Positions 1-64,000 of a DNA stretch of 64,000 nucleotides are shown here, piece by piece. The stretch's first letter is position 1. Every line of letters begins with the position of its first letter. The notes below the pieces were generated by a model that did no database searches, was not told the origin of the DNA, and saw only the letters and a list, made by a program, of their open reading frames with translations. The position numbers and the translations under genes are program-made. Origin of the DNA: Paenibacillus sp. FSL H8-0537 (GTDB lineage: Bacteria > Bacillota > Bacilli > Paenibacillales > Paenibacillaceae); the NCBI RefSeq assembly GCF_038051995.1, contig NZ_CP150290.1, positions 58,501-122,500 of the forward strand. The letters run 5' to 3'.

Positions 1-1025
1 CCGTGGCGTTGTTCTCGGCGCCGATGTTTTTAAGTGATTTTCGCCTCAACCTGCTGGCAAAATTTCTTGCTTTTGCTATTGTGGCGCTGGGGCTGGACTT
101 AATTTGGGGCTACACGGGCATTCTTAGTCTGGGCCATGGCATTTTCTTCGGGATCGGTGCCTATGCGATGGCGATGTACTTGAAGCTGGAGGCAAGCGGC
201 GGGAAGCTGCCGGATTTTATGGGCTGGAGCGGGCTCAAGGAGCTGCCGCTGTTCTGGCAGCCATTCAGCAGCTTTGGCTTTGCGGTAGCTATGGGTATTG
301 TCATGCCCGCGCTGCTGGCGCTATTTCTCGGCTTTTTCACCTTTCGCAATCGCATTCGCGGTGTATATTTCACGATTTTGACGCAGGCATTGGTCATTAT
401 TACGACGACGCTGCTCGTCGGACAGCAGGCTTTTACAGGCGGGACGAACGGCGTAACGGGGTTTGGCAAAATATTAGGCGCTTCGCTCGCCTCCCCTGAT
501 ACGAAGCGAATTTTATATTTTGTTACGGTGCTGGTGTTGATTGCGGTTTTTGTAGCATGCCGTTATGTCGTCGGCAGCCGCTTCGGCAAGGTGCTCCGCG
601 CCATTCGCGATGGAGAAAATCGCGTGCGCTTCATCGGTTACAACCCTGCGATGTATCAAATGGCTATTTTCACTTTATCTGCCGCGTTTGCGGGTATCGC
701 GGGCATGCTGTTTGTGCTCCATGTTGGCATTATTTCGCCTTCCATGATGGGCATCGTGCCCTCCATTGAAATGGTGCTGTGGGTGGCCATTGGCGGGCGC
801 GGCACATTAATTGGAGCGGCGCTGGGCGCTGTATTGCTCAATTGGGCAAAAAGCGAATTCAGCACCTCCTATCCCGAGGGCTGGACGTATTTTCTCGGCG
901 CAATGTTTGTCATCGTTGTAGTATTCCTGCCGAATGGCCTAACGGGACTGCTTGGCAAAATCAAGCTCGGCAAAAAACGGAGGGTGACGAAAAATGAGCC
1001 AACCATCGAGTATCCTGCAATGTAA
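1..1025 (+). CDS. urtC: Urea ABC transporter permease UrtC (5' partial)
   Basis: Inner-membrane permease of the high-affinity urea ABC importer, a branched-chain amino-acid-type (LivM-like) permease. The frame is open from the window edge and gives 340 residues. UrtC proteins are usually somewhat longer, so the N-terminus probably lies upstream and the GTG at position 3 need not be the start. About eight to nine hydrophobic segments are visible. Characteristic stretches are [16 protein letters not shown] near residues 30-45 and [20 protein letters not shown] near 210-230. The gene overlaps urtD by 32 bases and so lies in an operon with urtD and urtE; urtA and urtB would be expected before the window. 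Family-based call, high confidence; substrate is inferred from the UrtCDE arrangement. Confidence 0.9.
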
Positions 1026-1773
1026 TGACGTGACGGTGGAATTTGACGGTTTTAAAGCGATTCAGGGCATGAGCCTCAACTTGGAAAAAGGGGAGCTGCG
1101 CTTCCTGATCGGTCCGAACGGCGCGGGCAAAACGACGATGCTGGATGTTATTTGCGGCAAAGTCCGTCCATCAACGGGGCAGGTCACATTCAATGGCGAT
1201 ATCGATATTACGCGAAAAAAAGAGCATCAAATTGCCGAGCTGGGCATCGGGCGCAAGTTCCAGGCTCCTTCGATTTTCCCCTCCATGACCGTGCTGGAAA
1301 ATCTGGAGATCGCACTGCGTCAGCGGCGCGGCGTGTTCGCTACACTGTTTGCGAGGGTGCAGGCAGAAGAACAGAAGCGGATGAGACGGCAGCTGGAGAT
1401 GATCGGGCTGTCCGATCAAGAGGATAGCCGTGCAGGCGGGCTGTCGCATGGCGAGAAGCAGTGGCTGGAAATCGGCATGATGCTGCTGCAGGAGCCGGAT
1501 ATTTTGCTGCTCGATGAGCCGGTGGCTGGGATGACCGATAAGGAGACGGATAAGACGGGGGAGCTGCTTCAGGAAATTGCCCGGGAACGCTCCGTCGTCG
1601 TCGTCGAGCATGATATGGAGTTTGTGCGCAGCTTTGCGAGCAAGGTGACGGTCATGCATGAAGGCAAGCTGCTCAAGGAAGGCACGATGGAGGATGTGCA
1701 GCGGGATGATCGGGTAGCCGAAGTGTATTTGGGGAAAAGGCGGGATGCGGATGCTAGCCGTTCGACAGCTTGA
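994..1773 (+). CDS. urtD: Urea ABC transporter ATP-binding protein UrtD
   Basis: Cytoplasmic ATPase subunit, LivG-like, 259 aa, which powers urea import together with UrtE. The Walker A motif is GPNGAGKT (about residues 41-48), the signature is [13 protein letters not shown], and the Walker B region is [12 protein letters not shown]. The WLEIGM variant after the signature is typical of UrtD rather than LivG. The ATG at 994 is preceded by GGAGGG at 979-984 and overlaps the end of urtC, which implies translational coupling. The gene also overlaps urtE by 29 bases. Nothing appears truncated. Confidence 0.93.
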
Positions 1774-2464
1774 GGCCGGGTACGGGGAAAGCATTATTTT
1801 GCGCGATGTATCCTTAAAGGTGGAGCCGGGTCAGGTTGTATGCCTACTCGGTCGTAACGGCGTCGGGAAAACGACGTTGATGAAAAGCATTATGGGGCTG
1901 CTGAAAGCGCGGCAGGGTACGGTGGCTTATAAAGGCGTGGATCTGACGAAGCGCGCACCGGGCAGAAGGGCGAAGAGCGGCATGGGATACGTGCCGCAGG
2001 GAAGAGAGATTTTCGGACAGCTCACGGTATACGAAAATATTTTGATCGGCTTGGAGGCTGCGCCGCGCGAGGGGCGAGGGCGTGGACAGGCGAATATGAT
2101 CCCGCCCGCTGCCATTGCGAAATTTCCGGTGCTGCCGGAAATGTATGCGCGGCGCGGCGGCGATCTCAGCGGCGGACAGCAGCAGCAGCTTGCTTTCGCC
2201 AGAGCGCTCGCTTCGCAGCCCTCTCTGCTGCTGCTCGATGAGCCTTGCGAGGGCATTCAGCCCTCCATCGTGGATGATATCCGCGAGGTCATTCGTTCCA
2301 TTAAGGCGGATGGCCAGACGGCGATCCTGCTCGTTGAGCAGAGCCTCGATTTTGTAAAAAGCGTAGGCGATTATTTTTATATTTTGGAAAAGGGCGCTAT
2401 CGCTTGGGAAGGAACGCTCGCGCAGTTGAGCAACGACGTGATCAAGAAATATTTGACGGTATAA
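1745..2464 (+). CDS. urtE: Urea ABC transporter ATP-binding protein UrtE
   Basis: Second ATPase subunit of the urea importer, LivF-like, 239 aa. It has Walker A GRNGVGKT, signature LSGGQQQQLAFARAL and Walker B LLLLDEPCEGIQPSIV; EGIQPSIV is typical of UrtE. Starts at 1745 or 1751 are both possible; 1745 is kept because of the purine-rich GGGGAAAAGG just upstream. It is the last gene of the urt operon and faces a convergent permease gene. Urea uptake fits the adjacent guanidine and allophanate genes, since all feed ammonia assimilation, but the order of expression is not visible because the promoter lies outside the window. Confidence 0.93.
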   Translation: MRMLAVRQLEAGYGESIILRDVSLKVEPGQVVCLLGRNGVGKTTLMKSIMGLLKARQGTVAYKGVDLTKRAPGRRAKSGMGYVPQGREIFGQLTVYENILIGLEAAPREGRGRGQANMIPPAAIAKFPVLPEMYARRGGDLSGGQQQQLAFARALASQPSLLLLDEPCEGIQPSIVDDIREVIRSIKADGQTAILLVEQSLDFVKSVGDYFYILEKGAIAWEGTLAQLSNDVIKKYLTV

Positions 2465-2539
2465 TACCACGATTCATCTCATACCTCGATTTTGACAGCC
2501 CCGCCTCAAATCAGATAATAAGGGATAAAAGAGAAAAAA

Positions 2540-2600
2540 GAGAAAAGCCTACTTCTCTAAAGGTGAAAGCTGCTTTTTAGAGAGGTAAGCCTTTTTCTGT
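2540..2600. terminator. Possible bidirectional terminator between convergent genes
   Basis: An imperfect inverted repeat (CTTCTCTAAA paired with TTTAGAGAGG, centred near 2570) has A-rich sequence on its left and TTTTT on its right. It lies between urtE (+) and the FecCD permease (-), where a shared terminator is expected. The lower stem pairs poorly, hence moderate confidence. Confidence 0.45.
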
Positions 2601-2639
2601 ATTCTTATGATGATTGTCGATGTCTATCCTGTCTGTGTC

Positions 2640-3659
2640 CTACGTCTTCATTTTGCGATAATGCTTCCACAATATAATAATGAATAATGGAATGGCAACG
2701 GCATTGGTAGTGTGGGCAATCGGTATATCGCCAAGGGGCGATAAGGATTTGCTTAAAATGCTTAAGAGTAATAATACAATCGCTCCAATAATGGCTGAGC
2801 CCGGAATAATGATTCGGTAATCATTGCCGCACCATTTGCTCAGCAGGGCAGATGCTATCAGGCCTATACAAGCTACTGGGCCGACAAGCCAAACGGCAAG
2901 ACCGGTCATAAGAATAACGACTGCGGCGGATAGGCCATATACAACAGCTCCAGCTGCTCTTACTCCATAAAAATGCTTAGAAATAAAGAAGGATAGCCCT
3001 ACAGCAGCGACCAAGGCGACAATAATGAGTGAAGCTAAGGCGTAAGAGCTTTTTCCTGTAATGTATACACCGCTTACTGCTGTTAATACTGCACTAATAT
3101 CGTAACGGTCATTGGCGTATAGGCGAACAAGCAAAATAGTGAAATGGGCAGCTGTTCCAAGGAATGCTCCGGCAAAAATAAACTGCATCGAGGATGGCGG
3201 GATTTTGAGAAAGCGCGTCATCCCATACATGATGATGCAGCCAGTCAAACAGCCGGCGATACTGAGAGCAGCCGTGACGATGGGAATAGAAGTGGAAGCC
3301 TCTTCACTAAAAATAAACGGCCAAGCTAAAAATAGAGCAAGACTCGACATTTCGGTGAGACCAAAAGTCGTGGGCGCAGCCAAGCGATTACGCATGAGGC
3401 CTTGAAGAATAGCTGCGGAAGCGGCGAGGCCGGCTCCTGCTAATGTCAGGGCTACTGCACTTGGAAGCCGATATTCGCTCATTATCATAAATGCTTTTGA
3501 ATCCCAGTCTTTATGAATGAGGGCATCGGCGAAATCACTGAGGCCAACACCTATAAAGCCCGTGGCTAAATGCCAAGCAAAACAAGCAATCACCAAAATA
3601 GGCCCTAAAATAAACAAGGCAGACACAAACAGTGGATTCGCTTTCGTACGTGTGGTCAT
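2640..3659 (-). CDS. FecCD-family iron-siderophore/cobalamin-type ABC permease, orphan
   Basis: Polytopic membrane protein of 339 aa with about nine hydrophobic segments. Near residues 63-95 it has the FecCD hallmark RLPSAVALTLAGAGLAASAA followed by ILQGLMRN, which matches the conserved RLPR..A..GA.LA.SGA..Q...RNPLA region. The otherwise conserved GxIGFVGLIVPH stretch is divergent here (GPVACIGLIASALLSKW), with the usual Pro-His missing. No substrate-binding protein, partner permease or ATPase is adjacent; flanks are the urt operon and the dehydrogenase/hydrolase fusion. It may work with subunits encoded elsewhere, or it may be a diverged remnant of a siderophore system. Family assignment is solid; substrate is unknown. 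Confidence 0.75.
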   Translation of the reverse strand: MTTRTKANPLFVSALFILGPILVIACFAWHLATGFIGVGLSDFADALIHKDWDSKAFMIMSEYRLPSAVALTLAGAGLAASAAILQGLMRNRLAAPTTFGLTEMSSLALFLAWPFIFSEEASTSIPIVTAALSIAGCLTGCIIMYGMTRFLKIPPSSMQFIFAGAFLGTAAHFTILLVRLYANDRYDISAVLTAVSGVYITGKSSYALASLIIVALVAAVGLSFFISKHFYGVRAAGAVVYGLSAAVVILMTGLAVWLVGPVACIGLIASALLSKWCGNDYRIIIPGSAIIGAIVLLLLSILSKSLSPLGDIPIAHTTNAVAIPLFIIILWKHYRKMKT

Positions 3660-3756
3660 GAATCAGTAGTCCTTCCTGAAAAAATCTGTTTTCCTTTATA
3701 TCGGAAATATAGAGGGAATATTACACCCGGACTGTTCATCACCTTAGTAGGTCGGC

Positions 3757-5589
3757 TTATTTCCCGAGCCATTGCCTCAGCAACTGGGCAGTATGCTCTG
3801 GGTGGGAGATCGGAAAATGATGCCCGTAAGGAAGGTTATCCATGTGCAAGTGGCGGTAGCGATCAGGCAGCTGATAGTTCCGTTCCTGTTCTCCCCATAA
3901 AATATGAACCTTCTTCTCATCCCACTGTTCCGGCGTTAGCTGAAAGCTTTGCGGATGCGTCAACTCGCGCAATAGCTCGGCAAGTGTTTTCCTTACCCGC
4001 GGTGAGCGCAGCTCATCTTGGACATAACGGGTATATTCGGCTGGAATTTGTGCCTCTGATTCGAAGCAGCTTTGCTTAATCAGCGACCTGATTAGTGCGG
4101 CCTCACTCATGCGTGAGAGTGCCATTTCCGTAAGCCAGCGCTGCTTATACATGGATGGTGCCGGATGAAAAACGGGCTGCAGCAGTCCAAGCGCTTGAAT
4201 TCGTTCTGGCAGACGCTCCATGACTTTGGCGGCAAGGAGTGCTCCATAAGAATGCCCGATTAAGGTAACGGGAGCATCCATTGCTGCAATGGCTTCTATA
4301 AGGCTCTCCAAGTGGCCATCAATTACATTGGACTTATGGTGATAGGGGCTTCTGCCTAGCCCAGGAAGGTCAGGGAGCCAGACGTTGGCATTCTGAAAAT
4401 GATGGGCTAGAGGAATCAGGCAATCCGCTCCGCTAAAGGTGCCAGGTATGAACAAAATCGGATTTCCGCTTTTGTTGTTATTGTGCAATGCAGTCATATT
4501 GCCTAGCTTGCCCTGATTGTAGCCCTTATGCGCCGTCACTGAATGCGAGAGGCGAAAATCGAGGTCAGCGATTGTATGGCGCAAAGCAGACGGCGTCACC
4601 GTGTAGTCCAGCGCATATTTTTGTTGAATATATCGGGCGGATTCGAGCGAATAAGAATCGTCTACGACAAAGCTCAGTGATTCCTGGGGAATGCCCAGTT
4701 TGCCGCCCAGTGGGCTTCCGAGCACTTTGGATAAGACGCCAAGCGGTAGAGAGCCGACGGGCTTGGCTACGCGAAGCTCCTTGGCCATCGTTGTAATAAG
4801 CTGCATCATATTAGGGTTGTCTTCCTTCGCTTGCAACAAATAATACGTTTGGCTGATAGGTTGCTCTTCTTGGGCAAGTGCGGCGAGAAAGGCGGCGGCG
4901 TGATCAAGGTGGAACAGGGGCAGCCAATATTTTTCGCCTCCCGGGACAAGGGCCATCAGTTTTCTGCGTGCAGCATCAACGAGAACGCCGAGACCACCGA
5001 GCTGCTCTGTCTCTCCTGTTGCGGAATCGCCGATGACGACGCCGGGGTGGACGACGGACAGGGGGTAGCCTTGTTCGACGCTTTGCTCCCGCAGGTGAAG
5101 GTCGGCGAGGAACTTGGCCTGCTCATAAGGCGGCTCATGGTTTAAAGTTGCAAGGGCCTGCTCTTTCTGCGATAGATCCTCATTGCGGAACGGGCTTTTA
5201 AAGCCGACCAAGTGGATAAAATGGCGCAGCGTCGTCTCCGCATGAATAAGCGAGGCTATTTCAGCCATATGCTGCGAGGCTTGTAAAAACACCAGCTTAG
5301 CCTGTTCGTCGCTCAGTCTGATATCCATAGGGCCACCCGCATGAATAATGACCTCTGCTGTTTTCACCCTCGCCAAATCTTCTTTGCTCAAGCCCAATAA
5401 AGGCTGTGTCAAATCGCCGCATACCGGCTTAATGAACTCGTTATGCCGAAGGTTCAGCTTGTCCAAAAGCTGCTCATATTTGCTTAAAGAACGAACGAGA
5501 ACGGTTACGTGCTGCTTGGTTTGTGCAAGGGCCTGTATGAATCGTTGTCCAATAAATCCTGTGCCGCCTGTAACAAATAAATGTGTCAT
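3757..5589 (-). CDS. Fusion of NAD(P)-dependent extended SDR and alpha/beta hydrolase
   Basis: A 610-aa two-domain protein. Residues 1 to about 360 form an NAD(P)-binding Rossmann domain of the extended short-chain dehydrogenase type, with TGGTGFIG at 7-14 and a YxxxK pair at Y155/K159. Residues from about 375 to 610 form an alpha/beta hydrolase with nucleophile elbow GHSYG (Ser447), a candidate acid in WGEQERN near 565 and a candidate catalytic His in GHHFPISH near 590. No signal peptide is seen. The ATG at 5589 has a good AAGGAG site. A TetR-type regulator lies directly upstream on the same strand, with an AGTACT operator between the two genes, so expression is probably repressed until an effector binds. 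The fusion suggests sequential oxidation and ester or lactone cleavage on one substrate, but the substrate is not recognisable. Confidence 0.8.
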   Translation of the reverse strand: MTHLFVTGGTGFIGQRFIQALAQTKQHVTVLVRSLSKYEQLLDKLNLRHNEFIKPVCGDLTQPLLGLSKEDLARVKTAEVIIHAGGPMDIRLSDEQAKLVFLQASQHMAEIASLIHAETTLRHFIHLVGFKSPFRNEDLSQKEQALATLNHEPPYEQAKFLADLHLREQSVEQGYPLSVVHPGVVIGDSATGETEQLGGLGVLVDAARRKLMALVPGGEKYWLPLFHLDHAAAFLAALAQEEQPISQTYYLLQAKEDNPNMMQLITTMAKELRVAKPVGSLPLGVLSKVLGSPLGGKLGIPQESLSFVVDDSYSLESARYIQQKYALDYTVTPSALRHTIADLDFRLSHSVTAHKGYNQGKLGNMTALHNNNKSGNPILFIPGTFSGADCLIPLAHHFQNANVWLPDLPGLGRSPYHHKSNVIDGHLESLIEAIAAMDAPVTLIGHSYGALLAAKVMERLPERIQALGLLQPVFHPAPSMYKQRWLTEMALSRMSEAALIRSLIKQSCFESEAQIPAEYTRYVQDELRSPRVRKTLAELLRELTHPQSFQLTPEQWDEKKVHILWGEQERNYQLPDRYRHLHMDNLPYGHHFPISHPEHTAQLLRQWLGK

Positions 5590-5648
5590 AATTTTGCTCC
5601 TTCTATATAAATCATTTTGTAAGTTAAAAGGGGATTACCGTCTAAAAA

Positions 5649-5668
5649 TTAGTACTTATTAGTACTAA
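5649..5668. promoter_or_regulatory. Putative TetR operator upstream of the SDR/hydrolase gene
   Basis: TTAGTACTTATTAGTACTAA contains two AGTACT palindromes four bases apart inside a larger inverted repeat. A near copy (19 of 20 positions similar in layout, AGTACT then AGGACT) lies at 6260-6279 next to the start of the TetR gene. Paired near-identical sites at the regulator and its target are typical of TetR operators. The assignment is inferred. Confidence 0.65.
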
Positions 5669-5682
5669 AATGATTAAAAAAA

Positions 5683-6258
5683 TTACTTTAGCAAGGCTGC
5701 TAAAGCATGAAACGCATGTGTAACTGTATTTGGGTTCTGGCTGGCATGCTGCAAAAATAAAGCTCCCTCAATCGTAGACAGCATAAGTGCGGCGGTTGGT
5801 TCGACCGGCAAGTCGGGCTTGAGCTCTTTGCGCGATATTCCCTCGTGCAGCAATTGTTCGATAAAGGAAAGCTGGCTTTGGAAAAAGCGGCGGAACTGCT
5901 CGCGGAACGGTCCGTTCTCCAGCGGCGCCTGCGTATAGAGGGTCAGAAATGGGCAGCCGCCAAGGCAGTGCGCATCCTGCTCGGTCAATAGCCAGGCGAG
6001 CTTATCCAGACGCTCAAGTACAGGTAGATCATTTTGCCTGCCAATGTGCTCGAACAAGCTTGCATATTGGTTGATCATCCGTTCAATAATGGCGGACAGC
6101 AGCTCTTCTTTGCTTTTGAAATAATAATAGATGTTCGTTTTGGACACTTTGCTGGCAGCTACGATGTCATCCATGCTCGTAACCAAATAACCTTTGCTCA
6201 AAAATAGCTGTTGGGCCGCATGCAAGGCGACCTCGCGGTTGGATTGTTTTGTTTTCAT
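5683..6258 (-). CDS. TetR/AcrR-family transcriptional repressor
   Basis: 191-aa cytoplasmic regulator. Residues about 8-55 are a TetR-type helix-turn-helix domain (ALHAAQQLFLSKGYLVTSMD, then DIVAASKVSKTNIYYYFKSK). The C-terminal ligand domain carries the CLGGCPF stretch near residues 97-103 seen in several TetR subfamilies. Stop and start of the flanking genes are separated by 93 bases that contain one AGTACT operator; a second sits just upstream of this start at 6260-6279, which suggests autorepression plus control of the SDR/hydrolase fusion. The inducing ligand is unknown. The two cysteines could sense a reactive compound, but nothing here proves it. Confidence 0.88.
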   Translation of the reverse strand: MKTKQSNREVALHAAQQLFLSKGYLVTSMDDIVAASKVSKTNIYYYFKSKEELLSAIIERMINQYASLFEHIGRQNDLPVLERLDKLAWLLTEQDAHCLGGCPFLTLYTQAPLENGPFREQFRRFFQSQLSFIEQLLHEGISRKELKPDLPVEPTAALMLSTIEGALFLQHASQNPNTVTHAFHALAALLK

Positions 6259-6259
6259 A

Positions 6260-6279
6260 TTAGTACTGTATAGGACTAA
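6260..6279. promoter_or_regulatory. Putative TetR operator upstream of its own gene
   Basis: TTAGTACTGTATAGGACTAA has the same 6-4-6 layout as the site at 5649-5668. It abuts the start codon of the TetR gene, which fits autorepression. Confidence 0.6.
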
Positions 6280-6348
6280 TATTAATTTGTCAATGATTGC
6301 AGATACGCAGATTTGTTTTATAGAGACTTTATACCATTGTTAAATCTA

Positions 6349-6365
6349 TGTTAGTTATTGTTACA
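6349..6365. promoter_or_regulatory. TnrA/GlnR-type box upstream of asparaginase
   Basis: TGTTAGTTATTGTTACA matches the consensus TGTNAN7TNACA at every fixed position. A candidate promoter follows (TTGTTC at 6385, TAATAT at 6408, spacing 17). Bacillus ansZ, a secreted asparaginase gene, is known to be controlled by TnrA, so nitrogen-limitation control is plausible. In this lineage GlnR may take that role. Confidence 0.65.
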
Positions 6366-6456
6366 CAACTAGGTATAAAGTCACTTGTTCTATTTTTATA
6401 TGTGAGATAATATAACGCAATAGAGATTATAATATAGTTAAGTGGAGGGAACCAAG

Positions 6457-7632
6457 ATGATGCTGTCTATTAAAAGGATGACTGTTTTTTCGCTTTCTGC
6501 CATTATCGCACTCGTAACATTTATTTCTCCTGTAGGAGCCGCTGAGGCTGCTGTCCAGGCAATTACTTTCCCAGAGGTGCCTGCTTCCTTTCAAAAATCG
6601 AAGCTCCCTAACATTTTGGTTATTGGTACAGGCGGTACAATTGCTGGACAATCGACTGATGAGACAAGCTTTCAAACGTACCGTGCGGGTACGCTTTTAA
6701 TTAAAGATATGGTGAAGAGCCTGCCGAATCTGGATAAGATGGCGGACGTTGAGACTGTGCAATTTGGCAACAAAGGCTCATCGGCTTATCTGATGGACGA
6801 TCTGGCAAGCCTGTCGATGACAGTGGATGCAGCGTTGAAGAAATACGACGGTGTAGTCGTTACGACGGGTACGGATACGATGGAAGAGATCGGTTATTTC
6901 CTCGACCTTACGGTCCGCAGCTCGAAGCCGGTTGTCATTACGGGTTCTATGCGTCCGTGGACGGTAATCGGAAGCGATGCTCCAGCGAACTTGTTCAATG
7001 CAATCAAGCTGGCGGCAAGCGGCAAGACGAAGAAATTCGGCACGGTGCTTATGCTGAATGATGAAATTCATGCTGTGCGTGAAGTGACGAAAACAAATGC
7101 ACTTCGTCTCGACACGTTCGAATCGCCTGGATTTGGTCCACTCGGCTATATTGACGAATCGATCATTCAAATTTACCGTGTGCCAACAAGAGCGCTGAAA
7201 ACCGACGCAGAGTGGGCGACGCCATTTGATCTGTCCAAGCTGCCGAAGGCGGGCTTCTCGAAGGTTGAAATTGCTTATTCGTATCAAGGTGCTGGCGGTG
7301 AGGCTATTAAAGGCTTCGTAGACGGCGGTGCAAAAGGGATTGTTACAGCGGGTACGGGAGCTGGCGGCATTTCCGCTGCAATGAGAGAAGAGCGTACGAA
7401 AGCGATTGAAAAAGGCGTTATTTTCGTAACGACGACAAGAACCGGATCGGGCAATATTTACGGCGGCAGCGAGGGGATTTTAGCAGGAGACAATTTGAAT
7501 GCGGCTCATGCTCGTATCCTGCTTATGCTGACTCTGACGTATACAAGCGATTTCCCGACTATGCAAAAATGGTTCACAGTTTATGGTGCACTGGAAGTGC
7601 CTGCAGATACAGCGGTGAAAGCTGCTGCATAA
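6457..7632 (+). CDS. ansZ: Secreted type II L-asparaginase
   Basis: Hydrolyses L-asparagine to aspartate and ammonia outside the membrane. The ATG at 6457 is chosen over the upstream GTG at 6442 because GGAGGG at 6444-6449 would lie inside the longer form. The protein then has 391 residues with a basic N-terminus and hydrophobic core ending near GAAEAA (about residue 32), a probable Sec signal peptide. The mature part has the asparaginase motif GTGGTIAG (57-64, catalytic Thr61) and TTGTDTMEE for the second Thr/Asp pair. It stands alone, with a TnrA/GlnR-type box about 90 bases upstream of its start, consistent with scavenging nitrogen. Type II rather than type I is inferred from the export signal. 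Confidence 0.9.
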   Translation: MMLSIKRMTVFSLSAIIALVTFISPVGAAEAAVQAITFPEVPASFQKSKLPNILVIGTGGTIAGQSTDETSFQTYRAGTLLIKDMVKSLPNLDKMADVETVQFGNKGSSAYLMDDLASLSMTVDAALKKYDGVVVTTGTDTMEEIGYFLDLTVRSSKPVVITGSMRPWTVIGSDAPANLFNAIKLAASGKTKKFGTVLMLNDEIHAVREVTKTNALRLDTFESPGFGPLGYIDESIIQIYRVPTRALKTDAEWATPFDLSKLPKAGFSKVEIAYSYQGAGGEAIKGFVDGGAKGIVTAGTGAGGISAAMREERTKAIEKGVIFVTTTRTGSGNIYGGSEGILAGDNLNAAHARILLMLTLTYTSDFPTMQKWFTVYGALEVPADTAVKAAA

Positions 7633-7680
7633 TAGAAAGCATTTTGGATGAGAATAACGTAAATTAATGTGACATGAGTA

Positions 7681-7710
7681 TTGACAGGGTGTTGGGCGCC
7701 CTACTATAAT
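7681..7710 (+). promoter_or_regulatory. SigA-type promoter of the guanidine-transporter unit
   Basis: TTGACA at 7681-7686 and TATAAT at 7705-7710, spacing 18. It lies upstream of the first guanidine-I riboswitch, so the riboswitch forms the start of this transcript. Confidence 0.75.
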
Positions 7711-7719
7711 ACAGATAAA

Positions 7720-7736
7720 TGTAAGGTTATCTAACA
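7720..7736. promoter_or_regulatory. TnrA/GlnR-type box overlapping the transcription start
   Basis: TGTAAGGTTATCTAACA fits TGTNAN7TNACA exactly. It begins ten bases after the -10 hexamer, which would suit repression by blocking the start region rather than activation. Confidence 0.7.
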
Positions 7737-7779
7737 AAAGATCATATAGTTCCTATGCTGGCTGTACACATCGGGAACG

Positions 7780-7956
7780 ACAAGCTGTCTAGGGTTCCGT
7801 TGACAGGTCGCAAGCGTGCCTCGCGTCTTATCAAGTCTGGTCCAAGAGACGGCGTACGGCGAGTGCGCATCCATTGAGGGATGGCGGCAAGCGCTGTATA
7901 ACACGGAAGGATAAAAGCCTGGGAGATCACAATCTCCCGGGCTTTTGTTTTTTTTA
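7780..7956 (+). promoter_or_regulatory. Guanidine-I (ykkC) riboswitch with terminator, copy 1
   Basis: The conserved guanidine-I aptamer blocks are present in order: CTAGGGTTCCG (7789), CTGGTCC followed by AGAGAC (7837), ACACGG (7901) and GGATAAAAGCCTGGGAGA (7909). The last block forms the left arm of an intrinsic terminator (AAAAGCCTGGGAGAT against ATCTCCCGGGCTTTT, then a T run to 7956). In this class, guanidine binding stabilises the aptamer and prevents termination, so the downstream binding protein and permease would be switched on by guanidine. Confidence 0.95.
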
Positions 7957-7957
7957 G

Positions 7958-8056
7958 AAATATAAAAATGTATGAGTTACACGCTTATACATGCTTATAT
8001 TTCACCCGCGAAACGGTAGCTTTGCCGCCAGAGGATGGCGACAGCTGTTACGCTTA
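7958..8056 (+). repeat. Two-hairpin dispersed element, copy 1
   Basis: Hairpin 1 (7958-8002) has arms AAATATAA and TTATATTT with an inner ATGTAT/ATACAT pair. Hairpin 2 (8003-8056) has GCGAAACGG at its 5' arm and a TTACGC end. It starts directly after the terminator T run of the riboswitch and lies in the leader of the binding-protein gene. Confidence 0.85.
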
Positions 8057-8109
8057 GCCCAATCTCTGGTTATTCAGGAGTTGGAGCGTTAAAGACAAGG
8101 GGTGGGACA

Positions 8110-9126
8110 ATGAGACAGTCGTGGAAGGTTTGGCTCTTGGGGTTGCTTGTCGTGTCGATGTTTGTTGTTGTGGGTTGTGGTAGTTCAGGTGGCAAAGCGG
8201 GAGAAGGAGGAGCGGGTGAGCCGATTACAATTGCCCTGAGTCCGTGGCCGGGTTGGTATATGTGGTATGTAGCTGAGGAAAAAGGTTTTTTTGAAAAGCA
8301 CGGAGTCAACGTAAAGCTGGAGTTTTTCCCGGTGTACAGCGACTCGCTGCAAGCTTTGGCAACGGGAAGGGTAGATGCAAACAGCCAGACGCTGAGCGAT
8401 ACGCTCGCTCCTTTTTCAAAGGGAATTCCGCTTAAAGCGGTTCTGGTCAACGATAACTCCTTCGGCGGCGATGCTATTGTCAGCAAACCGGAAATCCAGT
8501 CCATACAGGATTTGAAGGGGAAAACAGTTGCGACGGAGCTTGGTACTGTCGATCATTTGCTGCTGCTGACTGCCTTGGCGCAAAATGGCATGAAGGAAGA
8601 AGATGTGAACTACGTCAATATGACTGTAAATGATGCGGGCCCAGCTTTTATTTCCGGAAAGTCTGATGCTTCTGTTCTATGGGAGCCGTTCCAGACAATT
8701 GCGGTGAAGGAAGGAAAGGGCAAGGTGTTGTTCTCCTCTAAAGATACGCCGGGACTTATACCGGATTTGCTTGTGTTTCGTGAAGAGGTTGTGCAGAAGC
8801 GTTCCGCTGAAGTGCAGAAGGTTGTGGATGCCTGGTTCGATGCGCTTGCGTATTATGAGGCGAATCAGGAAGAGGTGCTGAAGCTGCTGGCGACCAAGGC
8901 GGAGACGACTCCGGAGGATCTCAAGTTGGGGTTTGATGGCATCAAGCTGTTCTCTCAAGCGGATAATCTTCACGCCTTCGAGAAGCGTGATGAATATACC
9001 TCGCTTGAATATACGGCGGGACAGACGGCGGGTTTCTTGCGCGGACTCGATATGGTCGGTGACATTGATGACGTGAGCGGACTGTTCGACGCGCAATTCG
9101 TCAAAAATACATCAGCAGGGAAGTGA
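8110..9126 (+). CDS. ABC transporter substrate-binding lipoprotein (nitrate/taurine type), probable guanidine importer
   Basis: 338-aa extracytoplasmic binding protein of the NrtA/SsuA/TauA superfamily. The ATG at 8110 follows AGGGGTGGG; longer in-frame starts upstream run into the repeat element and are rejected. Residues 1-22 form a lipoprotein signal ending in VVGC, so Cys23 would be lipidated. The mature part has the family pattern IALSPWPGWYMWYVAEEKGF and LKGKTVATELGTVDHLLL. It overlaps the permease gene by one base. The upstream guanidine-I riboswitch makes guanidine or a relative the likely ligand; this is inference from regulation, as the fold alone does not fix the ligand. Confidence 0.88.
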   Translation: MRQSWKVWLLGLLVVSMFVVVGCGSSGGKAGEGGAGEPITIALSPWPGWYMWYVAEEKGFFEKHGVNVKLEFFPVYSDSLQALATGRVDANSQTLSDTLAPFSKGIPLKAVLVNDNSFGGDAIVSKPEIQSIQDLKGKTVATELGTVDHLLLLTALAQNGMKEEDVNYVNMTVNDAGPAFISGKSDASVLWEPFQTIAVKEGKGKVLFSSKDTPGLIPDLLVFREEVVQKRSAEVQKVVDAWFDALAYYEANQEEVLKLLATKAETTPEDLKLGFDGIKLFSQADNLHAFEKRDEYTSLEYTAGQTAGFLRGLDMVGDIDDVSGLFDAQFVKNTSAGK

Positions 9127-9932
9127 TGACGATGGAGGCAGTTCGGCGGCGGAAGCCGCATCGGATACAGATTTTTAAAGATATTGGCTCCCGGGCGTTT
9201 ATGATTACGGCTAGCTGCTCTTTTCTGCTCCTTCTGCTGCTGTGGTCGCTGCTTAGCTATACGGAGGCTGTGAACCCTGTATTTTTGCCGAAGCCGCATG
9301 TCGTGCTTGCGACCTTTATAGAGCTGCTCGGCAGCTCTGATTATTGGAATCATATTGGCGTTAGCTTATTTCGCGTTATGTCAGGCTTCCTGTTGGCATG
9401 TGCGCTAGGCATTCCTATCGGAATATTGGCTGGAACGTTCAAATTCGGCGAAGCGCTAATAGAGCCTCCGATGGAATTTATCCGCTACATGCCAGCGGTT
9501 GCTTTTATTCCGCTTATTATGGTTTGGGCGGGGATTGGCGAGTGGGCCAAGGTATTGCTTATTTTTATCGGCTGTTTCTTCCAGCTCGTGCTGATGGTGG
9601 CTGACAATACGCGAAGGGTGTCGCAGGATTTGCTGCAAGCTTCCTTCACGCTTGGGGCGGGGCGCTGGAAGGCAATCGAGACGGTGCTCATACCGGCGAT
9701 CCAACCGCAATTAATGCATACGATGCGGCTTATTCTCGGCTGGGCGTGGACGTATCTAGTTGTGGCGGAGCTGGTTGCTGTCAACAGCGGGCTTGGATAT
9801 GCCATCATGAAGGCGCAGCGATTTTTGAATACGGAGGAGATTTTTGTAGGTATTTTCGTTATTGGGCTGCTGGGCTTGATCAGCGATCGCATTTTTGCCT
9901 TTTTGAACCGCAGATTGTTCCCTTGGGTATAG
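9126..9932 (+). CDS. ABC transporter permease (nitrate/taurine type), probable guanidine importer
   Basis: 268-aa inner-membrane permease of the SsuC/TauC type with about six hydrophobic segments. The cytoplasmic coupling loop carries the expected pattern ASFTLGAGRWKAIETVLIPA near residues 175-195. The ATG at 9126 shares its A with the stop codon of the binding-protein gene, indicating translational coupling; AGGGAAG lies just upstream. No ATPase follows. The matching ATPase is encoded separately at 19425. Role in guanidine uptake is inferred from the riboswitch ahead of the two-gene unit. Confidence 0.88.
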   Translation: MTMEAVRRRKPHRIQIFKDIGSRAFMITASCSFLLLLLLWSLLSYTEAVNPVFLPKPHVVLATFIELLGSSDYWNHIGVSLFRVMSGFLLACALGIPIGILAGTFKFGEALIEPPMEFIRYMPAVAFIPLIMVWAGIGEWAKVLLIFIGCFFQLVLMVADNTRRVSQDLLQASFTLGAGRWKAIETVLIPAIQPQLMHTMRLILGWAWTYLVVAELVAVNSGLGYAIMKAQRFLNTEEIFVGIFVIGLLGLISDRIFAFLNRRLFPWV

Positions 9933-10256
9933 GGTTTGATGACGGAGGTTCCGTTATTTTAGCTTTTGATCCTATTTCGGGACGTAAGCGGACAGGAGAT
10001 CCGCTATCTTCCTAATAACCTCTTCAAGATGGCTTTTGGCAGCGCATTAGCTGCTCCTGAGTCCGCTGCCTAGCCATAAGCCTTGATTCTGTTGAAATAG
10101 CGGCTGCTGTGTCCGCCAAGTATTTCTTTGTGCAGGGTGTGAACCCCTGAAACGAAGATTGCGATTCCTAGTTGAAAAAAAGAATATCAGTGCCTGCTGT
10201 ATACGAAGCTCGCAGTCCGAGAGGAAGAATTCCTTGAGGCCTGTGGGCTTTTTTTA
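9933..10256. other. Gene-free stretch with palindromes
   Basis: No credible gene is seen. The stretch holds a run of palindromes described separately (9940-10120) and, at its right end, a weak stem with GGGCTTTTTTT near 10245-10255 that may end the transporter transcript. The T run leads straight into repeat copy 2. Confidence 0.5.
9940..10120. repeat. Array of GC-rich palindromes
   Basis: At least four hairpin-forming units lie in series: GACGGA/TCCGTT (9941-9956), AGCGGA/TCCGCT (9987-10005), nested ATGGCT...AGCCAT around GGCAGCG...CGCTGCC (10029-10077), and a looser AGCGG/CCGCC near 10098-10115. The first and second share the GCGGA/TCCGC theme. They do not match the two-hairpin element found elsewhere in the window. 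Confidence 0.55.
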
Positions 10257-10354
10257 AAATATAGGAAAGTATATGATTTTCCCATCCTTTCTCTATATTT
10301 CAACGCGAAACGATAGCTTTGCCGCCAGAGGATGGTTTCAGCCATTTGCGCTTG
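10257..10354 (+). repeat. Two-hairpin dispersed element, copy 2
   Basis: Hairpin 1 (10257-10300) has arms AAATATAG and CTATATTT and belongs to the same subtype as the inverted copy at 25436-25531. Hairpin 2 runs from GCGAAACGATAGC to CCATTTGCGCTTG. It begins right after a run of seven T. Confidence 0.85.
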
Positions 10355-10355
10355 T

Positions 10356-10384
10356 TTGCATATAAATGTAAAAAGTGATATCAT
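10356..10384 (+). promoter_or_regulatory. Candidate promoter of the SPFH gene
   Basis: TTGCAT at 10356-10361 and TATCAT at 10379-10384 are 17 bases apart, directly after repeat copy 2 and about 40 bases before the SPFH start codon. Confidence 0.5.
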
Positions 10385-10422
10385 AAATATATCAAATTAA
10401 TACTAAAGGGGTGTTCTGACAG

Positions 10423-11295
10423 ATGAAAGAGTTCAAAGCTTGGCATGTAAATGGATTTTTGGCATTGCTGGTTGGCGTACTGTCGCTTGTTGGGGGAATC
10501 ATTCTGATTGTGTTTGGCGCATCGGGCGTACAGCCGGACTTCCTTTCGATTATTGCGGGTGGATTGCTGATACTTGTTTTTATTATCGCTTCGTCCTCGC
10601 TGACGATTGTGCAGCCGAATGAAGCGAAGGTCATTACCTTTTTTGGAAAATATATCGGTACGGTAAGAACAGCAGGGCTGTGGATGACGCTTCCGCTGAC
10701 GAACAAGCAGAAGGTATCGCTTAAAGTGCGCAACTTTAACAGCCATACGCTGAAGGTCAATGATGCCGACGGCAATCCGATTGAAATTGGGGCGGTTGTT
10801 GTGTTTAAAGTAACGGACACGTCCCGTGCGAGCTTCGATGTCGACAATTATGAGCGTTTCGTGGAAATTCAAAGCGAGACGGCTGTTCGCCACACGGCGG
10901 CACAGCACCCATATGATACGCATACGGATGAGAACGCGATGTCTCTGAGAGGCAATTCCGAGGAAGTGGCAGAAGAGCTGCTCAAGGAGCTGCAAAGCAG
11001 GCTTGCTGTTGCGGGAGTTGAAGTAATAGAGACGCGGCTGACGCATCTGGCTTACGCCCCGGAAATTGCTAGTGCAATGCTGCAAAGGCAGCAAGCAACA
11101 GCGATTGTGGCAGCTCGCCAGAAAATCGTTGAAGGCGCGGTTGGTATGGTGGATGCGGCATTGAAGCAATTGGAGGATAGTGGAATTGAGCTGGACGTGG
11201 AGCGGCGTGCGGCGATGGTCAACAATCTGATGGTGGCGATCGTATCGGATCGTTCTGCCACGCCGGTCATTAATACCGGGTCTTTGTACACGTAG
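10423..11295 (+). CDS. SPFH/Band 7 membrane protein
   Basis: 290-aa protein with two N-terminal membrane segments (about residues 10-32 and 40-60) followed by an SPFH (stomatin/prohibitin/flotillin/HflK) domain starting at TIVQPNEAKVITFFGKYIGT. A helical tail holds EVIETRLTHLAYAPEIASAM, which is typical of the family's oligomerisation region. The ATG has an AAAGGGGTG site. It is followed 13 bases later by a small Arc-like gene, a pairing seen for this SPFH subfamily. Such proteins organise membrane microdomains or regulate proteases; nothing specific is shown here. It sits between the two riboswitch units but has its own promoter and no riboswitch, so it need not belong to guanidine metabolism. 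Confidence 0.85.
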   Translation: MKEFKAWHVNGFLALLVGVLSLVGGIILIVFGASGVQPDFLSIIAGGLLILVFIIASSSLTIVQPNEAKVITFFGKYIGTVRTAGLWMTLPLTNKQKVSLKVRNFNSHTLKVNDADGNPIEIGAVVVFKVTDTSRASFDVDNYERFVEIQSETAVRHTAAQHPYDTHTDENAMSLRGNSEEVAEELLKELQSRLAVAGVEVIETRLTHLAYAPEIASAMLQRQQATAIVAARQKIVEGAVGMVDAALKQLEDSGIELDVERRAAMVNNLMVAIVSDRSATPVINTGSLYT

Positions 11296-11308
11296 GGAGC
11301 TGTCGATA

Positions 11309-11509
11309 ATGGGAAAAGAAAAGAAAGCTTTTCCGCTCCGACTGAATCCTGACATTCACCGCGCTCTGGAGCAGTGGGCTAATGAGGAATTTCGCAGCGT
11401 CAATGGTCATATTGAGTTTTTGCTGCGCGAAGCGCTTAGTCGTTCGGGCAGGCTGCCGAAGCCGCGGCCAGCCGAGCCTCTGGGAAATGCCGGTGAGCCT
11501 AAGGAATAG
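11309..11509 (+). CDS. Small Arc-like ribbon-helix-helix protein
   Basis: 66-aa protein. KKAFPLRLNPDIHRALEQWA near the N-terminus and the following SVNGHIEFLLREAL match the Arc/MetJ ribbon-helix-helix pattern (a basic, alternating beta strand followed by two helices). The last 18 residues are Pro-rich and probably disordered. It begins 13 bases after the SPFH stop with GGAGCTG upstream and so is probably cotranscribed. It could bind DNA or act as a small partner of the SPFH protein. No toxin gene is adjacent. Confidence 0.7.
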   Translation: MGKEKKAFPLRLNPDIHRALEQWANEEFRSVNGHIEFLLREALSRSGRLPKPRPAEPLGNAGEPKE

Positions 11510-11572
11510 AGAGAAGCAGATAAAGAGCCTGATTATAGGTAAGAAACAAAGCCAAACAGCAGCTGCCGTTCA

Positions 11573-11905
11573 ATGACGATGGAGCTGCTGTTGAGATTTG
11601 GCTACAATGAGGGCGGACAGGTTATTAGGCATGTTTTGTTTGCTGTTGATTTGGTGCAGATGAAGGTCGTTCCTTATGAGAGTGCGGAGATGGGCGAAGT
11701 GTATATGTACACGCCGACTTGGCCTATCGTCGACTACCAGTGGATTGATAATAATCAGTTTTGGGTGGCCTCGGCTGATTTGCAATCATCTGAAGCTGAA
11801 TTTGAAGCTGTTCAAAATTGGTTGGCTTCAAGTGATAGGAATATCAAGAAGGTAACCATTTTGTTGAACCAAGAGGAGTTGTTAGACGCTTACTCGATGC
11901 CTTAG
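11573..11905 (+). CDS. Hypothetical protein
   Basis: 110-aa acidic, soluble protein without signal peptide or membrane segment. I do not recognise the family. It contains ELLLRFGYNEGGQVIRHVLF at the N-terminus and several Tyr/Trp-rich stretches (TPTWPIVDYQWIDNNQFWVA). The ribosome binding site is weak, and a start at 11579 is equally possible. It follows the Arc-like gene by 63 bases and precedes the second guanidine promoter. Even codon use and absence of stops over 333 bases argue that it is real, but the function is unknown. Confidence 0.5.
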   Translation: MTMELLLRFGYNEGGQVIRHVLFAVDLVQMKVVPYESAEMGEVYMYTPTWPIVDYQWIDNNQFWVASADLQSSEAEFEAVQNWLASSDRNIKKVTILLNQEELLDAYSMP

Positions 11906-11950
11906 AGCAGGAATGCTAAGGTGTCTAAAATCGGTGTGTCCTTTATATTA

Positions 11951-11967
11951 TGTTATGTTATCTAACA
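11951..11967. promoter_or_regulatory. TnrA/GlnR-type box upstream of the -35
   Basis: TGTTATGTTATCTAACA fits TGTNAN7TNACA exactly and ends seven bases before the -35 hexamer. This position suits activation under nitrogen limitation. Confidence 0.7.
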
Positions 11968-11973
11968 TTATTG

Positions 11974-12003
11974 TTGACAAATGATATTCAATAGTCATAT
12001 AAT
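11974..12003 (+). promoter_or_regulatory. SigA-type promoter of the guanidine-degradation operon
   Basis: TTGACA at 11974-11979 and TATAAT at 11998-12003, spacing 18, the same layout as the promoters at 7681 and 19271. Confidence 0.75.
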
Positions 12004-12011
12004 CTATTTAA

Positions 12012-12028
12012 CGTTAGGTTATATGACA
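12012..12028. promoter_or_regulatory. Second TnrA/GlnR-type box, downstream of the -10
   Basis: CGTTAGGTTATATGACA matches the consensus except for its first base. It lies just after the -10 hexamer, a position suited to repression. Together with the box at 11951 it brackets the promoter. Confidence 0.55.
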
Positions 12029-12067
12029 AATGAATATAGGTTTCCGTTGCAAAATATACTGGAAACA

Positions 12068-12240
12068 AATCGCTGTCTAGGGTTCCGTTAGCTGCTGATG
12101 GGGTACGCCTCATCTGTTAATAGCTAAGTCTGGTCCGAGAGACGGCATGCAGTCGAATGCGAGTAATGCTGGCGCGAATCGCTGTATAACACGGAAGGAT
12201 AAAAGCCTGGGAGATCAAATCTCCCGGGCTTTTTTTATTT
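12068..12240 (+). promoter_or_regulatory. Guanidine-I (ykkC) riboswitch with terminator, copy 2
   Basis: Contains CTAGGGTTCCG (12077), CTGGTCCGAGAG (12130), ACACGG (12189) and GGATAAAAGCCTGGGAGA (12197). The last block doubles as the terminator arm (AAAGCCTGGGAGAT with ATCTCCCGGGCTTT, T run to 12236). The peripheral helices differ from copy 1 while the core is kept, so the two are diverged functional copies. It precedes the DUF1989 pair, the carboxylase and the allophanate hydrolase. Confidence 0.95.
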
Positions 12241-12268
12241 ATATTTACACGGGGAGGCGAAAGAGGGA

Positions 12269-12997
12269 ATGAGTGAAGAATGGAGCAAAACGATTGAAGC
12301 CGGAGGCAAGTGGTCGGGTGTTATTGGACGGGGGAAGCTTGTTCGTTTAACCGCCCTTGAAGGTGGGGCGAATGTGTCTGCCATGCTGTTCAGCGCTCAA
12401 GATTTGAATGAACGCTACAATATGCCAGATACACTCAAGGCGCAGCATACCTCACATCTAACGAAAGGGAATGTGCTGATGAGCGACAATGGACGTGCGA
12501 TGGTCAGTATTGTAGAGGATGGACTTGGCTGGCATGACCCGCTTGGCGGCTATACAAGCCGCGAGCTGACGGATGAGCGCTATGGCGCGACGACTTATCA
12601 GGCACTTCGAAATGGCTGGCTGCGAAGCGGGCAGGAAAATTTGGCGGTTGAGCTGGTGCGAAGCGGCATGGGTGTCAGGGATTTGATGCCGGTCATCAAC
12701 TGGTTTTCTAAAATCAGCTGCGATGAGCAGGGTGATATGCATTATGCCGAAAATCATTGCCTGGCAGGTGCTAGTGTGACGCTTCGAACAGAAATGGATG
12801 TGCTGCTGGTGCTGTCGAATACGCCTAATCCGCTTGATGCTAGAACGATTTATCCTTCGGTTCCGGTGGGGGTAGAAGTGTTCGCGGCTGAGACAGTAGA
12901 TCGAGAACATGACTATTGTGTAAATTATCGTGCGGAAAACCGCCGTGCGTTCGAAAATACGTGGGAATACAACCTTTTATGGGGAGGCGGATGGTGA
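12269..12997 (+). CDS. cgdA: Carboxyguanidine deiminase subunit, DUF1989 family (first of pair)
   Basis: 242-aa DUF1989 protein, formerly labelled urea amidolyase-associated protein 1. In this family, paired DUF1989 proteins have been shown to form a carboxyguanidine deiminase that makes allophanate and ammonia from carboxyguanidine. Visible family features are the GLGWHDPLGG motif near residue 90 and INWFSKISCDEQGDMHY near 150. The Cys of the partner's HDTIGGSC motif is replaced here (HDPLGGYTS), so this subunit may not carry the full active site. The ATG at 12269 is 29 bases after the riboswitch terminator, with GGGGAGG at 12251. Assignment as the A rather than the B subunit is a guess from size and gene order. 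Confidence 0.85.
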   Translation: MSEEWSKTIEAGGKWSGVIGRGKLVRLTALEGGANVSAMLFSAQDLNERYNMPDTLKAQHTSHLTKGNVLMSDNGRAMVSIVEDGLGWHDPLGGYTSRELTDERYGATTYQALRNGWLRSGQENLAVELVRSGMGVRDLMPVINWFSKISCDEQGDMHYAENHCLAGASVTLRTEMDVLLVLSNTPNPLDARTIYPSVPVGVEVFAAETVDREHDYCVNYRAENRRAFENTWEYNLLWGGGW

Positions 12998-13647
12998 TGG
13001 CAGCATTTAACTTGGTAGAAAGCTCGCGTAAGGCGGCGGAAGCTGTGTACAGTAAAACCATTTTGGCCGGCGATGGCTGGATGCATGATTTGCTGCCTGG
13101 ACAAGTGCTCAGAATTGTCGATCTCGAAGGTAATCAGGCGGCGGATACACTATTTTACGATGCGGATCAGCCGGAAGATCATTATAGCGCCATAGCAACG
13201 ATTGCAGGGCAAGCCAATGTGTATTTAACGGCAGGCTCGGTGCTGCGGGCAGAGTCGGGCAAGCCGCTCGTAACGATCGTTGCCGATACATGCGGACGCC
13301 ATGATACGATTGGCGGCTCCTGCTCTGCACAGAGCAACACGGTGAGATATGCCCATGAAAAACTGCATATGCACAACTGCCGCGATACGTTCATGCTCCA
13401 GCTGGCGAAACGGGAGGCTGGCTATACAAAGCGCGATTTGGCGCCTAATGTGAACTTTTTCATGAATGTGCCAGTAACAGCCGAGGGCGGCTTGCAGTTT
13501 GCGGACGGCGTATCCGCGCCTGGCTACTACGTAGAAATGCAATCGCATGGCAGGGTGACAGTGCTCATCAGCAACTGTCCGCAGTTGAACAATCCTTGCA
13601 ATGCCTATAACCCAACATCTGTGCAGGCACTAATCTGGAACGAATAA
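12997..13647 (+). CDS. cgdB: Carboxyguanidine deiminase subunit, DUF1989 family (second of pair)
   Basis: 216-aa DUF1989 protein, partner of the preceding gene. It keeps a Cys/His-rich core, ADTCGRHDTIGGSCSAQSN near residues 90-110 and HMHNCRDTF near 125, which are candidate metal or catalytic residues. The ATG at 12997 shares its A with the preceding TGA and has GGGGAGG nine bases upstream, so it is preferred to ATG 12991, which is too close to that site. With the first subunit it would deiminate carboxyguanidine to allophanate. The coupled start argues for equimolar synthesis of the two subunits. Confidence 0.86.
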   Translation: MAAFNLVESSRKAAEAVYSKTILAGDGWMHDLLPGQVLRIVDLEGNQAADTLFYDADQPEDHYSAIATIAGQANVYLTAGSVLRAESGKPLVTIVADTCGRHDTIGGSCSAQSNTVRYAHEKLHMHNCRDTFMLQLAKREAGYTKRDLAPNVNFFMNVPVTAEGGLQFADGVSAPGYYVEMQSHGRVTVLISNCPQLNNPCNAYNPTSVQALIWNE

Positions 13648-13670
13648 ATGAATGCGAAGGAGAGGTTGCT

Positions 13671-16600
13671 ATGTTTGCAAAGGTACTGATCGCAAATCGC
13701 GGCGCAATTGCCGTGAGAATCGAGCGCACGCTGCGCAAGCTAGGTGTTCAATCTGTCGCTGTCTATACGCAGGCGGATCAAGACAGCAGGCATGTCGATG
13801 ACGCCGATGAGGCGGTGTGGATCGGGGATGGGCCTGCCAAAGAAAGCTACTTGAATGCGGAGCTCATTCTTCAGACGGCGATAGCGTCAGGTGCGGAGGC
13901 GATTCATCCGGGCTATGGATTTTTGAGCGAAAATGCAGACTTTGCCCGTGCCTGTGCCGAACGCGGTATCGTATTCATCGGCCCGACCCCGGAGCAAATG
14001 GAGCAGTTTGGGCTTAAGCATTCCGCCAGAGAGCTGGCGCAGAAGGCTGGCGTGCCAATGCTGCCGGGAACCGACCTGATTGACAGTGTGGAGGAAGCAG
14101 TACTGCATGCACAGCAAATCGGATATCCGGTTATTCTGAAAAGCACGGCAGGCGGCGGCGGTATCGGCATGCGGGTGTGTGACGATGAGCAGGCGCTGCT
14201 TGCTGCCTATGAGGGTGTTCGTCATCTGGCGGAGACGAATTTCAAGAACGGCGGGATGTTTTTGGAAAAATACATCGCCAAGGCACGTCATGTCGAGGTG
14301 CAAATTTTCGGTAACAGCTACGGTGAGATTGTTGCACTTGGTGAACGGGATTGCTCCGTGCAGCGGCGCAATCAGAAGGTGTTGGAGGAAAGTCCGGCTC
14401 CCCATTTGCCCGCTGCCGTTCGCGCGGCCATGATGGAATCGGCAACGAGGCTTGCAGCCGAGGTGGGCTACCGCAGTGCGGGGACGGTGGAATATTTATA
14501 TGACCCCGAAACGGCTGCGTTTTATTTTCTCGAAGTGAACACACGGCTTCAGGTGGAGCATGGCGTGACGGAAGAGGTGCTTGGGCTCGATCTGGTGGAA
14601 TGGATGGTGCGGGAAGCGGCGGGTGAGCTGCGCGAGCTGCAATCATTAGTGGGGGAGCCGCAGGGACATAGCATTCAGGCTCGCATCTATGCGGAGGATT
14701 GCTTGCAGGGCTTCCGTCCAAGTGCGGGGCAGCTGGATCAAGCGAGATTTTCAGAGCAGGCGCGCAATGAAACATGGGTGAGGGACGGCATGACCATTAC
14801 GACGCTGTATGACCCGATGCTGGCAAAAATCATCGTGCATGGTGCGGATCGCGAGGATGCTCTGCGGAAGCTGGGTGGGGCGCTGGCGCAGACGCGGATG
14901 TACGGCCTGACGACGAATTTACAGTACGTGCAAGCGCTGCTTGCGGATGCAGCTTGCAAGGAGGGGCTTGTTTATACGCGGATGCTGGAGGATTTTGCGC
15001 CAGTTGAGCAAGCCATCGAGGTGCTGGACGGCGGCGTGCAGACGACGGTGCAGGATTGGCCCGGAAGAGTTGGACATTGGGATGTTGGTGTGCCGCCATG
15101 CGGACCGATGGACCCTTACTCGTTCCGCCTAGGCAACAAGCTGCTCGGCAATTCGGATCAGGCGGCGGGCCTTGAGCTGACGCTGCGTGGCGGTTCTTAT
15201 CGCTTCCGCGATGCGATGCGATTTTGCCTGACGGGTGCTGATATGCAGGCGAAGCTGGATGGCGAGCTTGTACCGCTGTATGCGCCTTTACTGGCGAAGG
15301 CGGGGCAGGTGCTCAGCTTCGGCGAGGCAGCCGCTGGGCTGCGGACGTATTTGCAGATTGCAGGCGGGCTGGATATGCCGCTCATTCTGGGCAGTGCCGC
15401 AACGTTTACGCTGGGCGGCTTTGGCGGTCATGGCGGCCGGGCGCTGCGAGCTGGTGATGTGCTGAGAGTTCACGGTGCTGGCAGCACGCTATCTCATGAA
15501 ATAGCGGTCTCTGAACGACTGCCGAAACAGCAATCTGAACAGCAATCTGAGCAGCTTTCTGAACAACGTTCGGAGCTGCCGCGAGACGGTTTATCCGTAC
15601 CGTTGGCAGAGGGGCTTCCTCCTGCTTACCGTCCGGCTATTGGGAGACAATGGACGATTGGTGTCATACCGGGACCGCATTGTACAGAGGAATTTTTGCG
15701 GCCGGAGTATTTAAAGCAATTAACCGATACGCAGTGGGAGGTTCACTTTAACAGCTCCCGTACAGGAGTGCGTTTAATTGGTCCTGCGCCGCTTTGGACT
15801 AGAGAGGATGGCGGAGAAGCGGGGCTGCATCCTTCGAATATTCACGACAATGCCTATGCTGTGGGAACGCTTGATTTGACGGGCGATATGCCGATTCTGC
15901 TGGGGCCCGATGGCCCGAGCCTGGGTGGTTTCGTATGCCCGGTCACGACGGCTTCCGCTGAGTTTTGGAAGCTGGGGCAGCTGCATCCCGGCGACAAGGT
16001 TTATTTTCAGCTATTGACGCTTGAAGAGGCTGATGCGCTGCGCGATGCGCAGGAAGCTAATTTGCGGGCGCTGGGTGAAGGAGACACGGCGTTTCTGCAA
16101 GAGCTGACGCTTCCTGAGCCTAGGAAGCAGTTGCTTTCTCCATCCTATCCGCTGCTCGTTAGCGAGGAGGCGGGGCGGCGGTTTCCTATCTCCATTCGGT
16201 GCAGCGGGGATGAAAATTTGCTCGTGGAATATGGCGAGCTGAAGCTGGACATTTTGCTCCGTTTTCAGGTGCATGTGCTGATGGAGGCGATTCGGGCGGA
16301 TGCTTCGCTTCCTGTACTCGATCTGACGCCGGGCATTCGCTCGCTGCAGGTGCATATCGATCGCACTCGCATCACGGCCTACGATGCTTGCCGCCGCTTG
16401 CTGGAGCTGGATAGCGCGCTGCCGCCGCTTGAAACCATTGAAGTTCCGTCGCGAATTGTCCGGCTCCCGCTTTCGTGGGATGATCCGTCCACGCAGCTGG
16501 CGATAGACCGCTATCAGCAAACGGTGCGTCCGGATGCTCCTTGGTGCCCAAGCAATATAGAGTTCATTCGGCGCATCAATGGTTTGGATGGTAGGCAGGA

Positions 16601-17420
16601 TGTGCAGCGAATCGTTTTCGATGCCAGTTATCTTGTGCTAGGTTTGGGCGATGTGTATTTGGGCGCACCTGTTGCGACGCCAATTGATCCGCGGCATCGT
16701 CTGGTGACGACTAAATATAATCCGGCGCGAACGTGGACGCCTGAAAATGCCGTCGGAATTGGCGGAGCTTACATGTGTGTCTATGGCATGGAAGGGCCGG
16801 GCGGCTATCAATTTGTTGGGCGCACGATTCAAATGTGGAACAAGCTGCGAACGACGAAGAGCTTTACGGCGGGCAAGCCGTGGCTGCTGCGGTTTTTTGA
16901 CCAAATTCAGTTTTATCCGGTTGCTGCGGATGAGTTGTTGAAGATGCGTGAAGACTTTCCACGCGGGCGCTTTGATGTCGAAATTACGGAGACAACCTTC
17001 GAGCTGAAAGACTATTTGGCGTTTCTCGCTTCTATTGAACAAGATGCGGAGTCGTTCCGTGCTACCCAGCAGGCTGCGTTCAAGGCCGAGCGCAAGAGCT
17101 GGAAGGCGCTAGGGCTTGCGGAATATGTCTCCGAGCAGGATGGCGCGGCTCAAAGCGAAGAAGAGGAGCTGCCTGCTGGGGCGGAGGCCATTCGCTGCAA
17201 TATGCCGGGAAGTGTGTGGAAGGTGCTTGTACAGCCGGGCGCTCGAGTGAAAAAGGGCGATACGCTTATTATTGTAGAAAGCATGAAAATGGAGTTTTCC
17301 CAGCAGGCATCCTGTGATGGGGTTGTTGCCTCGATCTATGTCAAGCCTGGTGATGAGGTTCATACCGGCCAGCTTGTTGCTGGCATTATGCAAGTCCAGA
17401 AAGAGGTGTCGCTCGTATGA
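13671..17420 (+). CDS. Biotin-dependent guanidine (urea) carboxylase
   Basis: 1249-aa multidomain enzyme. Residues 1 to about 450 are a biotin carboxylase (ATP-grasp lid STAGGGGIGM, carboxylase motif EVNTRLQVEHGVTEEV). About 460-770 is an AHS2/KipA-like domain and about 800-1010 an AHS1/KipI-like domain. About 1010-1140 is the rest of the urea-carboxylase transferase core, with PWLLRFFDQIQFYPV. The C-terminus is a biotinyl domain with VESMKME (Lys1206). It would carboxylate guanidine with ATP and bicarbonate. The guanidine-I riboswitch and the flanking DUF1989 genes favour guanidine over urea as substrate, but this is inference. A low-complexity insert of four 12-base units (15528-15575, QSEQ-type) sits in the AHS2 region. 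The ATG has GGAGAGG upstream. Confidence 0.92.
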   Translation: MFAKVLIANRGAIAVRIERTLRKLGVQSVAVYTQADQDSRHVDDADEAVWIGDGPAKESYLNAELILQTAIASGAEAIHPGYGFLSENADFARACAERGIVFIGPTPEQMEQFGLKHSARELAQKAGVPMLPGTDLIDSVEEAVLHAQQIGYPVILKSTAGGGGIGMRVCDDEQALLAAYEGVRHLAETNFKNGGMFLEKYIAKARHVEVQIFGNSYGEIVALGERDCSVQRRNQKVLEESPAPHLPAAVRAAMMESATRLAAEVGYRSAGTVEYLYDPETAAFYFLEVNTRLQVEHGVTEEVLGLDLVEWMVREAAGELRELQSLVGEPQGHSIQARIYAEDCLQGFRPSAGQLDQARFSEQARNETWVRDGMTITTLYDPMLAKIIVHGADREDALRKLGGALAQTRMYGLTTNLQYVQALLADAACKEGLVYTRMLEDFAPVEQAIEVLDGGVQTTVQDWPGRVGHWDVGVPPCGPMDPYSFRLGNKLLGNSDQAAGLELTLRGGSYRFRDAMRFCLTGADMQAKLDGELVPLYAPLLAKAGQVLSFGEAAAGLRTYLQIAGGLDMPLILGSAATFTLGGFGGHGGRALRAGDVLRVHGAGSTLSHEIAVSERLPKQQSEQQSEQLSEQRSELPRDGLSVPLAEGLPPAYRPAIGRQWTIGVIPGPHCTEEFLRPEYLKQLTDTQWEVHFNSSRTGVRLIGPAPLWTREDGGEAGLHPSNIHDNAYAVGTLDLTGDMPILLGPDGPSLGGFVCPVTTASAEFWKLGQLHPGDKVYFQLLTLEEADALRDAQEANLRALGEGDTAFLQELTLPEPRKQLLSPSYPLLVSEEAGRRFPISIRCSGDENLLVEYGELKLDILLRFQVHVLMEAIRADASLPVLDLTPGIRSLQVHIDRTRITAYDACRRLLELDSALPPLETIEVPSRIVRLPLSWDDPSTQLAIDRYQQTVRPDAPWCPSNIEFIRRINGLDGRQDVQRIVFDASYLVLGLGDVYLGAPVATPIDPRHRLVTTKYNPARTWTPENAVGIGGAYMCVYGMEGPGGYQFVGRTIQMWNKLRTTKSFTAGKPWLLRFFDQIQFYPVAADELLKMREDFPRGRFDVEITETTFELKDYLAFLASIEQDAESFRATQQAAFKAERKSWKALGLAEYVSEQDGAAQSEEEELPAGAEAIRCNMPGSVWKVLVQPGARVKKGDTLIIVESMKMEFSQQASCDGVVASIYVKPGDEVHTGQLVAGIMQVQKEVSLV
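15528..15575 (+). repeat. Four 12-base in-frame tandem units in the carboxylase gene
   Basis: Units start at 15528, 15540, 15552 and 15564. The first two differ by one base (CAGCAATCTGAA/G), the third and fourth progressively more. They encode a Gln/Ser/Glu linker of about 16 residues. Confidence 0.8.
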
Positions 17421-19252
17421 CGGCTGTTACTTTTCCTGAAGTGCTCACGATGCAGTGGCTGCGTGAAAAATATACCACCAAGCAGCTTGCGCCTGAGGCG
17501 GTTATTGAAGAAATCATCAGCCGTTCCGAGCGAGATGCGGCTATGAATATCTGGATTACGCCGCCTTCTCTTATGCAGCTGCGCCCTTATCTGGAGCGGC
17601 TCGCGCTGCTTGATCCGGCACAAACGCCGCTCTGGGGCATCCCTTTCGCAGTCAAGGACAATATCGACGTTGCGGGCTTTCCGACAACGGCAGCTTGTGC
17701 GGAATTTGCCTATACGCCAGGCGAGAACGCCACTGTAGTGGAGCGTTTGGTTCAGGCGGGGGCTATCCCGCTAGGCAAAACCAACCTCGACCAATTTGCC
17801 ACCGGCTTGGTCGGCATGAGAAGCCCTTACGGCGAGGCGCATAATGCTTTGCGCCCCGAGCTGATCAGCGGCGGCTCGAGCTCCGGCTCGGCTGTCGCTG
17901 TTGCCCGCGGCCAAGCGGTATTCTCGCTTGGCACAGACACCGCTGGCTCCGGCCGTGTGCCTGCCGCGCTGAACGGGCTTGTCGGCTTTAAGCCGACCCT
18001 TGGCGCGTGGCCGACTAAGGGCGTCGTGCCTGCCTGCGCCAGTCTGGACTGTGTGACGGTATTCGCCCACAGTATAGATGATGCGCTCGCCGTGGACAGC
18101 TCCGCTCGCGGCCTGGATCCTGCCGATCCATGGTCAAGGGACGTTGTACGCTCTGCCAGTGGTCTGCCGTCCAAGCTGTATTTGCCTCAGGAACGTCCAG
18201 CCTTTTACGGACCATTCGCTGACGAATATGCCCGGGCATGGGAGGGCTCAATTCAGCAATTGCAAGCGCTTGGGATCTCCATTGAATATGTGGATTGCAG
18301 CTTGTTTGCAGAAGCGGCAGCTGAGTTGTATGAAGGTCCTTGGGTAGCGGAGCGCTGGGCTGATCTGAGCGAATTTATCGAAAGCCACCCTGGGGCTTTA
18401 GTGCCTGCAACGGAGCAGGTGCTTCGTTCGGGAGCGGCAGAGCGCCATACGGCAGCTTCTGTATTTGCTTCCATGCATCGCTTGCAGGCTTTCAAGCTGG
18501 CGGCGAAATTCCTGCTCGGTGATGCGGTGCTGGTAATGCCGACCTGTGGCGGAACGTGGACGCGGGAGCAGGTTCGCGAGCAGCCGATACAGACGAATAC
18601 GGCAATGGGAGCTTATACAAACCATTGCAATTTGCTTGATTTGAGCGCGGTTGCCCTTCCTTCGGGAGAGGCGGCGGAAAGGCTTCCTTTTGGCATAACG
18701 CTGTTCGCTTTAGCAGATCAAGAGCATTTGCTTGAAGGCTTGGGAAGATTGTATGCCGACCGGACAATGGAGTCTAGGTCGTCGGAACGAGCGAAATGCA
18801 GTCTGAATAACGCTATTGCAAAGGTGTCATCTGAAGCATCTGAAGCATTCGACTCCGATCAGACGACGCTCGTCGCTGTGTGTGGTCTCCATATGCGCGG
18901 ATTTGCTTTGGAGCAGCAAATGCTCGCCTTCGAAGCGAGCTTTGTCAGGGAAGCGAACACGGCGGCTAAGTACGAGCTGATCAAGCTCGATACGACGCCT
19001 GCAAAGCCTGGCATGATCAAGCTGGAGCAGGGCGGTGCATCGGTCGCGGTGGAGCTTTGGCGAATGCCGCTTTCGCGTTTCGGTGCGTTTGCAGCCCTTA
19101 TACCGGCACCTCTGGGGATAGGGAAAGTGGAGCTGGAAGGTGGTGAAGAGGTGCCAGGCTTCATCTGTGAAGGTTATGCTCTTGAGCGGGCGGAGCGGAT
19201 TTCTGAGTATGGCGGCTGGAGGGAATATCGGCGAGCAATGAGTCTAATGTAA
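17417..19252 (+). CDS. atzF: Allophanate hydrolase
   Basis: 611-aa amidase-signature enzyme that hydrolyses allophanate to ammonia and carbon dioxide, the last step of the pathway. The Ser-cisSer-Lys triad is visible: Lys80 in FAVKDNID, the Ser pair in SGGSSSGSAV (residues 151-160) and the nucleophile Ser178 in DTAGSGRVPA. Residues from about 480 form the allophanate-hydrolase C-terminal domain (VCGLHMRGFALEQQMLAFEA). The length is as expected for the two-domain form. The ATG overlaps the carboxylase stop (ATGA), so synthesis is coupled. No terminator is evident after it; the ATPase unit begins with its own promoter 20 bases on. Confidence 0.93.
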   Translation: MTAVTFPEVLTMQWLREKYTTKQLAPEAVIEEIISRSERDAAMNIWITPPSLMQLRPYLERLALLDPAQTPLWGIPFAVKDNIDVAGFPTTAACAEFAYTPGENATVVERLVQAGAIPLGKTNLDQFATGLVGMRSPYGEAHNALRPELISGGSSSGSAVAVARGQAVFSLGTDTAGSGRVPAALNGLVGFKPTLGAWPTKGVVPACASLDCVTVFAHSIDDALAVDSSARGLDPADPWSRDVVRSASGLPSKLYLPQERPAFYGPFADEYARAWEGSIQQLQALGISIEYVDCSLFAEAAAELYEGPWVAERWADLSEFIESHPGALVPATEQVLRSGAAERHTAASVFASMHRLQAFKLAAKFLLGDAVLVMPTCGGTWTREQVREQPIQTNTAMGAYTNHCNLLDLSAVALPSGEAAERLPFGITLFALADQEHLLEGLGRLYADRTMESRSSERAKCSLNNAIAKVSSEASEAFDSDQTTLVAVCGLHMRGFALEQQMLAFEASFVREANTAAKYELIKLDTTPAKPGMIKLEQGGASVAVELWRMPLSRFGAFAALIPAPLGIGKVELEGGEEVPGFICEGYALERAERISEYGGWREYRRAMSLM

Positions 19253-19270
19253 ATAAACCTAACATATAAA

Positions 19271-19300
19271 TTGACAAACCATAAAAAATTACGGTATTCT
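19271..19300 (+). promoter_or_regulatory. Promoter of the transporter ATPase gene
   Basis: TTGACA at 19271-19276 and TATTCT at 19295-19300, spacing 18, as at the two other guanidine promoters. No riboswitch follows. Confidence 0.65.
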
Positions 19301-19309
19301 AATTGAAAT

Positions 19310-19326
19310 TGTTAGATTATCTAACA
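19310..19326. promoter_or_regulatory. TnrA/GlnR-type box at the ATPase promoter
   Basis: TGTTAGATTATCTAACA fits TGTNAN7TNACA exactly and lies just after the -10 hexamer, in the same relative position as the box at 7720. Confidence 0.7.
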
Positions 19327-19424
19327 AAAGGGACGGCGGCTTAGCTAAATTCGCTGCCAGCCCGCTTGCTGGAATGTAAGCGGAGCAGGCGGCGCAAATT
19401 GAACGCTTTTGGAGGCGATCATAG

Positions 19425-20267
19425 TTGAATACAGCGACGGTAACAGCAAAGGAACAGCCGCAGGGGAAGGCACTGGCGCAAAAAGCGGAAGCTGCCGCTC
19501 CGGCAGCTGGCAGCGGAACGATTGAAATTCGCGATCTGCATAAGGTATACGAGACGAGAAAAAGCAGCTTTGAAGCGCTGCGCGATATTCAGCTCACCAT
19601 CGGCTCCAATGAATTTTTAACGATACTTGGCCCGTCCGGCTGCGGCAAATCTACGCTGCTTCGCATGGTCGCCGGGCTTGATGAGCCTTCGAGCGGCATG
19701 CTTGCCTTGGATGGAGAAGAAATCGTCGGCCCGGGCGCTGAGCGAGGCATGGTATTTCAGGGCTATACGCTGTTTCCGTGGCTGACGGTGCGTGAAAATA
19801 TTGAATATGGTCTCAAGCTGCAAGGGATACCAACACTTGCACGCCGTGCCATCTCCAATTATTGGCTCAAAATCATTCGTCTTGAGCGATTCGACAAGAC
19901 TTATCCAAAGCAGCTTTCTGGGGGCATGAAGCAGCGGGTTGCCATTGCCAGAGCGCTTGCCAATCGTCCAAAGGTACTGCTGATGGATGAGCCATTTGGC
20001 GCCTTGGATGCCCAGACAAAGCTGGAGATGCAGGAGATGCTGCTGGATGTGTGGCAAAAGGAGAAAACCACCGTGCTTTTCATTACGCACGATATTGATG
20101 AAGCGATCTTTCTGTCGCAGCGCATTGTCGTAATGGGGGCTGGCCCAGGGCGGATTTTAAAGCAATTTGAAGTGAATTTGCCTGCAGAGCGCTCGCCGGA
20201 GGTACGTGAGCACAAAGCGTTTTTAGCTTTAAAGCGGGAGCTTGCCGAACTGCTGAAGCATGATTGA
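19425..20267 (+). CDS. ABC transporter ATP-binding protein (nitrate/taurine type)
   Basis: 280-aa ATPase of the SsuB/TauB/NrtD type. The first 35 residues are an Ala/Gln-rich extension. The nucleotide-binding domain has Walker A GPSGCGKST, signature LSGGMKQRVAIARAL and Walker B VLLMDEPFGALD. The TTG at 19425 is chosen because GGAGG lies nine bases upstream and no ATG fits. It is the natural partner of the binding protein and permease at 8110-9932, which lack an ATPase; all use the same promoter layout. Here the leader has a TnrA/GlnR-type box but no guanidine riboswitch, so supply of the ATPase may depend on nitrogen status only. Confidence 0.88.
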   Translation: MNTATVTAKEQPQGKALAQKAEAAAPAAGSGTIEIRDLHKVYETRKSSFEALRDIQLTIGSNEFLTILGPSGCGKSTLLRMVAGLDEPSSGMLALDGEEIVGPGAERGMVFQGYTLFPWLTVRENIEYGLKLQGIPTLARRAISNYWLKIIRLERFDKTYPKQLSGGMKQRVAIARALANRPKVLLMDEPFGALDAQTKLEMQEMLLDVWQKEKTTVLFITHDIDEAIFLSQRIVVMGAGPGRILKQFEVNLPAERSPEVREHKAFLALKRELAELLKHD

Positions 20268-20289
20268 TTTATTTTTAAAGGAGGAGTTA

Positions 20290-20526
20290 ATGATGGAGAA
20301 ACTGACTAGGGCTGTGCTGGAAGAGGATCAGAAAGATCAGCGGAATTTCCCTACTGCCGAGGTTCTCAAGGCTCGTCCCAAATTGCTTGCGGCTATGGCT
20401 TTGCTTGCTACCATCATGTTATTCAGGCATCCTGCCGCTCTTAATGGAGCGACAGGATGTTTTGCTTTTCGGGGAGAAGAAGGACAACAATCGGAGGCCC
20501 GAGGAGAGCAAGAGAGGCAGGTTTAA
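20290..20526 (+). CDS. Small hypothetical protein, possibly a truncated gene
   Basis: 78-aa open frame with a very good ribosome binding site (AAAGGAGGAG) 22 bases after the ATPase stop. The first 50 residues include a charged N-terminus (EEDQKDQ) and one hydrophobic segment (LLAAMALLATIMLF). From about residue 46 the frame runs through a strong intrinsic terminator hairpin (20428-20470), so the C-terminal third is probably not meaningful. Either a short membrane peptide is read across the terminator, or the gene has lost its original end. No family is recognised. Confidence 0.4.
   Translation: MMEKLTRAVLEEDQKDQRNFPTAEVLKARPKLLAAMALLATIMLFRHPAALNGATGCFAFRGEEGQQSEARGEQERQV
20428..20470 (+). 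terminator. Intrinsic terminator of the ATPase unit
   Basis: CATCCTG-C-CGCTC pairs with GAGCG-A-CAGGATG around a six-base loop, followed by TTTTGCTTTT. It lies inside the small open frame at 20290-20526. Confidence 0.8.
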
Positions 20527-20656
20527 CCTCTTGTAGTCAAATATTTTTTTGCAGACGCTACTCAACCCAAGAGCTGGATAGGGCGACAAATATTTAAAAA
20601 TTTCATGGATATTCACCCGCTGGAACTAGGAAATTAGTCTGGGAACGATCTGCGCG

Positions 20657-20683
20657 CCGCCTTTCAGGAGTGCTGAAAGGCGG
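20657..20683. other. Strong hairpin without T run
   Basis: CCGCCTTTCAG and CTGAAAGGCGG form an 11-base perfect stem with a five-base loop. No T tract follows on the plus strand, so it is not an obvious terminator. The remainder of 20527-20740 shows nothing else. Confidence 0.5.
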
Positions 20684-20740
20684 TGTTAATGAAGGGGATG
20701 TAAAGGGTAAAATAGTTTAAAGGGTTGCTGTTCAAGGTTC

Positions 20741-20914
20741 GTGCATAAGAAATTGGGAGCGGATGAATACTATGGTCAGATTCACAGCAAACGCATTGCC
20801 TGGCTTGATCAAGTAAAGAACGTTCCTTCGAGTGGCGGCCTTCGTCATGCATCGGAAAACGACTGCTTCAGCATTCGAGGATTTCCCCTGTTAGCCGTGT
20901 TTTTTCAAATATAA
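20741..20914 (+). CDS. Doubtful 57-aa open frame
   Basis: A GTG-initiated frame starting HKKLGADEYYGQIHSKRIAW and continuing with ordinary amino-acid composition, ending inside the left arm of repeat copy 3. No ribosome binding site is visible and no family is recognised. It may be the remnant of a gene cut off by the repeat, or chance. Confidence 0.2.
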   Translation: MHKKLGADEYYGQIHSKRIAWLDQVKNVPSSGGLRHASENDCFSIRGFPLLAVFFQI

Positions 20915-21003
20915 GACTTTATAAGTTCCTGCTTATAACCCGCTTATATTTCAGCGCAAAACGAGCCTTTGCCGATAAATGACGGCGAGAGCCGTTTACG
21001 CTA
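20907..21003 (+). repeat. Two-hairpin dispersed element, copy 3
   Basis: Hairpin 1 (20907-20951): AAATATAAG and TTTATAAG pair with CTTATAA and CTTATATTT. Hairpin 2 (20952-21003) starts GCGCAAAACGAGCC and ends GCCGTTTACGCT. It follows the T run GTTTTTTC and lies 60 bases before spoVT. Confidence 0.85.
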
Positions 21004-21064
21004 TTAGACAGGCAGATCGTACCCAGTAGACTTAAAATCCTCTAGGAAAGTGGGGCAACATGAA

Positions 21065-21607
21065 ATGAAAGCAACTGGAATTGTACGCCGCATTGATGAT
21101 CTTGGGCGTGTAGTTATTCCGAAGGAAATTCGCCGGACACTACGCATTCGGGAAGGTGACCCGCTTGAAATATTTGTGGATCGCGACGGGGAGGTTATTC
21201 TTAAGAAGTACTCTCCTATTGGCGAACTCGGGGATTTTGCCAAAGAATACGCAGAATCGTTGTTTGAGAGCACGAATCATGTGGCGCTCATCTCTGACCG
21301 GGATACGATTATTGCGGTAGCCGGCGCCTCCAAGAAAGATCTGCTGGACAAGCAGGTTGGGCCGATACTGGAAAGCTGCATGGAGAACCGCAAAGCTGTA
21401 GCTGAAACGACTCCGGGGGCTTATGAGATGATTAAAGATATAAGTGACACGTTCTCAGCCTTCGTTATAGCGCCGATTATTGCAGGCGGAGACCCGATTG
21501 GTACCGTTGTGCTGCTAAGCAAGGATGAAACTGTGAAAATGTCGATTATGGAGCAAAAAATGGCGGAGACTGCTGCTGGCTTTTTAGCGAAGCAAATGGA
21601 GCAGTAA
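21065..21607 (+). CDS. spoVT: Stage V sporulation protein T, AbrB-like regulator
   Basis: 180-aa forespore transcription factor. Residues 1-50 form the swapped-hairpin AbrB domain (MKATGIVRRIDDLGRVVIPK, then EIRRTLRIREGDPLEIFVDR), nearly identical to Bacillus SpoVT. Residues from about 56 are the GAF-like ligand domain. The ATG at 21065 is preferred to the GTG/ATG starts a few codons upstream because it matches the invariant family N-terminus. A strong terminator follows, so it is monocistronic. In Bacillus it is made under SigG and modulates SigG-dependent genes. Confidence 0.97.
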   Translation: MKATGIVRRIDDLGRVVIPKEIRRTLRIREGDPLEIFVDRDGEVILKKYSPIGELGDFAKEYAESLFESTNHVALISDRDTIIAVAGASKKDLLDKQVGPILESCMENRKAVAETTPGAYEMIKDISDTFSAFVIAPIIAGGDPIGTVVLLSKDETVKMSIMEQKMAETAAGFLAKQMEQ

Positions 21608-21629
21608 AACAGGCTCTCCCTTCAAACGC

Positions 21630-21678
21630 AAAAGCCCGGTGCACAGAGCAGGTTAGCTGTTTAAGCACCGGGCTTTTG
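21630..21678 (+). terminator. Intrinsic terminator after spoVT
   Basis: AAAAGCCCGGTGC pairs with GCACCGGGCTTTT, a 13-base stem with T run. Confidence 0.85.
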
Positions 21679-21739
21679 TGTGTTTGTGTTGCTGGGGAAT
21701 GGATGTCTGAGCATATATGAGCTCATTTTGTTCTGATAT

Positions 21740-22126
21740 TTAAAAAGCGTCATCATCTTGTACGGCGAGCTCGCCTGCATAAAGCAGCTTGAAATATTTG
21801 TAGCCCAATATACAAAAAGCAATTAAAAAAACGAGTTGTTTAATCAGCATAGGCACAGGAATGAAGTCAGAAACGATCCAAACATCCAACAGGACGGTAA
21901 ACACGATGATTTGGGTCATAACTTTTGCTCGCAGCTCCGTCCTAATCCACTTTTTCACATGTAAAAGAGCGATTCCGCCGCACAGCATCATTATGAGCCA
22001 AATAAAAAAAATGTCTTTATTAAGCGAGTAGCCGAATAAGGAGCCATAAAGCAGTGATGAGGCAATACCGGAGAATTTATGCAATTTTTGTTCGTTGGCA
22101 CTTAAATTATAATAGGTCTTTTTCAT
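21740..22126 (-). CDS. Hypothetical membrane protein
   Basis: 128-aa protein with about four hydrophobic segments (GIASSLLYGSLFGYSL, FFIWLIMMLCGGIALL, IIVFTVLLDVWIV and LIKQLVFLIAFCILG) and an acidic tail. The start at 22126 (MKKTYYNLSANEQKLHKF) is preferred over a start 32 codons upstream because the longer form runs through the small signal-peptide frame in another phase. The ribosome binding site is weak (ACGGAAA), which suggests translational coupling to the overlapping frame at 22107-22280. The family is not recognised. In B. subtilis this place between spoVT and yabN holds an unrelated membrane protein. Confidence 0.6.
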   Translation of the reverse strand: MKKTYYNLSANEQKLHKFSGIASSLLYGSLFGYSLNKDIFFIWLIMMLCGGIALLHVKKWIRTELRAKVMTQIIVFTVLLDVWIVSDFIPVPMLIKQLVFLIAFCILGYKYFKLLYAGELAVQDDDAF

Positions 22127-22280
22127 TATAATTTCCGTTTTTGATAAGGGCAGTACTTGAAGACCTCTCGGAATCAATGGTGATAACGGCTGGTTTTGTG
22201 ATTTCCGCTGCGGATGCTGCATTTGGAATAGCGGCTAAAATAATTGCCGAAGTCGTTATTAAAGCTAAGGATTTTTTCAA
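22107..22280 (-). CDS. Small secreted peptide or truncated exported protein
   Basis: 57-aa frame, TTG start, with an excellent ribosome binding site (AAAGGTGGAGAG, spacing about seven). The N-terminus MKKSLALITTSAIILAAIPN followed by AASAAE is a textbook Sec signal peptide with an AxA cleavage site near residue 25. About 32 residues follow (KPAVITIDSERSSSTALIKN region) and then a stop. The region after the signal resembles the start of copper-amine-oxidase-like or S-layer-associated proteins, so this could be the stump of a longer gene. It overlaps the start of the membrane-protein gene at 22126 in another frame. It may equally be a functional exported peptide. Confidence 0.5.
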   Translation of the reverse strand: MKKSLALITTSAIILAAIPNAASAAEITKPAVITIDSERSSSTALIKNGNYNEKDLL

Positions 22281-22475
22281 ATTAACTCTCCACCTTTCAG
22301 GTTATATAGTCTGTAAATTAAGGGCAAAATTAGAAAATCTGAACCACTTTATTGAATATTACTTCATTTTTCCAATTGAGGGAATTTAAAAATGTTGTTG
22401 TCAGCCTTTGTGTAGTTCCAGCGCCTTCTTTAGTATACTAATGGGAGAAGCTAATTGTAGGAGAGTGGGAGAAAA

Positions 22476-23957
22476 ATGAGTGAACCACATATTACGGTTG
22501 TCGGTCTTGGTTCTGGCGACGCCGATCAAATGACGCTTGGCGTATGGCGCAGGCTCCAGCAGGCGGCCCGCGTCTATGTCAGGACGGAGCAGCACCCGGC
22601 GATAACGCTTCTTAAGGAGCATCAGCTTGCGTATACCTCGTTTGATTCGGTGTACGAACAGCATGATACGTTCCCAGAGGTGTATGAGGCGATAGCGGCC
22701 ACGCTGCTGTTAGGGGCGCAATCGTCGCAGGGAGAGGTCGTGTACGCCGTTCCGGGGCATCCGATGGTCGCAGAACGTACAGTTCAGCTGCTCCGCGAGC
22801 GTTGTACGGATGCGGGCGTGCAGCTTGACATTATCGGTGGAGAAAGCTTCTTGGATCAAGCGTTTATTCGGCTTGGCATCGATCCGATCGAGGGTTTTGC
22901 GCTGCTGGATGCCGCAGAGCTTCAGCCCGCCATGCTTCAACCGCGCGTACATACGATTATTGGGCAAATTTACGATGCGTTTACCGCATCAGACGTAAAG
23001 CTGGCTCTGATGGAGCGTTATCCTGATGATTTCGAGGTTGTCATTGGCCATGCGCTTGGCGTTGCCGGCGAGGAGCAAATTATTCGGGTGCCCCTTTATG
23101 AGCTGGATCGCACACCTGGCTTTGGCAATCTTTCATTGCTGTTCGTGCCGCGTACGACGGAGGATGCGGTGCTGAACCGTTCTTTTGACCGCCTGCACGA
23201 GATTGTGACGATTTTGCGCAGCCCCGAGGGCTGTCCGTGGGATCGGGAGCAGACGCACTCGTCTATCCGCAAAAACTTTATCGAAGAGCTCTACGAGGCG
23301 CTTGAAGCGATTGATAATGATGATCCGGACGGCATGCGCGAGGAGTTTGGCGATGTGATTTTGCAGGTGATGCTGCATAGCCAGATGGAGGAGGAGACTG
23401 GCGCGTTCACCGTCTATGATGTCATTGAGACGCTGAACGAGAAGCTGTTGTTCCGTCATCCGCATGTATTTGGCGCCAGCAGTGCCACGGATGCTGATGA
23501 AGCGCTAGGCAACTGGGAGCAAATGAAGGCTGAGGAGAAGGAGCGCAATGGCACAGCCGCCAGCCGCCAATCTCAGTTGGATGGCATTCCGCCAGACCTT
23601 CCAGCGCTGTTGAAGGCATACAAGCTTCAGAAGAAGGCGGCGAAGGTAGGGTTTGACTGGGATGACCTCGGGCCTGTGCTGGATAAAATCCAAGAGGAGC
23701 TCTCCGAGCTTCGCGAAGCGATTGCCTCGAAGGATGAGCTCGAGCAGGTGGGCGAGCTAGGCGATTTGCTGTTTGCCGTCGTCAATGCAGCGAGATTCAT
23801 TCATGCTGATCCAGAGGAAGCGCTGACGATGACGAACCGGAAGTTCAAGTCGCGTTTTGCTTATATTGAAGAGCAGCTTCGTATAAACAACAAAACATTT
23901 GACCAGACTGATTTAACAGAAATGGACCGCTGGTGGGAAGAAGCAAAGCGACAGTAA
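22476..23957 (+). CDS. yabN: Tetrapyrrole methylase-like/MazG pyrophosphohydrolase fusion (YabN)
   Basis: 493-aa two-domain protein. Residues 1 to about 225 resemble SAM-dependent tetrapyrrole methylases (ITVVGLGSGDADQMTLGVWR and YAVPGHPMVAERTVQLL). Residues from about 240 are MazG nucleoside triphosphate pyrophosphohydrolase with metal-binding EELYEALEAI and EEFGDVILQV, and a second degenerate MazG repeat at about 390-470 (EELSELREAI, GELGDLLFAV). MazG domains hydrolyse non-canonical NTPs; the role of the methylase half is unclear. The gene order spoVT-yabN-rqcP supports the name. The ATG follows AGGAGAGTGGGAG. Confidence 0.93.
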   Translation: MSEPHITVVGLGSGDADQMTLGVWRRLQQAARVYVRTEQHPAITLLKEHQLAYTSFDSVYEQHDTFPEVYEAIAATLLLGAQSSQGEVVYAVPGHPMVAERTVQLLRERCTDAGVQLDIIGGESFLDQAFIRLGIDPIEGFALLDAAELQPAMLQPRVHTIIGQIYDAFTASDVKLALMERYPDDFEVVIGHALGVAGEEQIIRVPLYELDRTPGFGNLSLLFVPRTTEDAVLNRSFDRLHEIVTILRSPEGCPWDREQTHSSIRKNFIEELYEALEAIDNDDPDGMREEFGDVILQVMLHSQMEEETGAFTVYDVIETLNEKLLFRHPHVFGASSATDADEALGNWEQMKAEEKERNGTAASRQSQLDGIPPDLPALLKAYKLQKKAAKVGFDWDDLGPVLDKIQEELSELREAIASKDELEQVGELGDLLFAVVNAARFIHADPEEALTMTNRKFKSRFAYIEEQLRINNKTFDQTDLTEMDRWWEEAKRQ

Positions 23958-24149
23958 GGGACGCGGTTCGCTAAGAGCAGCAACGATTCCTCACTTTTCG
24001 TGAAAAAAATTTGCGGTCAGCGGCAGGAATTCATGTCGGCAAGCAGAATAAGTTAACTTCGTAAGTGTAACAGTTTCATACTTTCACGAACGTAGGCCGC
24101 GCTGAGCGGCTATACTATTAGCTAAGCTTATCATTAGGAGGATTTTAGA

Positions 24150-24422
24150 ATGAACAAAACAGATTTGATTAACAACATTGCAACAAAAAGCGGTTTGACT
24201 AAACGCGATGTAGAGGCTGTTCTTAACGGCTTTCTTGGTGAAGTAACAGATGCTCTTGCTGGTGGAGACAAAGTACAATTGATCGGCTTCGGTACTTTCG
24301 AAACGCGCACACGCTCAAGCCGTGTTGGCCGCAACCCACAAACAGGCAAAGAGATTAACATTCCAGAATCGAAAGTTCCTGCATTCAAAGCAGGCAACAA
24401 GCTGAAAGAAGCTATCCAATAA
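24150..24422 (+). CDS. hbs: HU-family DNA-binding protein
   Basis: 90-aa nucleoid protein. It starts MNKTDLINNIATKSGLTKRD and has the HU beta arm with GRNPQTGKEINIPESKVPAF near residues 61-80, which includes the intercalating proline. The site TTAGGAGG lies eight bases before the ATG. Only three bases separate it from rqcP, so the two are likely cotranscribed. A TATACT -10-like hexamer at 24111 overlaps a GCCGC/GCGGC hairpin. In B. subtilis hbs lies elsewhere, so its place between yabN and rqcP is a lineage trait. Confidence 0.96.
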   Translation: MNKTDLINNIATKSGLTKRDVEAVLNGFLGEVTDALAGGDKVQLIGFGTFETRTRSSRVGRNPQTGKEINIPESKVPAFKAGNKLKEAIQ

Positions 24423-24425
24423 TTC

Positions 24426-24707
24426 ATGCGTCTGGATAAGTTTCTCAAAGTATCCCGCCTGATCAAGCGGCGCACAGTCGCCAAAGATGTGTCCGAGCAG
24501 GGGCGCGTCTGGATCAACGGCCGCGAAGCGAAAGCGAGCAGCGCCGTAAAGGTTGGGGATGAGCTTGCTATCCAATACGGGCAGAAGACAGTAACCGTTC
24601 GAATTGAGCGAATTGCCGAAACGACCCGCAAGGATGAAGCCGGTGAGCTCTACACGGTGCTGAAGGAAGAACAGCGTCCGCGTGACAATGATCTTGAATG
24701 GCAATAA
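24426..24707 (+). CDS. rqcP: S4-domain ribosome quality-control factor RqcP (YabO)
   Basis: 93-aa RNA-binding protein with an N-terminal S4 domain (MRLDKFLKVSRLIKRRTVAK, then DVSEQGRVWING). RqcP binds 50S subunits with peptidyl-tRNA and RqcH and helps add alanine tails to stalled peptides. It begins three bases after hbs with no clear ribosome binding site, which implies translational coupling to the abundant HU protein. A terminator follows. The C-terminal charged tail (KEEQRPRDNDLEWQ) is probably flexible. Confidence 0.94.
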   Translation: MRLDKFLKVSRLIKRRTVAKDVSEQGRVWINGREAKASSAVKVGDELAIQYGQKTVTVRIERIAETTRKDEAGELYTVLKEEQRPRDNDLEWQ

Positions 24708-24713
24708 AGATAA

Positions 24714-24760
24714 AGGGTTGCTTGCGCATGATACCAACGTGCGGGAGCAACCTTTTTTTT
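24714..24760 (+). terminator. Intrinsic terminator after hbs-rqcP
   Basis: GGTTGCT pairs with AGCAACC around an inner CGCA/TGCG stem and is followed by eight T. Confidence 0.85.
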
Positions 24761-24815
24761 ATAAATATACGTATATAAGCATGGATGGAAAAAGAATAAG
24801 GAGGGGGAACGAAGC

Positions 24816-25424
24816 ATGACAAGAATCGGTTGGATCAGGCATGGCGTCACGCAGTGGAATATCGAGGGGAGAGCGCAGGGCTCTACGGATATTCCGCTGA
24901 ATGAGGAGGGCAAGCGGCAAGCGGCAGTTTTGGCTGAGCGGCTGAGCAAGGAGGAATGGCATCATATTTACTCCAGTGATCTGCAGCGGGCGCTTGTGAC
25001 AGCAGAGACGGTAGCGGCGCGCCTGGGCGGCGGCATGGCGGTCAAGCAGGATGAGCGGCTGCGGGAAATGGGAGGCGGCCTTCTGGAAGGCATGACGGAA
25101 GCGGAGCGTATTCTGAAGTGGGGAGCCGACTGGCGCAAAGTGGATTGGCAGGGTGAAAGCCATGAATCCGTTATAGGCCGCGGTTTCGAGGTGCTGAGGG
25201 AGATTTCTCATAACCATCCGGGTCAAAATATACTTATTGTTAGCCACGGAGCGCTCATCGGCCGCTGCTTGAAGGAGCTTGTGCCGGACGCTTATAAGAA
25301 CGAGCCGCTTCAAAACACGTCCATCTCGACGATTTATGCGAATGCGGCAGGTGGCTGGTCCTGTGAAAAGTTTAATTGTGCGCTGCATTTGAGCGGCGTG
25401 GCTGATGAAGTAGAGGCGAAATGA
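24816..25424 (+). CDS. Histidine phosphatase (phosphoglycerate-mutase-like)
   Basis: 202-aa cytoplasmic enzyme of the histidine phosphatase superfamily. The catalytic RHG lies in TRIGWIRHGVTQWN (His9), the second conserved Arg in YSSDLQRALVTAE near residue 60, the acid in REMGGGLLEGM near 85 and the second His in LIVSHGALIG near 145. The site AAGGAGGGGG precedes the ATG. It sits between rqcP and a DUF817 gene, a place where B. subtilis has no such gene. The substrate cannot be read from sequence; cobalamin, phosphosugar or general phosphatase roles are all possible. Confidence 0.88.
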   Translation: MTRIGWIRHGVTQWNIEGRAQGSTDIPLNEEGKRQAAVLAERLSKEEWHHIYSSDLQRALVTAETVAARLGGGMAVKQDERLREMGGGLLEGMTEAERILKWGADWRKVDWQGESHESVIGRGFEVLREISHNHPGQNILIVSHGALIGRCLKELVPDAYKNEPLQNTSISTIYANAAGGWSCEKFNCALHLSGVADEVEAK

Positions 25425-25435
25425 TTCATTTTCCA

Positions 25436-25531
25436 AGGTGAAACGGCTGTCGCCGTCCTCTGGCGGCGCGCGGCGTTTCAGTCCGAGAAATATAGAGAAA
25501 GGATGGCGGAATCATATACTTTTCTATATTT
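25436..25531 (-). repeat. Two-hairpin dispersed element, copy 4 (inverted)
   Basis: On the minus strand it reads hairpin 1 (AAATATAG...CTATATTT, 25488-25531) and then hairpin 2 (to GCCGTTTCAC). It is the only copy in this orientation. Its hairpin 1 is closest to copy 2. It overlaps the first 31 codons of the DUF817 reading frame. Confidence 0.85.
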
Positions 25532-26283
25532 TAAAAAAACTGCTGCTGTTTGGGTATTTGCAGGCGCTCAATTGCCTATTTCCGGTAACGATCTTCGGGG
25601 CCATGGCTCTTACACATTACGTCCAGGTGCCGGGCATAGCAAGGTATGACCTAATTCTGCTCATCTGCTTGGTCATGCAGGTTGTTATGGTAGCTACAAA
25701 GCTGGAGACGTGGGATGAACTGAAGGTCATTTGCCTGTTTCACATTATCGGTCTGGCCCTTGAGGTATATAAGGTGAAGATGGGCTCTTGGACGTATCCG
25801 GGCGAGGGGTGGTCAAGGGTATTCGACGTTCCGCTTTACAGCGGCTTCATGTATGCGAGCGTAGCAAGCTATATCTGCCAGGCTTGGCGCAGATTCAATC
25901 TGGAGATGGTCGGCTGGCCAAAAATGGCGTATGCGGTAACGATCAGCGCAGCGATTTATTTGAACTTTTTTACCCATCATTATTTGTGGGATTTCAGATG
26001 GGTGCTGATGGCGGGGCTGATTATCGTATTCTGGCGTTCTAGTGTCCACTTCACGCTTGGGGGAGTCGTCTATAAGATGCCGCTTACGCTGGCTTTTGTT
26101 CTAATCGGATTTTTTATTTGGATTGCGGAAAATATTATGACCTTCTTCGGGGCGTGGGCCTATCCGGATCAGGAAAAGCAATGGACGCTCGTCCATGTGA
26201 GCAAAATCAGCTCGTGGCTGCTGCTCGTCGTGATCAGCATTATTATTGTCGCCCAGTTGAAACGGGTAAAAAGCGCCCGCTGA
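25438..26283 (+). CDS. DUF817 (YoaT-like) membrane protein with repeat-derived N-terminus
   Basis: 281-aa frame, GTG start. From about residue 33 (LKKLLLFGYLQALNCLFPVT) it is a DUF817 integral membrane protein with about seven to eight hydrophobic segments and conserved stretches such as TKLETWDELKVICLFHIIGL and FFGAWAYPDQEKQW. The first 31 codons lie entirely within inverted repeat copy 4, and no canonical start with a ribosome binding site exists after it; CAAGG lies just ahead of the GTG. Either the element supplied a new start, or the true start is a rare codon such as the ATA or TTG near 25524-25560, or the gene is poorly translated. Function of DUF817 is unknown. Confidence 0.7.
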   Translation: MKRLSPSSGGARRFSPRNIEKGWRNHILFYILKKLLLFGYLQALNCLFPVTIFGAMALTHYVQVPGIARYDLILLICLVMQVVMVATKLETWDELKVICLFHIIGLALEVYKVKMGSWTYPGEGWSRVFDVPLYSGFMYASVASYICQAWRRFNLEMVGWPKMAYAVTISAAIYLNFFTHHYLWDFRWVLMAGLIIVFWRSSVHFTLGGVVYKMPLTLAFVLIGFFIWIAENIMTFFGAWAYPDQEKQWTLVHVSKISSWLLLVVISIIIVAQLKRVKSAR

Positions 26284-26491
26284 GCGCAATGGCATTTTCA
26301 TCTAATAGGTATCCGTGCAAGGCATTCTGCTGTTTCAAAATCATAGAATAGGGTATATATCGGTAGCCGCTATATTTTCATGAGCCCTTTCATAGATTCC
26401 ATAGGTTTGTCCTTCTGGACAGGTTCTAAAGTTCGTCCCACTCCCATAAGCTTTAGCATAAGCTGCGTTTTTGAAGTGGAGGGACGGGTCA

Positions 26492-26776
26492 ATGGTGGAT
26501 CAGAATAAAGGGCAAAAGCGTCAGGAAGTGAAGATGCTCAATCGAAAGCTGCTGGAAATTACCGGGGTATTAAACGTGGAGAGCTTTGACAGCGAGGAGT
26601 TTTTGCTGGAAACGGATCTGGGCTTTCTGACGATTAAAGGACAGAACCTGCATATTAAGCATCTCAGCCTGGAGCAAGGCTTTGTCGCTATAGAGGGGCT
26701 CGTTCATTCGCTCGCCTATCTGGACGGCAATGCCCCGAGCAAATCCAAAAGCCTGTTTGGTAAATTATTTAAGTGA
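26492..26776 (+). CDS. yabP: Sporulation protein YabP
   Basis: 94-aa protein of the YabP family (YlmC/YmxH-like fold). Core pattern KLLEITGVLNVESFDSEEFL and then TDLGFLTIKGQNLHIKHLSL. In B. subtilis it is a SigE-dependent mother-cell protein needed for normal sporulation. The ATG at 26492 with GTGGAGGGA upstream is preferred to the GTG/ATG seven codons earlier, where that site would be internal. The stop overlaps the start of yabQ. The stretch 26284-26491 ahead of it shows no terminator or clear SigE promoter to my eye. Confidence 0.92.
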   Translation: MVDQNKGQKRQEVKMLNRKLLEITGVLNVESFDSEEFLLETDLGFLTIKGQNLHIKHLSLEQGFVAIEGLVHSLAYLDGNAPSKSKSLFGKLFK

Positions 26777-27375
26777 CACTGACGATGCAGTGGTACACGC
26801 TCGCGATGATGCTTCTGTCAGGAATCGGCATGGGAGTCGCCTTTGACGGCTATCGTGTGGTGTCGAATGAGCTGCGGTTTCCACGTTGGTGGCTGCCGGT
26901 TCTGGACATTATATACTGGCTGGCAGCGTCGATTATCGTGTTTCGTGTGCTGTACGCAAGCAACAATGGCGAGGTGCGGGCGTACGTCTTTCTAGGGCTG
27001 GCAATAGGTGTGAGCAGCTATTACTTTCTATTTAGCAAGCCGGTTATCAAGCTGGTGCAGAGCATTATTCGCGCAATCCGCGCACTGATCAGAGGAATCG
27101 TCAAAACGGTGGAATTTGTCATTATTAAGCCGATCCTTCTTTTGTACAAAATAGGTATTGTAGCACTGGGATTTGGGACTGCTTTCACTATTTTTGTGCT
27201 AAAAATTATGTTAAAATTGACTCGTCCATTATGGCTATTGCTATGGTGGGTATTAGGTCCTATCATACGACCGTTGAACCGCCTATTTATGAAGTACGCC
27301 GATAAGTTTAAGCTTACAGAGCGCTTTAAGGCAGCGGTTGCACGCGTAGTTGCGCTTTGGCGGAAGTTATTCTAA
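26773..27375 (+). CDS. yabQ: Sporulation membrane protein YabQ
   Basis: 200-aa membrane protein with about five hydrophobic segments. It begins at the GTG at 26773, since MTLTMQWYTLAMMLLSGIGM matches the family N-terminus; the start overlaps the yabP stop. Conserved features are GVAFDGYRVV and the aromatic stretch DIIYWLAASIIVFRVLY. In B. subtilis YabQ is SigE-dependent and needed for cortex formation. The C-terminal half is more basic and longer than the most compact homologues. Confidence 0.9.
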   Translation: MTLTMQWYTLAMMLLSGIGMGVAFDGYRVVSNELRFPRWWLPVLDIIYWLAASIIVFRVLYASNNGEVRAYVFLGLAIGVSSYYFLFSKPVIKLVQSIIRAIRALIRGIVKTVEFVIIKPILLLYKIGIVALGFGTAFTIFVLKIMLKLTRPLWLLLWWVLGPIIRPLNRLFMKYADKFKLTERFKAAVARVVALWRKLF

Positions 27376-27444
27376 GTTTTCATGGCATGGAGCAGATCGA
27401 GTGATGGATGCATCTGGTTCTATTTCTTAAGGGGGTACAAGCAA

Positions 27445-27762
27445 TTGGCGACAGCAGCAGCAGCAGCAAACAAGTTAACCGTTAATCCAGGCTCCAAGCG
27501 TCGGATCAAGATGTGGATGATGTTTATTGTCCTCTTCATGGGCTGGGCGGCTTATACCTTCTTTGGACAAATCCAGCAGCAAAACGCTACCGAACTGCGG
27601 CTTGCAGCTGTAATGAAACAGAAGGAAGATGCCACAAATCAGGCGCAGCAGCTGCAACAGGAAATTGAGCGGCTTAACGATCCAGAATATATTGCGCAGC
27701 TTGCAACCAAAGGTCAAGGCATGGTTAAAGAGGGCGAACAACAGATACAGGTGGTTAAATAG
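27445..27762 (+). CDS. divIC: Septum formation initiator DivIC
   Basis: 105-aa bitopic division protein. The TTG at 27445 is preferred (GGGGGT at 27431, spacing about nine) over an upstream ATG at 27382 that lacks a site. A short cytoplasmic basic region is followed by one transmembrane segment (MWMMFIVLFMGWAAYTFFG), then a leucine-zipper-like coiled coil (residues about 45-85) and the short DivIC motif (LNDPEYIAQLATKGQGMVKE). It works with FtsL and DivIB at the septum. Confidence 0.93.
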   Translation: MATAAAAANKLTVNPGSKRRIKMWMMFIVLFMGWAAYTFFGQIQQQNATELRLAAVMKQKEDATNQAQQLQQEIERLNDPEYIAQLATKGQGMVKEGEQQIQVVK

Positions 27763-27785
27763 ACGCACAAACGGGTGAACGTCTG

Positions 27786-27815
27786 TTGACCTTCCTTCTT
27801 CCGTTCGGTTATAAT
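27786..27815 (+). promoter_or_regulatory. Promoter of yabR
   Basis: TTGACC at 27786-27791 and TATAAT at 27810-27815, spacing 18, about 50 bases before the yabR start. Confidence 0.65.
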
Positions 27816-27865
27816 CACGTTAATAGTACATTAAGCGAAACTTTTAGGGAGGAACATTTTATTTT

Positions 27866-28417
27866 ATGGCAATTGAAGTAGGCGCGAAGTTAGAGGGCAA
27901 AGTGACAGGCATTACGCATTTCGGGGCATTCGTTGATTTGTCTGGAGGTGTCACAGGTCTCGTTCACATCTCGGAAATTGCTGATAATTACGTCAAAGAC
28001 GTGAAAGATCACCTGAAGATTGAAGACGTGGTCAAGGTCAAAGTGATAAACGTTGACAAAGACGGAAAAATTGGACTTTCCATTAAACAGGCAATTGATC
28101 GACCAGAAGGCCAACTGCCTCCTGCACGCGAATCACGTCCAAGCACTCGTCCAAGTGGCGGGCCTGGTGGTGGTGGCGGCGGAGAACGCTTTAATCGTGG
28201 CGGCAGTGGTGGCGGTCAGGATCGTGGCGACCGTGGAGGACACGGTGGCGGCGGTGGTGGACGTCCATTCAAGCAGCAGGCCGGGAGACCAGCTTACGGA
28301 AAACCAACTTTTGAGGATAAAGTGTCGCGCTTCCTGAAAGACAGTGAAGAACGCATTTCCTCCCTGAAGAAGAATACCGAAGGCAAACGCGGTGGACGCG
28401 GAGCCAAGCGGGTTTAA
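27866..28417 (+). CDS. yabR: S1-domain RNA-binding protein YabR
   Basis: 183-aa protein. Residues about 5-75 are an S1 domain (GAKLEGKVTGITHFGAFVDL and GLVHISEIADNYVKDV). Residues about 90-150 are a Gly/Arg-rich low-complexity region with RGG-like repeats, followed by a charged helix (FLKDSEERISSLKKNTEGK). The Gly-rich stretch is longer than in compact YabR proteins and should add nonspecific RNA binding. The ATG at 27866 has AGGGAGGA about 14 bases upstream. A terminator follows. Confidence 0.93.
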   Translation: MAIEVGAKLEGKVTGITHFGAFVDLSGGVTGLVHISEIADNYVKDVKDHLKIEDVVKVKVINVDKDGKIGLSIKQAIDRPEGQLPPARESRPSTRPSGGPGGGGGGERFNRGGSGGGQDRGDRGGHGGGGGGRPFKQQAGRPAYGKPTFEDKVSRFLKDSEERISSLKKNTEGKRGGRGAKRV

Positions 28418-28439
28418 GCAAGAGCTATATTTTAATGAC

Positions 28440-28472
28440 AAAAGCAGAGCCTTTATGGTTCTGCTTTTTTTG
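28440..28472 (+). terminator. Intrinsic terminator after yabR
   Basis: AAAGCAGAGCC pairs with GGTTCTGCTTT (one G-T pair), followed by a T run. Confidence 0.85.
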
Positions 28473-28676
28473 CGTTTATGTGCCGCCTCAAAGTTTTTTC
28501 CTCCCCTACTCTTTCAATACCGACACATTCACCTGCATATTCGCCAACAAATGGAAGTGCCAATAGACGGTTTTTGTTGAAGCTGTTCGAGGCACTGGCT
28601 GCAAAGAGGGCGGCATGAGCCCAGACGGGGCAAGCGAAAATTTGCTTTTGACAAGGACTGCGAGGGCAGTTGATTT

Positions 28677-28743
28677 TGTCGGAAAAAACTTTTGGGCCGC
28701 CTACGTTAAACTGACAAACTTCCTATGGACGACCTCCTATAAT
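28677..28743 (+). promoter_or_regulatory. spoIIE promoter with wide spacer and Spo0A-like boxes
   Basis: TATAAT at 28738-28743 and CTGACA at 28711-28716 are 21 bases apart, the unusual spacing known for Spo0A-activated SigA promoters of spoIIE and spoIIG. A TGTCGGA (consensus TGTCGAA, one mismatch) lies at 28677 and a TGACAAA, also one mismatch, overlaps the -35 at 28712. The rest of the 364-base gap (28418-28781) holds only the yabR terminator. Confidence 0.7.
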
Positions 28744-28781
28744 GGGAAACACAATACATTCGGAAATGGTGGTGTCTGCGG

Positions 28782-31274
28782 ATGAACAAGGAAAGTGTAC
28801 TCGTATTTCCCAGAGGAAAGAAAGAGGGATGGCTGCAGCCTCGAATCGGTAAAGTCAAGGAGCGTGTTGCCTCGCAGCGATTTATTCAGCTGGTGCTGGC
28901 GAAAAAATGGACCTTCCTGCTTGTCGCTGTTGGTTTTTTGCTCGGACGAGCCGTCATTTTGGAGTCGCTTATGCCGTTTGCCGCCGCTTATTTTGCCGTC
29001 ATTTATTTTCTTCGAAAGGATGCGGTTGCTTGGGTTGGGCTGTCAGTGGTGGTGGGGAGCTTCTTTGCGGTTACACCCTCCCCAGTCTGGATTGCGATGG
29101 AAATTGCCGCATTATTTCTTTTGTTCAAGGGGCTCGAAGCCTACGAGAAGGCTGAGCTTGCTTCGGCTCCGCTGCTCGTATTTACCGCCACCTTGCTCGT
29201 CCAATTGTTTCATGCCTTCACCTTGGACACGCTGACCTGGTACAGCATCATGCTGGTTGTAGTGGAAGCGGCACTCGGCTTTGTTCTCACGCTCGTGTTC
29301 ATCCAAGCCATTCCGGTGCTGACTATGTCTAAGAAGACAACGGCGCTGCGCAGCGAGGAAATCATATGCTTGATGATATTGCTCGCTTCCGTTATGACAG
29401 GGGCGGTTGGCTGGGTGATCTACGGCATGTCGGTGGAGCATATAATGTCGCGTTATATGCTGGTGCTGTTCGCGCTTGCTGGGGGCGCGCCGCTTGGAGC
29501 ATCGGTCGGGGTCATTGCTGGACTCATACTCAGCCTTGCGGACTTTAACGCCATTGTGCAGATGAGTCTGCTGGCGTTTGCGGGCTTGCTGGCGGGGCTG
29601 CTGCGGGATGGAGGGAAGATGGCTGTAGCCTTCGGCATGCTGCTTGGAACGTCCATTCTAGCCGTATATGTAGGCGGTCAAGGCGATGTGATGGCATCCA
29701 CCTGGGAATCGGTTACAGCGGCTATTATGCTGATTTTGACGCCGCGCGTCATGATACGAACGATATCCCGCTATGTGCCGGGAACGAATGAGCATGCGAA
29801 TTCGCAGCATGAATATGCGAAGCGGGTGCGTGAGGTGACGGCTGAGCGGGTCACACAATATTCGGAGATGTTCCGGCAGCTCTCGCGAAGCTTTGGGCAA
29901 TTAAACGGCGGCGCTGTGGCGATGAATCGCGAAGATGAGATCACTCATTTTATGAATGAGGTGGCGGCACGAAGCTGCGCAAGCTGCCATCGGCAAAATG
30001 CATGCTGGGGGGATAAATTTTATCAGACCTATAAAGTGATGACGGAGATGATGACGACGGTAGAGCAGGAGCGTGCCCCTGGAGCCAAGGATATGCCGCG
30101 AACGTGGACCGCCCATTGCTCCAAGTCGACGCAGGTGATGTCTGTCATGAAGCAGCAGTACGAGCTATATCAAAATAATATGCACTGGAAGAAGCAAATA
30201 TTCGACTCCCGTCAGCTGGTGGCCGAGCAATTGACTGGCGTGTCCCAGGTCATGGAGGATTTGGCGAAGGAAATTCGCCGCGAGGGGCAAACGCTGCATT
30301 TGCAGGAGGAGCAGATTAGGGAGGCGCTGGAGGGACTGGGCCTGTCGATTCGAGAAATTGAAGTGATTAATTTGGAGGAGGGCAATGTTGATATTGAGCT
30401 GTACCATACATTTAGCAAGGGATATGATGAGTGCCGCAAAATTATTGCGCCGCTGCTTACGGATATTTTAGGTGAGCATATTGCAGTTAAACTCGAGGAG
30501 GAACCAGAGAAAAATGGAGAAGCAACAAGGGTCGTATTTGGCTCCGCCAAAGTATTTGAAATTGAAACGGGCGTTGCTGGTGCGGCAAAAGGGGGCGATC
30601 TGCTGTCAGGCGACAGCTTTAGCATGGTGGAGCTTGGCAACGGCAAATTTGCCGTGGCAATTAGCGATGGCATGGGAAATGGAGAGAGGGCGCGCCAGGA
30701 AAGCAGCGCAGCGCTGTCGATTTTGCAGCAGCTGCTCAAGTCGGGTATGGACGAGAAGCTCGCGGTCAAATCGGTCAATTCCATCCTGCTGCTGCGTTCG
30801 TCAGATGAAGTATTCGCAACCGTGGATCTCGCCATTATCGATCTTTACACCGCCTCAACAATGTTTATGAAAATCGGTTCAACGCCGAGCTTTATTAAGC
30901 GCGGCAAGGAAGTGATTCCAGTTACGGCCAATAATTTGCCAATCGGCATTTTACAGGATATTGATGTGGATATGATTTCGATGCAGCTTCAGCCCGGGGA
31001 TGCGCTCATTATGATGAGCGATGGCATTTATGATGCGCCAGGACATGCGGTCAATAAGGAGATGTGGATGAAACGAATGATTCATGAGCTGAAGACGGAG
31101 GACCCGCAGGAAATGGCCGATGTGCTGCTGGACACCGTTGTGCGTTACCATAAGGGGGAGATTATCGATGACATGACCGTGCTGGTGGCGCGTGTGGACA
31201 AGCATTTGCCAGAGTGGGCGGCATTCCGCTGGCCGGGGATGACGCGAATGGAGCGCCCGCGGACGGTAAGCTAG
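28782..31274 (+). CDS. spoIIE: Stage II sporulation protein E, PP2C phosphatase
   Basis: 830-aa membrane phosphatase. After a short basic N-terminus, about ten membrane segments span residues 45-330. A central FtsZ-interacting region with a Cys cluster (SCASCHRQNACW near 396-407) follows. From about 600 there is a PPM/PP2C-type phosphatase domain with metal-binding VAISDGMGNGERA and LIMMSDGIYDAPG. SpoIIE dephosphorylates SpoIIAA to release SigF in the forespore and helps place the polar septum. The wide-spaced promoter fits Spo0A control. The ATG has GGTGG nine bases upstream. Confidence 0.96.
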   Translation: MNKESVLVFPRGKKEGWLQPRIGKVKERVASQRFIQLVLAKKWTFLLVAVGFLLGRAVILESLMPFAAAYFAVIYFLRKDAVAWVGLSVVVGSFFAVTPSPVWIAMEIAALFLLFKGLEAYEKAELASAPLLVFTATLLVQLFHAFTLDTLTWYSIMLVVVEAALGFVLTLVFIQAIPVLTMSKKTTALRSEEIICLMILLASVMTGAVGWVIYGMSVEHIMSRYMLVLFALAGGAPLGASVGVIAGLILSLADFNAIVQMSLLAFAGLLAGLLRDGGKMAVAFGMLLGTSILAVYVGGQGDVMASTWESVTAAIMLILTPRVMIRTISRYVPGTNEHANSQHEYAKRVREVTAERVTQYSEMFRQLSRSFGQLNGGAVAMNREDEITHFMNEVAARSCASCHRQNACWGDKFYQTYKVMTEMMTTVEQERAPGAKDMPRTWTAHCSKSTQVMSVMKQQYELYQNNMHWKKQIFDSRQLVAEQLTGVSQVMEDLAKEIRREGQTLHLQEEQIREALEGLGLSIREIEVINLEEGNVDIELYHTFSKGYDECRKIIAPLLTDILGEHIAVKLEEEPEKNGEATRVVFGSAKVFEIETGVAGAAKGGDLLSGDSFSMVELGNGKFAVAISDGMGNGERARQESSAALSILQQLLKSGMDEKLAVKSVNSILLLRSSDEVFATVDLAIIDLYTASTMFMKIGSTPSFIKRGKEVIPVTANNLPIGILQDIDVDMISMQLQPGDALIMMSDGIYDAPGHAVNKEMWMKRMIHELKTEDPQEMADVLLDTVVRYHKGEIIDDMTVLVARVDKHLPEWAAFRWPGMTRMERPRTVS

Positions 31275-31390
31275 CATATAGGAGGGCCGACAGGGACGGC
31301 GGCAGCCGTTTTACCTTGGCTCACCTACTAATTTGGAGGTGAAGCGGCTAAGCGGTAGCTAATTAGAATGTTCTCTTGGAGGTGGTTAAC

Positions 31391-31454
31391 CAAACCAGCG
31401 TTCATTCATAGCGTGCTTCAAAGGAAGCGGCTATGAATAAACGCTGGTTTTTTC
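31391..31454 (+). terminator. Intrinsic terminator after spoIIE
   Basis: AAACCAGCGTT and ATTCATAGC pair with GCTATGAAT and AACGCTGGTTT, ending in TTTTTT. The stretch 31275-31390 shows no tRNA or gene. Confidence 0.9.
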
Positions 31455-31554
31455 TGCGTATAGCCGTTTATCTCTCTTAAAATGGGCAAAACTGATAGAA
31501 TCAGCTCCTTGTCACTCTAAGTAGGGCGGCATGCTGGTTTGTGGCTGTTTGTGC

Positions 31555-31655
31555 AAATATAAGAATTTATAAGTTTCACACTTATAAATGGGCTTATATT
31601 TCAACGCGAAACGGAAGCTTTGCCGCCAAAGGACGGCTTCAGCCGTTTACGCTTG
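31555..31655 (+). repeat. Two-hairpin dispersed element, copy 5
   Basis: The best-formed copy. Hairpin 1 (31555-31601) pairs AAATATAAG with CTTATATTT and ATTTATAAG with CTTATAAAT. Hairpin 2 (31602-31655) pairs GCG/CGC, AAACGG/CCGTTT and AAGC/GCTT. It lies 20 bases before the yabS start. Confidence 0.9.
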
Positions 31656-31674
31656 TGAAGGGAGATTGATAGGG

Positions 31675-32400
31675 ATGAAACAAATTTTGCTAATAACCGA
31701 TGGTTGTTCGAATGTAGGGCTAAGCCCGATTGTAGCAGCGGCTCATGCGAAGGCGGAGGGTATTGCAGTCAATGTCGTCGGGGTGCTTGATCACGGCGAT
31801 GCAGGCGAGTCAGGCAGCATGGAAATTGAGGAGATTGCAAGGGCTGGCGGCGGCATCAGCCGGATGGTTCATACGCGCCAGCTGGCGCAGACTGTCCAGA
31901 TGATGACGCGCAAGACAGTTGTACAGACGATTCAGCTAGCTGTACAGAAGGAGCTTAAACATGTGCTTGGCAGCGGGGCGATTGAGGATTTGCCGCCGGA
32001 GACGCGCAGTGAGGTCGTGAGGGTGATGGATGAGCTGGGGGAAAGCTCCAGTCTGCAGGTGGCGCTGCTTATCGACGCCAGCGCTAGCATGAAGCCAAAG
32101 CTGATTGCGGTAGAAGAGGCGATCCGCGACTTGATGCTGAGCCTGCAAGCAAGGCAAGGGAAAAGCGAAATCGCTGTCTTTCATTTTCCGGGCGGAAGGC
32201 ATGGAGAAGAGTGCAAAATGGATTTGGGCTGGACGGATAATTTGACAGGAGCGCAGTCGATTTTTCCGAAATTGCAAATGAGTGGCACGACGCCAACGGG
32301 TCCTGCGCTGATGCAGGTGATTGATTTTTATCGTCAGGGGGATTATGGTAGGAGGAGCAGAGAAGAAACGGATGGGATGATGAGTGACTACGTCGTTTAG
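31675..32400 (+). CDS. yabS: von Willebrand factor A-domain protein YabS
   Basis: 241-aa cytoplasmic protein with a VWA fold. The ATG at 31675 with GGGAGATTGATAGGG upstream is chosen; the longer in-frame start at 31588 lies inside repeat copy 5. It starts MKQILLITDGCSNVGLSPIV and carries a metal-ion-dependent adhesion motif, ALLIDASASMKPK near residues 127-139, with ISGTTPTGPAL-like Thr later. Its 17-base overlap with the kinase gene yabT suggests joint function. In B. subtilis yabS-yabT are expressed in sporulation. The C-terminal 20 residues are basic. Confidence 0.9.
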   Translation: MKQILLITDGCSNVGLSPIVAAAHAKAEGIAVNVVGVLDHGDAGESGSMEIEEIARAGGGISRMVHTRQLAQTVQMMTRKTVVQTIQLAVQKELKHVLGSGAIEDLPPETRSEVVRVMDELGESSSLQVALLIDASASMKPKLIAVEEAIRDLMLSLQARQGKSEIAVFHFPGGRHGEECKMDLGWTDNLTGAQSIFPKLQMSGTTPTGPALMQVIDFYRQGDYGRRSREETDGMMSDYVV

Positions 32401-33307
32401 AATCAGTCTCCGCCGTGGCACTGTGGTGACTGGAAAATGGAAGCGCCGTAAGTATCGGGTCGAGCGTCTGCTTGGGGAAGGCGCCAATGGCAAAGTGTAC
32501 TTGGTCCATTCCGACCAGGGGTGGGTTGCGCTTAAGGTAGGCGCTGACGCAGTAGACCTGCAATCGGAAATCAATGTGCTTCAGACGCTTGCGAAGCAGG
32601 GGAGGCGCCAAGCGCCTGCATTTTTGTATGATGTGGATGATCTGCAAGGCTCCGATGGACGCGATTACCCTTTTTATATTATGAAGTATGTGCGCGGGGT
32701 GAACTTGTCTGCGTATTTGCTGCAAAACGGCAAGGAATGGTTCCCGCTGGTCAGCCTTAATCTGTTGAATAAACTGGCGGAGCTTCACAGCAAGGGCTGG
32801 GTATTCTGCGATTTAAAGATGGAAAATGTGATGGTTGCTGATTATGGGCATGTCGAGCTGGTGGATTACGGCGGGGTGACGGCGGTAGGGAAGAGCATTC
32901 GCCAGTTTACTGAAATTTATGACCGTGGCTACTGGAACGCAGGTTCCCGGGCTGCTGATTTGAAATACGACTTATTTTCTTTCGCGGTGCTGTGCATCCA
33001 AATGCACGAACCGAAGAGACTGCACCAGCTTACCTTGACGCTGCTCCCGCAAAATCGTTCGACCGATGATTTAGAGCAGCTGATTGCGACCAATGCTTCT
33101 CTGAAGCCGATTGCAGGCTGGCTTGCAGAAGCTCTTGCGGGACGTTTTGCAGATGCTGCTGAAGGCGCGGAGGCGTGGCGTGTGCTGATGCATGGAACGA
33201 ACCGCAAGCAAGCTGCCCCGACCCCTTTCTGGCTCAAAGGGCTAGTTGCGGGTTCGGCAATTATGCTGGCTGTATCGGTTTATTGGCTGCTTCGCGTGGG
33301 TATGTAA
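32384..33307 (+). CDS. yabT: Hanks-type Ser/Thr protein kinase YabT
   Basis: 307-aa kinase anchored by a C-terminal transmembrane segment (GLVAGSAIMLAVSVYWLL near 285-303). The Gly-rich loop is LLGEGANGKVYLV (27-39), the ATP Lys is in WVALKVG and the catalytic loop is GWVFCDLKMENVMV. The DFG motif is diverged (VELVDYGG). YabT in B. subtilis phosphorylates RecA and DNA-binding proteins during sporulation and is activated by DNA. The GTG start overlaps the end of yabS. Confidence 0.92.
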   Translation: MTTSFRISLRRGTVVTGKWKRRKYRVERLLGEGANGKVYLVHSDQGWVALKVGADAVDLQSEINVLQTLAKQGRRQAPAFLYDVDDLQGSDGRDYPFYIMKYVRGVNLSAYLLQNGKEWFPLVSLNLLNKLAELHSKGWVFCDLKMENVMVADYGHVELVDYGGVTAVGKSIRQFTEIYDRGYWNAGSRAADLKYDLFSFAVLCIQMHEPKRLHQLTLTLLPQNRSTDDLEQLIATNASLKPIAGWLAEALAGRFADAAEGAEAWRVLMHGTNRKQAAPTPFWLKGLVAGSAIMLAVSVYWLLRVGM

Positions 33308-33385
33308 TGACATAAGTTGTTATAGCAAGGTTTCGCCAGCTATTTTGTTGAAGGCGGCGGCCAGAAGGGAATGAGGGAAGAGGAA

Positions 33386-34816
33386 ATGACGATAGGAATC
33401 GATATGCTTCCCGATGTTCAGAAGCTGGCAGCAGTGGAACGGTTATGGAGCGAAGGGGACTGTGTTGTTGTTGCTGTCTCCGGGGGACCGGACTCTATGG
33501 CTCTGCTGCATCTCCTGAGCCGCCTGAAGTCACGCGGGGTGCTAAACGTTGTTGCGGCTCACGTGAATCACGGCTTCCGGCCGAAGGAGTCGGCGCTGGA
33601 GGCAGAGGTAGTTCGGCGTTATGCGGGGGAGCTTGGGCTGCCCTTTGAGCTGACAGAACTCGATTTGCCTGCTTATATAGAAGAAACAAAAATGAACGCA
33701 CAATCGGCGGCGCGCGAAAAACGCTACGCCTATTTGCATGAGGTTGCGCAGCGGTGGGGCGCACAGGCGATTGCCCTTGCCCATCATGCAGATGACCAAG
33801 CGGAAACGGTGCTCATGCATTTGATTCGCGGCAGCGGTATTTCGGGACTTTCTGGCATGTCGCTGCGCAGGCAGGAAAAAAACGTGGAACTCATTCGCCC
33901 CCTCATGCGTAAGAACAAAACAGACCTTTTACAATACTGCCGTCATTACGGCATTCCGTATTGCGAGGACAGCAGCAACGAAAAGCGCCATTACTTTCGC
34001 AATGTTGTCCGTCTGGATGTTATTCCGCAGTTATCCAGCTTCAATCCGCAGCTGTCCGAATCGCTTGGCCGCCTTGCTGAAGTGGCGGGCGCCGAGGATG
34101 AATGGCTGGATAGGCAGACAAAAGCTTTATTCGAAGAGTTAGCCTATACGGAGCCGGAGGAATGTTCTGTAAGCTGCAGTCGTTTGGCGGGCCTTCATGT
34201 CGCTTTACAAAGGAGATTGATTAAACTAATATTAGATTATCTTTCGAGGGATGCTGATGTGGTCTCCTTCGAGCATATCGAGTCTATGCGGCTTGCCGCA
34301 GCGCCCGAAAGTTCAAGCACTTGGCGTATGGATATTGGAAACGGTTTGCGCTGCTTGCGTGAATACGACCATATGCGTTTTGTCAGGATGCCGAGACAAG
34401 AGGAAGCGAATACAGACTATGCGCTTGATGTTGTACCTTTGACCCAGCAATACATAGAGGTAGAGGCGGGCGGCTGGAAGCTCGCGTTTGAGCGGCGGAC
34501 AGCTGATGATCAGGCTGCTGGAAAACTGGCGGGCCGCCATGAAGCTTGTTTCGATTTGGAGCAGCTTGCGTTTCCGCTGACTGTACGAAATCGGCGCCGT
34601 GGTGACCGAATTCAAGTTTTAGGATTAAATGGGTCTAAAAAAGTGCAAGATATGTTCGTTGACGAAAAGCTGCCTCCTTCACAGCGCGAACGCTATCCAC
34701 TGCTTTTCGATGCAGATGGGCGGCTGCTGTGGATTCCAGGCATAAGGCGATCTAGCCATGCGCTTATCAGCCCAAGCACGAAGGAACTATTATTCATTCG
34801 TATGACGAAAGAATAA
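33386..34816 (+). CDS. tilS: tRNA(Ile)-lysidine synthase
   Basis: 476-aa enzyme that converts C34 of the AUA-reading tRNA(Ile) to lysidine with ATP and lysine. The PP-loop motif VSGGPDS is at residues 31-37. The TilS substrate region has [19 protein letters not shown], and the C-terminal TilS domain shows [20 protein letters not shown]. The start at ATG 33386 is chosen over 33371, whose AGAAGGGA site touches the codon. It precedes hpt by 49 bases, the classical tilS-hpt-ftsH order. Confidence 0.95.
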
Positions 34817-34865
34817 GAAGCACTGTTACACTCATAAACATAAGTACTGTAGGGGGATTAATCCG

Positions 34866-35405
34866 TTGTTAAACGACATTCAAGAAGTGCTTTACGATGC
34901 ACAGCAGATTCAGGCCAAGGTGCGTGAGATGGGCAAGAAGCTCAGTCAGGATTTTGAAGGGCGTGACCCTCTCGTTATTTGTATCCTTAAAGGGGCCATT
35001 ATTTTCATGTCCGACCTGATCAAGGAAATGACGATTCCGCTGGAGATTGATTTTATGGCGGTGTCGAGCTATGGTCAGTCGACCAAGTCCTCAGGTGTGG
35101 TCAAGATTATTAAGGATCTTGATGTATCGGTAGAAGGCCGCGATGTACTCATCGTTGAGGACATTATTGACAGCGGTTTGACGCTAAGCTACTTGATTGA
35201 TGTTTTGGAGCGCCGCAATTCCAAATCGGTTACGGTGGCTACGCTGTTCGATAAGCCGGCACGCCGTACAGTAGATCTCGAAGCAGACTATACGGGCTTT
35301 ACGCTGCCGGACGAATTCGTTGTCGGTTATGGGCTTGATTTTGCTGAGCGTTACCGCAACCTGCCGTTCATTGGCGTTTTGAAACCGGAAGTGTACGAGA
35401 AGTAA
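34866..35405 (+). CDS. hpt: Hypoxanthine phosphoribosyltransferase
   Basis: 179-aa purine salvage enzyme. The PRPP-binding motif is [14 protein letters not shown] near residues 98-111 and the flexible-loop region is [13 protein letters not shown]. The TTG at 34866 is used, with AGGGGG upstream and no nearby ATG in frame. It lies in the tilS-hpt-ftsH block. The Hpt and TilS pair is also known to form a regulatory complex acting on ftsH in B. subtilis; that such a complex acts here is inference. Confidence 0.95.
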
Positions 35406-35508
35406 TTTGAATGGGCTTAACCAGTATGCCTGTCCTCCAAGTGGTTCTATTGTGATGGAAAGTCATGCTATGTTAAAATATGAAAAGCGTCTTGAGAGGA
35501 GGTAGGAG

Positions 35509-37503
35509 ATGAATCGGATCATCCGTAACACTGGATTTTATTTGATCATCTTTTTGGTAACCGTCGGGATTATTCAGTTTATCAGCAATCAGAATGATAC
35601 TACCGTCGAAATACGATATGATCAGCTTCGCGCTGCTATTAATGAGAACAACGTCGCGGAAATGATGATAAAGTACGATGGTCAGTCTTATTATATTTCT
35701 GGTAAATACATTAAACAGCCCGAAAACGCGAAGAGCATACAGTTCACATCGCGTGCAGGGATCGATTCAGGCGAGGTATTGCGTGAAGCCGCAGTGAAAA
35801 ACGGTTTTGAGTTACAGTATAAACCAATGGATACGCCAAGTGTCTGGCTTACACTCCTTACTTCCATCATTCCGTTTGTGATTATATTCGTTCTGTTCTT
35901 CTTCTTAATGAATCAAGCGCAAGGCGGTGGCGGCAAAGTCATGAATTTCGGCAAAAGCCGTGCCAAGCTTTACAATGAAGAGAAGAAGCGCATCACTTTC
36001 GAGGATGTGGCAGGGGCGGATGAGGAGAAGCAAGAGCTGGTTGAAGTTGTTGACTTCCTCAAAGATCCGCGTAAGTTTAATCTGGTAGGCGCCCGTATTC
36101 CTAAGGGTGTTCTGCTCAATGGTCCTCCGGGAACAGGTAAAACGTTGCTTGCCCGTGCAGTAGCCGGTGAAGCAGGCGTACCATTCTTCAGTATTTCGGG
36201 TTCGGACTTTGTGGAAATGTTCGTCGGTGTCGGCGCATCCCGTGTCCGTGATTTGTTCGAAAATGCGAAGAAAAATGCACCTTGTATTATCTTTATTGAT
36301 GAGATTGACGCCGTTGGCCGTCAACGTGGTGCTGGTCTTGGCGGCGGTCATGATGAGCGTGAGCAAACGCTCAACCAATTGCTCGTCGAGATGGACGGAT
36401 TTGGAGCGAACGAAGGTATCATTATCGTTGCAGCAACGAACCGCCCTGATATTTTGGACCCTGCCTTGCTGCGTCCGGGACGTTTTGACCGTCAAATTAC
36501 GGTAGACCGTCCAGATGTGAGAGGCCGTGAAGCGGTGCTGAAAGTTCATTCCCGCAATAAGCCGCTTAACAAGGACGTCAAGCTGGATATTATCGCAAGA
36601 CGTACAACAGGCTTCTCCGGAGCAGATCTTGAAAACTTGCTGAACGAAGCAGCGTTGCTTGCTGCTCGTCGCAATAAGAAAGATATTGCAATGAGAGAGG
36701 TTGATGAAGCTATTGACCGTGTTATCGTAGGTACAGAGAAGAAAAGTCGCGTAATCAGCGATCGTGAGAAGCGTATTGTTGCTTTCCATGAAGCTGGACA
36801 TACGATTATTGGATTCTTCCTGGAGCATGCGGATCTCGTTCATAAAGTGACCATTATTCCTCGTGGCAAAGCTGGCGGTTACGTCATCATGATGCCGAAG
36901 GAAGACCGGATGCTGGTAACGAAGCAGGAGCTGCTTGATAAAGTGACGGGCTTGCTTGGCGGACGTGTAGCTGAGGAATTGTTTATCGGCGAAATCGGCA
37001 CAGGCGCATACAGTGACTTTAAACAAGCGACGAGTATCGTTCGTGCGATGATTATGGAATACGGAATGAGCGACAAGCTTGGTCCATTGCAATTCGGAAG
37101 CTCGCAAGGACAGGTGTTCCTTGGACGTGATATCGGCCATGAACAAAATTACTCCGATGCGATCGCTTATGAAATTGACCAAGAAATGCAGGCGATTATC
37201 GGAGCTTGTTATGAGCGTGCGAAAAAATTGCTCACCGAGAGATCGAAAGAGGTTCACACGATTGCGGAGACGCTTCTGTCTGTAGAGACGCTTGAAATGG
37301 ATCAAATCAAACGTTTGATCGAGACAGGCACGCTTGAATTGGCGGAAGGTGAAGCAGAGAGTGTTGCTGTTGAACCAACAACTGAACCAATCGTCGATAC
37401 GATTGGCGACGTTAAGGTTCGTATTCAATCAAGAGAAGCAGGAGAAATCCCTTCATTGGATAAATCTGATGATAAACCGAACGATGGGGAAGAACCGAAA
37501 TAA
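35509..37503 (+). CDS. ftsH: ATP-dependent zinc metalloprotease FtsH
   Basis: 664-aa membrane AAA protease. Two N-terminal transmembrane segments (about 9-26 and 112-135) flank a small extracytoplasmic domain. Walker A GPPGTGKT is at 205-212, Walker B IIFIDE at 260-265, an arginine-finger region LRPGRFDR at about 321-328, and the zinc site HEAGH at 427-431. The acidic tail is normal. The ATG follows GAGAGGAGG. It degrades misfolded membrane and regulatory proteins, and in B. subtilis Spo0E-type phosphatases. A nested hairpin and a strong terminator follow. Confidence 0.97.
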
Positions 37504-37510
37504 ACAGGAT

Positions 37511-37559
37511 GAGGACGCGTTAGAAAACCGACATTGTCGGTCGTTGAATCTTCGTCCTC
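37511..37559 (+). other. Nested hairpin directly after ftsH
   Basis: Outer arms GAGGACG (37511) and CGTCCTC (37553) enclose inner arms ACCGAC and GTCGGT. It has no T run and precedes the ftsH terminator by 17 bases, so it is an extra 3' structure of the ftsH mRNA. Confidence 0.55.
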
Positions 37560-37576
37560 GCCAGTTGTTTATGGAG

Positions 37577-37620
37577 ACAGCTATTTTCTCAGTAGTGACC
37601 GAGAAAATAGCTGTTTTTTA
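37577..37620 (+). terminator. Intrinsic terminator after ftsH
   Basis: ACAGCTATTTTCTC pairs perfectly with GAGAAAATAGCTGT, followed by TTTTT. Confidence 0.9.
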
Positions 37621-37677
37621 TTTCATCGCGAAACAGTAGCTTTGCCGCCATAGGTCGGCGTCAGCCGTTTACGCTTG
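37621..37677 (+). repeat. Two-hairpin element, copy 6 (hairpin 2 only)
   Basis: TTTCATCGCGAAACAG to GTCAGCCGTTTACGC matches hairpin 2 of the family. Hairpin 1 is missing and its place is taken by the ftsH terminator. Confidence 0.8.
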
Positions 37678-37832
37678 ATTAATTTTACTTTATTAATGTT
37701 CGGATTTAGCCTATAATAATAGAGGTAAAACTCAGGAATTATTTGGTTTTGTCGGGTGTGTGTAAGGTTTTAATGGTGTGTTTGGCACAAATGTTAAATA
37801 ATTGTGAGATATAGGCGTGAACAAAATTTCTG

Positions 37833-37849
37833 TGTCATGTTACATGACG
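37833..37849. promoter_or_regulatory. Palindrome resembling a TnrA/GlnR box upstream of the nucleoside-transporter promoter
   Basis: TGTCATGTTACATGACG fits TGTNAN7TNACA except for its last base, and GTCATGT-T-ACATGAC is a perfect palindrome. Its centre lies about 51 bases before the predicted transcription start, where TnrA acts as activator. Confidence 0.5.
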
Positions 37850-37857
37850 TAAAAAAG

Positions 37858-37885
37858 TTGACGTATGTGGATAAGCAATTATAAT
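37858..37885 (+). promoter_or_regulatory. Promoter of the nucleoside transporter operon
   Basis: TTGACG at 37858-37863 and TATAAT at 37880-37885, spacing 16. A perfect DnaA box (TGTGGATAA, 37866-37874) lies within the spacer. The remaining leader to 37973 shows no known riboswitch. The stretch 37678-37832 holds nothing else that I can identify. Confidence 0.7.
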
Positions 37886-37973
37886 AAAGAGAATAGCAGC
37901 CAAGCACAACAACAATAATATAAGCAAGTAGGTTGCAGTTACAACACATCTATATTAAGGGGAGAAATCGAAG

Positions 37974-39044
37974 ATGAAAAAACGTTTAGGTTTTATGTTG
38001 TCTATTGTTCTTATGTTCGCATTAGTATTGTCTGCTTGTGGTGGCGGCAGCAAAAACAATGGCACAAACGGAGCAGCATCGCCTGAGGCGTCTGCGGCAC
38101 CAGAAGCATCATCAGATACTGGTACAGCAGCTAAACTCAAAATCGGCATGGTTACAGATACAGGCGGCGTAAATGATAAATCCTTCAACCAAAGTGCTTG
38201 GGATGGCCTGCAACGTGTAACGAAGGATACAGGCTCCGAAACGAAATATTTGGAAAGTAAAGGCGACGCTGATATGGAACCGAATCTGCGTGCATTCATT
38301 TCTGAGAAATACGATATGATTTGGGGCGTAGGCTTCTTGTTCCAAGATGCAATGGGTAAAGTAGCGAAAGACAATCCGGACTCCAAGTTCGGCATCATCG
38401 ACTCCGCTGTTGACGCACCAAACGTTGTTTCTGTTAACTTCGCAGCTAACGAAGGTTCGTTCCTAGTAGGTGTAGTTGCTGGCTTGACAACAAAAACAAA
38501 TAAAATTGGTTTTGTAGGCGGCATGGAAATTCCGAGCGTTACTGTATTTGAAGCAGGCTTCAATGCAGGTGTAGCGGCAGTAAACCCTGAAGCGAAGGTT
38601 ATCCGCAACTACACAGGCGAATTCGGCAAACCAGACTTAGGTAAAGCAGCAGCAACTGTAATGTACAATGACGGCGTAGATATTATTTTCCAAGTTGCTG
38701 GTGGTACTGGCAACGGCGTATTCAACGAAGCTACAGCTCGTAAAAAAGCAGGGCAAGATGTATGGGTAATCGGTGTTGATAAAGACCAATCGATCGAGTT
38801 CGGCAACGAAGTTACGCTTACCTCCATGCTTAAAGGCGTTGAAGCTGCCATTCACCAAGTTTCCACTGACCTGATTAACGGCAAATGGGAAGGCGGCAAA
38901 TCGGTTGTTCTTGGTCTGAAAGACGGCGCAGTAGGCCTGCCAGAGAACAACCCTAACATTTCTGCAGAAATTATGACAAAGGTTGAAGACTACAAACAAC
39001 AAATTATTAGCGGTTCGCTTGTAGTTCCAACTGAAGTGAAATAG
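37974..39044 (+). CDS. nupN: BMP-family nucleoside-binding lipoprotein
   Basis: 356-aa lipoprotein of the Bmp/PnrA family. The signal ends in LSAC, so Cys22 is lipidated; a Ser/Ala/Pro-rich linker follows to about residue 50. The binding domain has MVTDTGGVNDKSFNQSAWDG and VVSVNFAANEGSFLVGVVAG, typical of purine-nucleoside receptors. Site AAGGGGAG precedes the ATG. It heads an operon with an ATPase and two permeases; a partial terminator after it should give excess binding protein. Nucleoside as ligand is inferred from family; B. subtilis NupNOPQ imports guanosine. Confidence 0.9.
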   Translation: MKKRLGFMLSIVLMFALVLSACGGGSKNNGTNGAASPEASAAPEASSDTGTAAKLKIGMVTDTGGVNDKSFNQSAWDGLQRVTKDTGSETKYLESKGDADMEPNLRAFISEKYDMIWGVGFLFQDAMGKVAKDNPDSKFGIIDSAVDAPNVVSVNFAANEGSFLVGVVAGLTTKTNKIGFVGGMEIPSVTVFEAGFNAGVAAVNPEAKVIRNYTGEFGKPDLGKAAATVMYNDGVDIIFQVAGGTGNGVFNEATARKKAGQDVWVIGVDKDQSIEFGNEVTLTSMLKGVEAAIHQVSTDLINGKWEGGKSVVLGLKDGAVGLPENNPNISAEIMTKVEDYKQQIISGSLVVPTEVK

Positions 39045-39087
39045 TTTTAAACTTATGATTTAATGTCGTTTGTTTATTATGTACAGC

Positions 39088-39127
39088 CGACAAGACCTGC
39101 CCTCAAGCCGGTCTTGTCCTTTTTTGA
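39088..39127 (+). terminator. Internal terminator/attenuator after nupN
   Basis: ACAAGACC pairs with GGTCTTGT and CC-TTTTTT follows. It lies between the receptor and ATPase genes of one operon, so it likely only lowers downstream transcription. Confidence 0.75.
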
Positions 39128-39161
39128 GATTGGGAGCTAACAAACCGGGGAGGATAACTGG

Positions 39162-40709
39162 ATGAAACAAAGTGCAGCGGCTGTCACACTTAAGGGGATT
39201 ACGAAACGCTTTCCCGGGCTTGTAGCCAATGATTCGATTGATTTTGAGCTCAAGAAAGGCGAAATCCATGCATTGCTGGGCGAGAATGGTGCAGGGAAGT
39301 CTACGTTGATGAACATTTTGTTCGGATTGTATCAGCCTGATGAAGGGGAAATCTGGGTCAACGGCAATAAAACGGTTATTGAAGGTGCAGGAAAAGCTAT
39401 TGAGCTTGGAATTGGTATGGTACATCAACACTTTAAACTGGTACAGCCATTTACAGTGGCTGAAAATATTGTGCTTGGCAATGAGCCGCGTAAATTTGGC
39501 ACATTCGTCAATTATAAGCAAGCAAATGATAAAGTCCGTTCCATTTCGGAACGTTATGCATTGAAAGTAGATCCGCAGGTGCGGATTAAAGATATTACGG
39601 TGGGTATGCAGCAGCGTGTGGAAATTTTGAAAACCTTATACCGTGGCGCTGAAATTTTAATCTTTGATGAGCCTACTGCTGTGCTTACCGTACAAGAGAT
39701 CGAAGAGCTGATTGGCATCTTGCGTAATTTGGCTGCAGAAGGCAAGTCCATTATTTTGATTACGCATAAGCTCAAAGAGGTTATGGCGCTTGCAGATTCG
39801 GTGACGGTTATTCGTCGGGGCAAGGTGGTTCGAACCGTTACGACAAAAGAAACGAACGAGCAGCAGCTTGCGGAGCTTATGGTTGGCCGTGACGTTAATT
39901 TTCAGGCGGTAAAAACCAAGAAAGAGCCTGGAGAGCTTATCGTATCTGTTGAAAACCTTACGATGAAAGGCGAGGAGAATAAGCTCGTTCTAAATGGCGT
40001 CGCTTTTAATATCCGTGCAGGCGAAATTTTGGGTATTGCTGGTGTTGATGGCAATGGACAAAGTGAACTGGTACAGGCTATTACTGGCATGCGTAAAGCT
40101 TCTAGTGGTTCTGTGAAGCTTTTGGGTAAGGAAATGATCAATAAAACGCCGCGCCAAATGTCTGTTGCAGGCGTCAGCCATATCCCAGAGGATCGTCACA
40201 AGCATGGAATGGTGCTTGATTTCACACTCAGCGAAAATATGGTGCTGGATACGTACTTTGATCCACAGTTCGGCAAACATGGCTTTATTGATTTTAAAGC
40301 TATAGACGCTCTGGCGAATCAACTCGTGACTGAGTTTGATGTGCGTTCATCAGGCATTGGGGCCAAGGCTCGCTCCTTGTCGGGCGGTAACCAGCAGAAA
40401 GCCATTATTGCCCGTGAAATATGGAAAAATCCGTCCTTGCTCATCGCTGTACAGCCGACTCGCGGTCTGGATATAGGCGCGATCGAATATGTGCATAAGC
40501 GGTTAATTGAAGCGCGGGATGCAGGCAAAGCGATTTTGCTCGTTTCTTTTGAGCTGGATGAGCTGTACGCGTTATCTGATCGCATTGCGGTTATGTATGA
40601 AGGTAAAATAATGGGCTATGCCGATGCTGATCAGCGTGACGATCAACAGCTGGGTCTAATGATGGCAGGCAATTTGGCGGCGAAGCAGCCGAGCAAAGGT
40701 GGGAGATAG
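39162..40709 (+). CDS. nupO: Nucleoside ABC transporter ATP-binding protein (two ATPase domains)
   Basis: 515-aa protein with two ABC domains in tandem, as in RbsA-like and nucleoside importers. Domain 1 has Walker A GENGAGKST and Walker B ILIFDEPTAVLT; its signature is diverged (DITVGMQQRVEI). Domain 2 has GVDGNGQSE in place of a full Walker A and the signature LSGGNQQKAIIAREI. Only the first site is likely to be fully catalytic, typical for the family. The ATG follows GGGGAGG. It is followed six bases later by the first permease gene. Confidence 0.93.
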   Translation: MKQSAAAVTLKGITKRFPGLVANDSIDFELKKGEIHALLGENGAGKSTLMNILFGLYQPDEGEIWVNGNKTVIEGAGKAIELGIGMVHQHFKLVQPFTVAENIVLGNEPRKFGTFVNYKQANDKVRSISERYALKVDPQVRIKDITVGMQQRVEILKTLYRGAEILIFDEPTAVLTVQEIEELIGILRNLAAEGKSIILITHKLKEVMALADSVTVIRRGKVVRTVTTKETNEQQLAELMVGRDVNFQAVKTKKEPGELIVSVENLTMKGEENKLVLNGVAFNIRAGEILGIAGVDGNGQSELVQAITGMRKASSGSVKLLGKEMINKTPRQMSVAGVSHIPEDRHKHGMVLDFTLSENMVLDTYFDPQFGKHGFIDFKAIDALANQLVTEFDVRSSGIGAKARSLSGGNQQKAIIAREIWKNPSLLIAVQPTRGLDIGAIEYVHKRLIEARDAGKAILLVSFELDELYALSDRIAVMYEGKIMGYADADQRDDQQLGLMMAGNLAAKQPSKGGR

Positions 40710-40714
40710 CAACC

Positions 40715-41809
40715 ATGGATAAAGTCAAAGGAATTGCGGACAAAATATTCAATAAAACATCCTTCCTCGTCCCCTTGGTGGCTATCATTTTGGGTCTGTT
40801 ATGCGGGGCAATAGCCATGCTGGCAGGCGGGTTTGATCCTATTCTAGCTTACCAATCACTGATTAAAAAGCTATTTGGCAGCCCTTACGATATGGGTGAG
40901 GCTATTCGTGCGATTACCCCGCTCATATTTACAGGTACAGCGGTTGCTTTCGCTTTCCGTACAGGCCTGTTTAATATCGGGGTAGAAGGCCAGTTCATGA
41001 TGGGTATGACTGGTGCAACCGTCATAGGGATTACGCTTGACCTCCCTTGGTTTCTGCATGCTCCGCTTGCTATTATTGTCGGAGCGCTGTGTGGAGGCTT
41101 ATGGGCGGCATTGACTGGCTATTTAAAGGCTGTTCGCGGCGTTAACGAGGTTATTTCTTCGATTATGTTGAACTGGGTTGCGCTTTATTTATCCAATTAC
41201 ATTATTCGTGCGTTTTTTGTGGCAAAAGGGCAGCAGAAATCGGATCCGATTCAAGAGTCAGCACTCGTATCGATTGGCTGGTTATCCGATGCGATGGATC
41301 ATGCCCGTATGCATTGGGGTACTGTTATTGCCTTGCTCGGTATTGGAGTGTTTTATATTATACTGTGGAGAACGAAGCAGGGCTATGAGCTCAGAGCAGT
41401 GGGACAAAGCCCTGACGCAGCGCTGTATGCAGGGATTAATGTCAATCGCACCATTGTAAAGTCGATGTTTATTAGCGGATTGTTTGCGGGACTGGCAGGC
41501 GTGTTTGAGACGCTGGGGGTATTTGGCTATCAGACGATTCTGTCAGCGCCATGGGGCTATGGCTTTGATGGTATCGCGGTTGCTTTGCTTGGCGGCAATA
41601 CGCCAATCGGCGTATTGTTCGGTGCTGTACTGTTCGGTGGTCTCAGCTATGGCTCTGCGGGTATGAGCTTTGGAGCGGGCGTACCGCCAGAGCTCGTTCG
41701 AATCGTTATTGGTTCGATCATTTTCTTTATTGCTTCGCATGGCATAGTAAAGTTTTTCTTAAAACCATTCCTTGGACGACGTGCAGACAAGCGTAAGGAG
41801 GCGATCTAA
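40715..41809 (+). CDS. nupP: Nucleoside ABC transporter permease 1
   Basis: 364-aa permease of the BPD_transp_2 (LivH/RbsC-like) family with about nine to ten membrane segments. Conserved stretch FNIGVEGQFMMGMTGATVIG near residue 90 and GGNTPIGVLFGAVLFGGLSY near 290. Site AGGTGGGAG precedes the ATG. It pairs with the next gene as a heterodimeric channel. The end of the gene contains the ribosome binding site AAGGAGG of the next permease. Confidence 0.93.
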   Translation: MDKVKGIADKIFNKTSFLVPLVAIILGLLCGAIAMLAGGFDPILAYQSLIKKLFGSPYDMGEAIRAITPLIFTGTAVAFAFRTGLFNIGVEGQFMMGMTGATVIGITLDLPWFLHAPLAIIVGALCGGLWAALTGYLKAVRGVNEVISSIMLNWVALYLSNYIIRAFFVAKGQQKSDPIQESALVSIGWLSDAMDHARMHWGTVIALLGIGVFYIILWRTKQGYELRAVGQSPDAALYAGINVNRTIVKSMFISGLFAGLAGVFETLGVFGYQTILSAPWGYGFDGIAVALLGGNTPIGVLFGAVLFGGLSYGSAGMSFGAGVPPELVRIVIGSIIFFIASHGIVKFFLKPFLGRRADKRKEAI

Positions 41810-41810
41810 T

Positions 41811-42773
41811 ATGAATGCACTAGAGATATTGGGTCAACTTATTAACGTTACGCTTGTATTTTCTACGGCGCTTATTTTTACCGGTCTTGGTGGTCTATTC
41901 TCTGAGCGCTCTGGCGTTATAAATATCGGTCTCGAAGGTTTAATGGTGTCTGGCGCGTTCGCGGCAGCAGTCATTACCGACTATGCGATACAAGCTGGTT
42001 ATGAGGAATCTGCTCCGTGGATAGGCTTAGTGGGGGCAGCGATTTATGGGGTGATATTTGCCCTTCTACATGCGATATCCACGATTACATTTAAGGCGGA
42101 TCAGACGATAGTCGGTGTCGTTATTAATATTTTGGCAGCGGGTATCGCGATTTATTTGACGAAAAGCTTGTATGAGGGTTCGGGACAGACGACAACGCTG
42201 ACTCATGTATTCAACAAATGGGAAATCCCTTATTTATCAGATATTCCGTTTTTTGGAGAGGCGTTCTTTAAAGCTTATCCGACGACCTATGTTGTTATTA
42301 TCCTTGTCATTATCAGCTATATTGTGCTGTACAAAACGCACTTCGGCTTGCGCCTTCGCGCAGTTGGCGAATACCCAAGCTCGGCAGATACAGTGGGTAT
42401 CAGCGTAACAAAATACCGTTATATCGGCGTGCTGCTCAGCGGAGCACTTGCAGGTCTTGGCGGTGCGACCATTACGTTAACAACGACGAGCAACTTTGCC
42501 CATAATACCATTTCGGGCCAAGGCTTTATCGCTATCGCGGCTGTTATTTTCGGAAAATGGAATCCTCTCGGCGTTGCGGGAGCTGCTATTTTCTTCGGCT
42601 TCGCGCAAGCGATTCGGAACTTTGCTCAACTGTTCGATTGGTCGCAGCAAATTCCGACCGAGTTTTTCTATATGCTGCCATACGTATTGACGCTCGTTGT
42701 ACTCGTTGGTGCAGTAGGACGTTCTTCCGCTCCAGGCTCGCTTGGCGAACCATACGATCCAGCTAAGCGCTAA
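41811..42773 (+). CDS. nupQ: Nucleoside ABC transporter permease 2
   Basis: 320-aa second permease with about eight to nine membrane segments. GLGGLFSERSGVINIGLEGL near residues 23-42 is the family signature. The ATG at 41811 is used; a longer frame starting at 41772 lies within the previous gene and lacks a site. One base separates it from nupP. A strong terminator ends the operon. Confidence 0.93.
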   Translation: MNALEILGQLINVTLVFSTALIFTGLGGLFSERSGVINIGLEGLMVSGAFAAAVITDYAIQAGYEESAPWIGLVGAAIYGVIFALLHAISTITFKADQTIVGVVINILAAGIAIYLTKSLYEGSGQTTTLTHVFNKWEIPYLSDIPFFGEAFFKAYPTTYVVIILVIISYIVLYKTHFGLRLRAVGEYPSSADTVGISVTKYRYIGVLLSGALAGLGGATITLTTTSNFAHNTISGQGFIAIAAVIFGKWNPLGVAGAAIFFGFAQAIRNFAQLFDWSQQIPTEFFYMLPYVLTLVVLVGAVGRSSAPGSLGEPYDPAKR

Positions 42774-42792
42774 TCGAAACAAGAAGCATCAT

Positions 42793-42845
42793 ACTTCCCA
42801 TGGCTATCACGTAAGTGATGATTCATCCATGGGAAGTTTTTTTGT
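42793..42845 (+). terminator. Intrinsic terminator of the nucleoside transporter operon
   Basis: ACTTCCCATGG pairs with CCATGGGAAGT, with an inner TCAC/GTGA pairing, then TTTTTTT. Confidence 0.9.
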
Positions 42846-42888
42846 TTTCTAACCCTTTACACAAGGTTAGTCACAGAAAATCCACGAT

Positions 42889-42938
42889 TGTGGATAACTT
42901 GTGGATAACCATGTGCGTAAACGCTGCATTTATACACA
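42889..42938. promoter_or_regulatory. Cluster of three DnaA boxes
   Basis: TGTGGATAA (reverse of TTATCCACA) occurs at 42889-42897 and again at 42900-42908, one helical turn apart. TTATACACA follows at 42930-42938 in the opposite direction. All fit TTATNCACA. No AT-rich unwinding region or dnaA/dnaN gene is near. Confidence 0.65.
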
Positions 42939-43015
42939 ATAGCCGCCAATGATGGAAAGTTTAGCTGTGGCAGGTGCTATTTTCAAAGGGAATTCACACT
43001 TTTGTCATAAACGCA

Positions 43016-43044
43016 TTGACAGCATGATCTGCCTGGAGTAAATT
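43016..43044 (+). promoter_or_regulatory. Promoter of nadABC
   Basis: TTGACA at 43016-43021 and TAAATT at 43039-43044, spacing 17, leaving a leader of about 140 bases. Confidence 0.55.
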
Positions 43045-43095
43045 AAACCTTATCAAATGAATTTACCGTAAAGGTCAAATGAAAGGCGAACGACT

Positions 43096-43183
43096 TTTTA
43101 GGTTTGTGCATCAATTCACAAAGTCGGTAGTAGCCATATCTGGAATGGGCAATCAGCTTGCCCTTCCCTCATAAGAGGAGAGG
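43096..43183 (+). promoter_or_regulatory. Structured nadA leader
   Basis: Three potential stems lie between promoter and start: CGACT with TTGTG pairing to CACAAAGTCG (43090-43126), GGGCAA-TCAGC-TTGCCC (43147-43163), and CCTC-ATAA-GAGG (about 43167-43178), which covers the GAGGAGAGG ribosome binding site. No known riboswitch class is recognised. Confidence 0.4.
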
Positions 43184-43190
43184 ATTAACT

Positions 43191-44129
43191 GTGGAAGCAC
43201 TGGCACTGGAACGCAAGGCGGAGCAGAACCGCGAACTGCGGGAACGGCTAATGCAATTGAAGAAAGAGCGCAACGCCATCATTCTTGCTCATTATTATCA
43301 GCGTGATGAAATTCAAGAGGTTGCGGATTTTCGCGGCGACTCGTTTTTGCTAGCTCAGAAAGCGGCTCAGACGGATGCGGATGTCATCGTATTTTGCGGC
43401 GTGCATTTTATGGGGGAGAGCGCCAAAATTTTGGCTCCCAATAAAACCGTCATTATTCCGGACGAGCGTGCAGGCTGCCCGATGGCCGATATGGTCAATG
43501 TCGATGGTCTTCGCAAGCTGAAAGCCCAGCATCCGAATGCGACTGTCGTTACGTATATTAACTCTTCCGCCGAAATTAAGGCAGAGACTGACATTTGTTG
43601 TACATCGGCGAATGCGGTTAACGTTGTAAATTCCGTTGAAGGCCAAGACGTCATTTGGGTACCGGACAAGAACCTTGGGCACTATGTGCAGCAGAAGACC
43701 GATAAGAACATGATCATCTGGGAAGGCTACTGCAACACGCATGACATGTTGACGGTAAAGGATGTAGAGGAAATGAAGGCGAAACACCCGAATGCGCAGT
43801 TTGTTGTGCATCCTGAGTGCCGCCCTGAAGTGGTGGAGCTGGGTGATTTTGTCGGCAGCACGACAGCGATTATTAAATATTGCAAGGAATCGGATTGCAA
43901 GGAGTTCATTGTCGGCACGGAGGATGGCACAGGCTATCAGCTGAGATTGGACAGCCCGGACAAAACATTCCTGTTTGCATCTAAATATTTGGTTTGCCCG
44001 AACATGAAGGTTAATAACCTGAAGAAGCTGGTTAAATGCCTTGAAACGATGCAGCCGCAAATCTATGTACCGCCGCATGTGGCGGATCAAGCACGCTTGT
44101 CCCTGGAGCGCATGTTACTCGTGAAATAG
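43191..44129 (+). CDS. nadA: Quinolinate synthase
   Basis: 312-aa enzyme that condenses iminoaspartate with dihydroxyacetone phosphate to quinolinate using a [4Fe-4S] cluster. The GTG at 43191 is used (GAGGAGAGG about eight bases upstream). Conserved features include AIILAHYYQRDEIQEVADFR, VFCGVHFMGESAKIL (candidate cluster Cys), ETDICCTSANAV, HPECRPEV and YLVCPNMKVNNL. It heads nadABC; in B. subtilis the order is nadB-nadC-nadA and the locus lies elsewhere. Confidence 0.96.
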   Translation: MEALALERKAEQNRELRERLMQLKKERNAIILAHYYQRDEIQEVADFRGDSFLLAQKAAQTDADVIVFCGVHFMGESAKILAPNKTVIIPDERAGCPMADMVNVDGLRKLKAQHPNATVVTYINSSAEIKAETDICCTSANAVNVVNSVEGQDVIWVPDKNLGHYVQQKTDKNMIIWEGYCNTHDMLTVKDVEEMKAKHPNAQFVVHPECRPEVVELGDFVGSTTAIIKYCKESDCKEFIVGTEDGTGYQLRLDSPDKTFLFASKYLVCPNMKVNNLKKLVKCLETMQPQIYVPPHVADQARLSLERMLLVK

Positions 44130-44167
44130 GAGCAGCATGCGCTACTCCTATGCCTGGAGGCGCAGAA

Positions 44168-45784
44168 ATGATTCCCAGATACCTTGTAGACATAAAGCTG
44201 GACGAACTGCCGGTAATCGAGAAGGATGTTATTGTGATTGGGGCCGGCATTGCCGGTCTTTTTACCGCACTTCGGGCCAGTGATCGGCATTCCGTGCTGA
44301 TGATTACGAAGAAGTCGCTGCTCGACAGCAACACCCGCTATGCGCAAGGCGGCATTGCCGCGGTCATATCGGAGGACGATTCACCAGCTTACCACAGCGA
44401 GGACACGCTAATTGCGGGAGCGGGGTTGTGCTCGGAGGATGCGGTCAATGTGCTCGTGCATGAGGGGCCGGAAGGTGTGAATCAGCTCATTGAAATGGGC
44501 ACACAGTTCGATTTGGAAAATGGCGAGTTTGCGCTGACGAAGGAAGGCGCTCACAGCCAGCGTCGTATTTTGCATGCGAATGGGGATGCGACGGGCTACG
44601 AAATTGTACGAGCCTTATCGGAGAAAGCGTTATCCAAGCCGGGTATTGAAGTATGGGACGACCACTTTGTCATCGATTTGGTTACCAATGATGGAGAATG
44701 TGTGGGCGCTGTTGTGCAAAAGCCGGACGGCTCGCGTCTGCTTGTACGCGGCAAGGCGACCATTCTATGCTCGGGCGGCGCAGGCCAGCTCTACCGTTAT
44801 ACGACGAATCCTGAGGTGGCCACAGGCGATGGGATCGCTATGGCTTACCGGGCAGGAGCTTTTATACAGGATGTAGAGTTTGTCCAGTTTCATCCGACCT
44901 CCCTATGCTATCCTGGAGCGCCACGGTTTCTGATTTCAGAGGCTGTACGCGGCGAAGGAGCCGTCCTCCGCAATACGCGAGGCGAGCGTTTTATGGAGCG
45001 CTATCACCATCAGCTGGAGCTGGCGCCGCGTGACGTAGTGGCCCGCGCAATTATTAGCGAGATGGAAGCTACGAAATCAACTTTTGTTTATTTGGATGTG
45101 ACGCATGAGTCGCCGGATATGGTGAAGCATCGTTTTCCGAATATTTATGAATTTTGCCTGCAATACGGTTTGGATTTGACGACAGATTGGATTCCGGTCG
45201 CCCCTGCTGCACATTATATGATGGGCGGCGTTAAAACCGATCTCGATGGAGAAACCAATATTAAAAGGCTGTTCGCCTGCGGCGAGGTTTCCTCGACAGG
45301 CGTTCATGGAGCGAATCGGTTGGCCAGCAATTCGCTTTCGGAAGCGGTCGTTTTCGGCAAGCGTATCGTCGAGGCGATTGATAAACTTGCAGAGCATGCA
45401 GAGATTCAGCCTATAATAGAGAGCAGCGTACCGCGCAGCAGTGTGCCGATTCAGGCAGTGGTGGAGCGGAGATTGAAGCTGCAAAAAGTGATGGTCAGGT
45501 ATGCGGGCTTGCAGCGCGATGCCAAGGGCCTCGAGAAGGGGCTGGAGGAGCTGCGGCGCCAGTTGACTATTTTTCAAGCGATGCTGACCAAGCGGGAAGA
45601 GTTTGAATTTGCCAATATGCTGACATGCGCCCTGCTGACGGCGGAATCCGCTTTGCAGCGGGAGGAGAGCCGCGGCGCGCATTACCGTGAGGACTTCCCG
45701 GAGCGCAATGATCAAGTATGGCGCAAGCATACCGTAATGCACCGTGTATACGGGAGGACAGAGGAGCGGTTAACCAATGTTTGA
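44168..45784 (+). CDS. nadB: L-aspartate oxidase
   Basis: 538-aa flavoprotein that oxidises aspartate to iminoaspartate for NadA. The FAD-binding GAGIAG is at residues 25-30, followed by SNTRYAQGGIAAVISEDDSP, and the active-site region has VQFHPTSLCYPGAPRFLISE and EAVRGEGAVLRN. A C-terminal helical domain of the succinate-dehydrogenase type follows. The ATG at 44168 with TGGAGGCG upstream is preferred to an ATG six codons earlier. It overlaps nadC by eight bases. Confidence 0.96.
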   Translation: MIPRYLVDIKLDELPVIEKDVIVIGAGIAGLFTALRASDRHSVLMITKKSLLDSNTRYAQGGIAAVISEDDSPAYHSEDTLIAGAGLCSEDAVNVLVHEGPEGVNQLIEMGTQFDLENGEFALTKEGAHSQRRILHANGDATGYEIVRALSEKALSKPGIEVWDDHFVIDLVTNDGECVGAVVQKPDGSRLLVRGKATILCSGGAGQLYRYTTNPEVATGDGIAMAYRAGAFIQDVEFVQFHPTSLCYPGAPRFLISEAVRGEGAVLRNTRGERFMERYHHQLELAPRDVVARAIISEMEATKSTFVYLDVTHESPDMVKHRFPNIYEFCLQYGLDLTTDWIPVAPAAHYMMGGVKTDLDGETNIKRLFACGEVSSTGVHGANRLASNSLSEAVVFGKRIVEAIDKLAEHAEIQPIIESSVPRSSVPIQAVVERRLKLQKVMVRYAGLQRDAKGLEKGLEELRRQLTIFQAMLTKREEFEFANMLTCALLTAESALQREESRGAHYREDFPERNDQVWRKHTVMHRVYGRTEERLTNV

Positions 45785-46661
45785 GACAACGCTGGATGGC
45801 TATAATGAAGCGCTGCGCGCGCAAATACGCGGCTGGCTCGCTGAAGATATCGGAAGCGGCGATGTAACGACGGCTATGACTATTCCGCGTGGAGCGCAGG
45901 CAAAGGCCGTCATTCATGTGAAGGAAAATGGGCGGATTGCGGGCATTCCAATTGCGCGCCTTGTGTTTGAAATCGTTGACCAATCGCTGGTCTTCACGGC
46001 AAAGGTCGAGGATGGACAGTATGTAGAAAAAGGCACTGTACTCGCTGAAGTAGAAGGCAGCATCCATAGTCTGCTTACAGGGGAGCGTCTAGCGCTTAAT
46101 TTAATGCAGCGGATGTCCGGCGTGGCGACGAAGACTAGTGAGTTTGTAGCGGCGCTGCAAGGCCTGCCGGTCCGACTGGTCGACACTCGCAAAACGACGC
46201 CAGGCCATCGTCTGCTTGAAAAATATGCCGTTCGCGTAGGCGGCGGCTCGAATCACCGCTTTGGCTTGTATGATGCCGTTATGATCAAGGATAATCATAT
46301 TAAGGGCGCAGGCGGTATTCGGGAAGCAGTGGAAGCAGCTCGAGCGGGTATTCCCCATACGATGAAGATCGAGGTGGAGACGGAGTCCTTGGAGCAAGTC
46401 GATGAGGCGATTGCATGCGGCGCTGATATTATTATGCTGGACAATATGCCACATGAGATGATGAAAGCCGCAGTAAAGCAAATCAAGCAGCACGCACCAC
46501 ATGTTATTGTAGAAGCCTCCGGCAATGTGCGGGTTGATACCATACACGGTATAGCCGCTTGCGGTGTCGATGTCATTTCGGTAGGAGGCCTCACCTATTC
46601 CTTTCAATCACTCGATATTAGTCTCGACCTGTTTGCGAAGAAGGGAGGGACCATGTCTTGA
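45777..46661 (+). CDS. nadC: Nicotinate-nucleotide pyrophosphorylase (quinolinate phosphoribosyltransferase)
   Basis: 294-aa enzyme that makes nicotinate mononucleotide from quinolinate and PRPP. Conserved motifs are [12 protein letters not shown] at the N-terminus, [20 protein letters not shown] near residue 140 and KDNHI near 172. The C-terminal barrel has [19 protein letters not shown] and MLDNM stretches. It overlaps both nadB (8 bases) and coaX (4 bases), so the de novo NAD genes are transcribed into coaX. Confidence 0.96.
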
Positions 46662-47428
46662 TTCTCGTCATTGACGTCGGAAATACGAATATAGTCTTGG
46701 GCATTTATCAAGGCAAGGAGCTGCTTCATCACTGGAGGCTCAGCACGAATCGTTCCGCTACAGTTGATGAATATGGCATCAACTTTCATCATTTGTTTCA
46801 TTTTGCCGGCATGCGTCTGGAGCAGATGGAGGGTGTCATTATTTCATCAGTCGTTCCGCCGCTCATGCGGACGTTGGAGCAGCTGTGCATGAAGTATTTG
46901 CGCAAGACTCCTTTTATCGTTGGTCCAGGCGTGAAAACCGGACTTAATATCCGGTATGAAAATCCCCGCGAGGTCGGCGCTGACCGCATCGTGAATTCGG
47001 TGGCGGGCATCGTCAAATATGGCAGTCCGCTTATTGTCGTCGATTTCGGAACGGCAACGACGTTTGATTACATTGATGCCGCTGGCAGCTATTTGGGCGG
47101 CGCTATTGTGCCGGGCATTGCAATATCGACAGAGGCGCTTTATCAGCGGGCGGCGAAGCTGCCGCGCATTGAGCTGGTGAAGCCGCCAAGCGTCATCGGC
47201 CGCAATCCGGTCACTTCCATGCAGGCGGGTATTATATATGGCTATGCAGGACAAGTGGACGGTATCGTGCGCAGAATCCGCAAGGAATTTAAAGTCTCGC
47301 CGCGTGTTATCGCGACGGGCGGCTTGGCTGAGTTAATTAGCTCAGAATCGGAAACGATAGATGAGGTTGATCCGCTTCTGACATTAGAAGGTTTGCGTAT
47401 TATATATGAACGGAATCAGGAGGGATAG
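46658..47428 (+). CDS. coaX: Type III pantothenate kinase
   Basis: 256-aa ASKHA-fold kinase that phosphorylates pantothenate, the first step of CoA synthesis. The P-loop-like region is [14 protein letters not shown], with [12 protein letters not shown] and [14 protein letters not shown] following. The TTG start overlaps the nadC stop (TTGA). Read-through from nadABC links NAD and CoA cofactor synthesis in this operon, an arrangement not found in B. subtilis. Confidence 0.95.
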
Positions 47429-47431
47429 ACG

Positions 47432-48331
47432 ATGGAGCAAAGGAAAGATTTTTTGGTGCGTGGCACGGCATGGGAAGGCAAAATTCGTGTTTTTGCAGCC
47501 CGTACGACGCAATTGGTCGATGAGCTGCAGCGCCGGCACGGCACTCTGCCGACTGCAACTGCAGCACTTGGCAGAACGGCAACGGCTGGAGCTATTATGG
47601 GCGCCATGCTGAAGGGCGATGAAAAGCTGACGATTCAAGTGAAGGGCGAAGGCCCAATGGGACAAATTGTCGTCGATGCAAATGCTCATGGAGAAGTGCG
47701 AGGCTACACGGACAATCCACTCGTTCTGCTTCCAAGCAATGCGCAGGGAAAGCTTGATGTTGCAGGTGCCGTAGGCCATAGCGGCTATCTTCATATTACT
47801 AAGGATCTTGGGTTGAAAGAGCCTTACCGCGGCAGCGTTCCAATTGTTTCCGGCGAGCTTGGCGAAGACTTCACCTATTATTTTGCTGTATCGGAGCAGA
47901 CGCCTTCCGCAGTTGGACTGGGCGTGCTGGTTGATGAAGACGGTCGCGTCATTCATGCGGGCGGCTTTATCGTACAGCTGATGCCAGGACTTACGGATGC
48001 GGAAATTACTAAGCTGGAGAAAGCGCTCAGTGCGATGCCTCCGGTCACAGCCTTGCTTGATCAAGGGGAGACGCCAGAAGGGCTGCTTAAATGGGTCGTC
48101 GGTGATGATGTTGTCATTCATGAGTCGCTGGACTTGCGTTTTCAATGCAAATGCTCGCGCGATCGCGTAGAGCAGACCTTGATCAGCATGGGTGAATCGG
48201 AATTGCAACAAACGATTGAAGAAGAAGGTAAAGCAGAGGTCGTCTGTCACTTCTGTAATGAAGCATACCAGTTTAACCGCGTAGAGCTGGAGCAATTGCT
48301 CGAACAAGCCAAACCGAAGCCGATCCATTAA
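47432..48331 (+). CDS. hslO: Redox-regulated chaperone Hsp33
   Basis: 299-aa cytoplasmic holdase activated by oxidation. The redox-switch zinc site is complete: Cys239 and Cys241 in CKC and Cys272 and Cys275 in CHFC. The N-terminal core contains LGRTATAGAIMGAMLKGDEK and GYTDNP. It begins three bases after coaX with CAGGAGGG as site, in the conserved coaX-hslO-yacD order. Confidence 0.96.
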   Translation: MEQRKDFLVRGTAWEGKIRVFAARTTQLVDELQRRHGTLPTATAALGRTATAGAIMGAMLKGDEKLTIQVKGEGPMGQIVVDANAHGEVRGYTDNPLVLLPSNAQGKLDVAGAVGHSGYLHITKDLGLKEPYRGSVPIVSGELGEDFTYYFAVSEQTPSAVGLGVLVDEDGRVIHAGGFIVQLMPGLTDAEITKLEKALSAMPPVTALLDQGETPEGLLKWVVGDDVVIHESLDLRFQCKCSRDRVEQTLISMGESELQQTIEEEGKAEVVCHFCNEAYQFNRVELEQLLEQAKPKPIH

Positions 48332-48349
48332 TATGGAGGCTACCGGGCA

Positions 48350-49321
48350 ATGAATAAAATCGGTGTAGTGAGGACGATCGTCGTCATTCAGGCGTTATGT
48401 ATGATCGTGCTAAGTGTAGTTGTTGTAGTGAGATTGTCGCCTTTTTCTGAAGGCATGCCGGACCATGAGCCAGATTCGGGAACACGTACTGAAACAGGCA
48501 ATGAGGTTGTACCAGGCAGCTTGGATAATGATAAAATTGTTGCCATAATTGGCGATTACAGCATCAGGGAAAGCGAACTGATGAATGCGCTTAGCGAGCA
48601 ATATGGCCAAGCTACCCTCAAGCTGATGATGATTCACAGCGCCATTGACCAGGAGGCTGCCTCGCAGCAGCTTGAAGTGACCGCTGAGGAGCAGCAGAGA
48701 GCTGTTGAGGAGCAGGCAGAGGGATATGATAGCGAAGAGGATTTTTACCGCATCATGGATCAGCAGCTGGGCATGTCCAAAGAGGAAGTTTTGAAGGATA
48801 CGAAGTACAGGCTGTTGACTGAAAAAATAGCGATCCAAAAAGTGGATGTGCCTGATGCTGAGGTTGAACGCTACATTGCGGATCATGAGGAGCAATACGG
48901 CGACAAGCTGCAATATCGCTTATCCTGGATTGTGACGGCAAATATGGAAGAGGCGAACCGCGTGCTGGATAAGCTCTCTGAGGGAGCAGACTTTGCGCAA
49001 GCAGCAGCTAAATATTCGATAGATGCTTTTACGGCAGATGCTGGCGGTGATTTAGGCCTTATTGATGCCAATGACCCGTTTCATGAGCGGGCGATTCTTT
49101 CGGCGGCAAGCAAGCTGGATACGGGAGAGATCGCTGGCCCGATATCGATTGCCGAAGGGTATGCCATCATTCGTTTGATGGAGCGCCACACAACGGATAA
49201 GCCACAGGGACAGCAGCTGTATGAGCTGGTCCGCAAAGAGCTGGCATTATCACAGGCTCCTTCCCTAAGCCAAATTGAGCAGCAGCTATTGGAGAAATAT
49301 GACGCTGTCACCTTTCCATAA
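48350..49321 (+). CDS. yacD: PpiC-type peptidyl-prolyl isomerase, membrane anchored (YacD-like)
   Basis: 323-aa protein with an N-terminal membrane anchor (TIVVIQALCMIVLSVVVVVR) and an extracytoplasmic PrsA/SurA-like body. The parvulin domain lies at about 195-285 (LSWIVTANMEEANRVLDKLS, GGDLGLIDANDPF and AGPISIAEGYAIIRL). It probably assists folding of exported proteins. There is no lipobox. The gene is placed as yacD in B. subtilis, between hslO and cysK. A terminator follows. Confidence 0.9.
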   Translation: MNKIGVVRTIVVIQALCMIVLSVVVVVRLSPFSEGMPDHEPDSGTRTETGNEVVPGSLDNDKIVAIIGDYSIRESELMNALSEQYGQATLKLMMIHSAIDQEAASQQLEVTAEEQQRAVEEQAEGYDSEEDFYRIMDQQLGMSKEEVLKDTKYRLLTEKIAIQKVDVPDAEVERYIADHEEQYGDKLQYRLSWIVTANMEEANRVLDKLSEGADFAQAAAKYSIDAFTADAGGDLGLIDANDPFHERAILSAASKLDTGEIAGPISIAEGYAIIRLMERHTTDKPQGQQLYELVRKELALSQAPSLSQIEQQLLEKYDAVTFP

Positions 49322-49380
49322 ATATAAGAAATTCTAGGTTTGTTTATAAGCTTCCATTATATTGGAGCATCATATAGTCA

Positions 49381-49425
49381 TGTTCGCCAGACGATTGGAA
49401 AATGGGCGAACAATCCTTCTTTTTC
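49381..49425 (+). terminator. Intrinsic terminator after the coaX-hslO-yacD group
   Basis: TGTTCGCC pairs with GGGCGAACA, followed by ATCCTTCTTTTT. Repeat copy 7 begins two bases after the T run. Confidence 0.75.
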
Positions 49426-49426
49426 A

Positions 49427-49530
49427 AAATGTAAGCATTTATAAGGCTTCCACTTATATCAGGCTTATATTTCAGCGCAAATTGATGCTTTATCGGTCAG
49501 GGATGGCGTTAGCCAGCCGTATTCGCATGA
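49427..49530 (+). repeat. Two-hairpin dispersed element, copy 7
   Basis: Hairpin 1 (49427-49472) has arms AAATGTAAG and CTTATATTT and inner TTATAAG/CTTATA. Hairpin 2 (49473-49530) is the most diverged in the window (GCGCAAATTGATGC to CCGTATTCGC). Confidence 0.8.
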
Positions 49531-49544
49531 AGGAAATGAAGGTA

Positions 49545-49574
49545 TTGACAACGAATACAACTCATTGATAAGAT
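49545..49574 (+). promoter_or_regulatory. cysK promoter with possible CymR-like sequence
   Basis: TTGACA at 49545 and TAAGAT at 49569, spacing 18. Between here and the start codon lies GAATTAGTCGGAATAA, which resembles the right half of CymR operators of Bacillus cysK. The match is by eye only. Confidence 0.5.
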
Positions 49575-49628
49575 GGAATTAGTTTAAAAACCAACTGAAT
49601 TAGTCGGAATAAGGAGGAAGTATGACAC

Positions 49629-50567
49629 ATGGCAAAAATCGTGCAAAGCATTACTGATCTAATTGGTGATACACCGCTAGTTCGCTTGAATCGTCTTGTT
49701 CCTGAGGACAGCGCTGAAATCTATGTAAAGCTTGAATATCAAAATCCAGGTGCGAGCGTAAAAGACCGTATCGCAATCAGCATGATCGAAGTAGCTGAAC
49801 AGGAAGGCATCATCAAGCCAGGCGATACAATTGTTGAGCCTACGAGCGGCAACACGGGTATCGGTCTTGCCTTGGTAGCAGCAGCTAAAGGCTATAAAGC
49901 GATTCTTGTTATGCCTGAGACGATGAGTATTGAGCGCCGCAACTTGCTTCGTGCTTATGGCGCAGAAGTGGTTCTGACGCCGGGTTCGGAAGGCATGAAC
50001 GGAGCTGTTCGCAAAGCCGAGGAATTGGCGAAAGAAAACCCGTCCTATTTTATCCCGCAGCAGTTTAATAACCAAGCCAATGTAAAAATCCATCGCGAGA
50101 CAACGGGTCCGGAAATCGTTGAGGCGATCAACTCCCTGGACGGCAAGCTGGATGCATTCGTAGCGGGTATTGGTACTGGCGGTACGATTACGGGTACTGG
50201 CGAAGTGCTGAAAAAGAACTTTAAAGATATTAAAATTTACGCGGTTGAGCCTGCGGCTTCCCCACTGCTTTCGGGTGGACAGCCTGGACCTCACAAAATC
50301 CAAGGGATTGGCGCTAACTTTGTGCCGACGATTTTGGATCGCGAAATTTATGACGAAGTCATTACGGTTGAAAATGATGATGCATTCGACTACGCACGCC
50401 GTGCTGCGAAAGAAGAAGGCATCTTGTGCGGAATTTCCTCCGGTGCTGCGATCTATGCTGCTTTGAAAGTGGCGAAGGAGCTTGGCAAAGGCAAGCGCGT
50501 TATCGCGGTTGTTCCAAGTAATGGTGAGCGTTACCTCAGTACGCCGCTGTTCAACTTCGAGAACTAA
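49629..50567 (+). CDS. cysK: Cysteine synthase A (O-acetylserine sulfhydrylase)
   Basis: 312-aa PLP enzyme that makes cysteine from O-acetylserine and sulfide. The PLP Lys is Lys45 in [12 protein letters not shown], the substrate loop is [10 protein letters not shown], the phosphate cradle GTGGTITG, and SSGAA lies near the end. Site AAGGAGG is 11 bases before the ATG. It is monocistronic, between two repeat copies. In B. subtilis it is repressed by the CymR-CysK complex. Confidence 0.97.
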
Positions 50568-50655
50568 CACTTATGTCCAATCGGGGCCGTGCCTTTAGTA
50601 GGATCGGTATACCGTTTGACTGGCCTTCCATTCATTTGAGTGGGGGGCTTTTTTC

Positions 50656-50757
50656 AATTATAAGCCGTTTATAAGTTTCACCCTTATAAATCGCTTATCA
50701 TTCACCCTCGAAACGGTAGCTTTGCCGCCAGAGGACGGCTGCAGCCGTTTACGCTTG
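50656..50757 (+). repeat. Two-hairpin dispersed element, copy 8
   Basis: Hairpin 1 (50656-50702): AATTATAAG and TTTATAAG against CTTATAAA and CTTATCATT. Hairpin 2 (50703-50757): CGAAACGGTAGC to GCCGTTTACGC. It directly follows GGGGGGCTTTTTTC, the likely end of the cysK transcript. Confidence 0.85.
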
Positions 50758-50866
50758 ATGTGCGTAAATAGCCATGGGAATATGGCGGCAGCGCTCTTTC
50801 CTTTTGGGCGGGTATTCTGTATACTAGGCAAAATAAACATGCTTGTCGATCGGGGGTTGGAAGGTG

Positions 50867-52498
50867 ATGTTCACCGCCTTTGACTATTGGTTAGGGTGGC
50901 ACGCCGAGCGGAAGTATACGACTTTTCCACTGCTGCGGGAGCTGCCGCTTGGAGAAGAAGGTGTTGCTTCATGGGAAGAGGCATGGCGGGATGCATCGCC
51001 GTATGCTTTTGTACTGGAGAGCGGTAAGGGCGGGCGCTATACGTATCTCGGCTTGCAGCCGGAAAGCGTTATTCGCGGCAAAGGTTTGGAGGCGGAAGCC
51101 CGGACGCTGCGGACAGATGGAGCTGAAGCTTCAGATGATGCTAATTCGGCTTTGCGCTACCAGGGCAAGCCGCTTGAAGTGGTGCGGAGCTGGATGGAGC
51201 CATATCGCGCGCCAAAGCTTGAAGCAGCGGGCACGCCAAAATGGACGGGCGGGTGCGTCGGATTTTGGAGCTATGACGTCATTCGTTCGATTGAACGGCT
51301 GCCGGAGCTGACGGAAGATGATTTGAATGTGCCGGATTATTTATTTTTGCGTTTAAATGAACTTTGGATTGTCGATCATAGCGACAAGAAGCTATATTGC
51401 GCTGTGCATACACCTGTGCCAAGTGAAGCAGGTCAAGAGGAGCTGCGACTGCTTTATGCGCAAGCTTGCTCGCGGACCGGCGAGATGGCCGCTTATTGGC
51501 AGCAGCGGTTCGGGAGCGCAGCGAACGGCCAGCGAGGCGAGAATAATGCTGAAAGCACAAGCGATAGCCGCCGGGTGCGGCAAGAGCGGCAGCAGCTCGC
51601 TGACGATGATTCCCTTCACAGCAAGGGGGACGCGCTGGATGGGATCAGCACGCGTTTTTCGAAGGAAGCTTTTGAAGAGGCAGTTCGGCAAATTCAGCGT
51701 TACATCGGACAAGGCGATGTATTTCAGGTGAATTTATCGGTACGCCAGAGCCGGGCGCTGGTTGCGCAGCCGGAAGAGCTGTACGAGTGGCTGCGTCTCA
51801 TTAATCCTTCTCCTTATATGGGCTTTCTGCGCTGTCCTGATTTTCAACTCGTGTCGGCTTCGCCGGAGCTGCTGGTTGAGCGCCGCGGCGACTTGCTTGC
51901 AGCCCGTCCAATTGCCGGAACGCGCAGGCGCGGCCGAACAGAAGAAGAAAATGAGCTCATGGCGGAAGAGCTGCGGACTAGCGAGAAGGAGCGCGCCGAG
52001 CATATTATGCTGGTCGATCTGGAGCGCAACGATTTGGGCCGGATTTCGGCTTACGGCACGGTGAAAGTGGAAGAGCTGATGGTTATTGAGCAATATTCGC
52101 ATGTGATGCATTTGGTATCCCAAGTCGAGGGGCGGCTTGCCGAGGGCAAGGATGCTTATGATGTCATTGCGGCGACTTTCCCAGGCGGCACCATTACAGG
52201 CGCTCCCAAAATCCGCACGATGGAAATTATTGAAGAGCTGGAGCCTGTAAGGCGCGGTCCTTATACCGGGTCGCTCGGATGGATTGACTATAATGGCGAT
52301 ATGGAATTTAATATTATTATACGAACGATGGTCGTCAAGGATGGCATGGTGCATATCCAGGCTGGAGCAGGCATTGTCATTGACTCCAAGCCGGAGCGCG
52401 AATATAAGGAATCACTAAGCAAGGCCAAGGCGCTGTGGAAGGCGATTGAGTATAGTGAGCGGTTCAGGCAGGCTGCGCCAAGCGGGCGCAAACAATAG
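50867..52498 (+). CDS. pabB: Aminodeoxychorismate synthase component I
   Basis: 543-aa chorismate-utilising enzyme; with PabA it makes 4-amino-4-deoxychorismate for folate. The catalytic region is complete: [64 protein letters not shown] and [15 protein letters not shown]. The ATG at 50867 follows GGAAGGTG; the longer TTG form is less likely. A Gln/Arg/Glu-rich loop near residues 225-255 (about 51530-51600) is longer than in many homologues. It leads a pabB-pabA-pabC-fol operon. TrpE is the main alternative, but PabA/PabC neighbours settle it. Confidence 0.94.
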
Positions 52499-52512
52499 AG
52501 GGGGCGCATGCG

Positions 52513-53094
52513 ATGATTCTCGTAATAGATAACTATGATTCGTTTACCTACAACCTGGTGCAATATTTAGGCGAGCTTGGCGAGGACATTGTGGTCAAAA
52601 GAAATGATGAGCTGGGGCTGGCGGACATTGAGCAGCTGGCGCCTGACCATATTTTGATTTCTCCGGGACCTTGCTCCCCGAACGAGGCAGGCATCAGCCT
52701 GTCGCTCATTGAGCATTTTAAAGGGAAAATTCCGATTTTCGGTGTGTGTCTTGGCCATCAGGCGATTGGACAAGCGTTTGGCGGCGATGTCATTCGCGCA
52801 GAGCGCCTGATGCATGGCAAAACTTCGCAAATGGTGCATGACGGCAAGACGATTTTTGAAGGAATCCCTTCACCATTCACCGCAACCCGTTACCATTCCC
52901 TTATCGTGAAAAAAGAAACCCTGCCAGACTGTCTTGAAATCAGCGCAGAAACAGCGGAAGGCGAAATTATGGCGCTTCGCCATAAAGAATACCCGATTGA
53001 AGGGGTGCAATTTCATCCGGAATCGATTATTTCCGAGCATGGGCTGACGCTGCTGCGCAACTTTTTGAAAATTCGTACAGGCGCGCCGCGATGA
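52513..53094 (+). CDS. pabA: Aminodeoxychorismate/anthranilate synthase component II
   Basis: 193-aa class I glutamine amidotransferase. The nucleophile Cys79 lies in [15 protein letters not shown] and the His/Glu pair in GVQFHPESI near 167-175. In Bacillus this subunit serves both PabB and TrpE. Site GAGGGGG upstream; the stop overlaps the pabC start (ATGA). Confidence 0.96.
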
Positions 53095-54047
53095 AGGTAG
53101 CGTTGGGCGGCATTGTCATGGATGCCGGGCAAGCTGTGATCTCAATATATGATCACGGCTTTTTGTACGGTTTGGGTTTGTTCGAGACGTTTCGAACCTA
53201 TGGCGGCCGCGCTTATTTGCTGGAGCGGCATTTGCGGCGTCTGGAAGCGGGCTGTTTGTCGCTGGGCATCCGCTACAAAGCGGATCAAACCGCGCTGGAG
53301 GCGAGCATTGCCAAACTGCTTCAGGCGAATGAGCTGAAGGACGGCTATGTCCGGCTGACCGTTACAGCGGGCGATGGCGGGCTAGGCTTGCCAGTGGGCG
53401 ATTACGAGCAGCCGCAGGAGTTGATCCTGATGAAGGCGCTGCCGCCCTATCAGGCGGCGCTTTATGAGCATGGCCGAGAGCTTAGGCTGCTGCATACGAA
53501 GCGCAATACGCCAGAGGGCGAGATTCGACTTAAATCGCTGCATTATATGAATAATATTATAGCGAAGCGCGAGCTTGCCGCGAGCGATGCCTCGCCGGGA
53601 GCAGAAGGATTGATGCTGAGCGGCGACGGCCTGCTGACGGAAGGCATCGTCAGCAATCTTTTTTTCGCCCAGGATGGTATTATTCGTACGCCTGCGGTAG
53701 ATACGGGCATCCTGCCCGGCATTACGCGAGAGCGCGTTCTGGAGCTGGCCCGTGCGGCTGGCTTTCAGGCAGAAGAAGGACACTACAGCTGGAATCAACT
53801 GCTGGGGGCAGATGAAATATGGCTGACGGGCTCCGTACAGGAGCTGGTGCCGGTGACGCGGTTATCTGGTACCGACGGTACTCGGGTGCAGGTCGGCAAA
53901 GGGACAGGTGCGGGAATCGGCGTGGGCTACGAATCGGCAAGAAATGCGGCTAGGTTTGAAGTCGATGCAGAAGCTGGGACTGCAGCTGGTCCGATTACTC
54001 GTCAGCTTTTAAAGGCCTATCGCTCCGATACGATGAGAAGCAAGTAA
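53091..54047 (+). CDS. pabC: Aminodeoxychorismate lyase
   Basis: 318-aa fold-type IV PLP enzyme that releases p-aminobenzoate and pyruvate. Family features: [19 protein letters not shown] at 21-39, Lys148 in [11 protein letters not shown] as PLP lysine, [13 protein letters not shown] and [16 protein letters not shown]. The C-terminal 40 residues, Gly/Ala-rich ([20 protein letters not shown]), exceed the usual family end. Coupled to pabA. Confidence 0.94.
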
Positions 54048-54108
54048 CGCGGGAGCGTCAGGCGACTGCATATCAAGACTAGTATAGCTAAAGGTGTGAG
54101 CGTAGCTT

Positions 54109-54981
54109 ATGAATACAGCAAGAGAAGGCAAGCTTGAATATTACAGCAGGAGCTATGGGCTGGCTTGCGGCAATCGGCTGGAGCTGGGCAAGCGCACGCT
54201 GATTATGGGCATATTGAATGCGACGCCGGATTCTTTCTCTGATGGCGGGAAATTTAATGAAGTGGAGGCGGCTGTCAGCCGCGCTGTGGAGATGGCCGCA
54301 GAGGGCGCGGATATTATTGATATCGGCGGCGAGTCCACACGTCCAAACTTTGTCCCGGTCGATGCCGAGGAGGAGCTGCGCCGCGTGATTCCGGTCATTC
54401 AAGCTGTCCGCGCCGCGCTGCCGCATATCGCGATATCGATAGATACGTATAAAGCAAAGACAGCGCGCCATGCGCTCGAAGCAGGAGCTACGATCATTAA
54501 CGATATTTGGGGACTCAAATACGATGCAGATATGGCGGCAGCCGCAGCAGCATACGGCTGCCCGGTTATTTTAACGCATAATCGCACGAATCCCGTCTAC
54601 CTAGCCGCTGATTTTGTAGAGGACGTTATTGCTGATTTGAAAGAAAGCATGGAAATAGCAAGACATGCCGGCGTGAATGAAGAGCAGATCTGGCTCGATC
54701 CAGGCCTTGGCTTTGCCAAAACCTATGAGCAAAATATGGAGCTGCTAGGACGGCTCGCCGAGCTGCATGCTCTTGGCTATCCTGTTCTGCTGGGTACTTC
54801 ACGCAAGAGCTTCATTAGGCAGACGCTGGATCTGCCAAGAGAAGAGCTAGTAGAGGGTACGGCAGCAACAACGGCCCTTGGCATTGCGCAAGGCTGCCAA
54901 ATCGTTAGGGTGCATGATGTCCGCGCGAATAAAAGAACAGCTGTGATGTCGGATGCGATTATCTATCCGCGTTATTCATAG
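54109..54981 (+). CDS. folP: Dihydropteroate synthase
   Basis: 290-aa TIM-barrel enzyme that joins p-aminobenzoate with dihydropterin pyrophosphate, the target of sulfonamides. Motifs: MGILNATPDSFSDGGKF near residue 28 and DIIDIGGESTRPNFVPV near 65, then DPGLGFAKTYEQN near 195 and LLGTSRKSFI near 225. It follows pabC by 61 bases and precedes folB by 31 bases. Confidence 0.96.
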   Translation: MNTAREGKLEYYSRSYGLACGNRLELGKRTLIMGILNATPDSFSDGGKFNEVEAAVSRAVEMAAEGADIIDIGGESTRPNFVPVDAEEELRRVIPVIQAVRAALPHIAISIDTYKAKTARHALEAGATIINDIWGLKYDADMAAAAAAYGCPVILTHNRTNPVYLAADFVEDVIADLKESMEIARHAGVNEEQIWLDPGLGFAKTYEQNMELLGRLAELHALGYPVLLGTSRKSFIRQTLDLPREELVEGTAATTALGIAQGCQIVRVHDVRANKRTAVMSDAIIYPRYS

Positions 54982-55012
54982 ATTCAGATATAAGTATAAG
55001 GGGCGTAAGCTT

Positions 55013-55399
55013 ATGGATAGAATGCTTGTGAAGGGCATGCAGTTTTACGGGTATCACGGTGTTTTTGCAGAAGAGAACAGGCTGGGCCAAAAGTTTGGCG
55101 TCGATCTGGAGCTGCTGCTGGATTTGGAGAAGGCGGCAACGATGGATGATTTGGAAGCTACGGTGAATTATGCCGAATTGCATGCGTTAACGAAGAAAAT
55201 TGTCGAAGGAACGCCGTTTAAATTGATTGAAGCTTTAGCAGGTAGCATTGCAACCCAGTTGCTGTCGGCTTATACTATGATAAATGAAGTAACGGTTCGT
55301 GTGACGAAGCCGAACCCGCCGTTCGACATTCATTTTGATGGCGTGACGGTAGAGCTGCGCAGAAAGCGGGATGCTGATGGACGCGTTGTCACCGTTTAA
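55013..55399 (+). CDS. folB: Dihydroneopterin aldolase
   Basis: 128-aa enzyme that cleaves dihydroneopterin to hydroxymethyl-dihydropterin. It starts MDRMLVKGMQFYGYHGVFAE, with the substrate Glu in the EENRLGQKF region, and has VNYAELHALTKKIVEGTPFK and LIEALA. The ATG at 55013 after AAGGGGCG is preferred to the longer frame from 54953. It overlaps folK by about 23 bases. Confidence 0.95.
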   Translation: MDRMLVKGMQFYGYHGVFAEENRLGQKFGVDLELLLDLEKAATMDDLEATVNYAELHALTKKIVEGTPFKLIEALAGSIATQLLSAYTMINEVTVRVTKPNPPFDIHFDGVTVELRRKRDADGRVVTV

Positions 55400-55928
55400 C
55401 TCGCCCGCATATGCTTATGTGGCTCTAGGTTCAAATGTAGGTGATCGGCAGCAGCTTTTGCTGCAAGCGATCCAGCAGTTAAGTGGCCGCCCAGACATCG
55501 AAGTGCTTCGCGTTTCGGGCGTGTACGAGACCGATCCGGTCGGCTATACGGATCAGCCCCCTTTTCTGAATATGGCTATCGCCGTGCGAACTACGCTGTC
55601 CCCGCTTGCTTTACTGCACGTTCTGCTGGATACCGAGCAGCAGCTTGGGCGTGTCAGAGATATTCGCTGGGGGCCGCGCACTATAGATCTCGATTTGCTG
55701 TTGTATGCTGATGTCGTGATGGATGGCGAGGAGCTGACGCTTCCGCATCCACGAATGATGGAACGCTCCTTCGTGCTCGTTCCGCTTGGTGATGTGATCG
55801 AGCAGTCCCATCCGCTTAAGGAACAGGTGGCTGCGGCCGCGGCTTCAGCGCTTCAGGATGGAAAGGAAGGCATCATGTTATGGAAAATCATCAATTGGCA
55901 CAGCGAGTCCGGGCATTTCGTAAGCTAA
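55377..55928 (+). CDS. folK: Hydroxymethyldihydropterin pyrophosphokinase
   Basis: 183-aa kinase of folate synthesis. Motifs: AYVALGSNVGDRQQLL near residue 13, YETDPVGYTDQPPFLNMAI near 50, and the signature WGPRTIDLDLLLY near 100 followed by LPHPRMMERSFVLVPL. Starts at 55371 or 55377 are both possible; the second begins MDALSPF. Its 3' end overlaps yazB by 49 bases, which is larger than usual and retained in the Bacillus folK-yazB pair. Confidence 0.95.
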   Translation: MDALSPFNSPAYAYVALGSNVGDRQQLLLQAIQQLSGRPDIEVLRVSGVYETDPVGYTDQPPFLNMAIAVRTTLSPLALLHVLLDTEQQLGRVRDIRWGPRTIDLDLLLYADVVMDGEELTLPHPRMMERSFVLVPLGDVIEQSHPLKEQVAAAAASALQDGKEGIMLWKIINWHSESGHFVS

Positions 55929-56101
55929 AGGGCTACACACAACAGGAATTAGCAAAAGTACTAGGCGTGTCGGTAGCGGTGTTAGGCTCCCTTGAGCGTG
56001 GAACCCGCAAGGCGGACGCCAAGTTATTGATTCATATATCAAACACCCTTGGCATTAGCTATGAAGAGTTGACGGATTCGGGATCGAACGGAAACGTGTA
56101 A
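55880..56101 (+). CDS. yazB: XRE-family small regulator YazB
   Basis: 73-aa helix-turn-helix protein. Almost the whole length is a Cro/CI-type HTH (QRVRAFRKLKGYTQQELAKV and LGVSVAVLGSLERGTRKADA). Site AAGGAAGG precedes the ATG inside folK. Target unknown. The folK-yazB-dusB order is conserved in Bacillus. Confidence 0.92.
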   Translation: MENHQLAQRVRAFRKLKGYTQQELAKVLGVSVAVLGSLERGTRKADAKLLIHISNTLGISYEELTDSGSNGNV

Positions 56102-56149
56102 GAAACTAACGTACTAGGAAACAAACCAGAAGGAGGAGTGCGGAGAAAC

Positions 56150-57148
56150 ATGCTGAAAATCGGAGACATCGAGATGAAGAACAGGGTTGTGCTTGCACCG
56201 ATGGCCGGCGTGTGTAATCCCGCTTTCCGTCTAATTGCAAAGGAATTTGGAACAGGTCTTGTATGCGCGGAGATGGTGAGCGACAAGGCGATTTTGCACG
56301 GCAATAAGCGGACGATGGAAATGCTGTTCGTGGACGAGCGTGAGAAGCCGCTTAGCTTGCAAATTGTCGGCGGTGACCGTGAATCGCTGGTCGAGGCGGC
56401 GAAGGTCGTGGATAAGCAAACCAATGCTGATATTATTGATATCAATATGGGCTGCCCGGTACCGAAAGTAACGAAATGCGATGCCGGAGCACGTTGGCTG
56501 CTTGACCCGAACAAAATTTACGAGATGGTTTCTGCCGTAGTGGAAGCCGTTGATAAGCCGGTAACGGTGAAAATGCGTATTGGCTGGGATGACGAGCATA
56601 TTTATGCGGTGGAAAATGCGCGCGCCGTTGAGCGTGCTGGCGGTAAAGCGGTCAGCGTTCACGGTCGTACGCGCGAGCAGCAGTACACAGGCGTAGCGAA
56701 TTGGGACATCATTCGCGATGTGAAGCAGGCGGTGTCGATTCCGGTAATCGGCAACGGGGATGTTTTTTCACCTGAAGATGCCAAACGCTTGCTGGAGCAT
56801 ACGGGCTGTGACGGCGTCATGATCGGACGCGGTGCGCTTGGAAACCCTTGGATGCTGTACCTCACTATTCAGTATTTGACGAATGGCGAGCTGCTGCCCG
56901 ATCCTATGCCGCGTGAGAAGATGCTGGTCGCTACCTTGCATCTGGACCGTCTCATTGATCTAAAAGGCGAAGCGGTTGCCGTACGGGAAATGCGCAAGCA
57001 TTTGGCTTGGTATTTGAAAGGCTTGCCGGGCGGTGCGCGTGTCAAGGATGTTATTATGGAAGAAACCGGCCGCGACCGGATGGTGGACATTTTGGATCGA
57101 TATGTGTTGTCGCTTGAAGAGCAGGGCCTTGCTGCTGCGAGCCTGTAG
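56150..57148 (+). CDS. dusB: tRNA-dihydrouridine synthase
   Basis: 332-aa FMN enzyme that reduces uridines in tRNA. It begins MLKIGDIEMKNRVVLAPMAG and has the catalytic Cys in NMGCPVPKVTKCDAGA near 100-115, and the FMN motif VIGNGDVFSPEDAKRLLE and GRGALGNPW. AAGGAGG is 13 bases before the ATG at 56150; the GTG at 56138 would be too close to it. Named YacF in B. subtilis. Confidence 0.95.
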   Translation: MLKIGDIEMKNRVVLAPMAGVCNPAFRLIAKEFGTGLVCAEMVSDKAILHGNKRTMEMLFVDEREKPLSLQIVGGDRESLVEAAKVVDKQTNADIIDINMGCPVPKVTKCDAGARWLLDPNKIYEMVSAVVEAVDKPVTVKMRIGWDDEHIYAVENARAVERAGGKAVSVHGRTREQQYTGVANWDIIRDVKQAVSIPVIGNGDVFSPEDAKRLLEHTGCDGVMIGRGALGNPWMLYLTIQYLTNGELLPDPMPREKMLVATLHLDRLIDLKGEAVAVREMRKHLAWYLKGLPGGARVKDVIMEETGRDRMVDILDRYVLSLEEQGLAAASL

Positions 57149-57225
57149 TCTGAAATAGCGGGCTGATCAGATACGGCTGTGTGCCATGCCGAGCAGTCTC
57201 AAACTTGATTTGCAAATGAAATAAA

Positions 57226-57266
57226 CGGGCAGGTTATCTGAGAACGTTCAGAGGCCTGCCTTTTTT
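57226..57266 (+). terminator. Intrinsic terminator after dusB
   Basis: GGCAGG pairs with CCTGCC and is followed by six T. Confidence 0.8.
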
Positions 57267-57267
57267 C

Positions 57268-57334
57268 AAAATATAAGATGGTAAAGGCGCTTCTCCTTAA
57301 AATGGAAAGGTTATGTAAAAAAGCTTATATATTT
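57268..57334 (+). repeat. Degenerate trace of hairpin 1 of the dispersed element
   Basis: AAATATAAG follows the terminator T run, and CTTATATATTT occurs 55 bases later, but the loop is unrelated and hairpin 2 is absent. The rest of 57335-57550 shows only doubtful small frames. Confidence 0.4.
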
Positions 57335-57370
57335 GGAACTTTGTGTTTTTTGTAAACGAGTTAGGAAGGA

Positions 57371-57520
57371 ATGTGCGGTTTTATAACGAATAAAAAAGAA
57401 GGGCCGTGCGGCTGTCCCGCCAACTGCAATAGTGGGCACAGACACAGGCGCTTTTACAAGCGGCGCGTTCCTTGCAGACAGGTATACATATATGGTGGGC
57501 AACGCTTTCAAGGGGCCTAA
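57371..57520 (+). CDS. Doubtful Cys-rich small open frame
   Basis: 49-aa frame MCGFITNKKEGPCGCPANCN and then a basic stretch, with five Cys in total. AGGAAGGA directly abuts the ATG, a poor spacing. A second frame over the same bases (RAAVPPTAIVGTDTGAFTSG region) also has protein-like composition but lacks a start. Both may be remnants. Confidence 0.2.
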   Translation: MCGFITNKKEGPCGCPANCNSGHRHRRFYKRRVPCRQVYIYGGQRFQGA

Positions 57521-57551
57521 TGCGAAAGTCGTTCCAGTCGTTTGGCTTTGA

Positions 57552-57588
57552 TTGACATTCAGGAGAACATTGCATATAATCGTGCAAT
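57552..57588 (+). promoter_or_regulatory. Consensus promoter of greA with palindrome at the -10
   Basis: TTGACA at 57552-57557 and TATAAT at 57575-57580, spacing 17, a perfect SigA consensus. ATTGCA-N8-TGCAAT (57569-57588) spans the -10 and could be an operator. The leader of about 135 bases includes a CCTCAG/CTGAGG hairpin near 57632-57648. Confidence 0.75.
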
Positions 57589-57724
57589 ATAACCTTAATG
57601 ACTATAGTCAACACGGCTTATCTGCTCCCTCAGCTGGTCTGAGGCAAGAGGAGCGTAATATATTAATTAACAGTGAATTCATACCTGGTATGAAAATTGG
57701 TCACACGACGGGAGAATCGGAAAG

Positions 57725-58201
57725 ATGAGCGATAAAGAGATCATTCTGACTCAGGAAGGTTTGAGAAAGCTTGAGGACGAACTGGAGATGCTGAAATCGG
57801 TCAAGCGTCGCGAAGTAGCTGAGCGGATCAAGGTCGCGATTGGCTACGGCGATATTAGCGAAAACTCCGAGTATGAAGATGCTAAGAATGAGCAGGCCTT
57901 CATCGAAGGTCGTATCATTACGTTGGAGAAGATGCTCCGCAACGCTCGGATCATCAATAGCGATGAAATCGATACGGACGTGGTCAGCATCGGCTCCACG
58001 GTAACTGTAGAAGATTTAGAATTTGGCGATAAAATGGAATATGCGATTGTCGGTTCTGCTGAATCGGACCCGCTTAACAATAAGATTTCCAATGAGAGCC
58101 CTGTTGGCAGAGCGATTTTGGGTAAAAAGGAAGGCACGGTCGTTGATGTCAGCGTACCTGCCGGCGTTATACAGTATAGAATCGTCGATATTAAAAAATA
58201 A
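57725..58201 (+). CDS. greA: Transcription elongation factor GreA
   Basis: 158-aa factor that rescues backtracked RNA polymerase by stimulating transcript cleavage. The N-terminal coiled coil (residues about 1-75) carries the tip acidic pair in [17 protein letters not shown]; the C-terminal FKBP-like domain has [20 protein letters not shown] and [10 protein letters not shown]. Site ACGGGAG upstream. It has its own strong promoter and a terminator, so it is independent of lysS. Confidence 0.96.
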
Positions 58202-58223
58202 GGTTTGCACTGTGTCTGATTCA

Positions 58224-58251
58224 GAAAGCTTCCTTAAGCGGAAGCTTTTTG
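58224..58251 (+). terminator. Intrinsic terminator after greA
   Basis: AAAGCTTCC pairs with GGAAGCTTT around TTAAGC, with T run. It ends 36 bases before lysS. Confidence 0.75.
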
Positions 58252-58259
58252 AACGTTAA

Positions 58260-59810
<1,551 letters not shown>

Positions 59811-59827
59811 CCAATCATAGTTTTCTA

Positions 59828-59866
59828 CTAACCTGTTGAGGCCTAGGGCTTCAGCAGGTTTTTTTC
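59828..59866 (+). terminator. Intrinsic terminator after lysS
   Basis: AACCTGTTGAGGCC pairs with GGGCTTCAGCAGGTT, followed by seven T. The rest of the gap to 60037 shows nothing further. Confidence 0.85.
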
Positions 59867-60037
59867 TGTAAATAGGCTAGAATAGCTGTTTGAGCGTGCT
59901 TTAGGCTAGGCAATAGGCTGATGCCGCCTCCATCCATTGACCCGTGCCTTATTTTCCTTTAAAGTGAATATGTATTTTCAGACAAAAAAAGCTATCTTAG
60001 CGAGGTATTAACTATAGAAAACAGAGGTGAACAGACG

Positions 60038-63000
60038 TTGCTGAAAGGTTCGATGAGAAGTTTGCGATTGGTCATATGCATGGTAATGCTCTTATTCAGT
60101 TTTTTGCCTTATGGCAGCAAGCAGGTGTTCGCGGAGGAATTTAATATTATACATAATGCTGGCTTCGAAAGTACGGAGTCTGGCGTGCCCTTGTCATGGA
60201 CGCAGGATGTATGGGAAGCGGGCGAGAGCATCTCGCGCTTCACGCTGGAGCAGTCCGATGTTTATGCGGGTACCGGCGCAGCTAAAATTCAAAATTTTCA
60301 ACCGAACCATGCCAAGTGGATACAGAAGCTGACGGTTAGTCCGGACGCCTATTACCATGTGAGTGGCTGGGTCAAGGTTTCAGATGCAAAGAGCGATGCA
60401 ATCGGCGCTAATTTGTTTATTGTAGGAGTTGGCGATCCATTTCCTCAGTTGACCGATACTGCGGGCGAATGGAAGCTGCTTGAATTTTACGGCCGGACAG
60501 GCCCGGAGCAAAAAGAGCTGCAAATGGGCATCAGTCTAGGCGGCTACGGAAGCTTGAATACGGGAACAGCGCTGTTTGACGATTTGAAAATGGAGCAGCT
60601 TCCAGCAAAGCCAGAAAACGTCCAAATCATCTCCTTCGAACCATCGAAGCTGACAGGCGGCGGGGGAGCAGCTTCTGGAACTGATAATCTGGACCCGAAA
60701 AAGATATCTGCTTTTCCCGTATTATCGATATCGGCCCTATTCGGCCTCTTGTTTGTTTTTCTTTATCGAAAAATGCTTCGGACACAGCCACTCGGCAAGC
60801 CTCGCATCTCCTACCGTAGCTGGCTGATTGCCGCTATGGCGGCGGCCCTTATTTTCAGGCTATGGGTTGCGATTAAGGTGCCGGGCTACGTCAACGATAT
60901 TAAAACCTTTATGTACTGGGCGGATCGCGCCTATCAGAATGGCGTACAGCATTTTTATGAAGAAGGGGTCTTTGCAGATTACCCGCCAGGCTACGTCTAT
61001 ATTCTGTATGTTCTTGCTGCCATCAAGTCATGGTTTAGCATAAATCCGGATACAAGCGGAGCAACGCTGCTGTTCAAGCTGCCGGCCATTGTGGCTGATT
61101 TGGTTTCCAGCTGGCTCATTTACCGTTTTGCCAAAACAAAGCTCAATCCAGCGGCAGCGGCAGGTCTTGCCCTGCTCTATGTCTGGAACCCGGCGATCTG
61201 GATCAATTCAGCGGGCTGGGGACAGGTGGATTCCTTCTTCACCCTGTTCCTTATTATGGCCATTAGCAGCATGGCAGGGGAGCGTTTGGAACGAGGCGGC
61301 ATCTGGTTCGCACTTGCCGTACTTATTAAACCGCAGGCGTTGATTTTCGCCCCGGTCGTATTGCTCGCTTACTGGCACAAACGGGATTGGAAGCGTGCCT
61401 TGCTGAGCGTCGCTTATGGCATAATCGCTTTTCTGGTGTTTGCCGCTCCGTTTTTCTTAACCAATGGCGGTTTGATCGGTGTTATTGAGCTTTACAAAGC
61501 GACGCTGTCCTCCTATCCTTACGCAACGCTGAATGCGTTCAACCTATATGCGCTTACGGGAGGGAATTGGGCACCGCTGGAGAGCAGCTGGCTTGCGCTG
61601 TCCTATAAAACTTGGGGCAACATAGCCATAGCACTAGCGGTTATAGCCGCACTTTGGTTCTCCTTTAAAGGCAAGCCAAAGCGCAATCTGGGCATCTCTT
61701 ATTTTATTGCGATCATTCTCATCACAATCGTCTTTCTGTTTGCGACGAAAATGCATGAGCGTTACCTGTTCCCCGTCATTTTGCTGTATGTTTTCGCCTA
61801 TATCGAGTCTCAGGATCGGCGACTGCTCCACCTATTAATGGGCTTCAGCGTCACGCATTTCATTAATGTAGGCTACGTGCTTGCATTTAGCGAGGCGGGC
61901 CAGCATACGGTGACCGACGGCATTGTCATTTTGTGCTCAATTACGAATTTGTGCTTGTTCGCCTATTTGCTTTATGTTGGCTATTCACTCTATGTGAAAA
62001 ATGATCAAAAACCAGTTCCTCCACTCACACAGGAAGAATTGCGCGAAGCAGACCGTCAGGCACTGCAGGAGCTGGAGCAGCAGAGCGCCCCTAAGGGCAA
62101 GGAACTTCAAGCTTCTTCCTCTGATAAGAGCGGCAATAAGCTCACTCGCAAGGATTGGTGGTGGATGGGCGGCATTACCGCTGTCTATGCAATTGTGGCG
62201 CTGCTTAATTTGGGCTCGTTTAACAGCCTGAATACAGGCTGGAAGCCGCAGCAGAATGGCCAGAGCTTTTATGTTGACCTTGGTCAAACACAGCAGCTGG
62301 AGCGGGTCAACATGTTCGGCGGCGTGGGCTCCGGCAAGCTCAAGCTGGAGTTTGGAAATGCACCGGATGCCTGGAGCGGCGGCGTAGATGTCGAGCTGAA
62401 AATCGGCGATAATCTAAAATGGGTCGTCCAGCCGCTTAACGTGAGCGCGAGATATGCCAAGGTTACAGTTGCCTCAACGGGTTTCTCGCTGCAGGAAATG
62501 GCCTTTTATCCAAGTGGAAGCGATCAGCCGCTGCCTATTGGAGACATTGTTTATATCGGCTCTAATGCGGCAGCAGCCGAGGACCAGCGTTTTGGGCCTG
62601 TGGAGCATCTATTTGATGAGCAAAGCTCGGCAGCTTACAAGTCGACCTATTGGAACGGCTCATATTTCGATGAAATTTATCATGCACGTACTGCGTATGA
62701 GTTCCTTGAGGATTTGACAGTATATGAAAATACACATCCGCCACTGGGCAAAATACTCATCGCCATCGGCATCAAGCTGTTCGGACTCAGCCCATTCGGC
62801 TGGCGGATCATTGGAACGCTGTTCGGCATTGCGATGATTCCGCTTATGTATATATTCGTGCTGCGGTTGTTCCGCTACCGCACGGTTTATGCAGCCGCTG
62901 GCGCGATTTTGCTGGCAGCCGATTTCATGCATTTCACACAGACGCGCATTGCGACGATCGATGTGTACGCCGTATTTTTCATTATGCTGATGTTCTACTT

Positions 63001-63934
63001 CATGTACCGTTACTATAGAATGAACTTCTATATAGAAGCGTTAAGCAAGACACTTGTTCCGCTTTCGCTTGCGGGGGTCGTATTCGGCATCGGCGCAGCG
63101 TCCAAATGGATCGTCATTTACGGCGGGGCAGGGCTTGCCATTATGCTTGGATTATCCTTGTTCGACCGGTATAAGCAGTATGCAGCCTCCAAGCGTGCGC
63201 TTGCATCTGGTACGGCGAGTGCTGAGCAGAAGGAAACGTATAAGCGCGTCATTAAGGCTTTCCCGCGCAATGCGCTGTTAACGCTCGCGAGCTGTTTGAT
63301 TACGTACATCGCTATTCCAGTTGTCATTTACAGCCTATCCTTTATGCCGGTGCTGAACGCAGGCGATGGCAAGTATACAATTGAAGGCCTTGTAAGTCAG
63401 CAGGAGCATATGTACTCTTATCACAGCGAGCTGGTTGCTACGCATCCTTATTCCTCGCAGTGGTGGGAATGGCCGTTTATGAAGCGGCCGGTATGGTATT
63501 ACAGCGGCAAGGATTTAGAAAACCCTAATGATGTGTCGTCGATTTCCGCATTCGGCAATCCGCTTATTTGGTGGACGGGGCTGTTCGCGCTACTAGGCGC
63601 CTTCTATATAAGTCTTAAGCGCAAGGATAAACGTATGTATATAGTCTGGATCGCTTATCTGTCGCAATACTTGCCGTGGATGCTTGTGCCAAGGCTGACG
63701 TTTATTTATCATTATTTTGCGATGGTGCCGTTCATGATCATGGCGATACTCTATATGTTCCAGACGGCAGAGGAAAAAAATAAGAAGTGGAGAAAATATC
63801 TAGGCATCTACGTCGCGGCAGCAGTCGTGCTGTTCATTATGTTTTATCCTGTTCTATCTGGATTGCCTTTCAGCAAAACCTATGTGGCTCATATTCTGCG
63901 CTGGTTCCCAAGTTGGGTGTTTTATAGTGGTTAG
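60038..63934 (+). CDS. Giant membrane protein with two GT-C glycosyltransferase modules
   Basis: 1298-aa protein. Residues 1-32 form a signal peptide. About 33-190 is a carbohydrate-binding-like beta domain (IIHNAGFESTESGVPLSWTQ). A first GT-C module spans about 240-660, with the catalytic-loop pattern PGYVNDIKTFMYWADRAY near 282-299. A charged linker (about 665-705) leads to a membrane helix and a second beta-rich domain (about 730-840). A PMT (GT39)-type module from about 870 has YFDEIYHARTAYEF and HPPLGK near 899. About 20 membrane segments in all. Such enzymes transfer sugars from polyprenyl-phosphate to proteins or glycans outside the membrane. The TTG at 60038 follows AGAGGTGAAC; ATG 60053 is the alternative. 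Confidence 0.88.
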   Translation: MLKGSMRSLRLVICMVMLLFSFLPYGSKQVFAEEFNIIHNAGFESTESGVPLSWTQDVWEAGESISRFTLEQSDVYAGTGAAKIQNFQPNHAKWIQKLTVSPDAYYHVSGWVKVSDAKSDAIGANLFIVGVGDPFPQLTDTAGEWKLLEFYGRTGPEQKELQMGISLGGYGSLNTGTALFDDLKMEQLPAKPENVQIISFEPSKLTGGGGAASGTDNLDPKKISAFPVLSISALFGLLFVFLYRKMLRTQPLGKPRISYRSWLIAAMAAALIFRLWVAIKVPGYVNDIKTFMYWADRAYQNGVQHFYEEGVFADYPPGYVYILYVLAAIKSWFSINPDTSGATLLFKLPAIVADLVSSWLIYRFAKTKLNPAAAAGLALLYVWNPAIWINSAGWGQVDSFFTLFLIMAISSMAGERLERGGIWFALAVLIKPQALIFAPVVLLAYWHKRDWKRALLSVAYGIIAFLVFAAPFFLTNGGLIGVIELYKATLSSYPYATLNAFNLYALTGGNWAPLESSWLALSYKTWGNIAIALAVIAALWFSFKGKPKRNLGISYFIAIILITIVFLFATKMHERYLFPVILLYVFAYIESQDRRLLHLLMGFSVTHFINVGYVLAFSEAGQHTVTDGIVILCSITNLCLFAYLLYVGYSLYVKNDQKPVPPLTQEELREADRQALQELEQQSAPKGKELQASSSDKSGNKLTRKDWWWMGGITAVYAIVALLNLGSFNSLNTGWKPQQNGQSFYVDLGQTQQLERVNMFGGVGSGKLKLEFGNAPDAWSGGVDVELKIGDNLKWVVQPLNVSARYAKVTVASTGFSLQEMAFYPSGSDQPLPIGDIVYIGSNAAAAEDQRFGPVEHLFDEQSSAAYKSTYWNGSYFDEIYHARTAYEFLEDLTVYENTHPPLGKILIAIGIKLFGLSPFGWRIIGTLFGIAMIPLMYIFVLRLFRYRTVYAAAGAILLAADFMHFTQTRIATIDVYAVFFIMLMFYFMYRYYRMNFYIEALSKTLVPLSLAGVVFGIGAASKWIVIYGGAGLAIMLGLSLFDRYKQYAASKRALASGTASAEQKETYKRVIKAFPRNALLTLASCLITYIAIPVVIYSLSFMPVLNAGDGKYTIEGLVSQQEHMYSYHSELVATHPYSSQWWEWPFMKRPVWYYSGKDLENPNDVSSISAFGNPLIWWTGLFALLGAFYISLKRKDKRMYIVWIAYLSQYLPWMLVPRLTFIYHYFAMVPFMIMAILYMFQTAEEKNKKWRKYLGIYVAAAVVLFIMFYPVLSGLPFSKTYVAHILRWFPSWVFYSG

Positions 63935-63983
63935 TGCCAGAAAGCTGAGTTATGCAAGCATTTAAACGAAGAAGTTTAGGAAG

Positions 63984-64000
63984 ACAAAGGAGCGGCAACA
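63984..64000 (+). promoter_or_regulatory. Ribosome binding site at the window edge
   Basis: AAAGGAGCGGCAACA at the very end looks like the site of a gene starting just beyond the window, probably in the same unit as the glycosyltransferase. Confidence 0.4.

Follow-up and report, generated by a model that had tools for sequence, protein, structure and literature searches.

Copies of a two-hairpin element in the window

The window, by which we mean the whole stretch of 64,000 nucleotides analysed here from Paenibacillus sp. FSL H8-0537, carries eight copies of a gene-free, two-hairpin unit of about 96–102 bp (AAATATA…CTTG), all of them intergenic. They were found using cmsearch with a covariance model, R2, built from 58 copies with a hand-set structure; it replaced a predecessor, R1, whose automatic fold gave only 7 pairs, and early candidate scoring took in 40 candidates in each of two rounds. 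The copies at 7958, 10257, 20907, 31555 and 50656 match by construction because they are training rows of R2 (31555 is row L001 and 10257 is row L051), and those at 25434, 37569 and 49427 lie outside the training set.

The best-scoring copy, of type A (31555–31655, plus strand, 117.3 bits), folds as two hairpins: H1 at 31555–31601, with outer arms at 31555–31563 and 31593–31601, and H2 at 31606–31652, with CTTG at 31652–31655. Its place is taken by a B-like element in one relative, G013, and by a deletion remnant in another, G032. Other complete plus-strand copies are found at 7958–8056 (type A H1 and H2, 88.2 bits) and 10257–10354 (type B H1 and H2, 92.3 bits), both shared with G013, the one genome used for these two sites as G032 was not comparable there; at 20907–21004 (type A, 70.5 bits), shared with G032 and G013; and at 50656–50757 (type A, 93.5 bits), where G032 has a type C copy and G013 a remnant. 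A complete type B copy on the minus strand (25434–25531, 55.4 bits) is also present in G032 and absent from G013. The copy at 49427–49529 (plus strand, 31.3 bits, E = 2.5e-4), diverged and complete, is found in both relatives.

The remaining copy is shortened. At 37620–37677 (plus strand) the end of H1, H2 and the right end directly follow a terminator T-run, which agrees with the first-pass annotation, where this copy was described as hairpin 2 only; the R2 match (37569–37677, 74.5 bits) fits the terminator hairpin in place of the missing H1. Since H1 is present at this site (37621) in G013 and in P. algorifonticola (L087), and missing in our genome and G032, it was probably deleted. What had been called a trace at 57268 gives no R2 match at E ≤ 1, but its left end is kept after a terminator T-run and G013 holds a longer remnant; we list it as a decayed remnant (approximately 57260–57350, plus strand). 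At 54978–54979 there is an empty target site, TTATTCA^TAGATT, where G032 has a 101-bp copy; G013 is empty as well. Altogether, 6 of the 10 window sites compared differ between genomes (25434, 31555, 37621, 50656, 54978 and 57268). Two further minus-strand R2 matches, 7906–8002 (E = 0.00099) and 31495–31601 (E = 0.0076), are H1 palindromes read backwards.

Architecture, copy number and distribution

The order of the parts is fixed: the AT-rich hairpin H1 comes first, its foot being the first base of the element and flush with the left end, and H2 follows. CTTG forms the final four bases in 112 of the 138 copies used for end and flank statistics, which leave aside 13 of the 151 copies because their left ends are irregular. 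The termini AAATATA and CTTG are not complementary to each other, each end having a separate hairpin. H1 occurs as type A (inner arms ATGTAT/ATACAT), type B and a third type, C. Folding of eight reference pieces gave z-scores of −3.8 to −5.6 in four and of −0.8 to −1.7 in four others, which include a mis-framed piece (25397–25499) and the H2-only 37621.

The arms of H1 had been proposed to change together, and copies from other species bear this out, with 154 double-changed cells vs 50 in shuffles and double changes at 16 of 18 H1 pairs (52 of 80 loci, P. algorifonticola loci left out). Within our genome the paired change is also present (100 vs 50), mostly as one split between types A and B. 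H2 could not vary in the other-species set because its loci were gathered by an exact H2 pattern; H2 pairing is modestly supported, and the alignment of 53 of 61 extracted H2 pieces is compatible with either of two folds that exclude each other. Four other copy alignments were fitted to the covariance model. CGTC lies inside H2, in a paired arm of the other strand, and no unpaired GT[AG]G or CGTC foot was noticed by eye in the copies.

The description of a family of intergenic two-hairpin copies is confirmed by the eight R2 matches in the window and at least 150 genome-wide at E ≤ 2.1e-5. We read 151 distinct copies, a set without the 17 weakest of those matches (14 of these 17 are oriented with the replication fork). 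The right-end pattern occurs 189 times in this genome and its reversed control once, and we put the copy number at some 150 to 190. The covariance model search, which had been suggested at the first pass, also returned further copies in relatives; nine genomes, ours among them, with at least 65 matches each (counted up to a ceiling of 68 per genome) form the high-copy set, G002, G005, G024, G031 and G034 gave no match, and among the genomes sampled the matches are restricted to one order. Plasmids and phages held nothing that matched one copy used as query, and viral contigs nothing that matched an exact H2 pattern, though distant relatives could escape both searches.

No Rfam family reached its gathering score on any copy in the 64-kb window; for one copy searched at E ≤ 1 the sole match was mir-5885, on the H1 palindrome (20.5 bits vs a threshold of 64, E = 0.017). 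Listings from an open-access literature library gave no description of such a two-hairpin element, in line with the early view that it fits no named family. A half-match at 6,282,251, at first taken for the end of some longer, autonomous element on its right side, is a complete type B copy.

Presence and absence at orthologous sites

At five sites a copy present in one genome is absent from a relative, without target duplication, the fifth being less tidy. Besides 54978 and 25434, these are contig position 137,361, where our genome has a copy and G032 none; the CTTG after 50757, followed by a further type B copy in P. algorifonticola and by none in our genome; and L018, our second copy there being absent from P. 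algorifonticola L098. Only at 54978 is the empty form common to two of three genomes. At some sites the left junction is flanked by one to three differing bases, one base is ambiguous at the 137,361 junction, and about 16 bases to the right of the junction differ between L018 and L098. The CTTG on both sides after 50757 is the element's own end and not a target duplication. Sites 31555, 37621 and 50656 show no clean events, what differs there being ragged deletions or switches of type.

Judging from these alignments, the element is almost certainly mobile, although the presence/absence sites would fit insertion or exact excision alike. Short, gene-free, in many copies and variable at orthologous sites, it is a non-autonomous mobile element in the broad sense. 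Two readings had been offered at the outset, selection on structure and the spread of a non-autonomous element; spread is what the differences between related genomes support, and the target duplications that were to be looked for are absent from all five sites. We rejected a MITE of a DDE transposon on that absence and on termini that are not inverted repeats.

Target sites, arrays and fork orientation

Among 105 non-tandem copies, T makes up 79–93% at positions −7 to −3. This left T-rich stretch is degenerate and not repeated on the right, and the last left-flank base is A in 51%; the right flank has no marked preference (first base T in 36%). Directly 3′ of another copy lie 33 of 138, the head-to-tail junction being CTTG joined to AAATATAGG. 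The element's own CTTG end serves as a target as well, which produces arrays.

With the replication fork are oriented 117 of 151 copies. We take the origin to be at base 1, where dnaA, dnaN, recF and gyrB presumably lie, and GC skew flips near 3.5 Mb in the loci examined. Counting array-first copies, 90 of 118 point with the fork vs 330:327 for T5+ runs (p = 6e-9); since these copies mostly point with the fork and T-runs are balanced, the top strand of the element, with its T-tract, lies on the lagging-strand template in about three quarters of them. Gene direction was rejected as the cause, because elements follow the fork even between opposing genes: 9 of 11 do so where both neighbours run against it, and 41 of 48 where both run with it. 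Neighbour strands were guessed from the longest open frame and cover 120 of the 151 copies. New relative to the first-pass annotation are the T-rich target, the arrays, the orientation with the fork and type C.

Proposed mechanism

The best explanation overall is, in our judgement, probably a non-autonomous mobile family of about 96–102 bp that inserts as single-stranded DNA. Insertion would, with similar probability, be coupled to the fork and resemble IS200/IS605 in logic; Y1-type chemistry specifically is a more tentative proposal, on the doubtful side. We hypothesize that the lagging-strand template, single-stranded at the fork, would let the hairpins form. An enzyme acting in trans would read them, making its left cut 3′ of the T-rich or CTTG motif and its right cut after CTTG, and would join the strand so excised or copied to another T-rich site; replication would then render the inserted strand double-stranded. 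Pairing in H1 and H2 may be kept because unpaired copies stop moving, and not because the host needs each copy. It is conceivable, though we hold it only tentatively, that a parasitic single-stranded DNA element is inserted at the fork by an enzyme that belongs to none of the Y1, Y2 and reverse-transcriptase groups and is perhaps one of the host's own proteins, the T-rich stretch being the element's sole address and its own tail the second.

Many bacterial genomes abound in small hairpin repeats, several of which (CGTC REPs, bcr1) have no known moving enzyme. For the present element a set of related genomes reveals the ends, the target, the strand bias, the arrays and the presence or absence of copies, and therefore the moving enzyme can be sought. 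If fork coupling is true, foreign DNA would enter these bacteria preferentially at T-rich stretches of the lagging-strand template.

Candidate enzymes and related systems

Gene-free IS200/IS605 derivatives are named PATEs. An element of this kind, moved by a Y1 TnpA that is resident or since lost, is a rather unlikely explanation. It would account for the missing target duplication and for insertion 3′ of a short motif, although the one-sided T-rich target here is degenerate and not a fixed motif, and PMC6006769 describes further likenesses: a hairpin at each end, insertion and excision on the lagging-strand template, and a conserved final tetranucleotide at the right end. Our genome carries two IS605-like tnpA copies, one of them uninterrupted and the other interrupted, and Y1_Tnp is also present in high-copy G003 and G035. 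However, the other 6 of 9 high-copy genomes have no Y1_Tnp match, among them G032, which carries a copy absent from our genome and G013, and the domain is found in 8 of 51 genomes of the genus, ours included. When 27 Y1 loci were searched with R2, some of them ending at contig ends, only L063 (E = 5.8e-4) and L199 (E = 0.62, chance-like) matched; the former is a separate copy about 650 bp upstream of tnpA, and L062 had no match. The element also differs in its flush H1, no guide tetranucleotide being evident 5′ of the H1 foot. No transposase-like gene recurs beside copies (19 clusters, one representative each, by eye), and three high-copy relatives have no match to Y1_Tnp, Y2_Tnp or RVT_1.

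Helitron/IS91 elements lack target duplication, carry a 3′ hairpin near a CT end and form arrays. Our element likewise lacks target duplication, ends near a 3′ hairpin and forms arrays, but Y2_Tnp is absent from our genome, G013 and G032, as from G022, G026 and G035 (6 of 9 high-copy genomes; present in G003, G010 and G011), and T follows directly on the right in only 36%.

According to PMC8919778, group IIC introns enter the lagging-strand template and land directly behind rho-independent terminators. A satellite of such introns or of another reverse transcriptase, placed after terminators by reverse splicing or target-primed reverse transcription, would share both features, yet we regard it as improbable. 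Of 73 element T4+ runs, 34 have a terminator-like stem in front, vs 24 of 120 controls, and for T6+ runs the figures are 25 of 48 vs 10 of 44, the controls being T-runs taken anywhere in the window, intergenic or not; terminators are over-represented among targets and not the sole target. As a complete target rule they were rejected: of the 105 non-tandem copies only 73 have a T4+ run to which the stem test applies, and 34 of these pass while 39 fail (the other 32 lack such a run), and by eye 54978 and 137,361 have no evident terminator. The element, 100 bp long and without ribozyme match or reverse transcriptase, is also found next to plain T-rich stretches and behind its own end. No group II intron family of Rfam matched in the window or, for one copy, at E ≤ 1; RVT_1 had no match in 3 of 9 high-copy genomes (G013, G022 and G026) and only an interrupted one in G032; and the element ends are, as we assume, unlike intron ends.

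That the copies are functional RNA elements, UTR regulators or processing sites kept for the host, is quite improbable. The two-hairpin fold, the compensatory change in H1 and the intergenic position of the window copies would suit such a role, but most compared window sites (6 of 10) differ between genomes and orientation tracks the fork and not the neighbour genes.

Also very unlikely are REP/REPIN-type repeats of a RAYT. These too are abundant, small, intergenic and palindromic, and H2 contains CGTC, though in a paired arm of the other strand; our element, however, spans about 100 bp, always has its two unlike hairpins in the same order and is arrayed head to tail, and inspection by eye showed no unpaired GTAG foot. 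In the loci read, no RAYT gene with units on its flanks was seen, and 6 of 9 high-copy genomes are without RAYT by Pfam because they lack Y1_Tnp. CGTC-tagged REPs likewise seem to have no dedicated transposase (PMC3733652). Among the closest known systems is bcr1, the Bacillus cereus group repeat (PMC6542083, PMC3446304). Compared by description only, it belongs to another host group, and the T-rich stretch of our element is left-only, degenerate and without TTTAT repeats.

That homologous recombination or slippage from old sites is the sole means of spread is scarcely credible: the arrays, and the type switches at 50656 and 31555, suggest that neighbours recombine, which is likely a secondary process, but the new-site copy at 54978 in G032 is left unexplained.

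Results and Discussion

The two-hairpin elements form a real family, and the eight copies that the first-pass annotation had listed in the window were recovered by a covariance-model search. The model, R2, comprises 58 copies and 33 base pairs; run against the own genome, as had been proposed, it gave at least 150 matches, every one at E ≤ 2.1e-5, on a single contig of 7,005,912 bases of which the window is positions 58,501–122,500. The 153 matches in the scanned loci correspond to 151 distinct copies. Counts of the right-end pattern AGCCGTTTNNNCTTG are 189 in this genome and 185 and 81 in the close relatives G013 and G032, versus 1, 4 and 0 for its reversed control.

In the 58 copies, the unit runs from AAATATA to CTTG over 96–102 bp. 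The left hairpin (H1) is AT-rich and has two main types: type A reads AAATATAAG, with inner arms ATTTATAAG/CTTATAAAT, and CTTATATTT; type B reads AAATATAGGAAAGGATATG...CATCCTTTCTCTATATTT. By blastn against the own genome, one type-A copy gave at least 51 matches and one type-B copy at least 53 (best 40 candidates scored in each). The right hairpin (H2) has outer arms AAACGG/CCGTTT, or TGAAACG/CGTTTCA in a variant, with a core between them and CTTG 3′ of the hairpin. Type C, found in locus L063 and, in G032, at the site of 50656, joins AATTCTAAG...CTTAGAATT to a different H2 ending in GTCGTTTTTGCTTG. Types mix, i.e., the G032 copy at 54978 has an A-type H1 and a C-type H2.

R2 matched 35 of 60 sampled relatives, namely 32 of 37 genomes in the same genus (own counted) and 3 of 23 in the rest of the order, and 6 of 151 genomes class-wide, all from one family (own counted); these searches used stricter filters, which miss weak matches. 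The exact H2 pattern matched 100 stretches, of which the 80 listed all carry Paenibacillus names. G076, from another genus, has 16 matches with T-rich left flanks and a diverged H2, mostly starting with AAATATAAG and ending CTTG-like. No match was found in plasmids or phages (one copy as query for both) or in viral contigs (exact H2 pattern). Searches by title and abstract of the mainly open-access literature on Paenibacillus repeats found no account of the family, and an earlier description may exist. The nearest known system in kind is bcr1 (PMC6542083, PMC3446304).

Paired change between the arms of H1 had been claimed from the window copies, and it stands; for H2 the support is weaker. Among the 58 own copies, pairing is kept in 90.6% of cells, and 100 cells are double-changed versus 50 in shuffles, mostly through the A/B split; pairs with double changes number 12 versus 9, a value reached in 24 of 500 shuffles. 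Copies from other species, 67 of them distinct, have double changes in 20 of 33 pairs versus 9, and in 154 cells versus 50 (0 of 500 shuffles equally high), with 16 of the 18 H1 pairs contributing. Because those loci were picked by the exact H2 pattern, H2 was held fixed in that test. H2 was examined in 53 pieces, 16 of them from other genera (14 from G076), and the support from these is weaker: the outer arms show 13 double-changed cells versus 7.3 (2 of 500 shuffles) in 2 pairs versus 2, and an alternative, mutually exclusive hairpin, ACGGC/GCCGT, shows 8 versus 1.5 (0 of 500) in 1 pair versus 1.1.

Spread of a non-autonomous element, the second suggestion of the first-pass annotation, proved right when related genomes were compared for presence and absence. 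G032 (~94% identical), G013 (90–93%) and loci of P. algorifonticola, in which orthologous sites of window copies occur, yielded five sites. The copy at 54978 exists in G032 only, own and G013 being empty (TTATTCA^TAGATT); that at 25434 is shared by own and G032 and lacking in G013; that at contig position 137,361 is present in own, with G032 empty at TTTCTTA^TCCAAG; P. algorifonticola carries an additional type-B copy after 50757, where own reads CTTG^ATG; and the second copy of locus L018 is missing in L098, which has TTTTTA^GCTGG, with ~16 bases rightward differing. Target duplications, suggested earlier as a check, are absent from all five; at some, 1–3 bases differ at the left junction, and the junction at 137,361 has one ambiguous base. 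Exact excision would leave the same picture as insertion, save at 54978, where two of three genomes lack the copy. The insertion there sits just 5′ of a TAG stop codon and, if the frame runs on, would add five residues and an element-derived stop.

Type differences were observed at two sites (orthologues L167, L168 and G013/G032 stretches): 50656 is type A in own, type C in G032 and a remnant in G013, and at 31555 own has type A, G013 a B-like element and G032 a remnant. Such switches perhaps arose when a copy inserted in tandem and the H2 copies then recombined. At 37621, already described as retaining H2 only, H1 is missing in both own and G032. Altogether, 6 of 10 compared window sites differ between genomes, which is evidence against every site having a role for the host.

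Flanks were analysed for 138 copies with regular left ends, of which 112 have CTTG as their final four bases and 33 lie directly behind another copy. In the 105 non-tandem copies, T makes up 79–93% at positions −7 to −3 and A 51% at −1, and a T-run of at least four falls within the last 12 bases in 74 (5.1% of random 12-mers); their right flanks have no marked pattern. Array units measure 97–101 bases and join as CTTG|AAATATAGG. Four-unit head-to-tail arrays were seen in L011 (1202–1594; own 5.99 Mb) and L282 (601–992; own 5.01 Mb). Among testable element T-runs, 34 of 73 have a terminator-like stem (dG −8 or lower) that ends at the run, versus 24 of 120 control T-runs; where the run has at least six Ts, the counts are 25 of 48 versus 10 of 44. 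Control runs were drawn from the whole window, and some of the excess therefore merely reflects intergenic location. Terminators are favoured targets, yet they explain 34 of the 105 non-tandem copies. Two guanidine-I riboswitches (RF00442; 70.7 and 72.9 bits) lie at window positions 7778–7927 and 12066–12215, and copy 7958 stands after the terminator behind the first.

The genes that begin at base 1 of the contig are ones we take to be homologues of dnaA, dnaN, recF and gyrB, and GC skew over sampled loci switches sign at 3.5 Mb. Relative to the replication fork, 117 of 151 copies are co-oriented, as are 90 of 118 when each array is represented by its first copy alone (binomial p 6e-9; simulation 0/20,000); T5+ runs in the flanks of these array-first copies number 330 with the fork and 327 against. 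Neighbour genes were guessed for 120 copies; of these, elements run with versus against the fork in 41 versus 7 cases where both neighbours run with it, 9 versus 2 where both run against it, 26 versus 4 between converging neighbours and 19 versus 12 between diverging ones. Element orientation thus tracks the fork. T-tract and element read 5′→3′ in the fork direction on the lagging-strand template, the strand that IS608 and ISDra2 (PMC6006769) also use, as do group IIC introns (PMC8919778).

The one-sided T-rich target, lack of duplication, self-targeting arrays and fork orientation together point to single-strand insertion, a mechanism of movement that goes beyond the original suggestion. The element would insert as a single strand 3′ of a T-rich stretch, without target duplication, and its own end would serve as a further target, building arrays.

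The obvious enzyme families do not supply the mover in every high-copy genome. Among the nine genomes with at least 65 matches, counted up to 68 per genome (own, G003, G010, G011, G013, G022, G026, G032 and G035), Y1_Tnp (IS200/IS605) was found in three (own, G003, G035), Y2_Tnp (IS91/Helitron) in three (G003, G010, G011) and RVT_1 (reverse transcriptase) in six, the G032 match being interrupted; RVT_1 had no match in G013 (one contig), G022 and G026, nor had the other two domains. Possible explanations are loss of the enzyme since a recent active phase, an enzyme of a different family, or a host protein acting as the mover. R2 does not match the IS605-like element resident in the own genome. 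L062 (own 2.76 Mb) and L063 (6.07 Mb) each hold an IS605-like element that has tnpA together with a tnpB-like frame; tnpA of the latter is interrupted, and a type-C copy stands ~650 bp upstream. The sole RVT_1 match in the own genome is a protein of 470 aa that carries a reverse transcriptase domain and a YSDD box (L065 1189–2601, minus strand; own 6.92 Mb). In the relative G010, ten matches to RVT_1 and seven to Y2_Tnp of identical score hint that elements bearing an RT and elements like IS91 have multiplied there in recent bursts.
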